From assembly GCF_002077175.1 (NCBI RefSeq), contig NZ_CP014943.1, positions 2,046,001 to 2,110,000 of the forward strand: DNA of 64,000 nt. Direction: 5' to 3'. A model generated the notes under the pieces. The model ran no database searches. It was not told where the DNA came from and saw only the letters and a list, made by a program, of their open reading frames with translations. This document shows, one piece after another, positions 1 to 64,000 of the stretch; position 1 is the stretch's first letter; every line of letters starts with the position of its first letter. Position numbers and translations under genes: made by a program. The DNA comes from Colwellia sp. PAMC 21821 (GTDB taxonomy: Bacteria > Pseudomonadota > Gammaproteobacteria > Enterobacterales > Alteromonadaceae).

Positions 1-1134
1 TATTGGTCAGCTAATAATGTTGGTGCCAACGGTGATGAAAACTTAGGACAAATTGGTACCTCACATTACCAAAAAAGTGGTTTGCAGCCTGGCTTATTTA
101 TATTAGGTAAAGCTGATTCTGATACTGATGAATTTGATGCTGGTGTATTAGGTCATGAATTTGGTCACTACTTACAAGACAAATTATCTTATGCAGATAA
201 CCCTGGTGGCTCTCATAGAGGTAATGAATATAAAGATGCTAGCTTAGCGTACGGTGAAGGTTACGGTACGGCTGTTGGTGTACTTTTATCAGGTGATCAA
301 TATTACTGTGATGTAGCCGGAAATTCTCAAACAGGCGGTTTTTGCTGGGATTTAAAAGATAAAAATCTAGCTGGTGATGTTAAGGGTTTTTATTCAGAGA
401 AATCAATCATAACGCTTATGTATCATATTGGTTTGATTGAAGGCAAAGGTGTTGATGCCTTTTTTGCGGCCATGACCGCAATGAAAACCACTATGCATTC
501 TGCAACGATATTTAATTTCTTACATCATTATTTAACAGCAAACCCAGATGTTAGCGCGCAAGTGAACACGCTAATGGCTGAAAATAATATTAAAACTAGC
601 GATATTTTTGGTAACTTATCGCCAAATGCACTGCATGACCCAGCTATATCGGCATCAGTCAATAAAGGAAATTCAACAACAGGTGCTAATGATCTAGAAG
701 TTTTATACCTAGAATTGCCTTTAATCGCGGTTAATAAGCCATTACGCACAGAAGCACCAGTACTGTTAACACCTAATGCTCCTACTTTTTGTGTAAACAG
801 AAACTTGCCGGGCGCTAATATTCATAACGGACTTGGTATGCGTCAACGATTTACCTTTACCTCAAATTTTGACGGCTGGGTAACATTACGCGCTGAAAAC
901 CATTTAGGCCATATGATAAGCCCACAAGTAAGCTATTTCGATATGCGTGAAGAGGGTGGCTTAGCATTACCTAACTATACCTACACTGAAGTAGGTGCTG
1001 CTAATTATCATGGAATAGTACAAGTTAAAACCGGTAAAAAATATTCACTTACACATAAAATGTTTAACCCAAGTGGTATTTTAAATGGTAGCGAGTGTGG
1101 ATTTAAAGTTACGTTATCAGCATCATTTTACTAA
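1..1134 (+). CDS. Secreted zinc metallopeptidase, gluzincin-like (5' truncated)
   Basis: The reading frame is open from base 1, so the N-terminus lies outside the window. A HEFGH zinc motif (HExxH) is encoded near bases 154-168. About 30 codons later comes a GEGYG segment that resembles the GEGxxD glutamate-ligand motif of gluzincins such as M4/M36 peptidases; this suggests His, His and Glu as the zinc ligands. The C-terminal part (from about base 780) is rich in aromatic and beta-forming residues and has two cysteines, and may be a beta-sandwich appendage. A lipoprotein gene starts 3 bp after the stop, so the two are probably co-transcribed. The peptidase assignment rests on the motif; the family and substrate are not resolved. 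Confidence 0.75.
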   Translation, partial: YWSANNVGANGDENLGQIGTSHYQKSGLQPGLFILGKADSDTDEFDAGVLGHEFGHYLQDKLSYADNPGGSHRGNEYKDASLAYGEGYGTAVGVLLSGDQYYCDVAGNSQTGGFCWDLKDKNLAGDVKGFYSEKSIITLMYHIGLIEGKGVDAFFAAMTAMKTTMHSATIFNFLHHYLTANPDVSAQVNTLMAENNIKTSDIFGNLSPNALHDPAISASVNKGNSTTGANDLEVLYLELPLIAVNKPLRTEAPVLLTPNAPTFCVNRNLPGANIHNGLGMRQRFTFTSNFDGWVTLRAENHLGHMISPQVSYFDMREEGGLALPNYTYTEVGAANYHGIVQVKTGKKYSLTHKMFNPSGILNGSECGFKVTLSASFY

Positions 1135-1137
1135 ATC

Positions 1138-1728
1138 ATGATGAAGCTAATAACGATTAGAAATAAAGCCTCTATGTGCATTTGCACATATGGGCTTATT
1201 CCTGTTTATTCCGCCTTATTGGCGATGACGTTATTAACTGGATGTGAAAAACCAGATAATAACGTCGTGTCTGTAAGCCAGAAAGTTGAAGAAGTGCCTG
1301 CAAAGCTAAGTAAAGCGTTGGTAAAAACTTCAATTATAATGGATCATGCAAATAAAATTGAAGTTTTTGCACCCACCGTTGAAAATGAACGGCACGGTAA
1401 ATGGCTTGGTGGTATTGCACCCCATAATAAACGCGCGTCTAAAGTCGATACTTACTATCGTATCAAGGCAGCAGATAAGCCAAATCATTTAACAATGACC
1501 TTGCGTTTTGAAGGGATATTTGCCGATGATGCAAAAATAGCTTTTAGGCCTATTGATGGTGCAAAATTTAAATTACCTGATCAGCAATCTGTTTGGCGAT
1601 TGAAGCCAGGTACTGCATCAGAAATAACATTTACTTTAGTGGTGCCTGATAGTGCAAGTTATCTTACACTTGATACCATGCAGAATAATCAAGGGGCGGC
1701 CAGAGCATTTGTGTTAAAACTGCCTTAG
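1138..1728 (+). CDS. Predicted lipoprotein of unknown function
   Basis: A 196-residue product. Its N-terminus has a hydrophobic stretch ending in a lipobox-like LLTGC (Cys about residue 36), so it is probably a lipoprotein, although the leader is longer than usual and a downstream start is possible. The rest is soluble, beta-rich and without a motif I recognise. The start codon follows the peptidase stop after only 3 bp and has no clear Shine-Dalgarno sequence, which suggests translational coupling. By context it may assist or anchor the upstream secreted peptidase, but that is inference only. Confidence 0.6.
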   Translation: MMKLITIRNKASMCICTYGLIPVYSALLAMTLLTGCEKPDNNVVSVSQKVEEVPAKLSKALVKTSIIMDHANKIEVFAPTVENERHGKWLGGIAPHNKRASKVDTYYRIKAADKPNHLTMTLRFEGIFADDAKIAFRPIDGAKFKLPDQQSVWRLKPGTASEITFTLVVPDSASYLTLDTMQNNQGAARAFVLKLP

Positions 1729-1753
1729 CCGCAAGCGTATTTTTATTATTTAC

Positions 1754-1791
1754 ATGACTTTTACACTATGCCTGTAAAGTGTAAAAGTCAT
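1754..1791. terminator. Perfect 14-bp hairpin after the lipoprotein gene
   Basis: A perfect 14-bp inverted repeat (1754-1767 and 1778-1791) with a 10-nt loop lies 26 bp after the lipoprotein stop. It lacks a T-tract on either strand, so it may be a 3'-end stabilising hairpin or an operator rather than a classical intrinsic terminator. Confidence 0.45.
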
Positions 1792-1944
1792 TAATAAAGT
1801 AACGCTTCCTAGAATCAGTATGGGGTTGACGTTTTAGAAGAAGGAGTGGATCAAGTATAGTAAAAATCATCTTTTCTTAAAAAATTATTAGTCTGCAGAA
1901 TATGCATTATAATTAATATTTCTTTCGATATTAGGATGAAACAA

Positions 1945-2703
1945 ATGCAAAAAATATCTACTTGCCTTTTTGTAACGATAATTTTTAGCGCTTTATTTTT
2001 CACCTCAGTCGTTATTGCTAAAGCTAAACCTTCAACATTGTATTTTGACTTGGGAGAAAATAATGGCTGGGTTCCTTACCGAGCAGGAAAAAGAATTGAC
2101 CAAGAAGGTATTTTATCTGAGTTAGTACTACTAATAGAGGCATACTCAGGTATTAATTTTGAATCGGTTAATTGGCCTATGAAAAGGGCAGAGTTTGCAC
2201 TTAAAAAAGGCATTGTTGATTTTGACTTTGTTTGTACGGCATGGTTTGAAGGTGGCATTTATGGCAATCAATTTGTTATTAGCGAACCGTTATTTGAAAT
2301 ACATCAGTATGTGATAACACTCAAAGGTAATAAGCATTTATACCCAACAATAAATAGTACCCACACAAAGACAATTGGCACTATTGCAGGTTACTTTTAT
2401 TTCGATGATGATGAGTTTGTTCGTGCGGATTTTCGTGATGAAAAAAGTCTAGTCTTAGCGCTAAAACATCAGCGTATTCAAGCGATTATTCTAGAATATG
2501 AAAGTGCGAAGTACTGGGCTGAAATTCAAAAAATAGATGTTGATTTCGCTACAAAACATACTACCGGTAAGCTAGTCATTCGACTTAATAAAGCCAAGCA
2601 GGCACAACTTCCAGCGATTAATCTTGCGATAGAAAAAATAAAAAAAACAGGTCAATTACAAACAATTCTGAATAAGTATGGCGTTGAAGCACAAGTGTTT
2701 TAA
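1945..2703 (+). CDS. Periplasmic solute-binding-like protein (SBP family 3 type)
   Basis: About 252 residues: a signal peptide (hydrophobic residues 7-25, then a cleavage-like site near AKA) and a mature part with the look of the family 3 extracellular solute-binding fold used by amino-acid ABC transporters. No permease or ATPase gene is nearby, so it is a stand-alone binding protein. I chose the ATG at 1945 because AGGA at 1933-1936 sits 8 nt upstream; an in-frame ATG at 1936 overlaps that site and has no ribosome binding site of its own. The next gene downstream is a GGDEF protein, so a sensory role is possible. The ligand is unknown. Confidence 0.65.
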   Translation: MQKISTCLFVTIIFSALFFTSVVIAKAKPSTLYFDLGENNGWVPYRAGKRIDQEGILSELVLLIEAYSGINFESVNWPMKRAEFALKKGIVDFDFVCTAWFEGGIYGNQFVISEPLFEIHQYVITLKGNKHLYPTINSTHTKTIGTIAGYFYFDDDEFVRADFRDEKSLVLALKHQRIQAIILEYESAKYWAEIQKIDVDFATKHTTGKLVIRLNKAKQAQLPAINLAIEKIKKTGQLQTILNKYGVEAQVF

Positions 2704-2870
2704 TATTTAATCGTATTAAAGTCTCAGTAATAAGGTTGATTAATACACTAGGGTTGGCCTAGCTACTTTGCCTTTTTTGCGACGAGTATTTATGCAACTT
2801 GGTAGCAAACGAGAAATTCAATGTTAAATCGGCTATCTGTCTGTGATTTATATTCGTTTAGCTCAAAGTA

Positions 2871-3031
2871 ATACCAAATGTAATAAGTTATTGACCAATT
2901 TTAAGCGAGGATAAATTGTTCAAGAATAAGGCGTTTGATTGAGTAATAGCGGGCTATTGGGATTGAAAACAACGCAGTTATTGACGATTTAAACCGCCTT
3001 AAAATGATCGATTATTTATTTCAATTGGTAT
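2871..3031. repeat. 161-bp palindromic interspersed repeat (MITE/REP-like)
   Basis: The element begins ATACCAAATGTAATAAGTTA and ends TTATTTCAATTGGTAT. Its roughly 40-bp termini are imperfect inverted repeats of each other. It lies in the 490-bp gap between the binding-protein and GGDEF genes and has no coding potential. From memory, similar ATACCAATTG-bounded elements are abundant between genes in Colwellia and relatives. Only one copy is seen here. The remaining gap sequence (2704-2870 and 3032-3193) shows nothing else I can name. Confidence 0.65.
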
Positions 3032-3193
3032 AAGTTTAATGATTCTACGGGAGTAATTCATGGTAAATTCCATCGAATAATAAACAGTTTAGCTAAAGTA
3101 CAGTCGGTTATTACAGCTCTAAATCTGTTTAATTTGTCAAATAATACCAAACTGTCCTAAACTTTATCTTAGAACTCGAAAAGAGCATTTTAT

Positions 3194-4576
3194 ATGAAAG
3201 ATTTTTACGGTCTTAATCTAAAAAACTTATTGGAGAAAGCGCCTGTTGGAGTCATTATTCATCGGTGGAATACTTGTATCGTTTATGCAAACCCTACGGC
3301 CTTGCGTTTATTTGGCCTGACTATTGATCAAATTATTGGTAAGGATACTTTCGATCCTAAATGGAGTTTTGTGGATGATGCAGGAAAGCAGCTTCAGCTT
3401 GAAGATTATCCTGTTAACAAAATAAAACGAACTCAAGAACCGATACAAAATGAGATCATAGGTGTTGTGTCTAGCACACAAGAACAACCGCGTTGGCTGA
3501 TGGTAAATGCCTATATGGAAGGCGATCTTAACAGTGACAATCGCTCAATTATTGTCTCTTTTAATGACATATCAGATTTCAAGCAACTCTATTTTTTCTC
3601 AGACATAGTCGAGAATACGCAAGACATTGTTATTGTGTGCGAAGCCGATAATATAAAATACCCGACGGGGCCGAAAATAATATATGTCAATAAAGCGTTT
3701 GAGACATTAACCGGCTATAAAAAAGACGAAGTTATCGGTGAAACACCACGTATTTTACAAGGTGATTTAACCGATAAAGAAGCAATGTCGCGCATTAAAA
3801 TAGCATTGACAAATAATCAAGCAGTCACGGAAACGCTATTAAATTATGATATTAATGGTCGCCCATATTGGATTGAAATGAACATAATCCCGTTAAAAAA
3901 CAAGTACGGGGAAGTCACTCATTTTGGCGCAATCGAGCGAGATGTCTCAGAGCGAAAATTTCATTTAGAGCAATTACAATTTAGAAACCAAGAATTAAAA
4001 GCACTAAAAAGTGAGCTTGAACAACTTGTACAAGAAAGAACCGTAGAGTTGCAAAAAGCTAAAGAAAAATTAGAAAAAATTGCCTTTTTAGATCCATTAA
4101 CTAATATCCCTAATCGACGATTTTTTATTGACCAAACTCATCGACTTATTAAGTCTTGCAACCGAAGACAGTTGTCGATTGCTTTTGGTCTGCTGGACAT
4201 AGATGACTTTAAATTAGTCAATGACACACATGGCCATGATGCTGGCGATTTAATTTTAAAGGAATTAGCAAATTACTTGCGTGTTTTTTTTAGGGCTGAC
4301 GAAGCCTATTGCCGATACGGCGGAGAAGAATTTGCTTTTACAGTAGTCATTGAAAGAGCTGCTGATCTAGAGATCATAACCGCTAGACTAATTAACGGGA
4401 TTCGTGACCTTAAAGTGTCAGTTAATGGCCATGATCTATCGGTAACGGCCAGTGCTGGCTTTAAGCTGTGTCATCCCAGTTATGGTGTTGATTTTGAAAA
4501 GGAAATGAAACAGGCTGATGTTGCGCTTTATCAGTCGAAGAAAAACGGTAAAAATAGAGCCACAATTTTAAAGTAG
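3194..4576 (+). CDS. PAS-PAS-GGDEF diguanylate cyclase
   Basis: A 460-residue cytosolic protein. Two PAS domains (about 8-130 and 135-255; the second has a LOV-like ILQGDLTD segment but no flavin-binding cysteine) are followed by a coiled coil (about 255-295) and a GGDEF domain (about 298-460). The signature is GGEEF, compatible with making cyclic di-GMP from two GTP. The position of the inhibitory I-site reads RADE instead of RxxD, so product inhibition may be weak or absent. No membrane segment is visible, so the PAS domains probably sense an intracellular signal. The upstream neighbour is a periplasmic binding protein; a direct partnership would need another transmembrane component. Confidence 0.9.
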   Translation: MKDFYGLNLKNLLEKAPVGVIIHRWNTCIVYANPTALRLFGLTIDQIIGKDTFDPKWSFVDDAGKQLQLEDYPVNKIKRTQEPIQNEIIGVVSSTQEQPRWLMVNAYMEGDLNSDNRSIIVSFNDISDFKQLYFFSDIVENTQDIVIVCEADNIKYPTGPKIIYVNKAFETLTGYKKDEVIGETPRILQGDLTDKEAMSRIKIALTNNQAVTETLLNYDINGRPYWIEMNIIPLKNKYGEVTHFGAIERDVSERKFHLEQLQFRNQELKALKSELEQLVQERTVELQKAKEKLEKIAFLDPLTNIPNRRFFIDQTHRLIKSCNRRQLSIAFGLLDIDDFKLVNDTHGHDAGDLILKELANYLRVFFRADEAYCRYGGEEFAFTVVIERAADLEIITARLINGIRDLKVSVNGHDLSVTASAGFKLCHPSYGVDFEKEMKQADVALYQSKKNGKNRATILK

Positions 4577-4976
4577 TTTGTTCATTACTAAAGTAATAAC
4601 TAGATCAGATGATTCTACTTTGCGTTTGGTATGAGCCAGTTAAACAGCTGACTTTGACCTTGTCCTAGGCTCAGCATAGTTTTAGCATAGGAGAGCATTC
4701 CTCTTTCATTAGTAAACTAGCGTATATTAACGAATTGAAAACGCTTCTATCTAGCGAAAAAGGCGTAGTCAGCGCTATTTGTCGTTAATGTCGTTGCATC
4801 TTGAACCGACATTATCTACTATTTATTGTTACACTACGCTGAATTTTATAAGGCTTCACTTTTCCTTTTCTTAGACAGGTGATAAACCAAAAACCTATAA
4901 ATCAATGTCTGTTGAATAGACTAAATAGGTGGTTTATGCTTCTTTTCTCATCATAATATTTGCAGTAGGTTTATGA
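4577..4976. other. Intergenic region, nothing recognised
   Basis: This 400-bp gap separates two co-directional genes. I see no coding frame, strong hairpin, repeat or convincing promoter beyond generally AT-rich sequence. It presumably carries the promoter of the mechanosensitive channel gene. Confidence 0.5.
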
Positions 4977-7900
4977 ATGCTAAAACAATTTGTCCGTGCG
5001 TCTTTAAGTTTAAGTTTAATTTTATTAATTAGCATTACGCAGAGTGGGCTAATATCCAGCGCTGAAGCCCAAGAGTCAAATCTTGAAAGTGATATTGAAA
5101 CTGCCATAGAACGTGTGCAGCAAACCACTGATTTAGATGAGAAACAACGAAAAAATACGTTGATCAAGCTTGAAGACGCACAAGACATGCTTGCTAGTGC
5201 AAAAGAGCAACAGCGCTTGACTCTAGATTATGAAGACCGGGCGGCGAGCGCATCCCAAAAAATAATCAGTATTCGACAAAGTAACCAAGCACTGCGTGAA
5301 CAGGTCGTGCAAATAGATAAAAGCCAGTCGGCTGAAAAACTCGCAAATCAATTGCTTTTACAAAGAGCAGAGCAAAAAAGTCGGCTGTCGCTACTTTCTG
5401 AAAAGCAAAGTGAGCAAACTATACTTAGCTTGCGAGCTAATAAAATTGCAGAGCAATTAAGTGCTGCGCGGGCTGACGAAACGGCGATAAATCAAGCGAT
5501 AGCAAAGCAACCAGCTGAGAATATAAGTCTTGATGCAAGGGCTAACTATCTTGAAAAACACGCCAATGCACAAAAGCTCGCAGCGACTATTAAAGCACTT
5601 GAAAGCGAAATAGCGACCATTCCCGCTAGGCAGTCGTTAGTAGAGGCAGAATTAAGCCAGCTTAGAACCCAAAGTACATTTTATGAAAAACAAATTGCCT
5701 TACTGCAAGCTTACCTAGCCGATAATCGAAAGAGTGAAGTACAAAAGACAGTAGAGCGAAGCAGTGCCGTGTTAGCTAAGTTGAAACAACAACCAGCCCT
5801 TGAATCCCTCGCCAGTGAAAATTTAGTATTGGCCAATCAACTGCAAAAATTGCAAAGCCTTGCGCCAGAAAGTGAAACCAATGTGGCAATTTTGCAAAGG
5901 CAACTCGTTGAGGTTCAGCAATCTTCTGAAACGGTTGATAGAGTTTTAGCGACGGGTCGTGTAACCGATGAATTGGGGGAGTTGCTGCGAAGACTACGGG
6001 CTAGCCTACCTGTGGCAACAGTCCTTGAACAACGTAATGAAAAGCTTGAAGAGTTAACTATACGCCAACAGCTTGATGTAATTTTGTGGCAAGATCGGTT
6101 GAGAAGTCTAGCTCATATTCCTGATGCAGCAGAGCGTTTACTGCTTGAAAGTAGCCCTCAGTTGATTAAAAAAAATCAGCGCAATAAAAATACTGATCCT
6201 AATTTATTCACCGCGCTTGAGCTTGAAAAAGCAGAAGAATTGACAACATCTAGACGTGATTTAATACGTAATTTAATTGACGCATCAAACACGCAAGCTG
6301 ATCGAACTACTGATGAAAAACTTGCTATTAACAAGCTACTCATTGAAAGTTCAACACTTAGTGCGCTTCTCGAACGGCGATTAATTTGGCTACCGTCGTC
6401 TAGCTCAGGCATTGCCGGTAACTTTGGTGTCAATATTTTAATCGGCCTTGAGTGGTTCTTTTCACCTACAGCATGGTGGAACTTAGTCAACGACCTCTAT
6501 AATGGTGCTATATCGTCACTTTTTTTATTGTTGCTATTTGTCACTATACCGCTATTAATATTAGCGAGCCGTCGCGCTATTAAACGGGCTTTATGGTCGT
6601 TATTTGAAAAGGTGGGTGATGTAGACCATGACACTTATTATAGTACGCCCTTAGCGTTAATCTTAACTTTCGCGCTAGCTTTACCCTTACCCGTTTGTTT
6701 GTTCGCTGTCGCGGGCATGATCTCAGAAGGTGCTCAACCATTGAGCTTCTCTATCGCTATTGCTACTGGACTAGCTGCTGCGTCATCTTTAAGCCTAATA
6801 CTGTTGTCTTTTCGCTCAATGTGTCGTGAAAACGGCATGTTTGAGAAACACTTTGGTTGGAGTGCCAAAGCACGGCTCAAATTGCGCGCAATGCTTTCAT
6901 GGTTTGTCTGGCTAGAGTCGATTACCGGCTTTATATTTGCTACGGCTATTGCAAGCGGCGAAACTGAACTGAGATACGGCATCGCAATTTTAGCATTTAT
7001 TATCAGCTCTATCGGTATTGCGGTATTCAGTTATCAATTTTTTCAACCTAAGAGTGGCGTGGCTACCAGCATCGCGGGCGAAACCCCGGCAAACATACTC
7101 ACTATTATTGCCTTTCCCATCGCGGTGATAGCACCTTTTGCAATAGGTTTAATGCCACTGTTTGGCTATTTTGATACCGCGGTGGAATTGCAGTCTAAGG
7201 TCTTCATGTCAGGGACCGTTTTGGTCATGTCCGCAGTAATTTACGGTATTATATTGCGCGTTTTTCTGGTGACATTTCGCCGATACATGGTTCGAAAAGA
7301 GCAAAAGGAAGCCGAAGATTTGGCGATAAAAAATGCCGAGCCAGAAGTAGAGTCAAGCGTGGAAGCAATAGCTATGCCTGAGGAAAGTAAGAGCATTGAT
7401 GAGGACGAAGTAAAACGCCAAAGTCAATCAGCCATCCGATGGTTCACTGGTTTGTTATTGTTAGCTGGGCTCTGGTTTATCTGGATGCCGCTGCTACCAG
7501 CACTTGGGATTGTTGATGACATTATAGTCTGGCAACAAGTAAAAATAGTCGACGGTGTAGAGCTCTCAAGTGGCGTTACCCTGTGGAATATTATTTTGTC
7601 ATTGGCGTTTGTAGTCGGTGGCTTTTTAGCGGCTAAAAATATACGCGGCGTAATGGAAATAGGCTTTTTTGAGCGTTTTGAAATGGACGATGGTGCGCGC
7701 TATGCCATTATGTCTATTTTGGGTTATGTCATTGTAGGTAGCGGCATAGTAATTGGCTTTTCGCAGCTTGGAATTGATTGGTCAAAGTTACAGTGGATCA
7801 TAGCCGCGCTTGGTGTTGGCTTAGGTTTTGGCTTGCAAGAGATTGTGGCAAACTTTGTTTCTGGTTTAATTATCTTATTTGAACGCCCCATTCGTGTGGG

Positions 7901-8378
7901 CGACTTCGTCACCATAGGTAATTTAAGTGGTACTGTCAGTAATATTAAAATTCGCGCCACGACAGTAACCGACTTTGATAACCGTGAAGTGCTATTGCCA
8001 AACAAATCTATTATTACCGAAAATGTCACGAACTGGACATTAAAAGACGCGGTTACCCGTATTGTGGTTAAGGTTGGCGTGGCTTATGGAACTGACATCG
8101 AAAAGGTCACCGACATACTCATGCAAGCAGTAAAAGATCAAAAAGACGTGCTGGAACTACCATCTCCGCAGGTATTCTTTTTAGAGCATGGCGATAGCTC
8201 GTTAAATTTCGAAATTCGTGCTTTTGTAAGTCAACCAACAAATCGTTTGCCGCTGACACATTTAATCAACATAGCCATCAACAAAGCACTGGCAGAAAAT
8301 GAAATTGCCATCCCGTTTCCACAACGTGACTTACATCTGGTTTCGGGCAAGCTGATTGAAAAAACTGAAACCGATTAA
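4977..8378 (+). CDS. Large MscK/MscM-type mechanosensitive ion channel
   Basis: At 1133 residues it matches the size of E. coli MscK (about 1120) and MscM. A signal peptide (about 1-31) precedes a long periplasmic coiled-coil region (about 35-480), then many membrane helices from about residue 503 onward, and a C-terminal MscS domain (about 895-1125). The pore-lining TM3 is recognisable at about 941-960 as a Gly/Ala-rich helix (LGVGLGFGLQEIVANF), followed by the typical FERPIRVGD beta-domain entry. The channel opens under membrane tension and releases solutes during hypo-osmotic shock. An acidic linker at about 775-815 is probably cytoplasmic. It appears to be a single-gene unit. Confidence 0.93.
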   Translation: MLKQFVRASLSLSLILLISITQSGLISSAEAQESNLESDIETAIERVQQTTDLDEKQRKNTLIKLEDAQDMLASAKEQQRLTLDYEDRAASASQKIISIRQSNQALREQVVQIDKSQSAEKLANQLLLQRAEQKSRLSLLSEKQSEQTILSLRANKIAEQLSAARADETAINQAIAKQPAENISLDARANYLEKHANAQKLAATIKALESEIATIPARQSLVEAELSQLRTQSTFYEKQIALLQAYLADNRKSEVQKTVERSSAVLAKLKQQPALESLASENLVLANQLQKLQSLAPESETNVAILQRQLVEVQQSSETVDRVLATGRVTDELGELLRRLRASLPVATVLEQRNEKLEELTIRQQLDVILWQDRLRSLAHIPDAAERLLLESSPQLIKKNQRNKNTDPNLFTALELEKAEELTTSRRDLIRNLIDASNTQADRTTDEKLAINKLLIESSTLSALLERRLIWLPSSSSGIAGNFGVNILIGLEWFFSPTAWWNLVNDLYNGAISSLFLLLLFVTIPLLILASRRAIKRALWSLFEKVGDVDHDTYYSTPLALILTFALALPLPVCLFAVAGMISEGAQPLSFSIAIATGLAAASSLSLILLSFRSMCRENGMFEKHFGWSAKARLKLRAMLSWFVWLESITGFIFATAIASGETELRYGIAILAFIISSIGIAVFSYQFFQPKSGVATSIAGETPANILTIIAFPIAVIAPFAIGLMPLFGYFDTAVELQSKVFMSGTVLVMSAVIYGIILRVFLVTFRRYMVRKEQKEAEDLAIKNAEPEVESSVEAIAMPEESKSIDEDEVKRQSQSAIRWFTGLLLLAGLWFIWMPLLPALGIVDDIIVWQQVKIVDGVELSSGVTLWNIILSLAFVVGGFLAAKNIRGVMEIGFFERFEMDDGARYAIMSILGYVIVGSGIVIGFSQLGIDWSKLQWIIAALGVGLGFGLQEIVANFVSGLIILFERPIRVGDFVTIGNLSGTVSNIKIRATTVTDFDNREVLLPNKSIITENVTNWTLKDAVTRIVVKVGVAYGTDIEKVTDILMQAVKDQKDVLELPSPQVFFLEHGDSSLNFEIRAFVSQPTNRLPLTHLINIAINKALAENEIAIPFPQRDLHLVSGKLIEKTETD

Positions 8379-8615
8379 ATGTTTAGCTATTGATCGGTTG
8401 ATTAATATATCTCGAATTAACAGTTAGCTTTAGATATTAGTGCAATCACTGGACTTGGAGGATAGTGCTTTAGTTCAGTGAATTTAAGCTTGGGATACTT
8501 ATTCTAATATTTCTTAAAGCCAAACTTCGAAATTTTATCAGGCAAAGATAGAACCAGAAGCCTTCAAATATAACTTTGTCTGCTTCTCATTTGTATTGTT
8601 ATGTGTTCGAAACCT

Positions 8616-8661
8616 TAAAACTAAAACTAAAACTAAAACTAAAACTAAAACTAAAACTAAA
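8616..8661. repeat. Hexanucleotide microsatellite (CTAAAA)n, about 7 units
   Basis: Tandem CTAAAA units run for about 46 bp and end inside the stop codon of the leftward flavoprotein gene. Read on that gene's strand the unit is TTTTAG, so every repeat offers another in-frame TAG. Slippage here would change only the 3' UTR. Confidence 0.85.
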
Positions 8662-9841
8662 CCGCCTGCCCACAAGCCACACCACTGCTCCACGCGAACT
8701 GAAAATTAAAGCCCCCGAGCCAGCCGGTTACGTCAATTGCTTCACCAATAAAATATAAGCCTTTGGCTTTTTTTGCTTCAAAGGTTTTAGATGAAATTTC
8801 GTCGGTGTCAACGCCGCCTAAAGTTACTTCGGCTGTTCTATAACCCTCGGTGCCATTGGGTTTTATCTGCCAGTTATGGAGGTATTGACCTAGGTAGGTA
8901 ATTTCGTCGTTACTTATTTGGTTGATGGCTTTATCGGTTATATCTTTTTGTTTTACTAACGCTTCAATAAAACGTTTAGGTAATACGGTTGCTAGCATAT
9001 TTTTTAATGATTTTTGTCCGCTGGTTTCACGCCATTCATTGATTAATGCATCGATGGGGGTTTCAGGCAGTAAGTTAATCGTTACGGCTTGTCCTGAGCG
9101 CCAAAATGATGAAATTTGCAATATCGCGGGGCCAGATAAGCCACGGTGAGTAAATAATATGTTTTCTTTAAAAGTAGTGCCGTCTTCACTGGTTACTTCG
9201 GTGGCAATGCTGATGCCAGATAATCCATCAAATTTTTGTTTGTCGTGATCGTGCAAAGTAAATGGCACTAATGCGGCCATTGTCGGTAAAACCTTTAAAC
9301 CAAATTGCTCAGCTACTTTATAACCTATTGGGCTGGCGCCTAATTTCGGCATGGTTAAACCGCCAGAGGCAATAACTAATGATTCACATTGATAACTTTC
9401 ACCTGCGGTAACCACTTCATAACCGGAATCATTTTTGTTGACTGATATGACTTCGCTGCGCATTGCTACATCAACACCGGCCCATTCACATTCGGTCATC
9501 AAAATGTCAACAATGTCTTGTGCACTGTTATCACAAAATAATTGCCCTAAGGTTTTATGGTGATAATTAAGGCCATGACGGTCTACTAGTTCGATAAAAT
9601 CTTGCGCGCTATAGCGGCTAAGGGCTGATTTAGCAAAATGAGGGTTTTGGCATAAGTAGTTTTCAGGGCTGGCGTTTTCATTAGTGAAATTACAACGACC
9701 ACCGCCAGAAATTAATATTTTTCGGCCAGGTTTTTTACCCATATCAACAACGGTAACACTTCGACCACGATAGCCCGCGGTTGCTGCTGCCATTAAGCCT
9801 GCTGCGCCAGCGCCAATAATAACTACATCTGAAAATATCAA
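8657..9841 (-). CDS. BaiN/HI0933-family FAD-dependent oxidoreductase
   Basis: A 394-residue flavoprotein. The N-terminal dinucleotide-binding motif GAGAAGLMAA (about 10-19) is followed by the family motif GGGRCNFTN (about 47-55) and a C-terminal FAD-contact region containing a GWLGGFNFQFAW segment. This is the HI0933/YhiN/BaiN family of presumed NAD(P)H-dependent flavin reductases, widely conserved; the physiological substrate in marine bacteria is not known. Length agrees with the family. It is transcribed alone, and its stop codon is embedded in the TTTTAG repeat. Confidence 0.9.
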   Translation of the reverse strand: MIFSDVVIIGAGAAGLMAAATAGYRGRSVTVVDMGKKPGRKILISGGGRCNFTNENASPENYLCQNPHFAKSALSRYSAQDFIELVDRHGLNYHHKTLGQLFCDNSAQDIVDILMTECEWAGVDVAMRSEVISVNKNDSGYEVVTAGESYQCESLVIASGGLTMPKLGASPIGYKVAEQFGLKVLPTMAALVPFTLHDHDKQKFDGLSGISIATEVTSEDGTTFKENILFTHRGLSGPAILQISSFWRSGQAVTINLLPETPIDALINEWRETSGQKSLKNMLATVLPKRFIEALVKQKDITDKAINQISNDEITYLGQYLHNWQIKPNGTEGYRTAEVTLGGVDTDEISSKTFEAKKAKGLYFIGEAIDVTGWLGGFNFQFAWSSGVACGQAV

Positions 9842-9970
9842 TGAAATAACCTAGTTTATGCTTTTAATGGCGGCATTATACTTGAGTTAGCAAAGTAGGG
9901 CGATAAGTTAAAGTTAGCGATAATATTTTGAACTAAAACGCTCATAAATTGAAAGTTATGTAAGGAAAGG

Positions 9971-10023
9971 TAGGGTTAAGTAAAGAAGTGCAAAGATACT
10001 GTGAATCGCCGAACTTAACCCTA
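9971..10023. promoter_or_regulatory. 11-bp inverted repeat upstream of a lipoprotein gene
   Basis: TAGGGTTAAGT (9971-9981) is repeated in perfect inverse at 10013-10023 with a 31-nt spacer. It lies between two divergent genes, about 110 bp before the DUF4397-like gene. It could be a paired operator or an RNA hairpin; there is no T-tract. Confidence 0.35.
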
Positions 10024-10132
10024 AAATACCGCTCTACAAAGTGCTTTTTTAGCTAATTTTAAGCTATAAGCATCAATTAACTGGCAGTAGATCTCTGCTC
10101 AGTAGTAGCAATTAACTTTATTGGAAAAATAT

Positions 10133-11653
10133 ATGCGCTTTACATCCAACCTCTTTTCAACTATTTCACCTTCAAAGGTACTGCTACTTTCATCAGCGTT
10201 AGCCCTTGCTGCTTGTGGCGGTAGTAGCGACAGCTCAAATGTCGGTTATGTTAAATTTTATAACAGCTCGAAAAATGCTCCTGATATTATTCTCACGCTT
10301 GATCAAGATCTTGAATCAGACGATGACGATGATGCAGATAATTTTGAAGTAACCTTTAATGGCGTTGCTTATACTGAAGCTTTAAGCGTGTTCGAAATTG
10401 ACACAGACAGCTATTTTTACGAAATGGGTTGGCAAGATGAAGACAGTAGCGACCGTGATGACCTGGAGATAGTGGCAGAAGGGCAAATTAAAGTTTCCAC
10501 AGATACGATTCAATTATTAGTACTAACTGATGATATTACAGCGCCACAAGTTGAGACCTACAGCATTGAAGTGCTTGACGATGATGAAGACGAAGATAAT
10601 GATTTATTCAACTTACGTGTGTTGAATTTACACCCTGATTCGGCTGGCGTTGATTTTTACATGTCAGAGTCAGATGAAACCTTTAATGAAGCAACATTAG
10701 TAGGCCAATTTAATTACAGACAGCTATCAGAAAATCTAAAATTTGATCAAGATGAATATATTTTCTATATCACTAAATCGGGCACGCAAGAGGTATTGTT
10801 TACCTCAGACGACATCGATTACGCATACCCTGCACAATATGTGATGATAGTACGTGAAAACACCGGCTCAGGTACGTCGCCATATGCTATGGATAGAATG
10901 TCTAACTCGTCAATTACCGAATATTTAGACACAGACTCTGAAGCACAGTTTAGAGCTTATAACGCGATTAGAGAACACGAATTAATCCCTAATTACACTG
11001 GCACATTAGATATTTATATTAATGGTGTTGATGATGAAGCGGAAATTTCAGCGCTTGAAATTGGTAGCTTCAGCGAGACTAAAATTCAGCATAAAGGCGA
11101 TTACAGTTTAGATTTATTAATTCCGGGTACTACTGAACGCCTTTTAAGTAATCATTTATTGAGCTTGGCTGAAAACACCAATAAAACCGTATTCTTTTAC
11201 TTAAATGAAGAAGATGTTGATTTAGATGGCGACGGTAATGTTGATGAAAACAATGACGGTATTGTTGATGAAATTGAAATAACTATTAAATCGCTTGTTG
11301 TTGCAAACAGTACGCGGGAAAGTATCTACGATCATCAAATTACCATGATAGATTTAGTCGATAGTGATGACTTTAACTTTGTTAAATTCTATTTTGTTCG
11401 TAATAATGAAACTATAGAAACTGCTTTGTATAACCGCAGTGCAGTATACACTCAGCCGGAGTCAATTTACTTACAAAACAATACTTATCAAGTGTTTGCT
11501 ATTGCCGAAGTTGATAGCAGTGAGGTTATTTTATCAAGCTTTCAATTAACCCTTGATGAAGACTCACATGAACTATTTTTAATTGTTGAGGCTGATGACG
11601 ATTCGCCAACAGGCTATCGCATTGAAATGATAAAGCAAACTGAGGGTGAATAA
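10133..11653 (+). CDS. Acidic DUF4397-like lipoprotein with Ca-binding-type loops
   Basis: About 506 residues. A signal peptide with lipobox LAAC followed by GG shows it is a surface or periplasmic lipoprotein. The mature protein is very Asp/Glu-rich and seems to hold several beta domains, each with a segment of the type RVLNLHPDSAGVDFY, which resembles DUF4397 modules. At about 361-381 there are dockerin- or EF-loop-like repeats (DLDGDGNVD, NNDGIVDE) that probably bind calcium. I chose the ATG at 10133; a TTG 12 bp upstream is in frame but would add only four residues before the charged leader. The function is unknown; adhesion or matrix roles are guesses. Confidence 0.7.
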   Translation: MRFTSNLFSTISPSKVLLLSSALALAACGGSSDSSNVGYVKFYNSSKNAPDIILTLDQDLESDDDDDADNFEVTFNGVAYTEALSVFEIDTDSYFYEMGWQDEDSSDRDDLEIVAEGQIKVSTDTIQLLVLTDDITAPQVETYSIEVLDDDEDEDNDLFNLRVLNLHPDSAGVDFYMSESDETFNEATLVGQFNYRQLSENLKFDQDEYIFYITKSGTQEVLFTSDDIDYAYPAQYVMIVRENTGSGTSPYAMDRMSNSSITEYLDTDSEAQFRAYNAIREHELIPNYTGTLDIYINGVDDEAEISALEIGSFSETKIQHKGDYSLDLLIPGTTERLLSNHLLSLAENTNKTVFFYLNEEDVDLDGDGNVDENNDGIVDEIEITIKSLVVANSTRESIYDHQITMIDLVDSDDFNFVKFYFVRNNETIETALYNRSAVYTQPESIYLQNNTYQVFAIAEVDSSEVILSSFQLTLDEDSHELFLIVEADDDSPTGYRIEMIKQTEGE

Positions 11654-11728
11654 CTTACCTCAAGTGATTAAGCGTTAACTAATTTGATTAATTAAGTGAT
11701 CGACTCTTTCATTTTTAATCAACAAAAT

Positions 11729-11757
11729 AAAGAAGGGAGCCAATGGCTCCCTTCTTT
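11729..11757. terminator. Bidirectional Rho-independent terminator
   Basis: A 13-bp perfect stem (AAAGAAGGGAGCC and its complement) with a 3-nt AAT loop sits between the convergent DUF4397-like and peroxiredoxin genes. The A/T ends supply a short T-run in both directions. Confidence 0.85.
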
Positions 11758-11782
11758 GATAAACAACGGTTAACTACATTGT

Positions 11783-12256
11783 TTAAAGTCGTTTGATAAT
11801 TGTTTCTGCATTACTTACTTCAAATTTTTGCGGCTGCTCAACATTTAATGTTGTAACAACGCCGTTTTCAATAACCATAGCGTAGCGTTGTGAACGCAAA
11901 CCACCAAAAGCTGCTGTGTCCATTTCAAGACCTAAGGCTTTTGTGTAGCTACCATCGCCATCAGCAAGCATCATTAGGTTTTCAGCATTTTGTGCTTTGC
12001 CCCAAGATGACATAACAAATGCGTCATTTACCGCGACACAAATAATCGCGTCAACGCCTTTGGCTTTAAACTCGTCAGCTAATACCACGTAACCTGGTAA
12101 ATGTGTTTCCGAACAGGTTGGTGTAAACGCACCTGGTACAGCGAACATAACGACTTTTTTGTTAGCGAACAATTCAGACGTTTTGTGGGTGACCATATCA
12201 CCATCTTTTAATTCTTGTAGTTGCCCGTCAGGCATATTTGCATTTAATGAGATCAT
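11783..12256 (-). CDS. Prx5-type peroxiredoxin
   Basis: A 157-residue thioredoxin-fold protein of the AhpC/TSA superfamily, Prx5 branch. The peroxidatic motif PGAFTPTCSETH (PxxxTxxC) is intact at about 40-51, with the conserved downstream arginine in LRSQRYA. It reduces hydrogen peroxide and alkyl hydroperoxides in the cytosol, usually with glutathione/glutaredoxin or thioredoxin as donor. No glutaredoxin domain is fused to it, unlike some proteobacterial Prx5 proteins. It is monocistronic. The gor gene a few kb away might supply reduced glutathione, but they are not in one operon. Confidence 0.92.
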   Translation of the reverse strand: MISLNANMPDGQLQELKDGDMVTHKTSELFANKKVVMFAVPGAFTPTCSETHLPGYVVLADEFKAKGVDAIICVAVNDAFVMSSWGKAQNAENLMMLADGDGSYTKALGLEMDTAAFGGLRSQRYAMVIENGVVTTLNVEQPQKFEVSNAETIIKRL

Positions 12257-12448
12257 AATATTTCCATTGTCATTGGGGTTAATAGGATGCCGGTATTTAC
12301 CGGTTTCGGGTAATGCTTATCATGTATACACCAGCTAAATAACGCTGATTATTAGTCTAGAATAAACTTAGTCTTAGCGCACGTTAATGCTGAATAAAGT
12401 CTTTAATTTTTTAGCAAATGTTGCCCTGAAATTATTGGCATAACGTGA

Positions 12449-13240
12449 TCAGTTGTTTTTCGGAATCGCTTGATTTACATAAACATCAAAGCGATTTTTT
12501 TTCATATTAATGCTAGTTGATGGTGTTTTACCTGCAAGTGGCGGCGCATAGCTTGGGCGTTTAACTACAACGCGATATTTTGCGAGGGCAATCGCTGGCG
12601 CGAGTAAGTTGTCGGCATCAAGATCTTCACCCACTAATGACTGAAACACACGCATTTCTTTTTTAACAGCCGCAGACTTTTCTCGATGCGGGTACATAGG
12701 ATCGAGATAGATTACATCTGGCTGCTGCGCTAAGTCGATATTTTCAATCAATGATGAGCTAATTAAGCTCATGCGATCGGTTATATCATTAATTTCAGTG
12801 CTTAGTTTCGCGCGCTCTAAGCCGTCTTCAAGTAAAGCAGCAACAATTGGCATACGTTCCATCATGGTAACGTTACAGCCTAAGGTGGCTAATACAAAGG
12901 CGTCACGACCTAAGCCTGCGGTAGCATCAAGCACATTGGGCGTAAAACCATGTTTTAAGCCAACGGCTTTGGCAATGTCTTGGCCTCGGCCACCACCAAA
13001 TTTACGGCGATGCGCGGTAGCACCATCAACAAAATCGACACAAATAGCGCCGAGTTTTGGCTCATCAAGTTTACTCAGTTCTAGGCGCTGCAAGTTAACT
13101 TGTAAAGCAAACAGCAACTTTGGATAGTTTTTTATCGCGGCAATATCACCGATATAATCCAGCTGCCATTTTTTAGCAATTTTTTTCGCTTTGTCGACGT
13201 CAACCGCATCAACATAGGCAACGGCCACTTTATTCAGCAT
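12449..13240 (-). CDS. rsmJ: 16S rRNA (guanine-1516-N2) methyltransferase RsmJ
   Basis: A 263-residue SAM-dependent methyltransferase. Visible motifs are the SAM-binding [15 protein letters not shown] and the catalytic-type [11 protein letters not shown], both characteristic of RsmJ (YhiQ), which methylates G1516 of 16S rRNA in the small ribosomal subunit. It is the last gene of the leftward prlC operon, and its start overlaps the preceding stop by 11 bp, which implies translational coupling. In E. coli rsmJ also lies beside prlC, so the neighbourhood supports the call. Confidence 0.93.
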
Positions 13241-13943
13241 CGGCTATTTCTTCTAAATGAACATGGTTATCGCCAGTCGCATAAGCAATTAAACGACTTA
13301 ACTGACCTAAGGATAAGTCGCCTTGTTGTTGCCAACTATTAAAGCTTGCTTGAATTGCGCTTAAGCTTGATTTTGTTTGAATGCCGCCGGTAATAATGTC
13401 ATGTGCGCGAAAATAAGCTTCTACATCTCGGCTCAGTAAAAAAGTATCTTTGCCTAAAGCACGTAAAGCATAAGGTCCGGTGTTACCGCCTAAGCGCTGG
13501 CCGTGTTTTTTCAAATACGCCCATAAGCCGGTAATATCGTCGCTTGGCCATTTTGCAATAAACTCAGCAAAGCTATGACCTTGTTGTTGCTGTTCAAAAA
13601 TCATTTCGGCGTTGGCTTTAATGGTTTTTACTTTATTAAAGTTACGAATGATTTTTGGATCTGCAGCTTTTCGCTCCATCATTTCTTCTGGCATCATTAA
13701 GACTTTTTCGATATTAAAATTGAAAAAGCTTTCTTCAAAGTTTGGCCATTTATTTTGCACAACGCGCCAAACAAACCCCGATTGAAAAACCTTTTTACTG
13801 AACTCAGATAAAAATCGGTCGTCGGGTATCGCTGCCAACAAGTGATCTTGTTTACCTGGGCCTAGCAATATATTGAGTTTAGCCGCGCCACCTTTTCGGG
13901 CAGCGGCGCGTTGATAAATATCGTCAAGTTTTTCTAATGCCAT
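13230..13943 (-). CDS. DNA-3-methyladenine glycosylase I (Tag)-like protein
   Basis: A 237-residue helix-rich protein similar to the Tag family: a [19 protein letters not shown] segment near residue 58, then [15 protein letters not shown] and a C-terminal helical part. Tag enzymes excise 3-methyladenine from alkylated DNA in base-excision repair. The usual Tag zinc-binding His/Cys ends are not evident, so this is the divergent subgroup often labelled simply 3-methyladenine DNA glycosylase. It lies between prlC (5-bp gap) and rsmJ (11-bp overlap) and must be co-transcribed with them. In E. coli this gene is not inserted between the two. Confidence 0.75.
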
Positions 13944-13948
13944 TGTTA

Positions 13949-15991
13949 TTAACCTGTGATGCCGCTATGACGTAATAATGCGTCAATTTTAGGCTCACGG
14001 CCACGGAAGGCTTTAAATAGTTCGCTTGGCTCTTTTGAACCGCCCATTTCTAGCACATTGGTTAAAAAGTCATGGCCAACACTTTGGTTGAATATGCCTT
14101 CGTCTTCAAAGCGAGAAAAAGCGTCACTTGATAAAACTTCTGCCCATTTATAACTGTAATAACCAGCGGCATAACCACCACCAAAAATATGGCCGAAGCT
14201 ATGTTGAAAGCGGTTAAACTCTGGCGCTTTAATTACCGCGTAGTCTTCACGCACTTGATTTAAAACCTGCTGAATCTCATCACCTTTTTCAGGAGAGTAT
14301 TGTGCATGCATTTTAAAATCAAATAAGCTGAATTCAAGTTGACGGATCATTTGCATGGCCGATTGAAAGTTTTTCGCCGCTAACATTTTGTCGAGCATGT
14401 CTTGTGGTAAGGGCTCATTGGTTTGGTAGTGACCAGAAATAAAGGCCAGTGCCTCTGGCTGCCAGCACCAGTTTTCTAAAAATTGACTCGGAAGCTCAAC
14501 GGCATCCCATGGCACACCGTTAATACCAGATACACCGGCTGCGTTAATTTGCGTCAGCATATGGTGAATACCATGGCCAAATTCGTGGAATAAAGTCACC
14601 ACTTCGTCATGGGTAAACAAAGCGGGTTTATCACCAACCGGGCCATTAAAATTACAGGTTAGGTAAGCCACTGGGTATTGAATATCACCATTGGCTAATT
14701 CACGACGGCCAACACAGTCGTCCATCCATGCGCCGCCACGTTTTTTCGAACGGGCGTATAAGTCTAGATAAAAACTACCACGAAGTTGTTGTTTGCTGTC
14801 TATAACATCAAAAAATTTCACATCTTTATGCCAAGTATCAACGTCTTTACGTTCAGTGACATTTAAACCAAATAAGCGATGTACAACTTCAAATAAACCA
14901 GCAACCACTTTGCTTTCAGGGAAGTAAGGACGCAGTTCTTCATCAGAAATAGCGTAACGCTCTTGTTTCAGCTTTTCACTGTAATAGGGTAAATCCCAGG
15001 CTTGTAAATTACTTTGGTCAAAGTTTTGTTTCGCAAAAGCAGTTACTTCCACTAAGTCCTGCTCACCTTGGGCTTTTGACTTAACCGCTAGGTCTTCTAA
15101 AAAGCCAATGACTTCACCGGTATTATTGGCCATTTTTGTCGCCAATGATTTATCGGCAAAACTGTCAAAACCTAATAAGTTAGACAGTTCATGACGTAAA
15201 GAAAGTAATTCAGACATAATAGGGCTGTTGTCGTATTCACCGCCATTAGGCCCAATTTCAGACGCGCGGCTAACATAGGCGCGATACATTGTTTCGCGTA
15301 ACGCTTGATTGTCACAGTAGGTCATTACCGGTAAGTAGCTTGGAATATCTAAGGTAAATAACCAACCAGACTTTTCTTGTGACTCGGCTAATGCTTGTGC
15401 TGCTTCTTTTGCACTTTCAGGTAAACCGGCAAGTTCTGCTTCGTCAGTAATATTAACGCTAAAGGCTTGTGTAGCATCAAGAATATTATTACCAAAGGTA
15501 GAACTTAGCTCAGATAGGCGCGTAGAAATTTCACCGTAGCGCTTTTTGTCTTGTTCATTTAGGGCAATACCCGAAAGTTTAAAATCTCTTAAAGCGTTGT
15601 TGATCACTTTTTGTTGCGCGGCATTAAGGTCTTTAAATGCATCGCTTTCGCTTAATTGTTGATAGGCGGCGAACAAACCTGCGTGCTGACCAACAAAAGT
15701 ACCGTATGCAGATAAAAGCGGTAAGCAAGACTCGTAAGCTTCGCGCAATTTCTCGCTACTCACGACCGAATTCATATGTGATATGGGTGACCATAATTTA
15801 CCTAAAACATCGTCTACTTCATCAACGGGCGCTACTAGATTAGCCCAAGTGAACTCTGTATTGTTCGCTAACACATCGGCAATCGTTGCTTTACAATTGT
15901 CGATGGCTTGCTCAACCGCAGGTTTAATGTGTTCTGGCTTAATTTTAGAGAATTGCGGCAGTGATGTAGTTTGTAATAATGGATTGGTCAT
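13949..15991 (-). CDS. prlC: Oligopeptidase A (M3 metallopeptidase)
   Basis: A 680-residue cytosolic zinc peptidase, the same length as E. coli PrlC/OpdA. The HEFGHGIHH motif at about residue 468 gives two zinc histidines, and the third ligand glutamate lies in the following PSQFLENW segment. It degrades short peptides, including cleaved signal peptides. It is the first gene of a tight leftward operon with a Tag-like gene and rsmJ, and is divergent from gor across a 233-bp promoter region. Confidence 0.96.
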   Translation of the reverse strand: MTNPLLQTTSLPQFSKIKPEHIKPAVEQAIDNCKATIADVLANNTEFTWANLVAPVDEVDDVLGKLWSPISHMNSVVSSEKLREAYESCLPLLSAYGTFVGQHAGLFAAYQQLSESDAFKDLNAAQQKVINNALRDFKLSGIALNEQDKKRYGEISTRLSELSSTFGNNILDATQAFSVNITDEAELAGLPESAKEAAQALAESQEKSGWLFTLDIPSYLPVMTYCDNQALRETMYRAYVSRASEIGPNGGEYDNSPIMSELLSLRHELSNLLGFDSFADKSLATKMANNTGEVIGFLEDLAVKSKAQGEQDLVEVTAFAKQNFDQSNLQAWDLPYYSEKLKQERYAISDEELRPYFPESKVVAGLFEVVHRLFGLNVTERKDVDTWHKDVKFFDVIDSKQQLRGSFYLDLYARSKKRGGAWMDDCVGRRELANGDIQYPVAYLTCNFNGPVGDKPALFTHDEVVTLFHEFGHGIHHMLTQINAAGVSGINGVPWDAVELPSQFLENWCWQPEALAFISGHYQTNEPLPQDMLDKMLAAKNFQSAMQMIRQLEFSLFDFKMHAQYSPEKGDEIQQVLNQVREDYAVIKAPEFNRFQHSFGHIFGGGYAAGYYSYKWAEVLSSDAFSRFEDEGIFNQSVGHDFLTNVLEMGGSKEPSELFKAFRGREPKIDALLRHSGITG

Positions 15992-16224
15992 AAAATTCGC
16001 ATGTTTGCTAGATGATGGTGTAGATGTAATGGCAGATCAGTCGATAATCAAGGTTTAGCGGTCACTATTTGACTGTTGATGTACAAAATTGAAATTTAAT
16101 TGCTAAATATCGTGTCACTTGTTATTGCAAGTCGCATGCTAAAATCCACTATGTTGGCAGTTACGCTTGAATTTTGGGTTTTTAAGTCCAATATAATGAA
16201 AGATAATCACACAGGAAAAAAAAT

Positions 16225-17577
16225 ATGACACAACATTTTGACTACATTTCAATTGGCGCTGGTAGTGGCGGTATTGCTTCGGCAAACAGAGCAGCTCGTT
16301 TAGGTAAAAAAGCGGCAGTTATCGAGGCTAAGCATATTGGTGGTACCTGTGTGAATGTGGGTTGTGTCCCGAAAAAAGCCATGTGGTATGCCGGACAAAT
16401 TGCTGATGCTTTGCATTACGCCAATGATTACGGTTTTAAAGCGCCATTACAAAGCTTTAACTGGTCAAAGCTAGTTGAAAACAGAGAAGCTTATATTGAA
16501 CGCATTCATGCCGCTTATGCACGTGGTTTTGCCAGTAACGACGTTACTGTGATCAATGGTTTTGCAAAGTTTGTTGATAAAAATACCGTAGAAGTTGATG
16601 GCGTGTTATATACCGCTGACCATATTACGATTGCCACCGGTGGACGCCCAAGTCGCCCAAGTATTGAAGGTGCAGAACATGGTATTGATTCAGATGGCTT
16701 TTTTGCGCTAACAGAACAGCCTGAAAAAGTTGCAGTTGTTGGTGCTGGTTATATTGCCGTAGAGCTTGCTGGTGTGTTGCATGCTTTGGGTAGCGAGTCA
16801 CATTTACTGGTGCGTAAAGAGAAGCCGTTACGCGGTTTTGATGAAATGCTAAGCGACACATTAGTCGAGCAAATGGCCAAGCATGGCCCAACATTACATA
16901 CCATGAGTGTACCAACGCGTGTTGAAAAACATAGCGATGGTAAATTAACCATTCATTTAGAGAATGGCAAATCTATTGGCCCGGTCGATTCTTTAATCTG
17001 GGCAATTGGCCGTGAACCAGCCACTGATAATATTAATATAGAATCTACCGGTATTAAGCTCGATGAACGTGGTTTTATTCCGACTGACAAGTATCAAAAC
17101 ACCAATGTAGATGGCATTTATGCCGTGGGTGATAACACTGGCCGTGCTCAGTTAACGCCTGTTGCTGTTGCTGCAGGTCGTCGTTTATGTGAACGTTTAT
17201 TTAATAATAAACCAAACGAGCATTTAGATTATTCCAACATAGCAACGGTTGTATTTAGTCACCCGGTTATTGGTACGGTTGGCTTGTCAGAAAAAGAAGC
17301 TATTGCAGAGCATGGTGAAGACCAAGTTAAGGTCTATAACTCTCAATTTACGGCACTGTATCAAGCGATCACTGAAGATTACCGTGACCCAACAAGAATG
17401 AAATTAGTTTGTGTAGGTAAAGAAGAGAAAATAGTCGGTATACATAGTATTGGTTTTGGTAGCGATGAATTACTCCAAGGTTTTGCAGTCGCCATGAAAA
17501 TGGGCGCAACTAAGGCTGACTTTGATAACACTGTTGCTATTCACCCAACGTCTGCCGAAGAATTCGTCACTATGTAG
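16225..17577 (+). CDS. gor: Glutathione-disulfide reductase
   Basis: A 450-residue flavoprotein, the same length as E. coli Gor. It shows the FAD motif [10 protein letters not shown] (about 11-20), the redox disulfide [13 protein letters not shown] (Cys42/Cys47), a second nucleotide-binding motif [11 protein letters not shown] for NADPH, and the C-terminal catalytic HPTSAEE. It recycles GSSG to GSH in the cytosol. The start is supported by AGGAAA upstream of the ATG. gor next to prlC/rsmJ is a known gammaproteobacterial neighbourhood. The last codons and stop fall in a 15-bp tandem duplication. Confidence 0.96.
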
Positions 17578-17601
17578 GCTTTAAGTATGTAGGCTTTAAG
17601 T
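17572..17601. repeat. 15-bp tandem duplication across the gor stop codon
   Basis: The unit ATGTAGGCTTTAAGT occurs twice head to tail (17572-17586, 17587-17601). The first copy contains the gor TAG stop, and a degenerate third copy (CTGTAGACGTTTAA) follows. It looks like a recent slippage event. Confidence 0.85.
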
Positions 17602-17663
17602 CTGTAGACGTTTAACTATGTAGTTATCTGGCAAGTCAGCGTGAGATAATAAATATTTGAAAG

Positions 17664-17719
17664 CCACCCGCTTAATTTTATTCGTTAGTTAGAATAGAAA
17701 TTATCGGGTGGATTTTTTT
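17664..17719 (+). terminator. Rho-independent terminator of gor
   Basis: CCACCCG (17664-17670) pairs with CGGGTGG (17705-17711), followed by ATTTTTTT. The 34-nt loop can form a small inner hairpin. It lies about 90 bp after the gor stop, between convergent genes. Confidence 0.75.
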
Positions 17720-17744
17720 ATGCGGTTAATTGCCTAATTTATGT

Positions 17745-19136
17745 TTATGGCGCATTAAAGAAAACTTTAAAACAGGTATTATCATCATCTGAAGTGACTG
17801 TTACTTTGCCATGGTTTGCCTCGGTCATAGCTTTCACAATGGCTAAGCCTAAACCGGCGCCTTCACTGTGCCGTTGCCTTGACTTATCAGGTCGATAAAA
17901 ACGGTCAAACAAATAGGGTAAATGATCTGAGTGGATTTTATCGCCAGGGTTGCAGATTGAGATACAAACCTGGCCACTGTCAGTTTTTTGAGTATTGACT
18001 ACTATCGATAACCCTTTTGCTGTGTATCGAATAGCGTTTGAAAGCAGGTTTGATAACAATTGGCGAAAATGCAGCTTGTCACAATAAAAATTTAGCTCGT
18101 CGCCTTGCTTTACAAAGGTAATATCGGCCTCTTCAGCAAGGGCATCAAAATACTCAAATAAGGCCTCTATTTCAGACTGGCTATTCAGTATTTGTTGTTT
18201 TGGCTTTATTAAGCCATTTTGAGTTTTAGCTAACCACAACATATCTCGCACCATGTTGGTTAACCTATCAAGCTCTTCTAAGTTAGAAAATAGCAGCTCT
18301 TGATATTCTTCTGACGCTCTAGGCTTTGACAACCCAACTTGAGTTTGCGTGATAATGTTAGTTAACGGTGTTCTTAATTCATGGGCAATATCGGTAGAAA
18401 AATTCGATAATCGTAAAAACTCACTTTGCAGCCTATCCAGCATTAAATTAAAAGACCGCACCATATTAAATAATTCGATAGGGACGTTAGTTTCGTCTAA
18501 TCTAATTTCAAAATTGTTGGTTTGAATATCATGCATTTTTTTACTCAAACCGCGTAAGGGATTTAATCCTTGATAAACCGCGAACCATCCGGCAAGTAAT
18601 ACCAGCAAGCTAGCGCCGAGCATAATTACCCCTAAACTTTGTCTAAATTGCGTTAAAAAGTGGCTATGAAAACTCATATCAATGGCGACAGTCGCATTAT
18701 AAATTGCTTGAGGCGTGTTATAAGTTGTCACTAAGACGCGATACGAAAATTTGCCCACTTGTTGCTGAGTAACATTTTCAATATCAAAACCGATTTCCGA
18801 CGGATTTGTATTACTGAAATTACTAAAGTCTCGCGTTGAATTTGCATATATAAAGTCGCCTTGTTGGGCGTTAACTTGATAATAAACCCCGTGATGACCT
18901 ACTACCGCTTTAGATAAAGCATCGACTAACTGCTCGTCACTTCTGTGACTTTGCGATAATGCACCTTCGATGGAGGCAGATATAACTTTGAGCTCATTAA
19001 CATCTTGCTGAACAAAATGATGGCGAATAGCGCTGTCTATAAGCACACCGAGAAAGCTCAAGCTGAAAATTGTGGTTACGGCAACAAATAAAACCACTCT
19101 AAAGGTCAGTGATAGAGGCCTTTTGTTAACTTTCAT
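17745..19136 (-). CDS. Copper/heavy-metal sensor histidine kinase (CusS/CopS-like)
   Basis: A 463-residue membrane kinase: TM1 about 11-34, periplasmic sensor about 35-165, TM2 about 166-189, HAMP about 190-245, a HisKA helix with phospho-acceptor His252 in DIAHELRTP, and a catalytic domain with N-box [10 protein letters not shown] and G-box [10 protein letters not shown]. The periplasmic part contains several His and Met residues compatible with metal sensing. It overlaps the response-regulator gene by 11 bp and is divergent from copABCD, so it most likely senses periplasmic copper. Signal specificity is inferred from context. Confidence 0.9.
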
Positions 19137-19812
19137 TAACTTGAACCTCCAACTTATAACCCATGCCTCTTACCGTGTGAATGAGTTTAATGTCGAAACC
19201 TTCGTCAACTTTTCCTCGTAATCTGCGAATGGCAACATCAATAACATTGGTATCGCTGTCAAAGTTCATATCCCACACTTGAGATGCAATTAAAGAGCGC
19301 GGTAGAACTTCACCCTCGCGGCGAACCATTAATTCGAGCAGGCTAAATTCTTTATTACTTAATAATATATTTTTACCGGCTCGTTTTACTTTGTGCTTTA
19401 AAATATCGATTTCTAAATCAGCGATTTGTAGCGTGTTTTCAATTTTTGGTACACCGCCTCGGCGAATAAGTGTTCTTACTCGGGCTAATACTTCTGAAAA
19501 TGCAAAGGGCTTAATAAGGTAGTCATCGGCACCCAGTTCAAGGCCTTTTACTCTGTCATCGACGCTATCGCGAGCCGATAAAAACAGCACAGGGCTTTGG
19601 TTACTTGCTTCTCTAAGCGATTGTAAAATCCGCCAGCCTGAAACGTCAGGTAGCATTACATCTAATATTATGACGTCAAATGCTTCAGTCATCGCTAAAT
19701 GATGACCGTCTAAACCATTACGTGCTAATGACACCTGAAACCCGGCTTCGGTTAAGCCTTGTTTCAAATAGTCACCTGTTTTTTGTTCGTCTTCTACAAC
19801 CAGTAATCGCAT
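19126..19812 (-). CDS. OmpR/PhoB-type response regulator (CusR/CopR-like)
   Basis: A 228-residue regulator. The receiver domain has the acidic pocket VVEDE, phospho-acceptor Asp51 in IILDVMLP and the conserved Lys in LIKPF; a C-terminal winged-helix domain follows (about 130-225, [18 protein letters not shown]). The sequence is of the heavy-metal response-regulator subgroup (CusR, CopR, PcoR). It would bind the palindrome at 19882-19897 and activate copABCD, and perhaps its own operon. It is the first gene of the regulator-kinase pair. Confidence 0.93.
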
Positions 19813-19881
19813 GAAGTTTTCCTAAATCATAAATATTTATACATTATGGCGTAACTGCGTAATCAGCAACATGACATAAAG

Positions 19882-19897
19882 ATTACAACTTTGTAAT
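19882..19897. promoter_or_regulatory. CopR/CusR-type palindromic box
   Basis: ATTACAACTTTGTAAT is a perfect 7-2-7 palindrome midway between the divergent regulator and copA genes. Known CusR/PcoR boxes have the same design with a TGACAnnTTGTCA-like core. TTGACA occurs at 19913-19918, TATACT at 19930-19935 and TATATT at 19941-19946, but none gives an ideal spacing, as is usual for activator-dependent promoters. Confidence 0.65.
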
Positions 19898-19967
19898 GTT
19901 TGAGTCATGTTATTGACAGGTATCATCTTTATACTGCACCTATATTCTGAATAAGAGGAGTCCGTTA

Positions 19968-21809
19968 ATGGGCGACATTAATAAAATACAGTCATCTTTG
20001 ATGCCCCGTCGCAGATTTGTCCAAGGACTTGTCGCAGGGGGAGTGCTAGCGGCGTTTCCGAGTATTATTCATGCGGCTTCATCGTTATTTACAGATACCA
20101 ATACCGGAAGTCCACCAGAGCTTAGCGGAAAAGTTATTGAGTTGGTTATTGGCGAATCACCGGTTAATTTTACCGGTGTTGTTCGCATGGCCACCACTAT
20201 TAATGGCTCAATACCGGCTCCTACTCTGCGACTTAGAGAAGGTGATGACGTTACTATTAAAGTAACGAATAAATTATTAGTGCCTAGCTCTATTCATTGG
20301 CACGGCATCATTTTACCTTATCAAATGGATGGCGTACCGGGTATTAGTTTTAAAGGCATTATGCCTGGCGAAACTTTTGTTTATAAGTTTAAACTACAGC
20401 AAAGTGGCACATATTGGTATCACTCCCATAGTGGCTTCCAAGAAATGACCGGTATGTACGGCGCACTTATTATAGAACCAAGAGAAACCGACATTATTAG
20501 CTCAGATAATCAGCATGTTATTCAATTGTCTGATTGGACTGATGATGACCCAATGGCATTGTTTCGTAAATTAAAAATACAAAGTGATGTGTTTAATTTC
20601 AGCCAACCTACGGTACCTGAATTTTTTGCTGATGTGTCAAATACCGGTGTAGCTAATGCCTTGCAGCGTAGAAAAATGTGGCATGAAATGCGAATGAACC
20701 CAACCGATTTGGCCGATTTATCCGCATCTGCGATGACCTTTCTTATGAACGGTAGTACGCCGATGGCTAATTGGCGGGGGCTGTTTAAAGCTGGCGAGAA
20801 GCTTAGATTAAGATTTATTAACGGTTCTAGTAATAGCTTTTTTGATGTCAGAATACCCGAGCTAAAATTAACCGTTGTGCAAGCTGATGGTCAAAATGTT
20901 GAACCGGTAACTGTTGACGAATTCCGTTTCGGCCCCGGTGAAACGTACGATGTAATTGTTGAGCCTAAAAACGATGCTTATACTATTTTCGCTCAAAGTA
21001 TGGACCGTTCAGGCTATGCAAAAGGCACCTTATCTATAGCGCAAGGTATTGATGCACCGACACCGGCATTAGATCCAGTTGAATGGTTAACGATGACTGA
21101 CATGATGGGCAACATGGGTAATATGGATCATGGCGCTATGGCAGGTATGGACCATGGTGCTATGGCCAATATGAAGCAGTCAGGTATGGATCATGGCGCA
21201 ATGAAAATGGATCATAGTCAACATGGCGCAATGGCAATGGACCATAGTAAGCATAATATGTCTGGTAACCCGCTTAGCGTTGCGAGTTCGAAAGTGCGTC
21301 ATGCCAAAACAGAATATGGCGCATCAGTGGATATGCGTGTTGATATGCCCAGAACAAATTTAGACGACCCAGGTATTGGGTTGCGTAAAAATGGTCGCCG
21401 TGTACTCACGTTGGCTGATCTACATTCATTGGATGGAATTGCGAATCATCAAGAGCCAGAAGCTGAAATTGAGCTGCATTTAACCGGTAATATGGAACGT
21501 TATAGTTGGTCTTTTGACGGCTTAGAATTTGGTAAAAGTACGCCGGTACATATGCAACACAATAAACGTATACGGGTTATTTTACAAAACGATACCATGA
21601 TGACACACCCGATGCATTTACACGGCATGTGGAGCGATTTAGAGAATGAGAAGGGTGATGTGCAAGTGCGTCGTCATACTATTCCCGTGCAACCGGCACA
21701 GCGGATTAGCTTTTTAACCACACCACATGATGTGGGGCGTTGGGCGTGGCATTGTCATTTATTATTCCACATGGATGCAGGTATGTTTAGAGAGGTGGTT
21801 GTATCATGA
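19968..21809 (+). CDS. copA: CopA-family multicopper oxidase (copper resistance)
   Basis: A 613-residue periplasmic oxidase close in size to PcoA/CopA. A twin-arginine signal (PRRRFVQG, about 13-20) exports it folded. The four copper-site motifs are present: HWHG (about 110), HSHSG (about 152), HPMHLHG (about 547) and HCHLLFHMDAGM (about 595). Between them a Met/His-rich region (about 378-430) repeats the unit MDHGAM, a copper-binding feature of this family. It probably oxidises Cu(I) and sequesters copper. A strong AGAGGAG ribosome site precedes the ATG. copB follows with a 4-bp ATGA overlap. Confidence 0.95.
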   Translation: MGDINKIQSSLMPRRRFVQGLVAGGVLAAFPSIIHAASSLFTDTNTGSPPELSGKVIELVIGESPVNFTGVVRMATTINGSIPAPTLRLREGDDVTIKVTNKLLVPSSIHWHGIILPYQMDGVPGISFKGIMPGETFVYKFKLQQSGTYWYHSHSGFQEMTGMYGALIIEPRETDIISSDNQHVIQLSDWTDDDPMALFRKLKIQSDVFNFSQPTVPEFFADVSNTGVANALQRRKMWHEMRMNPTDLADLSASAMTFLMNGSTPMANWRGLFKAGEKLRLRFINGSSNSFFDVRIPELKLTVVQADGQNVEPVTVDEFRFGPGETYDVIVEPKNDAYTIFAQSMDRSGYAKGTLSIAQGIDAPTPALDPVEWLTMTDMMGNMGNMDHGAMAGMDHGAMANMKQSGMDHGAMKMDHSQHGAMAMDHSKHNMSGNPLSVASSKVRHAKTEYGASVDMRVDMPRTNLDDPGIGLRKNGRRVLTLADLHSLDGIANHQEPEAEIELHLTGNMERYSWSFDGLEFGKSTPVHMQHNKRIRVILQNDTMMTHPMHLHGMWSDLENEKGDVQVRRHTIPVQPAQRISFLTTPHDVGRWAWHCHLLFHMDAGMFREVVVS

Positions 21810-22678
21810 GAAATTTAACATCGTTTAAAGCTTTTATCAGCGCGCTGCTGTTTTGCCTACCTTTAGTAAGCGTGCAAACATTTGCCCAAAATGAAATGTC
21901 GGATATGGCTGGCGCGGATGGTGAAAAGCCGCAACCACAAAGCGGAGACGCGCCCAAAGATGCTAGAGATCCACATGCATACTCGGCAGGTACAACGTTA
22001 ACTGAAGGCCCTTATGCTTTAGGTGAGGAGCATAGGTTAACATTGGCCGATGAACATAGCTTTTATACACTCTTAGGCAACAGGCTTGAATATAATGAGC
22101 AAGCTAATGCTGGCGTATTCGATTTTCAAGCTTGGTACGGCACCACATTTGATCGATTAGTGATTAAAACTGAAGGTGATATTTCAGAGGGTGAGTTGGA
22201 AGAAAATCAAACCGATATATTATGGGGGCATGCCCTTACTGGATATTGGGATACGCAATTAGGTATTCGCGTTGACTACTATAAAGAAGGCAAAAATCGT
22301 CAATGGCTAGCGTTTGGTGTACAAGGATTAGCGCCTTATTGGTTTGAAATTGATATGACAGCTTACCTAGGCGAAGGCGGTAATACAGCATTGACCTTTG
22401 AAGCAGAGTACGAGCTGTTACTGACACAAAAATTGGTTGTACAGCCGCGTGCCGAACTGACCCTGTATGGTAAAAGTGATGTTGAAAATGGTTTAGGCAG
22501 TGGTTTATCAAGTAGTGCGATTGGTTTTCGAGTACGTTATGAATTCACTCGTCAGTTTGCACCTTATGTTGGCGTAGAGTGGACTAATACTTACGGAACT
22601 ACAGCAGACTATGCAGAACAAAACGGGCAAAGCAGCAGTGAAACAGAATTTGTTGCTGGCGTAAAATTTTGGTTTTAA
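21806..22678 (+). CDS. copB: Copper-resistance outer-membrane protein CopB
   Basis: A 290-residue protein with a signal peptide (about 1-28), a short charged linker and a beta-barrel-like C-terminal part ending in aromatic KFWF, typical of outer-membrane proteins. Size, order and the HLTLADEHSFYTL-like region match the CopB/PcoB family, which cooperates with CopA in periplasmic copper detoxification. The linker is shorter and poorer in Met/His than in the Pseudomonas protein. Translation is coupled to copA by overlap. Confidence 0.9.
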   Translation: MRNLTSFKAFISALLFCLPLVSVQTFAQNEMSDMAGADGEKPQPQSGDAPKDARDPHAYSAGTTLTEGPYALGEEHRLTLADEHSFYTLLGNRLEYNEQANAGVFDFQAWYGTTFDRLVIKTEGDISEGELEENQTDILWGHALTGYWDTQLGIRVDYYKEGKNRQWLAFGVQGLAPYWFEIDMTAYLGEGGNTALTFEAEYELLLTQKLVVQPRAELTLYGKSDVENGLGSGLSSSAIGFRVRYEFTRQFAPYVGVEWTNTYGTTADYAEQNGQSSSETEFVAGVKFWF

Positions 22679-22701
22679 TTTTTTAATAAATAGAGGTAGT
22701 A

Positions 22702-23109
22702 ATGAAATTATTTAATACAGTAGCGGCTTTTTTAAGCCTAGCATTAGCATTTACAGCATCGGCACATGTGTCAATGACACTGTCATCACCTGAGAATGAG
22801 GCTATGTTGATGCAAAGCCCTGAAGAGCTTGTTTTGACCTTTAGTGGTGACGTTAGATTAGCTAAAGTTTTACTTACAGATGCAAGTAATAAAACAGTAG
22901 ATTTTAACTTTAAGCCAAGTGCACAAGCGAGTAAGCAGTTTAATTACAAATTACCGACCTTAAGCGAAGGACAATACACGGCTAAGTGGATAGTCTTAGG
23001 TGGTGATGGCCATAAAATGACCGGTACTTTTACCTTTATGATTGGTGGACATGGTATGCATCAAGAAATGAAAAAAGAAATGCCAGCTTCGCACAGCCAT
23101 AATCACTAG
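22702..23109 (+). CDS. copC: Periplasmic copper-binding protein CopC
   Basis: A 135-residue small periplasmic protein. After the signal peptide (about 1-21) the mature chain begins with His in AHVSMTLSSP, the amino-terminal Cu(II) ligand in CopC proteins. The WIVLGGDGHKMTGTFTFMI segment near residue 95 supplies the Asp and His of the same site. The Met-rich Cu(I) loop of plasmid CopC is reduced here, while the C-terminus carries extra His/Met residues. It is thought to pass copper to CopD. The gap to copD is 11 bp. Confidence 0.92.
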   Translation: MKLFNTVAAFLSLALAFTASAHVSMTLSSPENEAMLMQSPEELVLTFSGDVRLAKVLLTDASNKTVDFNFKPSAQASKQFNYKLPTLSEGQYTAKWIVLGGDGHKMTGTFTFMIGGHGMHQEMKKEMPASHSHNH

Positions 23110-23120
23110 GACGCTAATCA

Positions 23121-24023
23121 ATGGAAATAAGTTACTGGTCAGTATTATTACTCTTATTAAAGTTAGTAATTTATGTTGCGAGCGCAGCATTGGCCGGTAC
23201 CTTAGTTTTACGTTTACTTAATCGAAACAGTAAAGCTAGCGCCGATAACGTTGCGAATTTCAATACCTATTTAAAGCGTGGAGCCTTAGTTTGTTTAAGC
23301 TTAGCGTTAATTGCTTCTATATTACAGGTGCCAATTGAGGCAGGGGCAATGGCTGAATCAGGTATATCTGGTATGACTGATGCCTTTATGTTGGAAATAG
23401 TTTGGCAGTCAGTAATTGGCGAGCAAGCTTTGTTAAGAATACCTGCTTTTTTGCTCGCTATAGTTGCGGTGAGTACTTGGGGTAAATATAACCCCTTATT
23501 TAATACGTTTAATGTTTTGATGACATTAGCGGTACTGCTTGCCATTATTTATAGTTTTACATTTACTGGCCACAGTGCTGAAAAAAGTCTTTGGATAAAA
23601 AGTATATTAGTGCTGCATGTCTTCGCAATTACTTGTTGGGTTGGTTCATTATTACCACTTTATAAAAGTTGCCAGTTACTAGCAACTACTGACGTAAAGC
23701 GTTTAATGCATCAATTTGGCCAGCTTGCCATTATTATTATCGCATTACTTTTAGCGTCAGGCATTACCCTAATTTTACAATACTTAGATACAGTGGCAGA
23801 GTTGTTCACCTCAAATTATGGGCAATTAATCTTACTTAAATTATTATTAGTCAGTGCAATGCTTATGTTAGGTGCGTGGCATAAGTTATCGTTGGTACCT
23901 CAGATCACCGAAGCACATCATGTGCTCACATTAAAGCGTTCTATTTCAATTGAAATATTAATCGCACTCACTGTATTAATCATTACCAGTATATTTACTA
24001 CGCTAGTTGGACCACCAATGTAG
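23121..24023 (+). CDS. copD: Copper-resistance inner-membrane protein CopD
   Basis: A 300-residue integral membrane protein with about eight hydrophobic helices, matching the CopD/PcoD family (about 310 residues). Conserved membrane histidines appear in FTGHSAEKS and in the VLHVFAITCWVGSLLPL segment. CopD is believed to take copper from CopC across the inner membrane. It is the last gene of copABCD, and a terminator follows at 24051. Confidence 0.92.
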   Translation: MEISYWSVLLLLLKLVIYVASAALAGTLVLRLLNRNSKASADNVANFNTYLKRGALVCLSLALIASILQVPIEAGAMAESGISGMTDAFMLEIVWQSVIGEQALLRIPAFLLAIVAVSTWGKYNPLFNTFNVLMTLAVLLAIIYSFTFTGHSAEKSLWIKSILVLHVFAITCWVGSLLPLYKSCQLLATTDVKRLMHQFGQLAIIIIALLLASGITLILQYLDTVAELFTSNYGQLILLKLLLVSAMLMLGAWHKLSLVPQITEAHHVLTLKRSISIEILIALTVLIITSIFTTLVGPPM

Positions 24024-24050
24024 AAAATAAGATCTTAAAGCACACAACCT

Positions 24051-24097
24051 AAGTCACTTTAAGCTACCTAACACGTTAGCCTAAAGTGACTTTTTTA
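24051..24097 (+). terminator. Rho-independent terminator of copABCD
   Basis: AAGTCACTTTA (24051-24061) pairs perfectly with TAAAGTGACTT (24082-24092), with an inner GCTA/TAGC pairing in the loop, followed by TTTTT. It sits 27 bp after the copD stop. Confidence 0.9.
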
Positions 24098-24418
24098 TTT
24101 GCTTAAGCTTATATGCCATTCATTTAGTTATTAACGCACATTGGCGTTACTCACATTCATTAATAACGACTGTTGAGTTTTTATTCATCTCGGATTGATT
24201 AGCAATTAAAAACTATATTTTTAAGAAAAATATATTCATCGAATTCAGCTAGCCCTTGCCAAATATAGCTTATGTTTTTTTGTTATTTCTAGGTGTCATA
24301 TTAGGGTGAAAATAGTTTAATAATTGTCTGGTAATGGTGCGGTTTTCTGGTAATCTCTTAGCTCGCTTATTTCCATTGTTCGTTAATTGAACAAGTAAAT
24401 CTAAGCTTGGACATTTAT

Positions 24419-24427
24419 TTATCCACA
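24419..24427 (+). promoter_or_regulatory. Consensus DnaA box upstream of polA
   Basis: TTATCCACA, a perfect 9-mer DnaA box, lies in the AT-rich region upstream of polA, about 240 bp before the chosen start. A second identical box follows at 24562. A TATAAT at 24483-24488 lies between the two boxes and is a likely polA -10 element. Confidence 0.6.
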
Positions 24428-24561
24428 TAATATAAAAATAATAATAAATATGTGAAAAGGATTTATGACTTACCTTTTTCCCTATAATACAAGCAGTTAA
24501 AATACACTTGCCGTAAAGTTCGCCAGATCTTTAGGGTCTTTTCCTATGCTTTTCAACATAC

Positions 24562-24570
24562 TTATCCACA
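24562..24570 (+). promoter_or_regulatory. Second consensus DnaA box upstream of polA
   Basis: A second perfect TTATCCACA in the same orientation, 143 bp after the first and just downstream of the probable polA promoter (TATAAT 24483-24488). I see no other feature in the 24098-24668 gap, which is AT-rich throughout. Confidence 0.6.
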
Positions 24571-24668
24571 ATTTTCGCTATTTTTGTGACTAAATATAAT
24601 GAATAGCTAGAGAGAATTTGCCGATTATGGCATGCTTAGCCCATCTTTCTCCCAGTTATAAAATTATC

Positions 24669-27413
24669 ATGCCAACTTCTGACCAATCACCGCTTATTTT
24701 AGTCGATGGTTCATCTTATTTATTCCGCGCATATCACGTGCCATATTTGCAAGCTTTATCAACATCAGACGGTCAACCTACAGGAGCTATTACTGGCGTC
24801 TTGAATATGATCAGAAGTTTGAAAAAAGATTATCCCAACGGCAATATTATCGCGATATTTGACGCTAAAGGAAAAACCTTTCGCAATGACATGTATGCTG
24901 ACTACAAAGCAAATCGTCCACCAATGCCAGATGATTTACGCACCCAAATTGCGCCAATACATGACATTATCACAGCCATGGGTTTACCACTTTTAGTGAT
25001 TGATGGTGTTGAGGCGGACGATGTTATTGGTACGTTATCGCATCAAGCAACAGCATTGGGTATTGAGACGGTGATCTCTACCGGTGATAAAGATATGGCA
25101 CAGTTAGTTAACCCGCATGTGCGCTTAATTAACACCATGACCAATGTAGAAATGGATGAAGCTGGCGTTATTGAAAAGTTTGGCGTTCGCCCAGATCAGA
25201 TCATCGACTATCTTGCCTTAATGGGCGATAAAGTTGACAACATTCCGGGTGTTGATAAATGTGGCCCTAAAACTGCCGTAAAATGGTTAACTGCTTATCC
25301 AACCTTGAAAGAAGTAATGGAACATGCCGATGAAGTTAAAGGTAAGGTCGGTGAGAACCTTCGAACGGCTTTAGCTCACTTACCACTTTCTTATGAACTA
25401 GCGACGATTAAGCTTGATGTAGTACTTGAGCAAAATGCTGCTGAATTAAAACCAAGCGCACCTGATACAGATACATTAAGAACCTTGTATCAAAAATACG
25501 AACTTAAGCGTTTGTTAGCTGATTTAGATGCCGGCGATAAAAAAACTGAACCGTCAGATACTGTGAATAACGATGCAGTTGCAGACTTGCCAGCGGCTAT
25601 TGAGAGTGAATATGACATTATTCTGGATAAAGCCAGCTTTAATGTTTGGCTTGAAAAGTTAAAATCGGCTGAGCTATTTGCTTTTGATACTGAAACCACC
25701 AGCGTTGATTATATGAAGGCTAAGCTAGTGGGCTTATCATTTTGTATTGAAGTAGGTAAAGCTGCGTATGTACCATTAACACATGACTATATTGATGCTC
25801 CTGAGCAGTTAGCGCTTGATTGGGTACTTGAGCAACTAAAACCTTTATTAGAAAGTGATACGTTATTTAAAGTAGGGCAAAATTTAAAATACGATGCCAA
25901 TGTGTTAGCGCATTACAATATTGCTATGCAAGGCATTAAATTTGACACCATGCTGGAATCGTATTGCTTAAATAGTGTGGCTACTCGCCATAATATGGAT
26001 GCGCTAGCGGATAAATATTTAGGTTATAAAACCGTACATTTTGAAGATATTGCAGGCAAGGGCGCTAAACAGCTAACCTTTAATCAAATTGAGATTGAAA
26101 AGGCAGGGCATTATGCCGCTGAAGATGCTGATATTACCCTACGTTTGCATGAAGCCATTTATCCACAATTAGCAAAAATAACTTCGCAGCTGTCGGTTTT
26201 TGCTGATATTGAAATGCCTTTATTACCGGTACTTGCACGCATGGAACAGCATGGTGTGTTAATTGATTGCGATATGCTAGCAGAGCAAAGCCAATCTATT
26301 GGTGCGCGTTTAGCTGAGTTAGAAATTGAAGCACATAACTTGGCCGGCAAAAGCTTTAACTTGAGCTCTCCTAAGCAGTTACAAGTTATTTTGTTTGAAG
26401 AGTTAAAAATTCCTGTTATTAAAAAAACGCCTAAAGGTGCGCCTTCAACGGCTGAAGAAGTACTGCAAGAATTAGCCTTAGATTATCCATTACCTAAAGT
26501 AATTTTAGAAAACAGAGGGCTAAGTAAATTAAAGTCTACTTATACTGATAAATTACCGTTATTGGTTGGTGCTAAAACTAATCGTGTTCATACCTCTTAT
26601 CATCAAGCGGTAACCGCAACAGGGCGTTTATCTTCAACCGATCCAAACCTACAAAACATTCCAATTAGAAGTGAAGAAGGGCGTAAAATTCGCTTGGCTT
26701 TTATCGCGCCGCCTGAGCATAAAATTGTCGCGATAGATTACTCGCAAATTGAATTACGCATTATGGCGCATTTATCGGACGACCCAGGCTTAGTTAAAGC
26801 GTTTTCAGAAGGTAAAGACGTACATAAGGCGACAGCCGCTGAAATATTCGCTGTGCCGTTAGATGAAGTAACTACCGATCAACGCCGAAGCGCGAAAGCG
26901 GTTAACTTTGGTTTAATTTATGGCATGTCGGCATTTGGTTTAGCAAAACAATTAAACGTTCCTCGCCATACAGCGCAAGCTTATATGGATAAATACTTTG
27001 AGCGTTATCCTAATGTTTCTCAATACATGGAAGATACCCGTCAAAAAGCGACCGAAACAGGTTATGTGGAAACCTTATTTGGCCGCCGACTTTATTTACC
27101 TGATATTAACGCAAAAAATGGTATGCGCAAAAAAGCCGCTGAACGTGCTGCTATTAATGCACCAATGCAGGGAACTGCAGCTGATATTATTAAAAAAGCG
27201 ATGTTAGATGTTGATGCTTGGATACAAGAGAAAAACGACCCAAGAATCAAAATGACCATGCAAGTACACGATGAATTAATATTTGAAATCCACCAAGACA
27301 TTGTTGAAGCAACAACAGCGACCTTGGTTGAGATAATGAATAATGCCATTACCATGAGTGTGCCGCTCATTGCAGAAGCCGGCATTGGAGATAACTGGGA
27401 ACAAGCGCATTAG
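24669..27413 (+). CDS. polA: DNA polymerase I
   Basis: About 914 residues with all three parts: a 5'-3' nuclease (about 1-290), a 3'-5' proofreading domain whose DTET motif at about 339 retains the metal-binding residues, and a polymerase domain with motif A DYSQIELR (about 690), motif B around KAVNFGLIYG (about 740) and motif C VHDELIFE (about 866). It fills gaps in lagging-strand synthesis and repair. The frame opens earlier (TTG 24618, ATG 24627), but homologues begin a few residues before PLILVDGSSYLF, so I prefer ATG 24669 although it lacks a good ribosome site. Confidence 0.96.
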   Translation: MPTSDQSPLILVDGSSYLFRAYHVPYLQALSTSDGQPTGAITGVLNMIRSLKKDYPNGNIIAIFDAKGKTFRNDMYADYKANRPPMPDDLRTQIAPIHDIITAMGLPLLVIDGVEADDVIGTLSHQATALGIETVISTGDKDMAQLVNPHVRLINTMTNVEMDEAGVIEKFGVRPDQIIDYLALMGDKVDNIPGVDKCGPKTAVKWLTAYPTLKEVMEHADEVKGKVGENLRTALAHLPLSYELATIKLDVVLEQNAAELKPSAPDTDTLRTLYQKYELKRLLADLDAGDKKTEPSDTVNNDAVADLPAAIESEYDIILDKASFNVWLEKLKSAELFAFDTETTSVDYMKAKLVGLSFCIEVGKAAYVPLTHDYIDAPEQLALDWVLEQLKPLLESDTLFKVGQNLKYDANVLAHYNIAMQGIKFDTMLESYCLNSVATRHNMDALADKYLGYKTVHFEDIAGKGAKQLTFNQIEIEKAGHYAAEDADITLRLHEAIYPQLAKITSQLSVFADIEMPLLPVLARMEQHGVLIDCDMLAEQSQSIGARLAELEIEAHNLAGKSFNLSSPKQLQVILFEELKIPVIKKTPKGAPSTAEEVLQELALDYPLPKVILENRGLSKLKSTYTDKLPLLVGAKTNRVHTSYHQAVTATGRLSSTDPNLQNIPIRSEEGRKIRLAFIAPPEHKIVAIDYSQIELRIMAHLSDDPGLVKAFSEGKDVHKATAAEIFAVPLDEVTTDQRRSAKAVNFGLIYGMSAFGLAKQLNVPRHTAQAYMDKYFERYPNVSQYMEDTRQKATETGYVETLFGRRLYLPDINAKNGMRKKAAERAAINAPMQGTAADIIKKAMLDVDAWIQEKNDPRIKMTMQVHDELIFEIHQDIVEATTATLVEIMNNAITMSVPLIAEAGIGDNWEQAH

Positions 27414-27507
27414 ATATTAGTTTTAAATCAATTTTTGAAATTAATATCGTCGTCGTACGTTCTTATTAAATAACACCGAATGATCCCTTCATGGTGTGTT
27501 GTTTTTT

Positions 27508-27534
27508 AGGCCTCTACCCAGAGGCCTTTTTTTT
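27508..27534 (+). terminator. Rho-independent terminator downstream of polA
   Basis: AGGCCTCT (27508-27515) pairs with AGAGGCCT (27520-27527) across an ACCC loop and runs into TTTTTTT. A weaker hairpin (ACACC...GGTGT, about 27473-27499) followed by GTTGTTTTTT lies just before it, so polA transcripts have two stop points in tandem. Confidence 0.9.
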
Positions 27535-27620
27535 GGCTGAATATAGAGTTAGCAGCTTATATTCTTAGGCATTTGGTGCTGTGGCACTAGTAAAACTATA
27601 CTTATGTTATAAATTTACCA

Positions 27621-27678
27621 AATTATGTAAAAAAACTACATAATTAGCTTTACATGCTTAGAGTCGTTACTCTATAAT
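27621..27678 (+). promoter_or_regulatory. Promoter region of candidate sRNA A, with two palindromes
   Basis: TTTACA (27649-27654) and TATAAT (27673-27678) are separated by 18 bp, a good sigma-70 promoter. A 9-bp inverted repeat (27621-27629/27637-27645) lies directly upstream of the -35. TAGAGTCGTTACTCTA (27659-27674), a 6-4-6 palindrome, overlaps spacer and -10. The second palindrome is shared in form by the paralogous promoter near 43554-43569. Confidence 0.75.
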
Positions 27679-27684
27679 GACCTT

Positions 27685-27778
27685 GTTCCCAAATTGAACA
27701 CTTGTTGTGATAATTTGTATTTTAAGCTTCCCCATATAGCTTTTGAGTCGATAATTTATTTTTTCGGCTCTTTTTTTT
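27685..27778 (+). ncRNA. Candidate small RNA A (paralogue of the RNA at 43456-43543)
   Basis: Predicted transcript of about 94 nt, start uncertain by 2-3 nt, ending at a Rho-independent terminator (GAGTCG 27745-27750 / CGGCTC 27765-27770, then eight T). There is no ATG in it. From the 5' end: a stem-loop TGTTC-N7-GAACA, the motif TGTTGT with an A/U-rich stretch suited to Hfq, and a hairpin AAGCT/AGCTT displaying CUUCCCC in its loop. All of these recur in the RNA at 43.5 kb. It sits directly after polA, where Spot 42 (spf) is found in enterobacteria and vibrios, but the Spot 42 sequence is absent. C-rich loops of this kind pair with Shine-Dalgarno regions in other sRNAs; that role is inferred here. 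Confidence 0.75.
27745..27778 (+). terminator. Rho-independent terminator of candidate sRNA A
   Basis: GAGTCG/CGGCTC stem with one G-T wobble and a 14-nt T-rich loop, followed by eight consecutive T. It is well separated from polA, which has its own terminators upstream. Confidence 0.8.
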
Positions 27779-27903
27779 GCCTGAAATAATGTTTTTAAAT
27801 GCTCACGGGAATAAGTTGGTTTTGCTTGAAATGTACATTTTGTAATTATATTACAACGTGGCTGTGTTAATGTGTGTTAGGCATTGGTACTGAACGTTAT
27901 TAT

Positions 27904-29364
27904 TTACTTATTTTTATGTGAAAGCATCGTTAAGCATAAGTTTAAATGTTCAACTAATGCAGCGCAGTGATCAAAATCAATCAACGAAATTTCTTTATCA
28001 CTATGAAAGATCTGAGCGGTAATAACCCCAATCGGTGTTTGTCCAACTTTTAAAGGGCAGATTAATACCGAACCTTCGACGATGAACTCGGCTATTTCTC
28101 CAGTAATATATTGATACCACTGCTTTTCCTGCCGATCTTTTATTAATATTGCTTGGTTATTATCCATGGCATAACTAAAGACATTATTACTGCGAGAAAG
28201 AGAAAATCTTACGTTTTTATCTATAAGCTGACTAGCGATGTCGTAAGTAAAGCGAGACTTTATGGCCTTTTTATCATCAATAACTAAGAGAAAACTACAG
28301 TGTTCAAAAGCAAAGATTTTTGCCATAGATTTTAGTGTCAATCGGATAAATTCTGTTAGATCGGTTGATGTTTTAAGTAATTTGTTGAGCTGTATATATA
28401 CACTGAGAATGTCACTGTCTTTATGTGGGTTAGGCTTTAAAACTTGATACTTATTACCTTTAAAGTCACTTACCTTTGGTAGCGGATTAATATGTTTTAT
28501 TAATGCCGATGCACCATAAGACGTAAGTAATTTAGTCGCTCTTTCGCGCAGATGTTCTATTTTTAGTACTAATTGCCGAACGTTTAAACCGGTTAATTTC
28601 GCAATATCAGCTAAAAGTTGCTGAAACTCCTCTGCGCTGCCAGTAGGGTTTGCGATGGAATTACTCAATTTGTCGGCAAAATATATTATTTGAATTTCAA
28701 TAGTTCTGCTTTTAGGTTTATCCATTGCTTTTAGGAGTAGGTCACTCAAGCTCCAAGTTTTTACAAGCTCTGTACTCAATTGGGAAAAATCACAGCCAAT
28801 TTCACTTAGGCACTTTTGGCGAAAATTTTCAGAAGTCATATCTCCGTGTGATATTAACTTTTCAGCCGACTTACCACCAACAATCCAAAAAGCTGTTTCA
28901 CCAATTCGATAAAGCATCGCTGCTAAATAAAGCTCTTCTTGGGTGTCTTCTGCATACTGTGGCGCCATCATTTTCGCTAATAATCCGGCATAAAATGAAT
29001 TGGCCATTGATTGTGTTAATTGATGATAAACATCGGCATTAAGCTCTTTATTTGCCAGTAACCCTTCAACTAACTTAGAAGTCAGACAGATGTTTTTAAC
29101 CGCCCGAATACCTAAAACTACTGATGCTCGAGATACAGTATTTACTTTGTTAATACTCAAGTGCTGAACGCTGTTGGCAACTTTAAGTAAGCAAGATGCA
29201 AGCGCCTGATCGTGTAAAATAGCTTTACTTAACTTAGGCAAAGACGACTTATCGTCATTATTAAACTTATCCAGCATTCTGGCTGTTGAAGTGATGGCAG
29301 GTAATTCACTTTTTGCGATTATATCAACCCAGTGTTGAATTGAAATCTGCGGTGCGTCTTTCAT
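27904..29364 (-). CDS. HDOD-domain signalling protein with C-terminal GAF-like domain
   Basis: About 486 residues. An N-terminal HDOD domain (about 10-215) shows the ELPAITSTARMLDKF opening helix and SRASVVLGIRAVKNICL core; HDOD is a non-catalytic relative of HD phosphohydrolases used in signalling and cell-cycle control. A GAF-like domain (about 310-480) follows after a helical linker. No output domain is attached. The start at 29364 is preferred: GGAG lies 7 nt upstream and the HDOD N-terminus begins there, whereas the more upstream ATG at 29424 has no support. Ligand and partners are unknown. Confidence 0.82.
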   Translation of the reverse strand: MKDAPQISIQHWVDIIAKSELPAITSTARMLDKFNNDDKSSLPKLSKAILHDQALASCLLKVANSVQHLSINKVNTVSRASVVLGIRAVKNICLTSKLVEGLLANKELNADVYHQLTQSMANSFYAGLLAKMMAPQYAEDTQEELYLAAMLYRIGETAFWIVGGKSAEKLISHGDMTSENFRQKCLSEIGCDFSQLSTELVKTWSLSDLLLKAMDKPKSRTIEIQIIYFADKLSNSIANPTGSAEEFQQLLADIAKLTGLNVRQLVLKIEHLRERATKLLTSYGASALIKHINPLPKVSDFKGNKYQVLKPNPHKDSDILSVYIQLNKLLKTSTDLTEFIRLTLKSMAKIFAFEHCSFLLVIDDKKAIKSRFTYDIASQLIDKNVRFSLSRSNNVFSYAMDNNQAILIKDRQEKQWYQYITGEIAEFIVEGSVLICPLKVGQTPIGVITAQIFHSDKEISLIDFDHCAALVEHLNLCLTMLSHKNK

Positions 29365-29732
29365 CTCTTTGCTCCGAGTGGATAAATCATGTTTTATTTT
29401 TAGCCATTTTATCGAGCGTAACACATATTTTTATAAAATTATTGTTAACAGATCTGGGATTTTATAATCGTATCTTTTGATGTACGTAAAAGTAATCGCA
29501 CTTTTATCGTGTAACGATGTCCGACACTTCATGATAATTTTGTGTTGTAAATTGCCAAGCTTGAACCGTTAAATAGATGTGCTTTGGCATGAAAAGTAAA
29601 ATTCGTGATCTTGTACTATTTGTAATAGCATCATTTTTAATACAATATCAATGCTAATCTATTGTACTTATTGTCTATTTAGTTAGTATTGAACTAGCTA
29701 AACATAATCGATTTAAATAAAAGGGGAAGGTT
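29365..29732. other. Intergenic region between divergent genes
   Basis: AT-rich 368-bp gap between the HDOD gene and the M16 peptidase gene. I see no hairpin or repeat of note. Immediately before the peptidase start, AAGGGGAAGG (29721-29730) is an unusually G-rich ribosome site that contains the exact complement of the CUUCCCC loop of the two candidate sRNAs. Confidence 0.5.
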
Positions 29733-32582
29733 TTGAATAAATGGATGCTACCGGTGTTATTAACGTGTTTAACGGCATGTGAAAATACTACAAAATCAGA
29801 AAAACAGATGTCTGCTACAACGGTTGCAGGGATAAACTTTGTAGAAAGTGTGGGTACGAAAAAAGGTAAAACGGTCATTCCTTATCAAAAATATGTGCTT
29901 GATAATGGTTTAACCTTAGTGCTGCATCAAGATAAGTCTGACCCTCTTGTACACGTCGATATGACCTACCATGTAGGCTCTGGTCGAGAAGATATTGGTA
30001 AGTCTGGCTTTGCACATTTCTTTGAGCATATGATGTTTCAAGGCTCAGAAAACGTCGCGGATGATGAACACTTTAAAATAGTCACCGAATCTGGCGGTAC
30101 CATGAATGGTACGACTAATAGTGACCGGACAAATTATTTTCAAACCGTGCCAGCGAACCAACTGGAAAAAATGTTGTGGCTCGAAGCTGACCGCATGGGA
30201 TTTTTAGTTGACGCGGTAACCCAAGAAAAATTTGAAATACAACGTGAAACGGTAAAAAACGAACGTGGCCAAAGCTACGAAAATCGACCTTATGGATTAT
30301 TACGTGAGCGGGTTTCTGAAGCTATGTATCCTTTAGGGCACCCTTATTCGTGGCAAACAATAGGTTATATTGACGACTTAAATCGCGTGAATGTTAACGA
30401 TTTAAAAGCCTTTTTCTTGCGCTGGTATGGTCCTAACAATGCAACATTAACCATAGGCGGTGATCTTGATGTTGTTGAAACTTTAGCCATGGTTAACAAG
30501 TACTTCGGGAGTATTCCTCGTGGTCCTGAAGTAAAAATGCCGATAAAGCCAAGCTTTACTATTGAGGCTGATCGCTATATTTCGATGGAAGACAATGTGC
30601 ACTTACCTTTAGTGTATATGTCGTATCCAACCGTAAGTGTTAGACATAAAGACGAAGCCGCGCTGGATTTATTGTCTAGTATTTTGGGTGGTGGAAAAAC
30701 CTCATTACTTTATAAAAACTTAGTTAAAAATCAGTTAGCTGTTCAGGCTTCAGTAAGTCATCCTTGTGCAGAGCTTGCTTGTACTTTCAATATGTTAGCT
30801 CTACCACATCCAGCTTCGGGTAAAACATTGGCAGATATGGAAATAGTTATTCGTGATAGCTTGCTTGAATTTGAAACTCGTGGCGTTGAAGACGACGACT
30901 TAATCAAAGCCAAAGCTGAAATGGAAGCCGGTTTTGTATTTGGTTTGCAAAGTGTAGCGGGTAAAGTAAGCCAATTAGCGGCTAATGAAACCTTTAAAGG
31001 TAATCCGAATTATATCGAACAAGATATTGCTCGTTATGCCAATGTTACCAAAGCTGATGTGATGCGTGTTTATAAAAAATATATTAAAAATAAACATGGT
31101 GTGATCATGAGCATAGTGCCGAAGGGGCAAACAGCGCTGGTTGCAGCACAAGATAACTTTAGTCCTGAAGCTCGCGTTATCCCCGAACTTGCTTCTACCT
31201 CTGAGGACGATTTACAGGTTCGAAAAGCTAAGGATAATTTTGATCGCAGCATAATGCCAGTAGCAGGGGCAAATAAAGCCGTTGATGTACCTGAAATGTG
31301 GCGAGAAACGTTTAATAACGGTATTAAAATACTAGCAACACAAAGTAGTGAAACACCAACCACTTCAATATTAATAAAAATTCCAGCAGGGCATTACTTT
31401 GAGAGTAAAGACAAGGCAGGTACAGCCGCGCTTTTAGCCGCAATGTTAAATGAGTCTACGACTAAACGTAGCGCTGAAGACATGAGTAAGGCACTGCAGA
31501 AGTTAGGTTCCTCTGTTGGTATTGCTGCCGGAAACGACTATTTAGCGATCAATATAAATGCGCTAACCAAGCATATAGATGCCACGTTAGACCTTGTGTA
31601 TGAAAAAATCACTGAGCCAGCATTTTTACCCAGTGAGTTTGACCGCAATAAAAGCAACGCGATTCAAGGGGCGATTAATGGTAAAAAAGATGCTGGTTAT
31701 TTAGCATCGAATGCTTATCGTCAATTACTGCATGCAGATAATATTGCCGCAACCTCGAGTGCGGGCTCAGAAGCATCATTAGCTAATATCCAATTAGCCG
31801 ATATTAAAGCGCTGTATCAACAGCAAATTAAAGCCAAGGGCAGTGAAATAATATTAGTTTCTGATTTAGACAAAGTAAAAGTGTTGAAGTCACTCAGTAT
31901 ATTTAAGGCACTGACTGGCGAAGGCAAAGAGCTGATATTAAACCTCCCTGAATCGAATGCTAAACGTGGCGTTATTTATTTAGTTAACAAAGACAATGCT
32001 GCGCAGTCTGCTATTCGTATTGGTAAGCGTTCACTTACTCAGGATGTTACTGGTGAGTACTATCGTGCTTACTTAATGAACTTCCCGTTAGGTGGTGCAT
32101 TTAATAGCCGTATCAACTTAAACTTACGTGAAGATAAAGGCTATACCTATGGCGCACGTTCGTATTTTTATGGTGATAAATTCTCTGGTACTTATACCGC
32201 TAGCGCAGAAGTTCGTGCAGACGTAACCGACAAGTCTATTGTTGAGTTTGTAGAAGAAATTAAGCGCTACGCTGAGCAAGGAATAACGGATGAGGAGTTG
32301 GCCTTTATGCGTAATGCTATCAACCAAAAAGATGCATTAAAGTATGAAACCCCCGGCCGTAAATTAGGCTTTTTAGCGCAAATTTTAGAGCATAATTTAA
32401 CGGCTGATTTTGTCAAAGAGCGCAATGACATTGTGGCGAATATTAGTAAAGCAGAAATTAATGCCTTAGCGAAAAAACACTTAAACTTAAGTGAAATGTT
32501 AATGGTAGTGGTTGGCGATGCTAAAACCTTGAAACCGCAATTACAGGCACTAGGTTACCAAGTTATTAATTACGAAATTTAA
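29733..32582 (+). CDS. M16-family zinc metallopeptidase lipoprotein
   Basis: A 949-residue two-domain M16 peptidase (pitrilysin/processing-peptidase family). The inverted zinc motif HFFEH is at about 95-99, with a downstream glutamate in TVKNERGQS as third ligand. The second half (about 510-949) is the inactive M16 partner domain and keeps the Arg/Tyr-rich RxxxGYTYG-type segment. The N-terminus is a short leader with lipobox LTAC, so it is probably membrane-anchored in the periplasm. The start codon is TTG at 29733, with AAGGGG 6 nt upstream; the ATG four codons later would remove the basic residue of the leader. It is monocistronic. Confidence 0.92.
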   Translation: MNKWMLPVLLTCLTACENTTKSEKQMSATTVAGINFVESVGTKKGKTVIPYQKYVLDNGLTLVLHQDKSDPLVHVDMTYHVGSGREDIGKSGFAHFFEHMMFQGSENVADDEHFKIVTESGGTMNGTTNSDRTNYFQTVPANQLEKMLWLEADRMGFLVDAVTQEKFEIQRETVKNERGQSYENRPYGLLRERVSEAMYPLGHPYSWQTIGYIDDLNRVNVNDLKAFFLRWYGPNNATLTIGGDLDVVETLAMVNKYFGSIPRGPEVKMPIKPSFTIEADRYISMEDNVHLPLVYMSYPTVSVRHKDEAALDLLSSILGGGKTSLLYKNLVKNQLAVQASVSHPCAELACTFNMLALPHPASGKTLADMEIVIRDSLLEFETRGVEDDDLIKAKAEMEAGFVFGLQSVAGKVSQLAANETFKGNPNYIEQDIARYANVTKADVMRVYKKYIKNKHGVIMSIVPKGQTALVAAQDNFSPEARVIPELASTSEDDLQVRKAKDNFDRSIMPVAGANKAVDVPEMWRETFNNGIKILATQSSETPTTSILIKIPAGHYFESKDKAGTAALLAAMLNESTTKRSAEDMSKALQKLGSSVGIAAGNDYLAININALTKHIDATLDLVYEKITEPAFLPSEFDRNKSNAIQGAINGKKDAGYLASNAYRQLLHADNIAATSSAGSEASLANIQLADIKALYQQQIKAKGSEIILVSDLDKVKVLKSLSIFKALTGEGKELILNLPESNAKRGVIYLVNKDNAAQSAIRIGKRSLTQDVTGEYYRAYLMNFPLGGAFNSRINLNLREDKGYTYGARSYFYGDKFSGTYTASAEVRADVTDKSIVEFVEEIKRYAEQGITDEELAFMRNAINQKDALKYETPGRKLGFLAQILEHNLTADFVKERNDIVANISKAEINALAKKHLNLSEMLMVVVGDAKTLKPQLQALGYQVINYEI

Positions 32583-32600
32583 CGTTAAGCAACGAAATTG

Positions 32601-32632
32601 AAGGCTGCCAATCGGCGGCCTTTTTATTTTTT
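32601..32632 (+). terminator. Rho-independent terminator of the M16 peptidase gene
   Basis: AGGCTGCC/GGCGGCCT stem (one wobble), ATCG-type tetraloop, then TTTTATTTTTT. It begins 19 bp after the stop codon. Confidence 0.9.
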
Positions 32633-33034
32633 GTCGCGCTTTTATGATTAATGTTTTTGTACTTCACAGTTCTTCGATGGTAAATTTTCCTATTTAAAAA
32701 ATTTCACCACCGAGACACAGAGGCGATGCCCGCTTCACCGAGAAGTGATTTCAATAGCAAAAGTCAATTGTACTTGTGATGTGTTACCTCCTGCAGTTCT
32801 CATTATTTTCTCCCTGTGAATGATTACTTTTTTTACCGAGCGGAAATAATGAGGCAGTTATTGAGGTATTTAAGATCGGGAACATTTGGCTTTAAGCATA
32901 AAAATTGCTTTATATTTGCCATATTTTACAAAAAAAGTGAATAAGCCGAACGGTTTTATAAACGCTAAAGAGAATAACGCTGCCAGTGTATATGCCCTGA
33001 CAGCGCTTATTTATGTACTAAAATATAGTCTACA
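32633..33034 (-). other. Convergent intergenic region with a weak leftward hairpin
   Basis: About 400 bp between convergent genes. A 9-bp stem with one mismatch-type wobble (32978-32986/32997-33005) just past the S10 peptidase stop may serve as its terminator, although the T-tract is poor. The segment around 32704-32740 (ACCACCGAGACACAGAGG) looks like a remnant of an interspersed repeat, but I see no second copy here. Confidence 0.4.
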
Positions 33035-34558
33035 CTATGGCTTACTTTGATATTTTGCCGGTGTGGTTTTATTCGGTAAAGTCGCTTTGATAAACTCACG
33101 AATATCTTGGTTAGATGCTTCTAAGTCTTGGTAGCGAAGATACATCATATGGCCACTTTTATAGCCTTTAAATGACAATCTATCTTTCATTTTTCCACTT
33201 GGGTCAAGTTGCGATAAGGTATATTTAGCATCAAAATAATTAGTCGCACCGTCGTAGTAACCCGATTGAATCATCACGTTTAAATACGGATTTTGTGCCA
33301 TGGCTAAACGTAAGTTTTTACCTGTGTTGTTATTGGTTCTATCCCACGGATGCACGTTACCAAACATATTATATTTAAGATCAGTTTTGTAATTAAGCTC
33401 TTCACGTAAATAGTAATTTATGGCGGGCGTAAAGCTGTGTAACCAAGACGTTAGCTCGGCGTTGTAATCGGGGCGGCTGCCAGTCACTTTTTCATCAATA
33501 CCTAAATAACGCGAGTCTAAGCGACCCACGGTTTGTTCGCGGTTACGCAGTATTTCTTTCCAAAAGTAAGACGCTTCAATATCTAAATTATTACGCAGTA
33601 CTTCTTGCACCGATAAACCAGAATATCGTGCCACTTGTTTAGCGATGCGCTGTTTTTCATCTTCAGCAATAAAGCCACCTTTGGCTAGTGCGGGTAGATA
33701 TTGCTCAAGGGTGAACTTTTCAATTTCTGGCAATATTTCTAATAAATCTTGGTTTTGTAAATCGGCAGACAGTGCTTTGTGATACCAAGCCGTTGCTGCG
33801 AAATATGGTAAGCGATTAGCTGCTTTTACCGGACCGTCACGTTTGATACCTATGTCGGTAGGAGACACTAAAATTACACCGTTTAGGTACATCCATTGGC
33901 GAGATTGTAATTCTAACGCTAAGCCTGAAACTCGCGTGGTGCCATAACTTTCTCCAATAAGATATTTTGGTGATTGCCAACGATTATTGCGCGTAACAAA
34001 AGTGTTAACCCAATCAGCCAAGTATTTAACGTCAGCATTTACACCAAAGAACATGTTCTTTTGTTCTTCTTTTGACGGCATATTACCTTCTTTATCCGGT
34101 AAAACGCGCGAATAACCGGTGTTGACAGGATTCACAAATACAATATCAGCGGTGTCTAAAATTGAAAATTCATTGGTTTTTACGCCGTATGGCTGAAGAG
34201 GAAAACCCTCGCTATCAACATTGAGTACTTTCGGGCCGGTATAAGCTACGTGCATCCAAACTGAAGCCGAACCTGGACCGCCATTAAATGATATGAGTAA
34301 AGGGCGTGCGGCGTTATTTTTTACTTTCGAACGTTGGTAATAAGTATAAAAAAGGCTGGCGATTGGGTTGCCATCTTCGTCCCAAACGGGTTGTGTGCCA
34401 GTGGTGGCCGTGTAATCAAATTTTTTGCCGTTAACTTTAGTACTATGACTACTGGTTTTGCTTTCATCGATAGCAATTTTGCGTTCAAATTCTGCATTTG
34501 CTAAGGGCGATAACAATAAGAGTAGACTTGATAAGGTTAAAAGATGTCGAAATGTCAT
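33035..34558 (-). CDS. Serine carboxypeptidase-like protein (peptidase S10 family)
   Basis: About 507 residues with a signal peptide (about 1-22). The S10 signatures are visible: oxyanion-type FNGGPGSASVW, nucleophile serine in GESYGTTR, and the C-terminal histidine in KSGHMMY. S10 enzymes release C-terminal amino acids; this one is exported and probably acts on environmental peptides. The ATG at 34558 starts directly at the leader, while an upstream in-frame ATG (34615) would put 19 polar residues ahead of it. The neighbouring M16 and M1 peptidases suggest a peptide-scavenging lifestyle, but they are separate units. Confidence 0.88.
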   Translation of the reverse strand: MTFRHLLTLSSLLLLLSPLANAEFERKIAIDESKTSSHSTKVNGKKFDYTATTGTQPVWDEDGNPIASLFYTYYQRSKVKNNAARPLLISFNGGPGSASVWMHVAYTGPKVLNVDSEGFPLQPYGVKTNEFSILDTADIVFVNPVNTGYSRVLPDKEGNMPSKEEQKNMFFGVNADVKYLADWVNTFVTRNNRWQSPKYLIGESYGTTRVSGLALELQSRQWMYLNGVILVSPTDIGIKRDGPVKAANRLPYFAATAWYHKALSADLQNQDLLEILPEIEKFTLEQYLPALAKGGFIAEDEKQRIAKQVARYSGLSVQEVLRNNLDIEASYFWKEILRNREQTVGRLDSRYLGIDEKVTGSRPDYNAELTSWLHSFTPAINYYLREELNYKTDLKYNMFGNVHPWDRTNNNTGKNLRLAMAQNPYLNVMIQSGYYDGATNYFDAKYTLSQLDPSGKMKDRLSFKGYKSGHMMYLRYQDLEASNQDIREFIKATLPNKTTPAKYQSKP

Positions 34559-34832
34559 CACAATGTTCTCAGTGTTAGGGAATTTTTTAGTTGTGTATCT
34601 AGCGTACGACAGCATGAAGACAAAGTCATATTTAAAAGTTAGAACGAGTATATATAGCGATTAATGACCTAGCGACTAATAAAACAAGGTATGTTAAATC
34701 GAACCACCTTAGTACTGTTTCTTTAAAACATGGGTTATCGAGTGCGTCTACTGCCTTATCCCCTAGAATTAGGCTGCATCTTCAAGGGGAGAGAATTTTT
34801 CAGTAGGCCTTTACAACAAAAATGATTAAATA

Positions 34833-34869
34833 ACATTTAGCTTAATGGAATGCAGCCCAAGCTAAATGT
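34833..34869 (-). terminator. Probable terminator of the HutD-like gene
   Basis: A perfect 11-bp inverted repeat (34833-34843/34859-34869, 15-nt loop) lies 19 bp beyond the leftward gene's stop, followed on that strand by a T-rich but interrupted tail. Confidence 0.55.
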
Positions 34870-34887
34870 AGCCTAAGGGAAATGTCG

Positions 34888-35466
34888 CTATGTGCAATGG
34901 TTTAGATAAACAATAATCAGATGTTCACCTGTTATGGATGAATGGTTTTTTGCTAAATCGGTTATTTTTACTAAATGCTGGGCAGGTAAGGTGAGCGTTT
35001 TTTGTGTGTTGTGGTCGGTAAGTTCGGCATCTTTGAATAAACTATAGATAAAACATAAGTCGCTATTTTCAAGTGGATGATTTTTCGTGCTTGTCTGGCA
35101 GTCTAGCTTGGTATTAAAGGCTGAAGTGCGGGCAATAATATTAAAGTCGGTTATTTCATTACTGTACAAGTTGCCAACGGTTTTGTTTCCGCCATCAAAA
35201 GTCGCAAAATCAAGCAGTTTGGTTAATCGATCAATTTTACTGTCATTGTGTTGTAGATTAATGCCATCGCCTTCAATTAAAATTAGGTTACGGGTGTAAT
35301 CAGTGAAATTAGAAAATATACCGTCTTCAACCACACTTGCCATACTTAAACGCCAGTTGAAATTATCTAAGGTTCCACCAGGATTTATTGCCATTTCGAC
35401 CGTCTCGCCTTTGCCGTTTTTCCATGGCACGGTTTTAAATTGTGTTGGTTGAATAATTTCGATCAT
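34888..35466 (-). CDS. HutD/Ves-family cupin-like protein
   Basis: A 192-residue protein of the HutD/Ves family, recognised by the opening PTQFKTVPWKNGKGETVEM and the FNWRLSMASVVEDGIFSNF segment. The fold is a bicupin. HutD is linked with histidine-utilisation operons and Ves with cold-induced expression in E. coli, but the biochemical function is unclear. No hut genes are nearby, so the histidine link is not supported here. It is transcribed alone. Confidence 0.82.
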   Translation of the reverse strand: MIEIIQPTQFKTVPWKNGKGETVEMAINPGGTLDNFNWRLSMASVVEDGIFSNFTDYTRNLILIEGDGINLQHNDSKIDRLTKLLDFATFDGGNKTVGNLYSNEITDFNIIARTSAFNTKLDCQTSTKNHPLENSDLCFIYSLFKDAELTDHNTQKTLTLPAQHLVKITDLAKNHSSITGEHLIIVYLNHCT

Positions 35467-35674
35467 GTTAGGTATTCCAAATAAATAGGCGCATTTTATA
35501 AAGTGTGTAAATCATAGCGCGAAATAACTTAATATGCCTGCGTTAGTCATGTTTAATTAGTCGTTTTTATACGCTAAAGACATAACTTGTTACGTATTTT
35601 AACCATTTGTTATAACAAAGTAATTGCCTAACAAAAATTGCATTGATAGCATGCGCACTTTCCTGATCTCATTG

Positions 35675-35700
35675 TACCAAGTTGACTAATTAACTTGGTA
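35675..35700. promoter_or_regulatory. 9-8-9 palindrome upstream of the beta-barrel gene
   Basis: TACCAAGTT (35675-35683) and AACTTGGTA (35692-35700) form a perfect inverted repeat centred about 43 bp before the start codon. Such spacing fits an operator over the promoter or a 5'-UTR hairpin. Confidence 0.45.
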
Positions 35701-35730
35701 TTACGCTCTATTTAATAAAAGGATATTATT

Positions 35731-36225
35731 GTGTTTAAAAAATCTTTAATTGCACTTTCTCTACTGGCATTACCTTTAACTGCCGCTGCAAACTGGTCAG
35801 CTGGCGCGGGTTATGCCAACATCTCTGACGATGACCTTTCATTAGGTGTTATCTATGGTGCTGTTGCTTATGAATTTGCTAAAGAAGGCAGTAAGTTTTC
35901 TTTAGTGCCTGAATTGCGTCTTGGTACCGGTATATCTGATGACAATATCAGTGGAGCTAAATTAGAAGTTGAAAGCTTCACCGCACTTTCTGTTCGTGGA
36001 CAATACAACTACGATAATGGCTTTTATGCCTATGTTATGCCGTCATATGCAAACTTAGATGTTAAAGCAAGTTTTCGTGGTGCGTCTTTTAGCGACGATG
36101 AATGGAATTTTGGTTTTGGTGCTGGTGTTGGTAAAAAACTGAACGATAAAACTAGCGTTGAAGCCTCTTTTGAAAATTACGACGGAACTGATGTAATTAC
36201 CGTTGGTTTTAAATACGCTTTTTAA
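35731..36225 (+). CDS. Small outer-membrane beta-barrel protein
   Basis: A 164-residue protein with a signal peptide (about 1-20) and alternating aromatic/polar strands ending in VGFKYAF, whose terminal Phe is the outer-membrane assembly signal. It resembles the OmpA/OprF-like 8-stranded barrel superfamily (porin-family, beta-barrel domain). The start codon is GTG with AAAGGA about 8 nt upstream. Monocistronic, with a palindrome before it and a clear terminator after it. The function is unknown. Confidence 0.8.
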   Translation: MFKKSLIALSLLALPLTAAANWSAGAGYANISDDDLSLGVIYGAVAYEFAKEGSKFSLVPELRLGTGISDDNISGAKLEVESFTALSVRGQYNYDNGFYAYVMPSYANLDVKASFRGASFSDDEWNFGFGAGVGKKLNDKTSVEASFENYDGTDVITVGFKYAF

Positions 36226-36249
36226 GCGTTTGGTTTTTTTGTATTACTT

Positions 36250-36277
36250 AAAAGGGAAGCCAATGTGCTTCCCTTTT
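36250..36277. terminator. Bidirectional Rho-independent terminator
   Basis: AAAAGGGAAGC (36250-36260) and GCTTCCCTTTT (36267-36277) form a perfect 11-bp stem with a 6-nt loop between the convergent beta-barrel and M1 peptidase genes. Confidence 0.85.
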
Positions 36278-36315
36278 ACATTAAACAACACTAAACAATA
36301 CAATTGCAGGCTAGC

Positions 36316-38013
36316 TTAATCACCCAACAAATTCAAGGTACTGATATAGAAATTAGCATCGACCTTAAATTTCAGTTTCACTGTTTCATGGTTATCTTTA
36401 GTTCGTTGTTCATCAATGCTCATTTTTTCCCATTTAGTCGAAGGCGATAACCACATGGCTTTGCCGTCAATAAATACCCGTACCGGCATATTAAAGCCCT
36501 CGATAACATTACTCCAACGATATTGCATTTGGTTATTTTTAATAAAATACTCTAGGGTTGGAATGCGAATGTCACGTAGGTATTGGTCAAACACCTTGCT
36601 TAAATCTTTGCCCGATTGATCACTGATATAACTTTCAACTTGCGCTGTTTCTACCACACCATGATAAAACGTTTGGTTTAATCCGCGTAAAATACTACGC
36701 CAAGTTTCATCATTATTGATGATTTGGCGAATAGTGTGCAACATGCTGCCACCTTTGTCATACATGTCACCTGAGCCTTCTTGATGTAAGCCATATTGGC
36801 CTATAATCGGGCTTTTATTCTGAATGTTTAAGCGCTTGCCTCGAATATATTCAAAGGCTTTTTCTTTATCATAGTGATACTCCAAGAATAAACTTTCTGA
36901 GTAACTGGTAAAGCTTTCGTGTATCCACATATCGGCAATGTCATTGTGGGTAATGTTATTCGCAAACCATTCATGACCCGACTCGTGCACAATAATAAAG
37001 TCAAATAGCATCCCCGCGCCTGTTTGGCTGCGATCACGGCCTAAATAGCCATTTTGATAACCATTGCCATAGGTTACAGAGCTTTGATGTTCCATGCCCA
37101 AATAAGGCGCTTCAACAAGCTTAAAGCTGTCTTGGTAGAATGGATAAGGGCCAAACCAATATTCGAATGCTTGAATAGTCCGCTTAGCATCTTTGAACTG
37201 TTTTTTGGCTTTGTCGATATGGTCGCGTAAAACATAATAATCCATGTCGAGCTGACCTAACTCTCCTTGATATTGCTCACCAAAATGCACGTAATCACCG
37301 ATGTTAATGTTGATACCATAATTATTAATTGGGTTGACAACTTGCCAGTGAAAGGTTTTGGTTTTGCGAAATTTATTATGCTGAACGTTAACTAAGCGAC
37401 CGTTCGATACATTCATTAAATGCTCAGGTACTTCAACACTGATCATTGCTCCTTGATCTGGTTCGTCGTAGGCGTGATCTTTATTTGGCCACCAGATACT
37501 GGCGCCTAAACCTTGGCATGACGAAGCAATGAAGTCATTACCGTTATCATCTTTGCTCCAGGTGATACCGCCGTCCCAAGGTGCGCGAACAGCTTCATGA
37601 GGCATGCCTGAAAAGTGCATCGTTAGTTGGTACTCTTTGCCAACTTCTTGTGCTTGGTTAATGCTAATAAAATACGAGTAACCTAATTGTTCTACCGCTA
37701 ATAAAGTACCGTTTTGCTCCACTTTTGTGAGCTGCATTGGTGCCTGTAATTCAATTTGTAGACGCTTCTTCTCTGACAGCACGGTGTACTTCATGGTGTT
37801 GGTGCCAGAAATACTTTTGTTTAAAGGGTCTACACTAATATCTAACTCATAATGGCTTAAATCCCACCATGCTCTTTCAGGCGTTATGGTGCCACGAAGG
37901 ATATTTTGATGGTGATCATCGATTACACGTTTAGGAAATAAATCAGCCGTAGCTTGGTTGCCTGTTATTAGGCTAAGCAGCAGTAGTATTGAAACAATAA
38001 TTTTGAGGTACAT
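36316..38013 (-). CDS. M1-family aminopeptidase, secreted
   Basis: About 565 residues. After a signal peptide (about 1-23) comes an M1 N-terminal beta domain and the catalytic domain with HESGHEW near residue 340 and the third-ligand glutamate in WIHESFTSYSE. The substrate-anchoring GxMEN motif appears as GMEH, a variation that could alter N-terminal recognition. There is no large C-terminal helical domain, so it is the short M1 form. I prefer the ATG at 38013 because it begins the leader; an upstream ATG at 38049 would add 12 residues, and neither has a clear ribosome site. Confidence 0.88.
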   Translation of the reverse strand: MYLKIIVSILLLLSLITGNQATADLFPKRVIDDHHQNILRGTITPERAWWDLSHYELDISVDPLNKSISGTNTMKYTVLSEKKRLQIELQAPMQLTKVEQNGTLLAVEQLGYSYFISINQAQEVGKEYQLTMHFSGMPHEAVRAPWDGGITWSKDDNGNDFIASSCQGLGASIWWPNKDHAYDEPDQGAMISVEVPEHLMNVSNGRLVNVQHNKFRKTKTFHWQVVNPINNYGININIGDYVHFGEQYQGELGQLDMDYYVLRDHIDKAKKQFKDAKRTIQAFEYWFGPYPFYQDSFKLVEAPYLGMEHQSSVTYGNGYQNGYLGRDRSQTGAGMLFDFIIVHESGHEWFANNITHNDIADMWIHESFTSYSESLFLEYHYDKEKAFEYIRGKRLNIQNKSPIIGQYGLHQEGSGDMYDKGGSMLHTIRQIINNDETWRSILRGLNQTFYHGVVETAQVESYISDQSGKDLSKVFDQYLRDIRIPTLEYFIKNNQMQYRWSNVIEGFNMPVRVFIDGKAMWLSPSTKWEKMSIDEQRTKDNHETVKLKFKVDANFYISTLNLLGD

Positions 38014-38055
38014 AGGCGATAATTGGCAGTAGTTGGTAATAGCAAGCATGAATAT

Positions 38056-38082
38056 AAAAAGCAGCGATTAACGCTGCTTTTT
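38056..38082 (-). terminator. Terminator of cytochrome c4 gene
   Basis: AAAAAGCAGCG/CGCTGCTTTTT, an 11-bp perfect stem with a 5-nt loop, 41 bp beyond the cytochrome stop on the leftward strand. The stem itself ends in a T-run. Confidence 0.85.
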
Positions 38083-38123
38083 TACATAATAAACTTTACG
38101 CGCTAATTAAATAGCGAGCGTTA

Positions 38124-38744
38124 TTATTTTAAAGATGACATGTATTGCGACAGCGCGGCAATTTCATCGTCAGTTAAATTAGCCGCAACACCTTGCATCA
38201 TGCCATTAAGGTCATTATTACGTGAACCGTTACGAAATTTTTCTAATTGAATTTTTAAGTATTCAGCATTTTGGCTAGCAAGGGCAGGGAAACCTGCACT
38301 AGGCATGCCCTTACCGTTAATACCATGACAAGCAACACATGCGGTAACTTCCATTTCAGCGTTACCGCCTAAATAAAGTTTTTTGCCTAAAGCGTCAGCG
38401 TTGCCCGTACCAGCGGTTATTTTTTGGCTGGCATAAAATGCGGCAACGTCAGCCATGTCTTGTTCGCTAAGTGCCATAGACATGCCACCCATAACAGGGT
38501 CAACACGGCCTGATTTACCACCCGATGTCATGCCTAATTTGAATTCGGTAAGCTGTTTAACTAAGTAACTAGCACTTTGCCCAGCCAATTTAGGGTACAT
38601 AGGCACAAGGCTATTACCGTCAGCGCCATGACAAGCAGCACACATAGCTGATTTGCCTTTACCTGCTTCGGCATTACCTTCAGCTGCATTGGCTGTAGCG
38701 ATAGCACTTAATCCTAATAAAACAGTAATGATAAATTTTTTCAT
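38124..38744 (-). CDS. Diheme cytochrome c4
   Basis: A 206-residue periplasmic electron carrier. Signal peptide about 1-20; two c-type heme motifs CAACH (35-39) and CVACH (136-140); methionine ligands are probable in DPVMGGMSM and LNGMMQGV. Size and two-domain symmetry match cytochrome c4, which donates electrons to terminal oxidases. A larger tetraheme relative lies immediately upstream on the same strand, and engB beyond that; cytochrome c4 next to engB is a conserved gammaproteobacterial arrangement. Confidence 0.93.
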   Translation of the reverse strand: MKKFIITVLLGLSAIATANAAEGNAEAGKGKSAMCAACHGADGNSLVPMYPKLAGQSASYLVKQLTEFKLGMTSGGKSGRVDPVMGGMSMALSEQDMADVAAFYASQKITAGTGNADALGKKLYLGGNAEMEVTACVACHGINGKGMPSAGFPALASQNAEYLKIQLEKFRNGSRNNDLNGMMQGVAANLTDDEIAALSQYMSSLK

Positions 38745-38909
38745 TGGTTTAGTCTCTGCTTGTCGTAAACACGATAAATGGTTTACTTCTAAAATTTGTT
38801 AACTAGATTGCTTTGCATTCTACACGATTTTAGTGATTGTGAAATAATGACGTTAAGAAAATCAAACAATTGTTTAGTTGTTCGGCATGAGTTCGTAATG
38901 CAAATACAA

Positions 38910-38936
38910 GAAGGGCAGCGATATTCGCTGCCCTTC
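38910..38936 (-). terminator. Probable terminator of tetraheme cytochrome gene
   Basis: GAAGGGCAGCG/CGCTGCCCTTC, an 11-bp perfect stem with a 5-nt loop, 36 bp past the stop on the leftward strand, followed by TTGTATTT. The stem core AGCAGCG/GGGCAGCG resembles that of the neighbouring c4 terminator. Confidence 0.75.
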
Positions 38937-38971
38937 ACATTAATTTATAACGTTATAAATTTTCAATAAAT

Positions 38972-40198
38972 TTATTTCATTGATGCCATATATTTGGCTA
39001 ACTCGTCCATGTCGCTAACAGAAAGCTTTGAAGCAACACTTTGCATCATGGTGTTGTAATCGTTATTACGCTCACCTTTTTTAAAGCTCATTAACTGTGC
39101 TTTTATGTAGGCTTCGTTTTGGCCAGCAATGGTTGGAAATCCTGCTTTGTTCATGCCTTTACCGCTCACACCATGACAAGCAACACAAGCCGTGATTTTA
39201 CGCTTAACGTTACCACCAAAATAAAGCTTTTTGCCAATATCAGAGCCGGCTAATTCTGCAACAGCAACTTTTTGTGTGGCATAAAAGCTCGCAATTTCTA
39301 ACATGTCTTGTTCACTTAATGCTGCAGCCATAGGTCCCATAACTGGATTCTGGCGAGTACCTGCTTTAAATTCTTGCAACTGTTTTATGATGTAATCAGC
39401 ACTTTGACCCGCAAGTTTCGGATAAATAGCTACAGGGCTGTTGCCATCGGCGCCGTGACAAGCTGCACATGTAGCCGATTTTGCTTTACCAGCAATTACT
39501 TCAGCCGTTACAGGAGCTGCAGGCATCACTCTACGCGATACCACGTTTGCAACCGCGGCAGGGTCGGCAAAGTAAGCCGCCATATCAGCAATGTCATCTT
39601 CAGTCATGTTGCCAGCAAATTGGTTCATGGCGTAGTTAACACGATCTTTATGTTTGAAATTCATTAACTGTTTAGCAATGTATTCAGCGTGTTGATTAGC
39701 TAAATTAGGATAAATTAAAACTTCACTGTTACCTTCGCGACCATGACAACCGATACATGAGGCAATGTTACGTGAAGCATCACCTAATTCGTATAAACTT
39801 TTGCCCGCTGCTGGGTTTGGTACGTAGGCCACTGGTGCTGCACTACCTGAAGCACCAGCGTCTGCTGAACCTGCATCTTGGCTGCCACCGTCATGTGGTA
39901 AATCAGCAAAATATGCGGCAAGGTCAGCCATATCTTGTTCAGATAACGGTGCTGCCATTGGACCCATTAATGGGTTTTTACGATCTCCAGATTTAAATGC
40001 TTTTAACTGTTTGACAATATAATCAGCATGTTGACCGGCTAAGTTAGGGAATGTATCGCTAGCGCCAATGCCATTTGAGCCATGACATGCCGCACAAGTC
40101 GCTGCCTTAGTTTTACCAGCGTCAACATCGCCCGACGCAGCTACAGCAATATTAATACTTAATAGTGTTAAAAATAACGAAGTTAAAATATGTTTCAT
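38972..40198 (-). CDS. Tetraheme cytochrome c, internally duplicated c4
   Basis: A 408-residue exported cytochrome with four CxxCH sites at 35-39, 148-152, 244-248 and 338-342. Each half is a complete c4-like pair: residues about 20-215 and about 230-408. The second half is very close to the adjacent diheme c4 gene (shared CAACHGADGNS and CVACHG-x-GKGM motifs). An Ala/Gly/Ser-rich linker (about 101-128) joins domains 1 and 2. It probably carries electrons in the periplasm between the bc1 complex and oxidases. Signal peptide about 1-21. It is separated from the c4 gene by a terminator, so the two are likely separate units. Confidence 0.9.
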   Translation of the reverse strand: MKHILTSLFLTLLSINIAVAASGDVDAGKTKAATCAACHGSNGIGASDTFPNLAGQHADYIVKQLKAFKSGDRKNPLMGPMAAPLSEQDMADLAAYFADLPHDGGSQDAGSADAGASGSAAPVAYVPNPAAGKSLYELGDASRNIASCIGCHGREGNSEVLIYPNLANQHAEYIAKQLMNFKHKDRVNYAMNQFAGNMTEDDIADMAAYFADPAAVANVVSRRVMPAAPVTAEVIAGKAKSATCAACHGADGNSPVAIYPKLAGQSADYIIKQLQEFKAGTRQNPVMGPMAAALSEQDMLEIASFYATQKVAVAELAGSDIGKKLYFGGNVKRKITACVACHGVSGKGMNKAGFPTIAGQNEAYIKAQLMSFKKGERNNDYNTMMQSVASKLSVSDMDELAKYMASMK

Positions 40199-40230
40199 AA
40201 CAAAACTCTCAACATGCTTTTGTGTTTATT

Positions 40231-40246
40231 ATTGAATGCATTCAAT
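40231..40246. promoter_or_regulatory. 16-bp perfect palindrome in the cytochrome promoter region
   Basis: ATTGAATGCATTCAAT is a perfect palindrome 33 bp upstream of the tetraheme cytochrome start, in the divergent gap with engB. It is not an FNR box. It could be an operator for the cytochrome gene. Confidence 0.4.
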
Positions 40247-40331
40247 AAGCTTAAAAATCGGCAACATCATACACCATTAAAGCACTTTAGAGGGATTTTT
40301 AGCTAATTTTTTTACCAAAAATTGAATACAA

Positions 40332-40362
40332 TTGCATCTTTAATGTGAAAAAACGATATAAT
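40332..40362 (+). promoter_or_regulatory. Probable engB promoter
   Basis: A perfect TATAAT (40357-40362) lies 32 bp before the engB start. The best -35 candidate is TTGCAT (40332-40337) at a rather long 19-bp spacing. Confidence 0.5.
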
Positions 40363-40394
40363 GCGGTTTTTATTTATATTGTTGGATCTAAATC

Positions 40395-41051
40395 TTGTCA
40401 TCTACAGCCATTCATCTTAGCAAAGCGACTTTTACCCTTAGCGCACCCGATATCCGTCGTTTACCCGCAGATAGTGGTATTGAAGTTGCTTTTGCAGGTC
40501 GCTCTAACGCCGGTAAATCAAGTGCGTTAAACACATTAACTAATCAAAGAAGCCTTGCGCGTACCAGTAAAACACCGGGACGAACTCAGCTTATTAACAT
40601 TTTTGAAATTGCCGAAAACAAGCGTTTAGTCGATTTACCTGGCTATGGTTTTGCTAAAGTGCCAATGGAAATGAAGAAAAAATGGCAAAAAGCACTTGGC
40701 GAATACCTAGAAAAGCGCGAGTGCTTGAAAGGCTTAGTCATATTAATGGATATACGCCACCCACTAAAAGATCTTGATATGGATCTTATTCAATGGGCTG
40801 CAGACGGCGAATTACCCGTTTTAGCGCTATTAACAAAAAGCGATAAGCTGTCTCAAGGTAAAGTGAGTGCGCAAGTACACTTCGTTAAAAAAGAATTAGC
40901 AGCACTAAACGCTGATATTAAGGTACAGGCGTTTTCGTCGTTAAAACGCACAGGCTCAGAGCAGGCTGATAAAGTGATTTGCGACTGGTTCCAAGATGAG
41001 AACATTCAAGCGTTAAATGAATCAGACGAAGCGCCTTTAATCGAAGAGTAA
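40395..41051 (+). CDS. engB: Ribosome-biogenesis GTPase EngB (YihA)
   Basis: A 218-residue GTPase. G1 [10 protein letters not shown]3 DLPGYGF and G4 TKSD are all present; the length matches EngB/YihA/YsxC. It is needed for late assembly of the large ribosomal subunit. The start is TTG at 40395; the N-terminal sequence lines up with E. coli YihA from there ([12 protein letters not shown]), and no ATG is available nearby. In E. coli the gene follows polA and spf; here about 13 kb separates polA from engB. Confidence 0.95.
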
Positions 41052-41081
41052 TTGCAATATAATTGCAACATGAATGCATTC

Positions 41082-41112
41082 AAAAACGCCTCGAATTATC
41101 GGGGCGTTTTTA
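41082..41112 (+). terminator. Rho-independent terminator of engB
   Basis: AAAAACGCCTCG pairs with CGGGGCGTTTTT (one G-T wobble) across a short loop. The T-run is part of the stem end. It lies 31 bp after engB, before the convergent msr operon. Confidence 0.85.
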
Positions 41113-41161
41113 TATTCAGCATACCAGCCAAAGCGTGTAACTACCTTGTTATACTCATAAA

Positions 41162-41689
41162 CTAATTGCTCGTGACGTCGATACCTGCAGTGACTAACTT
41201 TTCATAATTCACATGTTTGTTAAAACGCTGCATTAACAGTTGTAATTTTGGGTGAATATATCGTTGGCAAAAAGGTCGACTCGGTGCGGAGTATAGGTAA
41301 TCGGTTAACGCGACTTTATTGGCTTTAAAGTCTTGAAAGGGTAATACTTTAGTAATTACCTTTTCGTCAAAGTCAGATTGTAATTCACGCAAAATATCAT
41401 TGCTTTTTTCTGCTTGTTCAACACTATATGTATAAATAGCAGAGCGATATTTGTTACGCATTGAGTGAACAGCAGTACAAGCATGTGTATGTAAATGAAT
41501 GCTGATCAAATCGACTAATGAAATAACATTTGGCTCAAAATATACTTCAATGGCTTCAGAAAATTGCGTATTTGTACCAGTAGAGCTTATCCACCCTTGA
41601 TTGATTTTTACAATCCCATTTAATGATGCAAATACGCCTTCGGTACACCAATGACATCCGCCACCTAACCCAACTTTGCTTGTTGTCAC
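41162..41689 (-). CDS. MsrA-family protein with GCHWC active site
   Basis: About 175 residues, related to peptide-methionine (S)-S-oxide reductase. The catalytic motif is GGGCHWCTEG (Cys12 and Cys15), not the classical GCFWG, leaving a CxxC pair. It is the last gene of msrB-msrA-msrA2. The start is uncertain: GTG at 41689 lies 7 nt after the msrA stop and gives a normal MsrA N-terminus; an in-frame ATG at 41749 would overlap msrA by 53 nt and one at 41806 by 110 nt. Downstream residues that shape the sulfoxide pocket diverge from MsrA, so the substrate may differ. Confidence 0.75.
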   Translation of the reverse strand: MTTSKVGLGGGCHWCTEGVFASLNGIVKINQGWISSTGTNTQFSEAIEVYFEPNVISLVDLISIHLHTHACTAVHSMRNKYRSAIYTYSVEQAEKSNDILRELQSDFDEKVITKVLPFQDFKANKVALTDYLYSAPSRPFCQRYIHPKLQLLMQRFNKHVNYEKLVTAGIDVTSN

Positions 41690-41696
41690 TGGCAGG

Positions 41697-42194
41697 TTAT
41701 TTTTCAGGTAGCACCCAGTCGGCGCGTGGAAAATGGCAAGTGTAGCCATTGGGCACACGCTGTAAATAATCTTGATGCTCAACCTCAGCTTGCCAAAAAT
41801 CGCCAACAGGCTCTACTTCAGTAACCACTTTTCCTGGCCACAAACCAGAAGCATTAACATCTGCTATGGTTTTGTCAGCGATAGATTTTTGCGCTGGGCT
41901 AGTGTAATAAATTGCTGAGCGATATTCGCTACCAAGATCGTTACCTTGTCTATTTTCTGTTGTAGGATCATGTATTTGAAAGAATAGTTCTAAAATTTTT
42001 CGATACCCGATCACAGTATTATCAAAATACACTTCAAGGCCTTCGGCATGATTACCGTGGTTTCGGTAAGTCGCATTTTTAACATCGCCACCAGTATAAC
42101 CAGCAGACGTTTTAGTAATGCCTGGTAACTTACGTATTAAATCTTGCATGCCCCAAAAGCAACCACCGGCTAGAACAGCTCGTTCAATGGTCAT
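41697..42194 (-). CDS. msrA: Peptide-methionine (S)-S-oxide reductase MsrA
   Basis: A 165-residue enzyme with the classical GGCFWG active site (Cys12), the GYTGG segment and [10 protein letters not shown], all typical of MsrA. It repairs the S-epimer of methionine sulfoxide in proteins. No signal peptide, so it is cytosolic. It starts 3 bp after msrB and is followed 7 bp later by a second MsrA-like gene; the three clearly form one operon against oxidative damage. Confidence 0.95.
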
Positions 42195-42197
42195 ATT

Positions 42198-42641
42198 TTA
42201 TCCCTCTACTTGTGGTAAATAGGCTTCATACCCTTCAGCGATCATATTGTCACGATGAATAAATTTTAGCGAAGCCGAATTAATACAATAACGTAAGCCG
42301 CCTTGTGCCACAGGACCATCGTTAAATACATGGCCTAAGTGACTATCGCCATGAGTTGAACGAACTTCTGTACGCACCATGCCATGAGTATCATCAGTAA
42401 GCTCATTTACATTTGTGCTTTCAATGGGCTTACTAAAACTCGGCCAACCACAGCCAGCATCAAACTTGTCAGCAGAGGCAAACAAAGGCTCGCCTGAAAC
42501 AACATCGACATAAATACCAGGTGCAGTATTTTCTAATAGTTCGCCAGTCCAAGGGCGTTCGGTGCCGCTTTCTTGGGTTACACGATATTGTTCAGCGGTT
42601 AACGCAGCAACAGCATCGTTTGATTTTGTATATTGTGACAT
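42198..42641 (-). CDS. msrB: Peptide-methionine (R)-S-oxide reductase MsrB
   Basis: About 147 residues. The catalytic cysteine is in RYCINSASL, and the GCGWPSF and HLGHVF motifs are intact. The structural zinc cysteines found in many MsrB proteins are missing (the first CxxC position reads VDVVSG), so this is the zinc-free form. It reduces the R-epimer and complements MsrA. The start at 42641 is set by AGGAG 5 nt upstream; an ATG two codons earlier overlaps that region. First gene of the operon. Confidence 0.94.
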   Translation of the reverse strand: MSQYTKSNDAVAALTAEQYRVTQESGTERPWTGELLENTAPGIYVDVVSGEPLFASADKFDAGCGWPSFSKPIESTNVNELTDDTHGMVRTEVRSTHGDSHLGHVFNDGPVAQGGLRYCINSASLKFIHRDNMIAEGYEAYLPQVEG

Positions 42642-42929
42642 AAGCACTCCTGAGTAGCTTGATGGCGATTAATGACTTATTAATGCAATAAATAAATGAA
42701 ATATTATCCTGATCAATACTGCTTAACAATAGACCGGAAAGTTAAGGATTAATTCACTAATGTATTGAATCTATATTGAGCAATAATTCGATATAACAAG
42801 GTTTAGGTGAGGTAAACCGGCCTAAAAGCACAAACCTGCTATATTTAATAGGCGATTATCGCAAACTCGAGTTTACTTAGAAGTGAGTTGTTTCGTAGGC
42901 CTTGTCGAACTTTCAACAAGGAACATAAA

Positions 42930-43391
42930 ATGAACTTCAAATTAACTATAGTATTACTAGCCACTATTGCTTGTTTTAACGCAAATGCCGAAAATTGGAA
43001 TAAACAACAAACTGAAGTATGGAATATTGTCTTGGCTTCATATGAAGATATCGACAAACGAGATATCAATTGGACCGATAAATGGGTAACCCAAGATGCC
43101 ATGGTATGGGGCAGCAGTACGCCAATGCCTCGTAGTCGCAGTGCGATAAAACGTTGGGAAAAATTCAGCTTTGAAGATGGAACAATTAACAACGTTGCAG
43201 AATACAGCCCGACCGCAATTGTTGTTCATGGCGACACAGCGGTTACTCATTATTACTATTCTAATGGCACTACGTCTAAAAAAGGAGACCAAAAAGTTAC
43301 TCATGGTCGTTGTAGTGATGTCTTAGTTAGAGATAACAAAGCGTGGAAATTTGTCGCTTGGCATTGCGCAGAGGAACCGAAAAAGCATTAA
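42930..43391 (+). CDS. Secreted NTF2-like (SnoaL/DUF4440-type) protein
   Basis: About 153 residues: a signal peptide (about 1-20, cleaving after NANA) and a single NTF2-like cone domain resembling DUF4440/SnoaL proteins. The start at 42930 has AAGGA 8 nt upstream; an earlier in-frame ATG (42888) would precede the leader with basic residues. These domains bind small ligands or act as simple enzymes; no catalytic residues can be assigned. Monocistronic and divergent from the msr operon. Confidence 0.72.
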   Translation: MNFKLTIVLLATIACFNANAENWNKQQTEVWNIVLASYEDIDKRDINWTDKWVTQDAMVWGSSTPMPRSRSAIKRWEKFSFEDGTINNVAEYSPTAIVVHGDTAVTHYYYSNGTTSKKGDQKVTHGRCSDVLVRDNKAWKFVAWHCAEEPKKH

Positions 43392-43455
43392 TTGATTAAG
43401 TAATGGAATCAAAATTAATTTTCGGTAAGAGGGGGTTACGACGAATTTCAGACAT

Positions 43456-43486
43456 AAAAAAACCGATGGCTAAAGGGGCCATCGGT
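43456..43486 (-). terminator. Rho-independent terminator of candidate sRNA B
   Basis: A 9-bp perfect stem (43462-43470/43478-43486) followed on the leftward strand by seven T. No protein gene ends into it. Confidence 0.85.
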
Positions 43487-43543
43487 ATAGAAGCTTGGGG
43501 AAGCTAAATTCAAAATTAATACAACAGGTGTTCTAACGAGAAC
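43456..43543 (-). ncRNA. Candidate small RNA B (paralogue of the RNA at 27685-27778)
   Basis: A leftward transcript of about 88 nt in the 623-bp gap before the PEP-CTERM gene. It begins about 7 nt after TATAAT and ends at a Rho-independent terminator (ACCGATGGC/GCCATCGGT, then seven T). Shared with RNA A in the same order: CTTGTTC...GAACAC forming a TGTTC/GAACA stem with a different loop, TGTTGT, TAATTT, and AGCTTCCCCA. Here CCCC is the tetraloop of an AGCTT/AAGCT hairpin. No ORF, and no leftward gene nearby that this terminator could serve. Shared promoter, body motifs and architecture show common descent; function is inferred only from the C-rich loop. Confidence 0.75.
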
Positions 43544-43549
43544 AAGTTC

Positions 43550-43586
43550 ATTATAGAGCAAGAACTCTAAAAGTAAAGCCTTTACT
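43550..43586 (-). promoter_or_regulatory. Promoter of candidate sRNA B with palindromes
   Basis: On the leftward strand TATAAT (43555-43550) is preceded by TTTACT (43577-43572) with a 16-bp spacer. The spacer contains TAGAG-N6-CTCTA (43554-43569), the same palindrome type as in promoter A. AGTAAAG-C-CTTTACT (43572-43586) is a second palindrome covering the -35. The rest of the 43392-44014 gap (43587-44014) is AT-rich and shows nothing else I can name. Confidence 0.7.
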
Positions 43587-44014
43587 CTAAAATAATTAAT
43601 TTTATTCAGGATTACGCAAATTTTGGTGTGTAGTGCGTCATAATGAACTATTCGTTATTTATGACGGGAATTTGAAGCATAATCTACAATGATTACGGGA
43701 AATTTTATCAGGTATTATAAATCAAGAGCTTTAATTTATTGATCATAATTTATCTATAAATAAGAAAATAAATGAATAAGAGTTTCACTTTTTTTAAAGA
43801 TTAACAGGTCTAATAACTGTCAGGTATTTTTACAATACAACACTCTTTAGAAAACAGGCTTTTTGTAAATATAATCATTTTCAAGCGCTTATCAGAGCTG
43901 GTATCAATTATGCTTTATACACATAACTGATGAATATTCTGCTGTTAAGAATAGTAGCAATTTAATTAAGAGGTATAAGTTGCTTAGATAATTCCCTTTG
44001 TCTGAGGATCTATA

Positions 44015-45091
44015 ATGAAATATACAAAAATATTAACGGTGTTAGGTTTAGCCCTAAGCCTTAACAGCCAGGCAGCGCTAATTGATCTGACTGGTCAGGG
44101 TTATGTCACTTATGGTGATTTCAACTCTTATTCACTACCTATTGCCGGAATAAATGTTCCTTCTTCACCTGGTCAAATTTCTAACTTAGTTGTAGTGGCT
44201 ACTGGCTCTAACGGTAATCCAATTAATACTAATTTTTCTGGTATGGACAACGCGTATTCAACCCCTTCAGGCGTTAGTGGTTCTAATTTTTTTTCCACGG
44301 GCGGAACATCAGACCCTTCTCAGGTGAGTTCTTTTTTTGGTGACAATGCTGCTACATGGGACACTTCTCTTATCGCACTTGAGGCTTTTCTGGCCGGGGA
44401 AGACATGGTGTTTTTTTTCAACAATAACAACTTAAACGGGGCGAATTTACAAAGCCTAGCCGGTTGGGCACAAGTGAAGTTAACCGACAATAATGGTGAT
44501 GAGATAGGGGTGTTTGATTTTACTAATAACAATGGAGCATATGGCCTAGTGAGTGAGGGAGGTGGTGGAACCTTTTTCGGTGATCCGGCTGATTACACAT
44601 CAGATGGCTCTGGTCCAATTATAGGCAACAATGCTGGAACCGACTATGTCCTATCAGGAGGACCGATATGTATTGATACAGGTACAACTCCGCCAACACC
44701 AGTATCTTGTAATAGTCCTCTTGCTGATGAGGGTCCTATCAATCATAATTTAGGAGCCGATAACGCTGCATACGCAATAGTTGCACCAGAACTAAATTCT
44801 TTATTAAAAGGGTTATTTGATAGCGCTTTGAACTTAAATGACTTCACTATGAGTATTGACCTTCGCTTGGGTTGTGACCCCGGTTTTGGGAACCCTAACG
44901 GTAACGTTGGAGATGAAATTTGTACTGGAGCAGTAAGTGGGTTTGGCAAAAACATTAATAATGGTTTTGAGCAATTATTTATCGCCTCAGCCACGTTCGA
45001 GTCGCCTAATACACAAATCCCAGAACCTGGTACATTATTATTGCTAGGTGGAGGTTTATTACTGCTTTGGCGACATAAATTAATATCTTAA
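44015..45091 (+). CDS. PEP-CTERM sorting-domain protein
   Basis: A 358-residue exported protein. Signal peptide about 1-20 (ending SQAA), a Gly/Asn/Ser-rich extracellular region with cysteines at about 220-245 and 285-310, and a C-terminal PEP-CTERM tripartite tail: IPEPGT, a hydrophobic helix and basic RHK. PEP-CTERM proteins are processed by an exosortase and are usually linked to exopolysaccharide or biofilm production. No exosortase gene lies in the window. GAGGATC provides the ribosome site. The function of the main domain is unknown. Confidence 0.9.
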   Translation: MKYTKILTVLGLALSLNSQAALIDLTGQGYVTYGDFNSYSLPIAGINVPSSPGQISNLVVVATGSNGNPINTNFSGMDNAYSTPSGVSGSNFFSTGGTSDPSQVSSFFGDNAATWDTSLIALEAFLAGEDMVFFFNNNNLNGANLQSLAGWAQVKLTDNNGDEIGVFDFTNNNGAYGLVSEGGGGTFFGDPADYTSDGSGPIIGNNAGTDYVLSGGPICIDTGTTPPTPVSCNSPLADEGPINHNLGADNAAYAIVAPELNSLLKGLFDSALNLNDFTMSIDLRLGCDPGFGNPNGNVGDEICTGAVSGFGKNINNGFEQLFIASATFESPNTQIPEPGTLLLLGGGLLLLWRHKLIS

Positions 45092-45308
45092 AGGCTAGAT
45101 TTTCAACCAAGAGGTAAAAATACAAGTAAACTGGCGTCAGGTTTATTCTAAGGGATTACACCCTTGGTTATTGCTAGGCGTCAGCTTATGTCAAAAAAGA
45201 CCAAACAGTAATCTGTGGTTAGGAATAGACGTTTCAATAATTAAGTGTTTTCTGCATCGATAGTAAATTCGGATTAAAAAATAATCATCCTTGAGAATTC
45301 ATAGTTGC

Positions 45309-46100
45309 TTATTCATTCTCATCAATACCAAATTCAGTTATTGCTTGTTGCCACTCAACTGATGCTTTGAATAGGCCTACTTGCTCTTCTATAAACGCAC
45401 TTAATTTCGGGTTTGTTATTGGTACAGAAACCGAGCGATCGAAGGTAATAGTTTTATATTTACTTAAATGAACTTGGTCTTGAATTTTCTGCTTATGGAC
45501 TAAATAGTGCAGCGGAATTTTACCGGATACGATAAAATCTATTCGCTTGCGTGCGACCATACCGACACTTTTTTCTAGTGATAAAGTATTGAATGCTACT
45601 ACTGTTTTTTCACTTATTAATGCTTCTACTTGATCGTCAAAAAAACCAATAACTTGGCTAGTTTTCATACCTGACACTCGTTCTTTTGCAATACTTTCTA
45701 ATTTATATTCTTTAGAAGATAAGATGACATTAGCACCCTTAAAGACGGGTTGACTCCAGTAAAAAAACTGCTTATTAGGATCAAACCATTTGTGTGATAC
45801 AAAAGGCACAATACAATGATTGCTTAAGCGCAACTCAAGTAATAAGCGAGCTCGAGGTAATATTAAAACCTCAAAGCTATATTTCCCTTGTGCTTGTTTA
45901 TTTAAGAAATCAGTAAAGGTATATACCAAACCCACTCGGTTTTTTTCGTCTATGATGAAGGGGCCAGAATGATATGCAGAGCACACGTACAATTTATTAG
46001 CAAACGTGCTGTGGCTAAATGTCGAGAATAAGACTAAAAGTAGGGCTAATTTTAATCCCCGCAGCCTAGTATTTAATTCTATATACCTGCGATAAATCAT
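45309..46100 (-). CDS. Periplasmic solute-binding-like protein (SBP family 3 type)
   Basis: About 263 residues: an N-terminal signal region (hydrophobic about 17-34) and a mature domain resembling family 3 solute-binding proteins, like the one near 1.9 kb. No transporter genes are adjacent. It is divergent from a propeller-GGDEF sensor gene across 366 bp, which suggests a shared sensing function. Tyr/Phe-rich segments such as FFYWSQPVFKG are typical of the marine orphan binding proteins. The ligand is unknown. Confidence 0.65.
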   Translation of the reverse strand: MIYRRYIELNTRLRGLKLALLLVLFSTFSHSTFANKLYVCSAYHSGPFIIDEKNRVGLVYTFTDFLNKQAQGKYSFEVLILPRARLLLELRLSNHCIVPFVSHKWFDPNKQFFYWSQPVFKGANVILSSKEYKLESIAKERVSGMKTSQVIGFFDDQVEALISEKTVVAFNTLSLEKSVGMVARKRIDFIVSGKIPLHYLVHKQKIQDQVHLSKYKTITFDRSVSVPITNPKLSAFIEEQVGLFKASVEWQQAITEFGIDENE

Positions 46101-46466
46101 GAGAAAGCGTTCCTTATTTACTCAATGAATACAGTTAATAATTTTTTATAAATTGATTAAATCTTTGATAAAGATAGCTCCTCCATTCAGCAACTGTCAA
46201 ATTTTCCCTTTTTTAAGATACTTTCAAATGTTTAATTATTTCTTGATTAATTCTAGGTTCTATGGAAGATCCACTTGAGTAGTCGTCTTGATTTTAGTGC
46301 GATAGTCGTTGAGTTACTTGTGATGTTAATGTGAATTTTATTTTTTTAGATACAATGCAGCGCATGATTTTTTCTAGTACTCGATACAATTACTCGTTAA
46401 CATAGCTTTAAATAATAAAATATCTCAATCAATACCTCAATTGGTATAATTACCCAAAGTTAATTT
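46101..46466. other. Divergent promoter region, no motif recognised
   Basis: 366 bp of AT-rich DNA between the binding-protein and propeller-GGDEF genes. It must hold both promoters, but I cannot pick a convincing -35/-10 pair, and I see no sizeable repeat. Confidence 0.4.
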
Positions 46467-49400
46467 ATGTATAAACTTTTCATTTGTTTTACATTTCTCA
46501 CGCTGCTTTCGTTTTCCTTTTTAACAAAGGCTGATAATGCTGAGAGATGGCAATGGCACGATCAAATATTTAAAAACTATACGGTGGATGAAGGGCAACC
46601 TCACGGCGCTATTGTCACTATTTGTGAAGACAAAATGGGTTTTATTTGGTTGGTGACAATTCAAGGTTTAGTCCGCTTTGACGGAACAAATTTTGAGAGT
46701 GTACCAACCATAGTTAACGACAATGAATTTAGCATCAGAGGTATGGTCGCTGACGCAGAAGGTATGATGTGGTTGTCGACAAGTTTAGGGCTAATTCGTT
46801 TTAATCCTTACTCTAGAGCATTCAAATTATTTCGTATATTTCCTAATCAGATACCTGCTGTAGGAACAATTTCTATAGAAAAAAACACCAATACTTTGCT
46901 ACTTTGGATAGCGAGCGAGCATAGTATTTTTAAATTTAATACGAAAACATTGGTCAGTGAGGTATTTCTAGAACCGATATTTTTAGCGATACCCAACTTA
47001 AGAGTTTTTAGCATTATTAATGCTAAAAACAACACCGTGTGGGTCGGTACGAGTCACGGGCTATATTATAAAAAATCGACTGAAGATACATTTTCACCGT
47101 TTGATTTATCGACATTTTTACCAGAAAGTCTGCGTATTTCTGCACTATTACAAACCAGTGACGATAGCATTTTGGTGGCAACACCCCAAAACGGACTTTT
47201 AAACATTGATACTGAATTTACGGTAACAAGTTCCTACGCCACCAAAGAGTGGTTGTATTCGCTTGCTGAAGTATCCCCAGGGGTAATTTGGCTTGGCAGT
47301 TACGGTAAAGGTGTTATTGAATTAGATATTGCTAATAATAACAGTAAAAGAATACGCCATAATCGTTTGCTTGATACCAGTTTAGCGAATGATGAAATAT
47401 GGCAAATATACCGCGCAAGCAATGGCTTAATATGGCTTGCAACCAACAAAGGCTTAAGTTTATATAACCCTAAGCAAAGTGCTATTAAAACAATATATGG
47501 TGATATTGGACGTGATAACGGAATTTCTGATGTCAATATAAATTCACTTGCTGAAGATAGCGAAGGCAATGTATGGCTTGGCCTTCGTGAAAAAGGTGTT
47601 GATATTGTCAACCCTAAATCTGGGCTTATAGATCATATTGCGGTTAAGCCTGAAAAGCCCGATAGCTTTTTACCTGCTGGGGCGGTTGAAACACTAACAG
47701 TGCAACCATCAGGCTATAATTTTATTGGTAGCAACTGGGGTATTTATCAATATTGGCAGTCTACATTACAACGATTAGATACCGGCAAACGAAATAGTAA
47801 GGTCTACACAGGGACACTATTTATTGATAATGCTTATTTATGGGCTGGCGGAACTGATGGTTTATGGCGTTTTTCCCTAGATAAAAAGGGTCTAACGCAA
47901 GCAAAAGAGATCAGTACAGCCGATAACAAGTTGACCGATCAACGTATTACCATTATTGGTAAAACACCTGCAAAAGAAGTTTTAGTGGGTACATGGCGTG
48001 GTTTAAATTGGCTTGATGAAAACGGTAACATTACTCATCAGCTTCCTCAAGCTAATCAAGCAACACCTACATTTGATCATTATATATCTTCGTTTTTTTA
48101 TGATAAAAATGGCCGATTATGGGTGGGTACTGAAGGCGCTGGTATTTATGTAGCGGAAGAAAAAAATTACCCTGTGCACTTTACACGTATTGATAAAAAA
48201 CAAGGACTTTCAAGCAATGTTGTGCGTGCAATGCAGCCAGATAAATATGGCAGAGTATGGGTTAGTAGCATTGCAGGTATAGATGTAATTGACCTTGAAA
48301 GTTTTACGGTAACACCGCTATCAGCACATGATGGGAAACTGCTTGCACCATACTATCGCCAAGCGGCGATTCAAACCTCGTCATCTGAAATTATGTTTGG
48401 TGGCAGTGGCGGCATAACTATCATTGAGCCCAGTCTTTGGCAGCAAGATAATAGCTTTTCACCTTTAGTGATCATAAATAGCATCATAGGTGAACAGATA
48501 TACACAGATCCCTTGTTACTGCAAAGTAGCAAGCAGCCATTGTTAGTACCTGCCGATAAAAACAAAATATATATTGAATTTACGACTCTTGATTTTATCA
48601 ATAGTAAATCAATCAAGTACCGTTATCGTTTATTGGGCTTAAGCAATGAATGGAATATCACAGACTCAGCACATGGTGTAGCGGCGTATACCACTTTACC
48701 GCCTGGGAGTTATCAGCTAGAAATCCAAAACTCTAATCACTTAGGGCTTTGGAGTACTAAATCAAAGTTTTTACATTTTGAAGTTTTACCCTTTTGGTTT
48801 CAGACATTTATAGCTAAATCACTGTTTATATTTCTCACTTTGACACTTATTATATTTATTATTCGTTTACGTACTTCAAGACTTAATCGACGAAAATTAT
48901 TTCTTGAGGAGCAAGTTAAGCGACGCACATTAAGCCTGGAACAAACCACTAAAGCGTTAGAGAAGAAATCAGCAGCACTTGAAAAAGTCAGTGTGACAGA
49001 CCCACTAACGGGCATTAATAATCGTCGGTTTTTAGAACGTAATATGCCGGGAGAAATAGCATTAACTCTCCGGAAATATCACGATTTAGCCACCGAAAAG
49101 TTATCAATTGATGGTGCGGATTTGATCTTCTTTTTAATAGACATTGACCACTTTAAAAAAGTTAACGACCAGTATGGCCATCAAGCAGGAGATATTGTTT
49201 TAATTGAATTTACGCATCGCTTGAAAAAAATAGCTCGCGAAAGTGACTACCTTATCCGCTGGGGCGGAGAGGAATTTTTATTTGTGGTAAGAGAAACATC
49301 GCGTGATTTGGCCGCAAAGTTGGCAGAACGTATTTGTCAGCAAATTAAGCAAAATCCTTTTGTTATTAATCAACATATTGAATTTTCATTAACCTGTTCA

Positions 49401-49670
49401 GTGGGCTTTGTACCCTTTCCTTTTTGTTGCCATAACCCGGAGGAAGTTACTTGGTCAGATTGTATTGATATTGCAGACAAAGCGCTTTATACCGCAAAAC
49501 ACGCAGGCAGAAACGCTTGGGTTGGTACTAAGTTAAAGCAGCCTTTGTCGGCAAAAAATATCGATATTAATGTCTTAAATTTACCGTTAAATATTGTCGA
49601 TTTAGAAAGTAACTTAGCGCAATCACATGTAAATTCTACATGGCAAAAAATACAAAACTTTAAGCCGTAG
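46467..49670 (+). CDS. Membrane diguanylate cyclase with periplasmic beta-propeller sensor
   Basis: A 1067-residue one-protein sensor. Signal peptide about 1-22; about 12-14 propeller repeats of the two-component-regulator type (about 30-650; recurring GLIWLAT, GNVWLG, GRLWVGT, GRVWVSS), a Y_Y_Y immunoglobulin-like domain (about 690-765), one TM helix (about 779-799), a coiled coil, and a GGDEF domain (about 845-1025) with GGEEF at about 932 and an intact inhibitory site RESD. It should make c-di-GMP in response to a periplasmic ligand, with product feedback. The architecture is like hybrid polysaccharide sensors but with GGDEF output. Confidence 0.93.
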   Translation: MYKLFICFTFLTLLSFSFLTKADNAERWQWHDQIFKNYTVDEGQPHGAIVTICEDKMGFIWLVTIQGLVRFDGTNFESVPTIVNDNEFSIRGMVADAEGMMWLSTSLGLIRFNPYSRAFKLFRIFPNQIPAVGTISIEKNTNTLLLWIASEHSIFKFNTKTLVSEVFLEPIFLAIPNLRVFSIINAKNNTVWVGTSHGLYYKKSTEDTFSPFDLSTFLPESLRISALLQTSDDSILVATPQNGLLNIDTEFTVTSSYATKEWLYSLAEVSPGVIWLGSYGKGVIELDIANNNSKRIRHNRLLDTSLANDEIWQIYRASNGLIWLATNKGLSLYNPKQSAIKTIYGDIGRDNGISDVNINSLAEDSEGNVWLGLREKGVDIVNPKSGLIDHIAVKPEKPDSFLPAGAVETLTVQPSGYNFIGSNWGIYQYWQSTLQRLDTGKRNSKVYTGTLFIDNAYLWAGGTDGLWRFSLDKKGLTQAKEISTADNKLTDQRITIIGKTPAKEVLVGTWRGLNWLDENGNITHQLPQANQATPTFDHYISSFFYDKNGRLWVGTEGAGIYVAEEKNYPVHFTRIDKKQGLSSNVVRAMQPDKYGRVWVSSIAGIDVIDLESFTVTPLSAHDGKLLAPYYRQAAIQTSSSEIMFGGSGGITIIEPSLWQQDNSFSPLVIINSIIGEQIYTDPLLLQSSKQPLLVPADKNKIYIEFTTLDFINSKSIKYRYRLLGLSNEWNITDSAHGVAAYTTLPPGSYQLEIQNSNHLGLWSTKSKFLHFEVLPFWFQTFIAKSLFIFLTLTLIIFIIRLRTSRLNRRKLFLEEQVKRRTLSLEQTTKALEKKSAALEKVSVTDPLTGINNRRFLERNMPGEIALTLRKYHDLATEKLSIDGADLIFFLIDIDHFKKVNDQYGHQAGDIVLIEFTHRLKKIARESDYLIRWGGEEFLFVVRETSRDLAAKLAERICQQIKQNPFVINQHIEFSLTCSVGFVPFPFCCHNPEEVTWSDCIDIADKALYTAKHAGRNAWVGTKLKQPLSAKNIDINVLNLPLNIVDLESNLAQSHVNSTWQKIQNFKP

Positions 49671-49757
49671 TAAGCTGCTTCAGCGAGTTAATAATTATAT
49701 AAGATGGGCAGTAAATATTAATGACATTCAAGTTTAGTCATTTGATGAGCGTTAAGC

Positions 49758-49805
49758 GTGAGCCGATTTGATTCAAGATAATTTACCTTGTTCAAAACGG
49801 CTCAC
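49758..49805. terminator. Hairpin between convergent genes
   Basis: GTGAGCCG (49758-49765) pairs with CGGCTCAC (49798-49805), with a partly paired inner arm, followed by TGACTTTTTAACGTTTT. It probably ends the GGDEF gene transcript and perhaps also the opposing DUF5666 gene. Confidence 0.6.
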
Positions 49806-49831
49806 ACTGACTTTTTAACGTTTTATTATTA

Positions 49832-51538
49832 CTAAAGCTCTATAGATTTTGCTGTAATAATACCTTGTTGGTCTATAGTGCCTTTAATTTCAAGCTGATC
49901 ATCAATTGCAACTACAGACCAAAATAGTTCAGCTGAAACCCTTTCATCGTCTACTTTAAATTTAGTGGTTTGACTCGTTAAGACCTGATGACCTGAAACG
50001 ATCAGTGTGTCTTCATTTATAGCTTCAACAATACCTTTAAACTCCGTGCGGTTATTTTCACTATCACTACTGTCATCATCGTCGTCATGTTCTTCTATTT
50101 CAACCTTTTGGGCGACATAAATACCGTCTATCAACTGACCTTCTGCTTCGACTAACATGTCATTTTCGAGTTGTTCGAAAAATGTTGCTTGGCTTACGTC
50201 ATCACCACTTGTTCCTTCAAACTTTGTATTTGCGTCGGTAGTAACCGTCACACCAACAAGGCTAAAGCTAAAGTTTTCAATGTTACTTACTTTACCCTTT
50301 AGCTCAACTTCAGCGTTTTCATCTGCATTTTCACGCTGCACTTTAGTGGCTATATTTTTTCCTTCACTATCTACAAAACCTTTCAGCTCTACAAAGTCAC
50401 CAATGGCCAAATCGACTAAATCAAAGAAACGTTCGTCGTCATCTGACTCATCTTTCATTTTGGTTTGGTTGTTTATTTCAAACTCGACACCTAATACCGT
50501 TACTGTACTTAAATCTAAGTTAATGGCTTCAATAGCGCCTTCAACCTTTAAATTTGTTTTGTTTTCGATACGAATCTTCTTCGCGACTAAAGCACCATCG
50601 GCGTTGAATTCACCTTTAATTTTAACGCTAACATTTACCTTTAAAGCACTGGCATCGCCATATTTAAATTCGGTATTGTCATCAATAATAATCGCGATGC
50701 CATCAACTTTGAAGCTACTCGAAGATTCAAAATCTGTGATAAAACCTTCTACATGTCGGTTATCGCCTTCATCATGGCTTTCATTTTTATCTTTAAGCTT
50801 TATTTCACTGATCACTAATACGCCAGCGGTTAAGGCTGAATAATCACCTTTAACACGAACTTGTTGTCCATCAGCTAAATCTGCTTCAACAAAGTCTTTA
50901 AATATTGCAGCGCTATAATCGATAGTTAAGCCCTTTAACTCGAATGTTTTATTAACGGTATCTAAAGCAGTAATACGTGCTTGGATTTTTAATCGAGTTT
51001 GTTCGGTTTCTTTTTCTATACGTGTGGCGTATAGGTCGCCATCGGCATTGAAGTAACCACTAATTTCCAGAATGTCTCCAGGATTAAGGTCTGCCAATAC
51101 AAGGTTTTCAAAACTTGTTAAGTCATCAAACACAATGGTTTGGCCGAGTATTGTTATGGTGTTTGCAAATAAATCGATACTCTCCACAGGGCCTTTTAAT
51201 TGTTCGTCATAATGAATAGCGCTGGCATTACCTGTGCTGCCATCTTCATTTACTTCGCCGGAGAGTGTTACAACCATACCTACCTGTAAATCGGTTTCAC
51301 TTGCACCATCGTTATCATCTGTAGTGATCGTGGTTGCATCCGTTTCGTATTCAACCCCATTTACAAAGACACTACCAAACCCGGTTATAACACCTGTAGT
51401 TGCCGTTGTCGTTGTAGTAGATTGCGGTGGTGTTGGTGTTGGCGCTGGAGTTTCTGCTGCGGAGTCACTTGTTGATGAACCACCACAGCCGGTTAATACA
51501 GCTGCTGTAATTAATGATAAAATGAAACGGTTTGACAT
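49832..51538 (-). CDS. DUF5666-repeat lipoprotein
   Basis: A 568-residue lipoprotein: lipobox LTGC (Cys about 18) followed by GGSS, a Thr/Pro-rich linker (about 30-47) and about seven copies of a roughly 70-residue beta module with the pattern GxVxxI...ITVLGxxxxx...T....L..GD.VEI.G, which is DUF5666. An Asp/Glu-rich patch lies at about 490-498. It probably is a surface or periplasmic structural protein. The function of DUF5666 is unknown. It is monocistronic. The acidic, repetitive sequence leaves long misleading open frames on the opposite strand. Confidence 0.85.
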   Translation of the reverse strand: MSNRFILSLITAAVLTGCGGSSTSDSAAETPAPTPTPPQSTTTTTATTGVITGFGSVFVNGVEYETDATTITTDDNDGASETDLQVGMVVTLSGEVNEDGSTGNASAIHYDEQLKGPVESIDLFANTITILGQTIVFDDLTSFENLVLADLNPGDILEISGYFNADGDLYATRIEKETEQTRLKIQARITALDTVNKTFELKGLTIDYSAAIFKDFVEADLADGQQVRVKGDYSALTAGVLVISEIKLKDKNESHDEGDNRHVEGFITDFESSSSFKVDGIAIIIDDNTEFKYGDASALKVNVSVKIKGEFNADGALVAKKIRIENKTNLKVEGAIEAINLDLSTVTVLGVEFEINNQTKMKDESDDDERFFDLVDLAIGDFVELKGFVDSEGKNIATKVQRENADENAEVELKGKVSNIENFSFSLVGVTVTTDANTKFEGTSGDDVSQATFFEQLENDMLVEAEGQLIDGIYVAQKVEIEEHDDDDDSSDSENNRTEFKGIVEAINEDTLIVSGHQVLTSQTTKFKVDDERVSAELFWSVVAIDDQLEIKGTIDQQGIITAKSIEL

Positions 51539-51792
51539 GTTGTAATCCTCAGAAAATTAATCATATAAAAAGCGGTTGATAGCTTTAGTTAGATTGATAA
51601 TTTAACGTAGGAAGATGACTATGATATGAGTGTTTTATCCTTTATAAACAGCATGATAGACTTTCTTCTAGAAAATAGGTACTGATTGAAAATCAATAAC
51701 TACGATTGTTTTATCTTCAAGTCAGTGAACGACGAGTAAGTAAAAACAATTTATCAATGTGAGGAAAGGTTAACAGGGACCATAGAATATAG

Positions 51793-51838
51793 CCATAAAA
51801 AGCACATAAAAATTGCAGGTTTTATGTACGTTTTATGG
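51793..51838. repeat. Nested inverted repeat downstream of the cytochrome b561-like gene
   Basis: CCATAAAA (51793-51800) and ACATAAAA (51804-51811) are mirrored by TTTTATGT (51820-51827) and TTTTATGG (51831-51838), forming two nested stems. It lies 35 bp past the cytochrome b561-like stop. It may end that transcript, although no T-tract follows. The rest of the 51539-51872 gap holds nothing I recognise. Confidence 0.55.
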
Positions 51839-51872
51839 GGATTCGATCATGAATGTAAGCGTGAAATCATGC

Positions 51873-52604
51873 TTAACTATCCTTCGTTTTGTCTTTATCA
51901 GCATCTTTGGGGAGATATTTATAGCCATTGAACATTGCAGAAACTAATGCTGTTTTTTCGCGACGTTCAGCAACAATTACGCCAATAATATGCAGGGGAA
52001 TTAGCAATAATAGGCAATAAAAAACATAGACATGCGCGGTAATAAACGGTTTTCGTATCTCGCGCATGGTTTGATAAGACGCTTCATCTACATTCACTTT
52101 TGAATAAGGTTTTATCGCGGCTAAATTGTCTTTATCAATAGCGATACTTTCAACAAAATAGTTGCCAAAAGGAGGATAGTAAATATCTGTACCTGCGATT
52201 ACCAAGCCTGAAATCATTTGCACAGTCATTAACGACAACAGTGCTAATACCATTAACTTACCGGCAGGGTTGTGACCTTTGTACGCCAGCTTCTTACCTT
52301 GCTTAAACTCTTCTAAATCAGCTTTAAAGCCTTTGTTAAAGGGTAAGATCTTATTCCAGCGTTCATAATTTTTTCCAACAAATCCAATAATCAATCGAAA
52401 GATTAAGTTGCTGGCAAACACATAGCCGACAAACACATGGATTGTTTTCAACAACACTTTACCGTCAGTGCTAATGCCAAACATTTTGCCATTTAAGATA
52501 ATAGTACCGATAGCGATGAGCAATAAAATGGCGACTACATTTATCCAATGGAAAAGCCTGATTTTTCTACTCCAGACGAAAACCTGCTCTCTGGTAATAT
52601 TCAT
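51873..52604 (-). CDS. Cytochrome b561-like di-heme membrane protein
   Basis: A 243-residue membrane protein with four main helices (about 15-38, 51-75, 112-132, 187-212). Histidines in LFHWINV, KTIHVFVGYV, ITAHVYVFYC and IPLHIIGV fit the heme ligands of the Ni/Fe-hydrogenase/formate-dehydrogenase type b-cytochrome family (b561, thioredoxin-reductase-like b/b6). It would pass electrons between quinol and a periplasmic partner. A loop between helices 3 and 4 is Pro/Tyr rich. AAAGGAG precedes the ATG. No partner cytochrome is adjacent. Confidence 0.85.
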   Translation of the reverse strand: MNITREQVFVWSRKIRLFHWINVVAILLLIAIGTIILNGKMFGISTDGKVLLKTIHVFVGYVFASNLIFRLIIGFVGKNYERWNKILPFNKGFKADLEEFKQGKKLAYKGHNPAGKLMVLALLSLMTVQMISGLVIAGTDIYYPPFGNYFVESIAIDKDNLAAIKPYSKVNVDEASYQTMREIRKPFITAHVYVFYCLLLLIPLHIIGVIVAERREKTALVSAMFNGYKYLPKDADKDKTKDS

Positions 52605-52854
52605 ATTAACTCCTTTTATCTAATGGGCTTATGTGATCATATTATAACGTGGGTTATGCCTTTAATGTAACTTGGTGACACAGAAAAAAGTTGTTCTATG
52701 TCATTAAAAGTTCAACTACTTCAGCGGGATTTATCACATTATTTAATAAATTCATTAATTATCAATCGTACTTTACGACCATTATATATTCACATTCCAA
52801 TATGTAACAATTTACCTTACACTCTAACTATCTGACATTACTTGATATTGTGCT

Positions 52855-54090
52855 ATGGCTGCTGACCGGTTTATACCTTATAGAAAACAAGACATTGTTG
52901 AAATGTGTTTGCGGGAACTCAAACTCGATGATTCAGCATTATCATTTCGACAATTTTGTGACTTGTTGTCGAATTCGCTTCATGTTGAATATCATCAAAC
53001 GTTAGAGTCGCTAAAAAACGACTATGCACCATTTGATCCCAATGCGGATACTAAGCAACTTGAACCTTATACACCTGAGCAAAAAGCCCAGTGCCAGGCA
53101 CGCTTTGCAGAAAATTTTTCCAACGTTTTAAATGCAGCCAATTTTGAAAAAATTACTGAGCAAGATTTACAAGATGCCTTGACCGAAGAGTCTTTATTTA
53201 AAGTTAGATTGGAAGTTGAGTTTGATGACTTCGAACAAGTGGTTTTCTATCGTCGAGGCGAGTCGCAATTAACTGAAACCATTACTTCGCTGTTTGGCCT
53301 GCGTAAACAAACCCTTAACTTTACTAACTATGACCGCGTTGCCATATATATAACCTTTAAAGATAAAGCGCATTTTGACGCGAAGAAAAAAGCCTTGTTT
53401 GGCTTTGAGCCCGGTTCAACCATAGTTAAGCTTTTTCAGAATGTACCCAAAGCCGATTTAGAAATGCTATTCCCGAATAGCGAAGTACGAATGCGGCCTA
53501 TTGATAAAGCGTTTATTGGCGCTTCTGCTGTTGTGGGTGGTGCAGTAGTGTTGGTGACTAAACTAGGTGCTTCAATTTTGTTATTGGCGGCATTAATGGG
53601 GTTTTGGATAGGTTGGCACAAAGAAGCGGTAGAGATGACCCAGCAACATTTTATTTCTTTTGCGATTGGGCTAGGGGTTTTTGCCGGCTTTATTTTTAAA
53701 GAATGGAGTAAATTTAAAAATAGAAAAATTAAGTTTATGAAGGCGCTATCTGACAACTTATATTTTAAAAATCTTGATAATAATGCCGGCGTATTTCATA
53801 CCCTGATTGACGCCGCGGAAGAAGAAGATTTTAAAGAAGCCATATTGGCTTATAGTTTTTTACTTAATTGCCAAAATGGTTTAACGGCAGAGGCGTTAGA
53901 CGAACAAATAGAAAACTGGTTTAAAGAAAAGTATCAATGTGAGTTAGATTTTGAAATTGCGGATGCGTTAGGCAAGCTTGAGCGAATGCACTTAGTTGAA
54001 TTAACCCAGGATGTGTATACCGCCATCGCTTTAGATGAAGCTAAAATAATATTAGATACCCATTGGGATAATATTTTTAACTACGCTTAG
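52855..54090 (+). CDS. TMEM143/DUF3754-family membrane protein
   Basis: A 411-residue protein related to the TMEM143 family (DUF3754), seen in mitochondria and many bacteria. Soluble N-terminal region (about 1-215) with the VVFYRRG and LTETITSLFGLRK family motifs, two or three membrane helices (about 219-285) and a C-terminal soluble domain with winged-helix-like content (about 300-411). The function is unknown. It stands alone between oppositely oriented genes. Confidence 0.82.
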   Translation: MAADRFIPYRKQDIVEMCLRELKLDDSALSFRQFCDLLSNSLHVEYHQTLESLKNDYAPFDPNADTKQLEPYTPEQKAQCQARFAENFSNVLNAANFEKITEQDLQDALTEESLFKVRLEVEFDDFEQVVFYRRGESQLTETITSLFGLRKQTLNFTNYDRVAIYITFKDKAHFDAKKKALFGFEPGSTIVKLFQNVPKADLEMLFPNSEVRMRPIDKAFIGASAVVGGAVVLVTKLGASILLLAALMGFWIGWHKEAVEMTQQHFISFAIGLGVFAGFIFKEWSKFKNRKIKFMKALSDNLYFKNLDNNAGVFHTLIDAAEEEDFKEAILAYSFLLNCQNGLTAEALDEQIENWFKEKYQCELDFEIADALGKLERMHLVELTQDVYTAIALDEAKIILDTHWDNIFNYA

Positions 54091-54198
54091 TTTCATCTTT
54101 TTAAGTAATGCAATTTGATTGATATTAGGGGCCTGTTAAAGGAGTGTCGGGCAAGGCGAATTCTAGTGTTCAGTGCCATGCATTCCTTGTCATAAAGT

Positions 54199-55128
54199 TT
54201 ACAACGGCTTTATCTCAGGTTTACTGGTTAGCACCTGCGCATAATATTCCAGTAACAGCGCACGTAGTCTTAATAGTCCTTTACCTTTATTCACGGTTTT
54301 CCACGCTAGAAACAAGTCGATACTTTGCTGCTGGTTTTGGGTTTTCAATGCCACCAGTTGTCCTGAATCTATATAGTCCACAACTCTTGCTTTTGGCAAG
54401 AAACCCACGCCAATACCCGCAACAATAGCTTGAATTTTTTGTTCAACACTCGCGACATAAAAATGTCGACTTTGGTCAATTAAATTAGCTGACCACGGCA
54501 CGGAACTTTTCGATGAGTCATGTACAATCACCGTACGATAATCGGCAATATCGCTATGGGTGATCGGCAGCGTAAAGTGGCTTAATTCATGATGTTTGGC
54601 CGCGACTAATAGACTATCCAATTCGCATATTTTTAACGCCCTAATGCCTGCTTGGTTCGGCACTGGCGAAGGCACGCCAATAAGTAAGTCGACTTTATCT
54701 TCTATTAACGCTTCCCAAGTGCCATTCATGACTTGCTCGCATATATCTATTTCAACGTTAGGGTGCTCATGCAAAAATTGCTGTAAGCATTGCATGATTG
54801 GCGCTACAGCAATAATGGAGTCGAAAGCTATTCTAATTTTTGGCTCCCAGCCATGTGCCAGCGTTTGTGTTTGTTCTGTCACTTTACTAACAGCCGCTAA
54901 AATTTTTCTCCCTTCTAGCAATAAATGCTTACCCGCGGGCGTAAGCACAGAACGCCGTCCTTGCCTGACAAATAAAGTAACTGATAATTGCTCTTCAAGT
55001 TTTTGCACTATATATGACAGTGCAGAAGGCACTTTATTTAATTGCTCAGCTGCAGACGCAAAACTGCCTCGATTATCAATAGCGTCAAGTACGAGGAGTG
55101 CTTCTAAAGAGAGTGGTGAACTATTCAT
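54199..55128 (-). CDS. LysR-family transcriptional regulator
   Basis: A 309-residue LTTR: N-terminal winged helix-turn-helix (about 6-65, SFASAAEQLNKVPSALSYIVQKLE) and a C-terminal substrate-binding-like effector domain (about 92-300). It is divergent from the DoxX and pirin genes and probably regulates them through the palindrome at 55147-55176. The inducer is unknown. Confidence 0.92.
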   Translation of the reverse strand: MNSSPLSLEALLVLDAIDNRGSFASAAEQLNKVPSALSYIVQKLEEQLSVTLFVRQGRRSVLTPAGKHLLLEGRKILAAVSKVTEQTQTLAHGWEPKIRIAFDSIIAVAPIMQCLQQFLHEHPNVEIDICEQVMNGTWEALIEDKVDLLIGVPSPVPNQAGIRALKICELDSLLVAAKHHELSHFTLPITHSDIADYRTVIVHDSSKSSVPWSANLIDQSRHFYVASVEQKIQAIVAGIGVGFLPKARVVDYIDSGQLVALKTQNQQQSIDLFLAWKTVNKGKGLLRLRALLLEYYAQVLTSKPEIKPL

Positions 55129-55146
55129 TATTTTGTCTTTTTAGTA

Positions 55147-55176
55147 TTGTTCAAAAAATTTGAATGAATTGAACAA
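55147..55176. promoter_or_regulatory. Candidate LysR operator between the LysR and DoxX genes
   Basis: TTGTTCAA (55147-55154) and TTGAACAA (55169-55176) form an 8-bp inverted repeat with centres 22 bp apart, just upstream of the LysR start and about 75 bp before DoxX. Dyad symmetry in such a divergent promoter is typical for LTTR autoregulation. Confidence 0.55.
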
Positions 55177-55249
55177 ATTTCAGGGGTTATTCAACAATAA
55201 CTCAACTTGTAGAATAATCACATCTAAAACATATAGCGAAAGCGAGAAC

Positions 55250-55696
55250 ATGATGAACAATTCAATTATTAAGAACATATTAAAGACAGATAACAGTGTT
55301 TCAACCTTACCCCTGCGTATTATTGCTGGAATAATTTTTGCCGCACATGGCGCACAAAAATTATTTGCGTGGTTTGGTGGTTACGGGTTAGACGGCACAG
55401 GGCAATGGATGGAATCAATAGGTTTAGGGCCCGGCTACTTAATGGCGCTAACGGTAGGCAGTGTAGAGTTTTTTGGTGGTATATTACTGATCTTAGGCTT
55501 ATTAACCAGACCAACCAGCGCAGTGCTGGCAATAACTATGGTGGTTGCCATTATTAAAGTACATTTAGCGAATGGCTTATTTATGGCGAATAATGGTTAT
55601 GAGTTTGCTTTAGCGTTGTTAGCAATGAGTGTCGCTTTAGCTATTCATGGTGCGGGTAAATACTCGGTTGATCAGACGTTCAGTCAAAAGCTTTAA
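55250..55696 (+). CDS. DoxX-family membrane protein
   Basis: About 148 residues, four hydrophobic helices, with the family segments LPLRIIAGIIFAAHGAQKLF and GSVEFFGGILLILGLLTR. DoxX proteins are quinone-related or thiol-redox-associated membrane proteins; the precise function is unclear. I use ATG 55250, as it lies next to the AGCGAGA ribosome-site region; the frame is open further upstream through a TTG at 55160 that would overlap the operator. A pirin gene follows 75 bp later, probably in the same operon. Confidence 0.88.
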   Translation: MMNNSIIKNILKTDNSVSTLPLRIIAGIIFAAHGAQKLFAWFGGYGLDGTGQWMESIGLGPGYLMALTVGSVEFFGGILLILGLLTRPTSAVLAITMVVAIIKVHLANGLFMANNGYEFALALLAMSVALAIHGAGKYSVDQTFSQKL

Positions 55697-55771
55697 ACAA
55701 TTTAACAAGAAACACCCGTAACATCATTATTTTACGGGTGTCTGCAAACAATAAAGAATGTAGGAAAACTC

Positions 55772-56479
55772 GTGATTAAACATTATCCATTTCAGCAGCT
55801 TGGTACAGCTAAATATAGTTGGTTGAAAACCCATCATCATTTCAGCTTTGCACACTATTACAACCCAAGAAGAATGGGCTTTGGTTGCTTACGTGTTATC
55901 AACGATGATTGGATAGCACCTAATACTGGCTTTCCAGAGCATCCACATAAGAACATGGAAATTATTAGCTTTATTCGCACGGGCGCTATTTCACATCAAG
56001 ATAGTCGAGGTAATCAAGGCGTAACTTCTGCAGGCGAAGTGCAAGTAATGAGTGCAGGTAAGGGCATATTGCATTCAGAGTATAATCGCAGCGAAAAACC
56101 GACGACTATGTTTCAAATTTGGATAGAGCCGAATAAACAAAATATAGCGCCGCGATGGGATAGCATGGCTTTTCCTAAAGCTGTAAATAACACAAGCTTG
56201 CCTATGGTTGTCTCGGGTTATGAGGATGATCGTCAGCACGCTTTATTTATTCAGCAACAAGCACGTATTTTTGCTGGGAAAGTAAAGCAAGGTAGCGAGC
56301 TAACTCATGAGATAAAGCATCAAGTCTATGTTATTGCCTCGCGAGGTAAATTTTCGGTGGTAGACAAAAAGCAAAGCGTTAATATGTCAAAAGGCGATGG
56401 TGCAGAAATCACCCAAACAAAGTTAATAACGATCCGCGCAATAACAGATTGTGAAATCATTATTATTGATGCGCCATAG
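55772..56479 (+). CDS. Pirin-family bicupin protein
   Basis: A 235-residue pirin. Metal-binding residues are intact: His57 and His59 in PEHPHKNME, and His101/Glu103 in GILHSEYN. Size and motifs are close to E. coli YhhW, which has quercetin 2,3-dioxygenase activity in vitro; the cellular role is unclear and often linked to oxidative stress. The start is GTG with AGGAAA upstream. It follows DoxX under the divergent LysR regulator; DoxX-pirin pairing is common in proteobacteria. Confidence 0.9.
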   Translation: MIKHYPFQQLGTAKYSWLKTHHHFSFAHYYNPRRMGFGCLRVINDDWIAPNTGFPEHPHKNMEIISFIRTGAISHQDSRGNQGVTSAGEVQVMSAGKGILHSEYNRSEKPTTMFQIWIEPNKQNIAPRWDSMAFPKAVNNTSLPMVVSGYEDDRQHALFIQQQARIFAGKVKQGSELTHEIKHQVYVIASRGKFSVVDKKQSVNMSKGDGAEITQTKLITIRAITDCEIIIIDAP

Positions 56480-56504
56480 TGCCAAACTACGATCGTGATT
56501 CAGT

Positions 56505-57440
56505 TTATGCCAATACATCGCTTGTTAAAATGCCCTTATTTACCAATTGCTGCAAAATTGCATGGCATTTTGTACGAAAGGTATCACGTAATAAGCGTAC
56601 TGCTGGTGTTATTGATTGTCGGCTTGGACAAATAATCCATAACTCAGTGGCTGTGGGGTGAAAGTCAGGTAAAACATTGACTAGTTCCCCCGAGAGTAGG
56701 TGACTGGCAACGTCTAATGACGACTTCGTCGCGAGACCATGTCCAGCAACACACCAACGTCTTACAAGGTCACCATCGTTACCCGCACGATTACCTCTCA
56801 TTTTAACTTTAAACTTTTCGTCATTATGACTAAAGTGCCAAACATCGTGAATTATGTCGCTAATTTGATAGAAAAGCCCGTGATATGTCACTAAGTCATG
56901 TGGGTGTTTCGGTATACCTTGTCGTGCTAAATAATCCGGACTCGCACACAACAAGCGTGGGACATTACAAACTTTAAAGCCATACATATTTGAGTCGGTG
57001 GGCGAACCGTAGCGTAACGCGATATCGATTGAATCGCGATAGAAGTCGATATTGCTATCACTGAGGTTAACTTTCAAGCTGACCGCGCTGTGGTTTTGCA
57101 TAAACTCATCCAGCCAGGGAATGACAACATTACGGCCTAAATCAGACGATATGCCAATACGTAGTTCGCCATCAACAATATCAAGGTCATCTTTAACGTG
57201 CTGTTTTGCTTTATTAAGCATGTCTAAGGCTTGCTGACAATGCGGAATATAACGTTCTCCAGCGCTACTTAAACGTAAGCTACGCGTGGTGCGGATAAAC
57301 AAGTCAGCACCTAGCGCCCGTTCTACTCGTTTAATCGCGGCACTTGCTGTAGCGGTTTGCATGTTCAAACTTGCTGCAGCGTCTGTAATACTGCGAAATT
57401 TTGCTACTTTAAGAATAACCTGAAGGTCAGCTAACTGCAT
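56505..57440 (-). CDS. LysR-family transcriptional regulator
   Basis: About 311 residues with an N-terminal helix-turn-helix (about 6-60, SITDAAASLNMQTATASAAIKRVE) and an LTTR effector domain. It resembles the AaeR/DmlR-like subgroup often paired with reductase genes. The start at 57440 is the first ATG before the helix-turn-helix; a TTG 30 bp further upstream is in frame. It is divergent from the zinc-type MDR reductase and likely controls it. Its 3' end approaches the pirin gene convergently. Confidence 0.92.
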   Translation of the reverse strand: MQLADLQVILKVAKFRSITDAAASLNMQTATASAAIKRVERALGADLFIRTTRSLRLSSAGERYIPHCQQALDMLNKAKQHVKDDLDIVDGELRIGISSDLGRNVVIPWLDEFMQNHSAVSLKVNLSDSNIDFYRDSIDIALRYGSPTDSNMYGFKVCNVPRLLCASPDYLARQGIPKHPHDLVTYHGLFYQISDIIHDVWHFSHNDEKFKVKMRGNRAGNDGDLVRRWCVAGHGLATKSSLDVASHLLSGELVNVLPDFHPTATELWIICPSRQSITPAVRLLRDTFRTKCHAILQQLVNKGILTSDVLA

Positions 57441-57585
57441 ATTGTCAAATTTATATTGATAATGATTCAATAATTATGCTGTTTATCTACAGTAAATCAA
57501 GCGCTATTATGTACCCAAGTTAAAGCGTATGTACGCACACAGATAATAAATAAGACAATAAACAAGCCAATAAATAAGCGAGAAA

Positions 57586-58629
57586 ATGATGAAAGCAATT
57601 GGATATACTCAATCGTTACCGGTAAATAACGTAGCGTCGTTAATGGATATAGAAATACCACAACCGGTTGCTAGCGGCCGTGATTTATTAGTGAAAGTAT
57701 CAGCAATAGCGGTTAATCCGGTCGATTACAAAGTGCGCCTAAAAGCACAACCCGATAAAGGCGAATATAAAGTATTAGGTTGGGATGCTGTGGGCGAGGT
57801 GGTTGCTGTGGGTGAAGATGTTACTGAATTTTCGCCGGGTGACGCCGTTTATTATGCCGGTGATATTACTCGCCAAGGCAGTAACGCAGAGTACCAATTA
57901 GTTGATGAACGAATTGTCGGTAAAAAACCAAAAAGTTTATCTGTTGCAGAAGCTGCAGCATTGCCATTAACGGCGATCACCGCATGGGAAATGTTATTTG
58001 AGCATTTAACGATTAAGCAACAAGCGCCAACAAGTACTGATAAGTCTAACGAAGTACTCTTAGTCGTTGGTGCTGCAGGTGGTGTGGGATCTATTTTAGT
58101 GCAATTGGCGAAAGCAATTACCGGTGCAACCATTATTGCCACGGCATCTCGCGAAAGCTCTCAAGCGTGGGTCAAGGAATTGGGTGCCGATTTTGTTGTT
58201 GATCACAGTAAGCCGCTAAAGCCTCAAATTGATGCTTTAGTTGACAATGGGGTTATCGGGCAGGTAACACATGTCGCCAGTTTGAATAGTACCGCGGCAT
58301 ATTTTGATACTTACATTGAATTGTTAGTCCCGTTTGGAAAAATAGCGATGATTGACGATCCTGAAACACCATTAGATATTATGAAAATGAAACCTAAAAG
58401 CTTATCGTTTCATATCGAATTTATGTTTGCTCGTTCAATGTTTAATGCCGCTGATATTCAAGAGCAAGGTCGCTTGTTAAATCGTGTCGCTGCGCTTATT
58501 GAACAAGGTTATATTCAAACCACAATAGGTAAAAACTTAGGCACCATTAATGCGGAAAACTTAAGAGCAGCGCACCAAGAGTTAGAGTCTGGTAAATCAA
58601 TAGGTAAGTTGGTTCTAGAAGGCTTTTAA
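57586..58629 (+). CDS. MDR-superfamily zinc-type alcohol dehydrogenase/quinone reductase
   Basis: A 347-residue medium-chain dehydrogenase/reductase. N-terminal GroES-like domain (DLLVKVSAIAVNPVDYKVR) and a Rossmann domain with VVGAAGGVGSILVQLAKA for NADPH. The catalytic zinc cysteine and histidine of classical alcohol dehydrogenases are absent at the usual places (VNPVDYK), so it belongs to the zinc-free quinone-oxidoreductase-like branch despite the family name. It probably reduces quinones or enones in detoxification. A divergent LysR gene is the likely regulator. Confidence 0.9.
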   Translation: MMKAIGYTQSLPVNNVASLMDIEIPQPVASGRDLLVKVSAIAVNPVDYKVRLKAQPDKGEYKVLGWDAVGEVVAVGEDVTEFSPGDAVYYAGDITRQGSNAEYQLVDERIVGKKPKSLSVAEAAALPLTAITAWEMLFEHLTIKQQAPTSTDKSNEVLLVVGAAGGVGSILVQLAKAITGATIIATASRESSQAWVKELGADFVVDHSKPLKPQIDALVDNGVIGQVTHVASLNSTAAYFDTYIELLVPFGKIAMIDDPETPLDIMKMKPKSLSFHIEFMFARSMFNAADIQEQGRLLNRVAALIEQGYIQTTIGKNLGTINAENLRAAHQELESGKSIGKLVLEGF

Positions 58630-58712
58630 AGCAGCTATAGTTGAGACGAACAAAGCTTATTAACAGCTTCCAAATGTTAAATTTATACTTTTTAGCGGGT
58701 TAGTTAATTTAG

Positions 58713-58746
58713 AATCACAGGTGAAATTAATCCATCACCTGTGATT
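58713..58746. terminator. 12-bp hairpin downstream of the MDR reductase gene
   Basis: AATCACAGGTGA (58713-58724) and TCACCTGTGATT (58735-58746), a perfect 12-bp stem with a 10-nt loop. No T-tract follows. It is 84 bp past the reductase stop. The rest of the 58630-58961 gap holds nothing I recognise. Confidence 0.5.
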
Positions 58747-58961
58747 TAAGCGAGGGTTGGCTCGATTCAAATTTAGTACAGTTTATTACAGTCTAGAAAC
58801 TAAAAGGGCAATAGGTCATTAATCTCACGATATTGTGTACAAATTTTCGTCTGAAGCATTGAAAAACACCAACAACAGCATTACTGGTAGCACGATACTT
58901 TCTTACATTGTGATATGCTATTTATAAGTTAAATACAAACTCATAGAGATGGACGACCTAC

Positions 58962-60008
58962 GTGACTTTACTTTTTATTTATTTAGCCATTGCTATTGGA
59001 GTGTCTTTTTTGTGCTCGATACTAGAGGCGGTTTTATTATCGATAACGCCTAGTTTTGTAGAGCAAATCCAAACCATTAAGCCAAAGCATGGCGCAGTTT
59101 TAGCAAAAGTTAAAACGCGTTTAGAAGAGTCTCTTGCCAGTATATTAATTCTTAATACGTTTGCTCATACTATGGGCGCTGCAGGTGTTGGTGCACAAGC
59201 CATTGGCATATTTGGCGAAAAGTGGGAAACCCTAATTGCGGTGCTGCTAACCTTGGTTATTTTGTATTTTTCAGAAATTATTCCTAAAACGTTAGGGGCA
59301 ACATTTTGGCGTAATTTGGCCATACCTTCTGCTTTTGTAATTACTTGGTTAGTAAGAATTGTTTACCCACTTGTTTGGTTATCAACGCGGTTAACACGTT
59401 CGTTCCATAAAGGTAAAGACAACGAAATTACCCGAGAAGAAATTATAGCCTTAGCGTCACTAAGCTATAAAGATGGCAGTTTGTTCTCGCAAGAAAATGA
59501 ATATTTATCAAACATACTAAATTTACGCGAATTACACACCGGAGATGTGTTCACACCTCGCACTGTAGTGCACATGTTACATCAAGACATAACCGTAACC
59601 ACTGCATTAAATCATGAAAAAACGAGTCAATTTACTCGTATACCTGTTTACGGAAATACTATCGATGATATTACCGGCAAAGTAATCAAAGGTGATTTGT
59701 ATGAAGCTGAGCGCAGCGGGCACGGCGATGAAGCCATTAGTAAGTTTGTTATTCCGCTAACTGCGGTATCTGAAAAACTACCTGTTCAGCAATTATTAGA
59801 TATGTTCATTAAAAACCATATCCACATCTACTCAGTTGAAGATGAATATGGTCAAACATCAGGCATTGTTACCTTAGAGGACGCCATTGAAACGCTGTTA
59901 GGGCGTGAAATAGTTGACGAAAGCGATGCCGTAACTGACATGCAAGCATTAGCGCGTGATAAATATCGCGAACGATTAAGAGAACTTAAGCAGAACAATA
60001 GTGATTAA
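58962..60008 (+). CDS. CNNM/CorC-type transporter (DUF21 + CBS)
   Basis: A 348-residue integral membrane protein. A DUF21 domain with four hydrophobic helices (about 1-150; the EIIPKTLGA motif near 107 is a family hallmark) is followed by a CBS pair (about 190-320). There is no C-terminal CorC_HlyC domain, so it is the short form. The family exports magnesium or other cations. The start codon is GTG; no ATG is in frame nearby. Confidence 0.88.
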   Translation: MTLLFIYLAIAIGVSFLCSILEAVLLSITPSFVEQIQTIKPKHGAVLAKVKTRLEESLASILILNTFAHTMGAAGVGAQAIGIFGEKWETLIAVLLTLVILYFSEIIPKTLGATFWRNLAIPSAFVITWLVRIVYPLVWLSTRLTRSFHKGKDNEITREEIIALASLSYKDGSLFSQENEYLSNILNLRELHTGDVFTPRTVVHMLHQDITVTTALNHEKTSQFTRIPVYGNTIDDITGKVIKGDLYEAERSGHGDEAISKFVIPLTAVSEKLPVQQLLDMFIKNHIHIYSVEDEYGQTSGIVTLEDAIETLLGREIVDESDAVTDMQALARDKYRERLRELKQNNSD

Positions 60009-60193
60009 TCCTATATAAACGCCTATTTTTCGATAGTTCAAAGACCTTGACGACTATTACTATGATCTCGTTTGAATATTAATGGCTATTTTTAGGTTAT
60101 CTGCCGTATCGCTAGATGATTATTTATTTATTGTGTGAACCAAAAGAAAAACGCTTACGTATTATTTCTCAAGATATTAAGGAGAAGTATACA

Positions 60194-60721
60194 ATGCGCA
60201 CAATAATTTACATATTTGGATTACTGTTATTAACGGGTTGTAGCAGCCAATATCCGAATAAAGATATTACCGGACAAATCTTCCCAGCCGTTGTTGGTTC
60301 TACATTAGAAAAAACATCACTGTCTATTCCAAGCGATTTAACTGATGACTTAACACTGCTGTTGATTGGTTACGTGCAGAATTCACAATTTGATATTGAC
60401 CGTTGGTTAATTGCATTAGATGTGACGGAAACCAATGTAAAAGTTTATGAAGTACCGACTATTCAAGGGTTATTTCCTGAAATGTTTAGCACCGTAATTG
60501 ATAATGGAATGCGTGCGGGTATCCCAAAGCCGTTATGGCAAGGGGTAGTGACTATTTACGATGATGGTGAAAAAATTCAGGCATTTACCGGTAACGAAAA
60601 TGCTGCCAATACCAGAGTTGTGTTGTTAAATAGTGAAGGTGAAATATTATATTTTTATGATCAAGGTTTCGCGGTAGACGCACTGAACAAGTTAAGGTCG
60701 GCATTAATTGCTAACAAGTAA
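60194..60721 (+). CDS. Lipoprotein, possibly thioredoxin-like fold
   Basis: About 175 residues. Signal sequence with lipobox LTGC (Cys about 16) and SSQ after it. The mature part has a weak ATP10/thioredoxin-like look (SLSIPSDLTDDLTLLLIGY, then NTRVVLLNSEGEILYFYDQGF), but no CxxC. AAGGAGAAG lies 8 nt before ATG 60194; the frame is open upstream without support. The function is unknown. It follows the CNNM gene by 185 bp and may be separate. Confidence 0.7.
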   Translation: MRTIIYIFGLLLLTGCSSQYPNKDITGQIFPAVVGSTLEKTSLSIPSDLTDDLTLLLIGYVQNSQFDIDRWLIALDVTETNVKVYEVPTIQGLFPEMFSTVIDNGMRAGIPKPLWQGVVTIYDDGEKIQAFTGNENAANTRVVLLNSEGEILYFYDQGFAVDALNKLRSALIANK

Positions 60722-60740
60722 TAGCGAAAATAAAAACCTA

Positions 60741-60780
60741 TCCTCTTTACGTAAGCATTTAACCTAGCTTATGCAGAGGA
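60741..60780. terminator. Hairpin between convergent genes
   Basis: TCCTCT (60741-60746) pairs with AGAGGA (60775-60780), reinforced by inner GTAAGC/GCTTAT pairing and outer AACC/GGTT. It lies between the lipoprotein and the OstA-like gene. The following T-rich tail is interrupted. Confidence 0.5.
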
Positions 60781-60838
60781 CTTGGTTTGTTTGTAGATAC
60801 CGTTTGTAATGGATAAAATTAAGTTACATTTGTGATGA

Positions 60839-61180
60839 CTACTGATAGGTAAAAGTAACTTTATCCATTTTAGCTATTAAACCTTGCTGTGAAGGTATAA
60901 AGGTTACGCGATCTGTTTTCGCAACAGCGTTGTTGAGAATAATTTCAACATCGCCTTCCATCACGGTTTTTCCGTTTTGAAACGAGGCATGGCTCGATTT
61001 AGTTGATAAATTACCCTTAGCGAAGGCAATTCTAACATTGCCTGTGTATATGTGGCGCTTACTGTCGGGCGATATTTCTTGTGATTTTGCAGTGATTTGC
61101 ATTTCATTTGCAGACGCGAAGCCCGATAAAGCACTTAGAAATACAGCGGTTGAAAGCGTTACTTTTTTAATTAATTTCAT
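60839..61180 (-). CDS. Small OstA/LptA-like periplasmic protein
   Basis: About 113 residues with a signal peptide (about 1-24) and a single LptA/OstA-like beta-jellyroll segment (ISPDSKRHIYTGNVRIAF, KTVMEGDVEIIL). Real LptA is about 185 residues and encoded next to lptB/lptC; this one is shorter and isolated, so it is a paralogue of unknown role rather than the LPS-transport LptA. The start at 61180 has AGGAGA upstream. Confidence 0.75.
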   Translation of the reverse strand: MKLIKKVTLSTAVFLSALSGFASANEMQITAKSQEISPDSKRHIYTGNVRIAFAKGNLSTKSSHASFQNGKTVMEGDVEIILNNAVAKTDRVTFIPSQQGLIAKMDKVTFTYQ

Positions 61181-61520
61181 CTTGATTCTCCTACCTAGAT
61201 TCATTAAATACTGCTTAAGCTCACAGACACCTTACTAAATTTTTAACGGATTAACATGGTTAATTTTCAACATTCATAATAACTTCACAATCGAAATTTG
61301 GCTGATTAACTTGCAGCGCTTGTTTTAAAAGAGTTAGCGGTAGCCTCCATCGTTTCACTTATCGATGAAGCATCAATATAACCACATTAATGCGTACTAG
61401 TTGGTTTGATGGGGTCGTTGCGTAGCATCATTTAAAGTCATTGCTATTGCCAATGATACTTTAGCTTTGCAGGAGTATTTTTATCGCTAATATACGTTTT
61501 TCAGCAAAATGTTGTAATGG
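61181..61520. other. Intergenic region with a weak stem
   Basis: 340 bp between co-directional genes. The only structure I see is an imperfect stem near 61433-61463 (AAAGTCATTG...CAATGATACTTT) that could terminate the upstream lipase-like gene on the leftward strand. Confidence 0.35.
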
Positions 61521-62177
61521 CTAATGCTCAAACTTACCTTGCTTAAGGTAATTAATAACTTGCTCGATAACTGCGTCATTTCGCATCATAAATACATGAG
61601 TGGTTGGCATTTCAATGTGATCATTCATGCCCTCAACTTTAGTGCTTTCGACAGATACTTTACCATCATCAGTATCTGGAATAAGTGAAGATAACAGTAA
61701 GTTTATGCTTTGAGTGCCGGCGATAATACCGACATCAAAATTAGCTTTACCTAATTGATTAGGCACGCTTAGTGCTCCAGTACCTAATTGCATACCCGCA
61801 TCGCCATTCACCAAATGAAAACCGGGCATATTGCCAAGCTTGTCGACAATTTCAGTACCTTTGTTTGGTGGTCCTAACATCACCACTTTATTGAGGCTTT
61901 TGATGCTATGGTTGCTCAGAAACTGCCGCACTAAAATACCGCCCATAGAATGAGTAACAAAGCTTACGGGCATGCCTTCGCATTTGGTTAGCGCTTCTGC
62001 AATAGTTTTTTCAGCTAGCTGTTCTATAGGGTAAGCACGCGAAGGATAGTCGATGTTTAACACTTTATAGCCTTGCTCAGTTAAGCGCTCTGCCATTTTG
62101 TCCATTGAATGTGCTGAACGTGCTAAACCGTGCAATAAAATAACACATTCTGTTGTTGGCATATTCATATCTTTCAT
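61521..62177 (-). CDS. Alpha/beta-hydrolase, lipase/PGAP1-like
   Basis: A 218-residue hydrolase. The oxyanion region LLHGLARSAHSM and nucleophile motif VTHSMGG (G/T-x-S-x-G, Ser about 79) are clear; a late His (about 195) is the likely base. It resembles the small triacylglycerol-lipase/PGAP1-like esterases common in Alteromonadales. No signal peptide, so it is cytosolic. The substrate is unknown. Isolated on the leftward strand. Confidence 0.85.
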   Translation of the reverse strand: MKDMNMPTTECVILLHGLARSAHSMDKMAERLTEQGYKVLNIDYPSRAYPIEQLAEKTIAEALTKCEGMPVSFVTHSMGGILVRQFLSNHSIKSLNKVVMLGPPNKGTEIVDKLGNMPGFHLVNGDAGMQLGTGALSVPNQLGKANFDVGIIAGTQSINLLLSSLIPDTDDGKVSVESTKVEGMNDHIEMPTTHVFMMRNDAVIEQVINYLKQGKFEH

Positions 62178-62281
62178 TTGTCATTCCAACGGTTGAAGCT
62201 AGTTTTTTACGAAAATTAACGAGGTTTCAGACTCGATAGCTTAATAAAATAAACATCAATTTTAATGTTAAAGCATGAAGT

Positions 62282-62320
62282 TATAAAGCCCAATATATGA
62301 ATCTTATTTTGGGCTTTATA
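62282..62320 (-). terminator. Hairpin after the EEP nuclease gene
   Basis: TATAAAGCCCA (62282-62292) pairs with TGGGCTTTATA (62310-62320). On the leftward strand it starts 7 nt past the stop codon at 62327. The T-tract is short. Confidence 0.65.
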
Positions 62321-62326
62321 AATAGC

Positions 62327-63226
62327 TTACAAAACTAATTCTACCGAAATAGGGCAGTGGTCGCTAAGTTTTTGACTAAGTTCACGAGTATATTTTGGTT
62401 CGAAAACTAACTGGTCAAATGAATTCTCGACATACCGTGCTTTTGCTTTTGGATCAAAAATTATATGGTCGATATAGTCTTTGTAATAACCGCCCCAACA
62501 TTTAGACTCTGCTTTAATTGTTGGAGCCCAAAGTGCTTCTGCACCCTCGTCATCAATGGTTTGCCATAAGCCTTGTACTTCACTGTAATTTAATGAAATA
62601 TCTTTTACAAAACGACGATTAAAGTCACCTAATAATATAAAAGGGACGCCTTCTTTCGCACGTGCATCAACCCAAGCTTCTAGTGGTTTAGCTTGCTTAG
62701 CAAGTTCAGCACAGGCCGTTTTTGCATAGGCTTCTTTTTCATTCGTGTTGGGCATTTTAGCTATGCTAGTTTGGTCAAGTGCTTTATCAAAACAGCCTGA
62801 TTTCATGTGTACAGCTAATAAACGCACACTTTTACCGTCTTTAGTTAAGGTAACGTCCATGCCTCGGCGTGCAAGGCCTTGATCAAGTTCACGATATTCA
62901 ACCGCTGTGGCTTTATAGCCGCTGCTTTTTCTTACCGCTACGCCAACACGTTGTACCCAGTCTTTGGTTGTGAAGAAATAGTCGTATTCATCACCAAAAA
63001 CTTTTGCTGCCCATTTTGCACTTTCCACCTCTTGCAAGGCAATGACGTCAGCGTCTAATTCTCGCGCATAACGCGCTAATTTTTGATAATCAACATCTTT
63101 GCGCTGATTATATTCATGAGAGCCCAACCAGGCGATATTCCATGAAGCGACTTTTAAGGTTTCAGCAAAAGCTGATGTGCTTAAAAGTGTTAGTGCGATG
63201 ATAATAAAACTAATAAATTTTGTCAT
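62327..63226 (-). CDS. Secreted EEP-family endonuclease/exonuclease/phosphatase
   Basis: A 299-residue protein with a signal peptide (about 1-21). All EEP catalytic motifs appear: NIAWLG, LQEVES, HMKSGC, GDFNRR and the C-terminal SDHCP. These enzymes cleave nucleic acids or phosphoesters with Mg; this one is exported and may be an extracellular nuclease for phosphorus scavenging. Two cysteines near the middle may form a disulfide. Monocistronic. Confidence 0.9.
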   Translation of the reverse strand: MTKFISFIIIALTLLSTSAFAETLKVASWNIAWLGSHEYNQRKDVDYQKLARYARELDADVIALQEVESAKWAAKVFGDEYDYFFTTKDWVQRVGVAVRKSSGYKATAVEYRELDQGLARRGMDVTLTKDGKSVRLLAVHMKSGCFDKALDQTSIAKMPNTNEKEAYAKTACAELAKQAKPLEAWVDARAKEGVPFILLGDFNRRFVKDISLNYSEVQGLWQTIDDEGAEALWAPTIKAESKCWGGYYKDYIDHIIFDPKAKARYVENSFDQLVFEPKYTRELSQKLSDHCPISVELVL

Positions 63227-63551
63227 GACGTTATTCTAGATTGTTCATTGGGCAGCTATAGTAACCGCTGTTAAAGCAAATTCAAGTAAAGTGTGTAGTT
63301 TTTAGGAGCTAGCAATACTGCTGTATTTGATTTTGTATTGATATTTATCGGTGCTTTTAGTTAACGTTATTTTACGATTTAAATTATAAAGGGGTTAGTA
63401 GCCCCTTATTTTGAGAAACAGCAATTTAAGTCATTTAATCGTAGCCTGAAAAATTAAAGCTGACTAAATTTGTCGAACTAGCTTATGACCATCATGTTCA
63501 CACCTAAGCCTAACGTTGGCTTAACTAAACTTATGATCTTTTATCATGCTA
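63227..63551. other. Intergenic region with a hairpin
   Basis: 325 bp between two leftward genes. AAGGGG/CCCCTT (63389-63394/63402-63407) forms a small G/C hairpin extended by A-T pairs; it probably ends the PepSY gene transcript. Nothing else is recognised. Confidence 0.45.
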
Positions 63552-64000
63552 TTATTTTTTTAAACGATAACTACCTTTGCGCAACATATGTATGGTCCAA
63601 ATCAAACCCGTGAGGGTTAGCCAAAGTGTAATAAAAGCAAAAATTATAATTTGAATAGTGTTGAAGTTACCTACGCTGCCATAATCCATAAAGTGTAACA
63701 TGAAGAAAAAATCGGCGAAGCGTTTGTCGCTATTGCTGTGTCCTACAATCTGCCCTGAGCCTTGTTCAACATAAACACTAGTTTCTAAGCTATCATCGAA
63801 ATTAATTTGCCAACTGGGGTTTTTATGTTTAAGAAAGTCTGCAATGGGAGGTGCGATTAATGTGACTGAATCAATGCTACCTGGACCAGTATAACTTGCT
63901 TGGGCAATAGCAGTGGCGAGCGGTTTATCAATGAAGGTTAGCTCGCCTGTGATGGCATTAACGATATGATAACTATTGGTTAAATGACGATATAGTCCTT
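63552..64000 (-). CDS. PepSY-domain membrane protein (5' truncated)
   Basis: The frame is open from base 64000 down to a TAA at 63552, giving the last 149 residues of a protein that starts outside the window. It contains a PepSY-like periplasmic domain (NAITGELTFIDKPLATAI; later DDSLETSVYVEQGSG), then a HFMDYGSVGNFN loop and a C-terminal TM helix (about 25 residues ending WLTLTGLIWTI) with a short basic tail. This is the PepSY-associated TM protein type, often linked to iron or thiol redox at the membrane. The C-terminal end is complete. Confidence 0.8.
   Translation of the reverse strand, partial: GLYRHLTNSYHIVNAITGELTFIDKPLATAIAQASYTGPGSIDSVTLIAPPIADFLKHKNPSWQINFDDSLETSVYVEQGSGQIVGHSNSDKRFADFFFMLHFMDYGSVGNFNTIQIIIFAFITLWLTLTGLIWTIHMLRKGSYRLKK

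Follow-up and report, generated by a model that had tools for sequence, protein, structure and literature searches.

A Predicted Family of Paralogous Small RNAs in Colwellia and Its Relatives, with One Copy in the Chromosomal Position of Spot 42

Introduction

Spot 42 (spf, RF00021) is a textbook RNA encoded behind polA. Vibrionaceae carry a second small RNA (sRNA) after polA, VSsrna24, which measures about 60 nt, lies 262 nt downstream of spf and is stated to be limited to this family (PMC3295665). Repression by glucose is a further mark of VSsrna24. Three other systems are comparable in design. LhrC of Listeria is a multicopy RNA that recognizes its targets through a C-rich UCCC motif in loops and single-stranded parts (PMC4132741), sX13 of Xanthomonas presents C-rich loops that match G-rich motifs near translation starts (PMC3771888), and NgncR_162/163 of Neisseria are two siblings that pair with the ribosome-binding site (RBS) of metabolic targets and thereby repress them (PMC9973317).

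Here we describe an sRNA family from Colwellia and related bacteria. Like Spot 42, one of its two copies in Colwellia sp. PAMC 21821 (copy A) sits directly after polA, downstream of a palindrome resembling the site of the central-carbon regulator HexR (consensus TGTAATTAAATTACA, PMC11906056); of 39 Spot 42 loci, 22 have such a site (≤2 mismatches) between −56 and −59. Unlike Spot 42, the new RNA has no covariance match to RF00021, and in Shewanella and other Alteromonadaceae Spot 42 coexists with a relative of it. VSsrna24 shares the interval after polA, and the Vibrio loci contain a UCUCCC stretch, but the models described below show no homology to the Vibrio RNA: R1, run on six Vibrio loci, found nothing after spf (its single match, E 0.67, lies before polA), and R2 found nothing at E ≤ 0.1 in two Vibrio genomes. 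The remaining systems, whose sequences were compared through Rfam alone, differ in organization. LhrC comes from another phylum and has five almost identical copies with three motif sites per RNA, sX13 has three C-rich loops and works without Hfq, and the NgncR genes adjoin each other; the action on the RBS that likens the latter to the new pair is, for the new pair, a proposed one.

Results and Discussion

Two related loci in one genome. The window analyzed comprises 64,000 nt of Colwellia sp. PAMC 21821 (NZ_CP014943.1, positions 2,046,001 to 2,110,000, forward strand), and all coordinates refer to it. A sequence-only reading had proposed a pair of paralogous sRNAs, A on the plus and B on the minus strand. 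Both are present where claimed and share an ordered set of elements, namely TAGAGT..CTCTATAATGA, TTGTTC..GAACA, TGTTGT, AGCTTCCCCA and a terminator. The loci resemble each other beyond chance, with a Smith-Waterman score of 304 between A (27640-27780) and B (43450-43590) compared to a mean of 138 (sd 17, maximum 199) for 200 dinucleotide shuffles of B. Both also fold better than shuffled sequences (z −3.8 for A and −4.3 for B; none of 200 shuffles was equally good). At the level of sequence each locus has the marks of a trans-acting sRNA: its own promoter, a short transcript and an intrinsic terminator with a U tail. Sequence tools bear out the proposed pair, and both copies are predicted to be transcribed.

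Copy A follows polA (24618..27413, plus strand; Pfam DNA_pol_A, E 4.4e-162, and exonuclease domains) and a terminator-like hairpin of this gene found by terminator scan (27508-27534). Its promoter-like hexamers TTTACA (27649..27654, plus) and TATAAT (27673..27678, plus) are separated by 18 nt and match the consensus in 11 of 12 positions (27649-27678). Judged from the −10 box, the RNA would start at 27685 and extend to 27778 on the plus strand (about 94 nt). It includes a conserved core, TTGTTGTGATAATTTGTA (27702..27719, plus), and hairpin 2 (27724..27742, plus), whose four inner pairs have predicted probabilities of 0.96-0.99 and whose C-rich loop UCCCCAUAU is, on this fold model, the likely target-pairing site. 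The terminator hairpin and U tract (27745..27778, plus) come from fold prediction; they are missing from the terminator-scan list because the loop is longer than the scan permits.

Copy B is encoded on the minus strand and has promoter-like hexamers TTTACT (43572..43577) and TATAAT (43550..43555) with a 16-nt spacing and 10 of 12 matches (43577-43550). Its RNA of about 88 nt, again with a start placed from sequence, would span 43456..43543. Fold and pair probabilities support a second hairpin, AGCTT-CCCC-AAGCT (43492..43505), and the terminator scan reports 43456..43486. The 5' stem assigned earlier to both copies holds for B (hairpin 1, TGTTC..GAACA, 43529..43544; pair probabilities 0.71-0.91) but not for A (below 0.01), where an alternative hairpin, CAAAUUG/UAAUUUG, is predicted instead. 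What had been described as a TTAGAGT spacer followed by CTCTATAATGA forms a palindrome, TAGAGT-N4-ACTCTA, reaching into the −10 box. This palindrome, O2, is common to both siblings (TAGAGTCGTTACTCTA, 27659..27674 in A; TAGAGTTCTTGCTCTA, 43554..43569, minus, in B). Copy B has a second palindrome, O1 (TAGAGTAAAGGCTTTA, 43574..43589, minus), over its −35 box; copy A has HexR-type sites.

Extent of the family. In a covariance search neither locus reached any Rfam 15 family at gathering score. Relaxed-threshold matches (SNORD50, BjrC1505, Hrs13, Qrr and others) were taken as chance because they fall far below the gathering scores; the Qrr match of copy B, for example, scored 17.9 bits, and 50 are needed. 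Searches of open-licence PMC papers for sRNAs of this genomic position or lineage, for VSsrna24 and for HexR listed no title or abstract describing the family, so the suggestion that it may be undescribed stands within that literature.

Model R1 is a covariance model from alignment A2, which contains locus B and leaves out locus A. It nevertheless finds locus A with 76.9 bits (E 1.6e-10) in a whole-genome search, and the two loci are exactly the R1 places in this genome at E ≤ 0.1. The description as a two-member family is therefore correct inside this genome but not beyond it, since R1 has matches at E < 1e-5 in 87 of the 290 genomes from the same taxonomic family, most with two copies. The family is widespread and apparently uncatalogued. 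Changes on both sides occur in 11 of 19 model pairs, as many as in none of 500 shuffles, a result that kinship among the sequences inflates. On the other side, the C run of the loop is gone in two of 32 aligned members (L061 and L072), and 13 of 36 Colwelliaceae-type polA loci show no copy within 1.5 kb. From the first alignment, A1, RNAalifold recovered the terminator alone, which is due in part to a register shift of five A-type sequences in hairpin 2; these and three further rows were left out of A2. Alignments made with covariance models (A3, A5 and A6) placed distant members badly, and no model was built from them; one A3 row and two A5 rows were judged chance matches. Two order-level matches of R2 (L261 and L266) lie, by our reading, in a region that we take to be RyhB, and a third (L262) was judged chance. 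Family-wide counts and the cross-table are hand tallies.

Proposed function. The best explanation, which we consider probable, is a family of trans-acting, base-pairing sRNAs, historically a neighbor of Spot 42, whose C-rich loop acts on ribosome-binding sites and whose siblings answer to different controls. The RNA of about 90 nt would consist of a folded 5' part, a conserved UUGUUG core, the short hairpin with the C-rich loop and a Rho-independent terminator with a long U tail, usually in two paralogues per genome. The loop reads as an anti-Shine-Dalgarno sequence (UUCCCC in the Colwellia pair; UUUCCUC or UUCUCCCC in relatives) and would most likely mask G-rich ribosome-binding sites and repress translation, probably with participation of Hfq.

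HexR-type sites at copy A. The upstream site, TGTAAAAAAACTACA (27626..27640), deviates from TGTARTnnnAYTACA by one mismatch and lies about −58 from the predicted start; a second, exact site, TGTAATTATATTACA (27841..27855), follows about 60 nt beyond the terminator and is one of four exact HexR-type places in the genome. Since HexR-type sites flank the gene, copy A would be linked to central sugar metabolism, and from its sequence it appears wired to the cell's switch for that metabolism. A different reading keeps the family and its mechanism but assigns the 15-bp palindromes to another factor or to AT-rich chance. The mismatch in the upstream site is in line with this, as are the genome-wide motif count, which falls below that of a reversed-pattern control (59 versus 131), and the lack of such a site in all eight Shewanella-type Spot 42 loci. 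Against it stand position and conservation. A HexR-type site (≤1 mismatch) occurs in 29 of 74 members compared to 0.28% of base shuffles, 26 of these 29 lie 75 to 77 nt before the core, the sites at A are kept in relatives, and the downstream site is exact in 12 Colwellia-type loci. Moreover, this genome encodes hexR beside zwf (NF008451, 520 bits; cut-off 296), with exact sites between these two genes and before gapA. We therefore regard a non-HexR origin of the palindromes as unlikely, though it is the alternative to be taken most seriously.

O1 and the HexR-type site mark separate promoter classes. At ≤1 mismatch, O1 is found in 28 of the 74 members, other than the 29 with a HexR-type site; no member has both, and 15 have neither. 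Two loci (L279 and L281) combine O1 with a HexR-like site at two mismatches. Of 80 listed rows, 53 contain an exact O-type palindrome, compared to none of 1600 shuffles. Control of copy B could run through O1, a motif that also precedes a TetR-family gene: an O-type site with one or two mismatches lies 69-75 nt before tetR in all five Colwelliaceae genera examined, and the ten other homologues have at best a three-mismatch site. The TetR-family protein as O-site regulator is only a lead. O-motif counts in this genome gave no consistent excess over reversed-pattern controls, and among the exact matches inspected only L130, which adjoins a marC-like gene, and L134 lie outside long ORFs.

Relation to Spot 42. 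The sequence-only reading had overlooked polA before locus A and with it the Spot 42 locus, as well as the regulatory sites and the far wider family. Only copy A lies just after polA. This shared slot, and a HexR-type site whose spacing from the start is close to that at many Spot 42 promoters, might suggest that copy A is no separate RNA but Spot 42 in a strongly diverged form. However, RF00021, which requires 80 bits, is missing from the E ≤ 10 lists of both loci, and the Spot 42 5' end GTAGGGTACAGAGG, as found in Spot 42 loci of Shewanella and other Alteromonadaceae, is absent from both. We reject this identity because some genomes carry both RNAs: there the matches of the family models fall on the RNA that follows Spot 42 and not on Spot 42 itself. 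This coexistence largely refutes the idea, which we now consider improbable.

The neighbor in question, found behind Spot 42 in Shewanella and other Alteromonadaceae, has its own promoter; it has no Rfam 15 entry and no name in the open-licence literature searched. Only one of 147 genomes scanned (assumed to be G000-G146) passes the Rfam cut-off for Spot 42, so presence was scored by our own threshold of E < 1e-4 for RF00021. By this measure R2 matches at E < 1e-8 in 14 of 32 same-family genomes with Spot 42, and 13 of these 14 matches lie right after it; the other 18 genomes have no strong match. R2 was built with sequences from nine of the 13 genomes, so four adjacent cases are independent (G042, G045, G110 and G137). 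Covariation among the nine neighbor RNAs was not significant in an alignment that is partly out of register. Genomes rich in the new RNA, including Colwellia-like ones, showed no clear Spot 42 in the RF00021 search: the best match in 34 such genomes has E 5.9e-4, compared to 1.1e-9 or better in four positive genomes. A family that was historically the neighbor of Spot 42, with copy A filling the slot behind polA in Colwellia-like genomes, explains these data best.

Two other readings fare worse. That the loci are mRNA 5' leaders, attenuators or stray promoter-terminator pairs seems quite improbable: each predicted transcript stops at its terminator before any gene, ORFs converge on both copies (27904-29424, minus, facing A; 42888-43391, plus, facing B), and the DNA and genes 3' of copy A vary among relatives. 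Protein sponges of the CsrB/RsmZ type are characterized by repeated GGA in loops. Several copies, a conserved hairpin loop and the location of CsrC downstream of spf in E. coli (PMC3295665) would fit a sponge, but with C-rich loops (UUCCCC, UCCUC) and no repeated loop GGA visible in either locus or in the aligned members, it is the least credible reading of all.

For the family as a base-pairing sRNA next to Spot 42, a tentative history, to which we give somewhat less than even chances, is that the Colwellia lineage lost Spot 42, whose slot and HexR-responsive promoter position were taken by the neighbor RNA (A), and that a second copy retained the O1 promoter that belonged to the neighbor (B). 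With the HexR position at one copy and O1 at the other, one RNA body would respond to sugar and, separately, to a second signal whose reader may be a TetR-family regulator.

Although Spot 42 is so well known, its immediate neighbor in Shewanella and other Alteromonadaceae is uncatalogued in Rfam 15. For marine gammaproteobacteria there is now an sRNA for which an alignment, models and a promoter map exist and for which HexR control of copy A is specifically predicted; with these resources it becomes testable what replaces Spot 42 where Spot 42 is missing. The two promoter classes offer a natural example of how duplicated sRNAs diverge in their regulation. As a separate observation, sites of the HexR type also accompany Spot 42 itself in Vibrio and in several Alteromonadaceae.

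Two Predicted Sibling sRNA Genes

The sequence-only reading had proposed two paralogous small RNA genes, and inspection of the sequence confirmed that both intergenic loci are present as described. Copy A lies at 27685–27778 on the plus strand and copy B at 43543–43456 on the minus strand. Each has a sigma-70-like promoter, an intrinsic terminator (promoter and terminator scan, fold), and a predicted transcript of about 90 nt; the two genes are convergent and 15.8 kb apart. Their likeness is beyond chance, with a Smith–Waterman score of 304 against a mean of 138 and a maximum of 199 for dinucleotide shuffles (n = 200), which upholds the paralogy. The suspicion that they match no known family was borne out as well: neither locus falls in any Rfam 15 family at gathering score, the whole window yields zero families at that score, and relaxed searches with both copies gave matches that were all far below threshold, with Spot 42 not listed.

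Copy A is preceded by polA, which has a terminator-like hairpin of its own; copy B has a SnoaL-like gene on one side and a PEP-CTERM gene on the other. An HDOD/GAF gene (27904–29424) converges on copy A and is replaced by other genes in several relatives. The fold of copy A predicts a longer CAAAUU/AAUUUG-type hairpin at 27690–27718 that encloses the conserved UUGUUG core. Such a hairpin seems to have replaced the 5′ hairpin of copy A in a subclade made up of the window and four fetched loci (L024, L026, L029, L035), as computed for the window only and judged by eye from the alignment for the other four.

A Conserved Family

The family was defined by iterative nhmmer search of fetched loci and by a covariance model, R1, built on 24 sequences with locus B included and locus A left out. 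Two-sided changes occur in 11 of the 19 model pairs (35 cells in total), a level reached by none of 500 shuffles, with figures inflated by kinship among the sequences. Among 290 genomes of the taxonomic family, R1 has matches at E ≤ 0.1 in 109 and at E < 1e-5 in 87, the latter from 18 genera (hand tally); at E ≤ 0.1 these 87 hold one match (16 genomes), two (64), or three (7). In the window's genus, the 11 genomes that list both places on one contig all have a convergent pair 11–17 kb apart, and a copy lies within 1.5 kb after polA in 23 of 36 Colwelliaceae-type polA loci, which were picked by title and some of which end early at a contig end. Tandem copies occur elsewhere. This family of predicted sRNAs is real, conserved, and apparently uncatalogued; we found no recognizable description of it in excerpts of the chiefly open-access literature, including passages on Shewanella sRNAs (PMC5471319) and Pseudoalteromonas Csr sRNAs (PMC11882849).

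Relation to Spot 42

The slot after polA that copy A occupies is the place of spf, the Spot 42 gene. RF00021, the Rfam model of Spot 42, matches just downstream of polA in 13 of 20 chosen polA loci (4 Vibrio, 7 Shewanella, Parashewanella, and Zobellella). Among genomes G000–G146, R1 (E < 1e-5) is found in 52 and RF00021 (E < 1e-4) in 32, with zero overlap (hand tally); Rfam's own Spot 42 cutoff is passed by only 1 of these 147. A more sensitive Spot 42 search of 34 R1-rich genomes gave 5.9e-4 as its best match. The same search returned 1.1e-9 to 5e-27 in four positive genomes, two of them above the cutoff, and at E ≤ 1 also gives matches in 7 of 14 control genomes. We conclude that the two RNAs are distinct neighbors, and that Colwellia-like lineages clearly show the family sRNA only.

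A second RNA follows Spot 42 in Shewanella and in Rheinheimera-like Alteromonadaceae (the genus label is an impression). Its features are a separate promoter, a 5′ hairpin that varies, a UUGUUG core (CUGUUG in some), a hairpin whose loop is of the UUCUCCCC type, and a terminator. R1 scores these RNAs weakly (23–36 bits). A second model, R2, was built from nine of them, among which covariation is not significant. R2 matches at E < 1e-8 in 14 of the 32 genomes having RF00021 at E < 1e-4, and no strong match is present in the other 18. Thirteen of the 14 lie directly after Spot 42 (nine R2 sources, four independent), and the fourteenth, in G020, adjoins an engB-like gene (named by reading) on a different contig. 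An order-level sample gave R2 matches at E ≤ 0.01 in 9 of 295 genomes, of which we judged G017 (an R2 source), G045, G018, and G561 to be true. The nearest positional parallel to the present family is VSsrna24, a Vibrionaceae sRNA after spf (PMC3295665; named also in PMC13250501), which neither R1 nor R2 recovered.

Possible Mode of Action

Among the structured elements of the family, hairpin 2 and its C-rich loop vary least; the C run is missing from L061 and L072. By analogy with sX13 (PMC3771888), LhrC (PMC4132741), and NgncR_162/163, an analogue for action on ribosome-binding sites (PMC9973317), this loop would likely pair with G-rich ribosome-binding sites. Since sX13 acts without Hfq, as does LhrC on lapB, the Hfq dependence that we infer for the family is no given.

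Promoter Palindromes

The palindrome O2, 16-bp TAGAGYnnnnRCTCTA spanning the -10 box, occurs with at most one mismatch in 60 of 74 members. An exact O-type match lies within 110 nt upstream in 53 of 80 listed rows, which include six chance pattern matches, versus 0 of 1600 base shuffles. A looser O motif showed no excess over controls in the window genome. B-type members, which share copy B's promoter class, carry a second palindrome, O1 (TTTAGAGTAAAGGCTTTAC), spanning -35. Locus L284 holds three tandem sRNA copies at about 260-base spacing; O1 and O2 are exact in one only and altered in the other two.

O1 resembles TTTAGAGYAAATACTTYAAAC, an element that Shewanella and others have upstream of the Spot 42-neighbor RNA. 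When as many as two mismatches are allowed, this element has 31 places in 16 genomes (13 at the sRNA loci of its derivation, 18 elsewhere) versus 4 for the reversed control. Its sole such place in G000 and G007 is upstream of a TetR-family gene, and a palindrome of this O1-like type lies 69–75 nt before the tetR start in 5 of 5 Colwelliaceae genera. The TetR-family gene (PF13972) with this palindrome is seen in L184 (1592–2248), where it adjoins a SnoaL-like and a coaD-like gene (coaD by reading), and in L223–L227. Shewanella loci L202–L205 have a second O1-like site, around 1501, upstream of a DUF1302-type gene (backed by Pfam for L203 only). Rheinheimera-like loci L194–L198 and L200 have one around 1501 between ruvB-like and ybgC/tolQ-like genes (names by reading), adjoining a conserved stretch around GCGCTAGCTCAGAACACCTG that is possibly another promoter or RNA.

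Candidate HexR Sites

A-type members, of copy A's promoter class, have no O1. Their upstream region holds a 15-bp palindrome, placed at -75 to -77 relative to the core and at about -58 relative to the predicted start, that fits the HexR consensus TGTAATTAAATTACA (PMC11906056) and is a candidate site matched by sequence. HexR bound upstream of a promoter is regarded as an activator (PMC11906056). With at most one mismatch, HexR-type sites occur in 29 of 74 members, 26 at the fixed place (base shuffles, 0.28%); 28 members have O1 without such a site, none has both, and 15 have neither, counts that are not independent events because the members are related. Eleven of the 15 have a two-mismatch HexR-like site, and two of the 74 combine O1 with a two-mismatch site.

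A motif search of the whole window genome found only four exact HexR-type palindromes: between hexR and zwf, upstream of gapA, within a coding gene, and about 60 nt beyond the copy A terminator. At the one-mismatch level the motif is less common in that genome than its reversed control (59 vs 131); such sites lie between fba and a pgk-like gene (scoring below the NCBIfam cutoff), and upstream of malQ. The site downstream of copy A recurs in exact form in 12 Colwellia-type loci and with one mismatch in L035; its flanks align poorly, closest relatives excepted, and L045 has neither an upstream nor a downstream site. As the downstream genes differ among several relatives, this site appears tied to the sRNA locus, not to a fixed neighbor gene.

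Spot 42 promoters have a HexR-type site (≤2 mismatches) in 26 of 39 loci (shuffles, 5.5%); in 22 of these it lies 56–59 nt before GTAGGG, which served as the Spot 42 start. The loci with a palindrome at this distance (zero to two mismatches) are L071, L082–L083, L085–L091, L094, L107, L113, L115, L118–L119, L121–L124, L186, and L248. They come from Vibrio, Zobellella, and a number of Alteromonadaceae; Shewanella lacks the site (0 of 8 Shewanella-type loci). These palindromes suggest that HexR may control Spot 42 itself. Among the papers that the literature search listed, HexR and Spot 42 appear together in work on Neisseria (PMC9973317, PMC4423775). Nine Vibrio Spot 42 loci carry TGAAAAAAAAYTACA at -56 to -59, a form of which, TGAAAAAAAATTACA, is a putative HexR site at pgi (PMC11906056).
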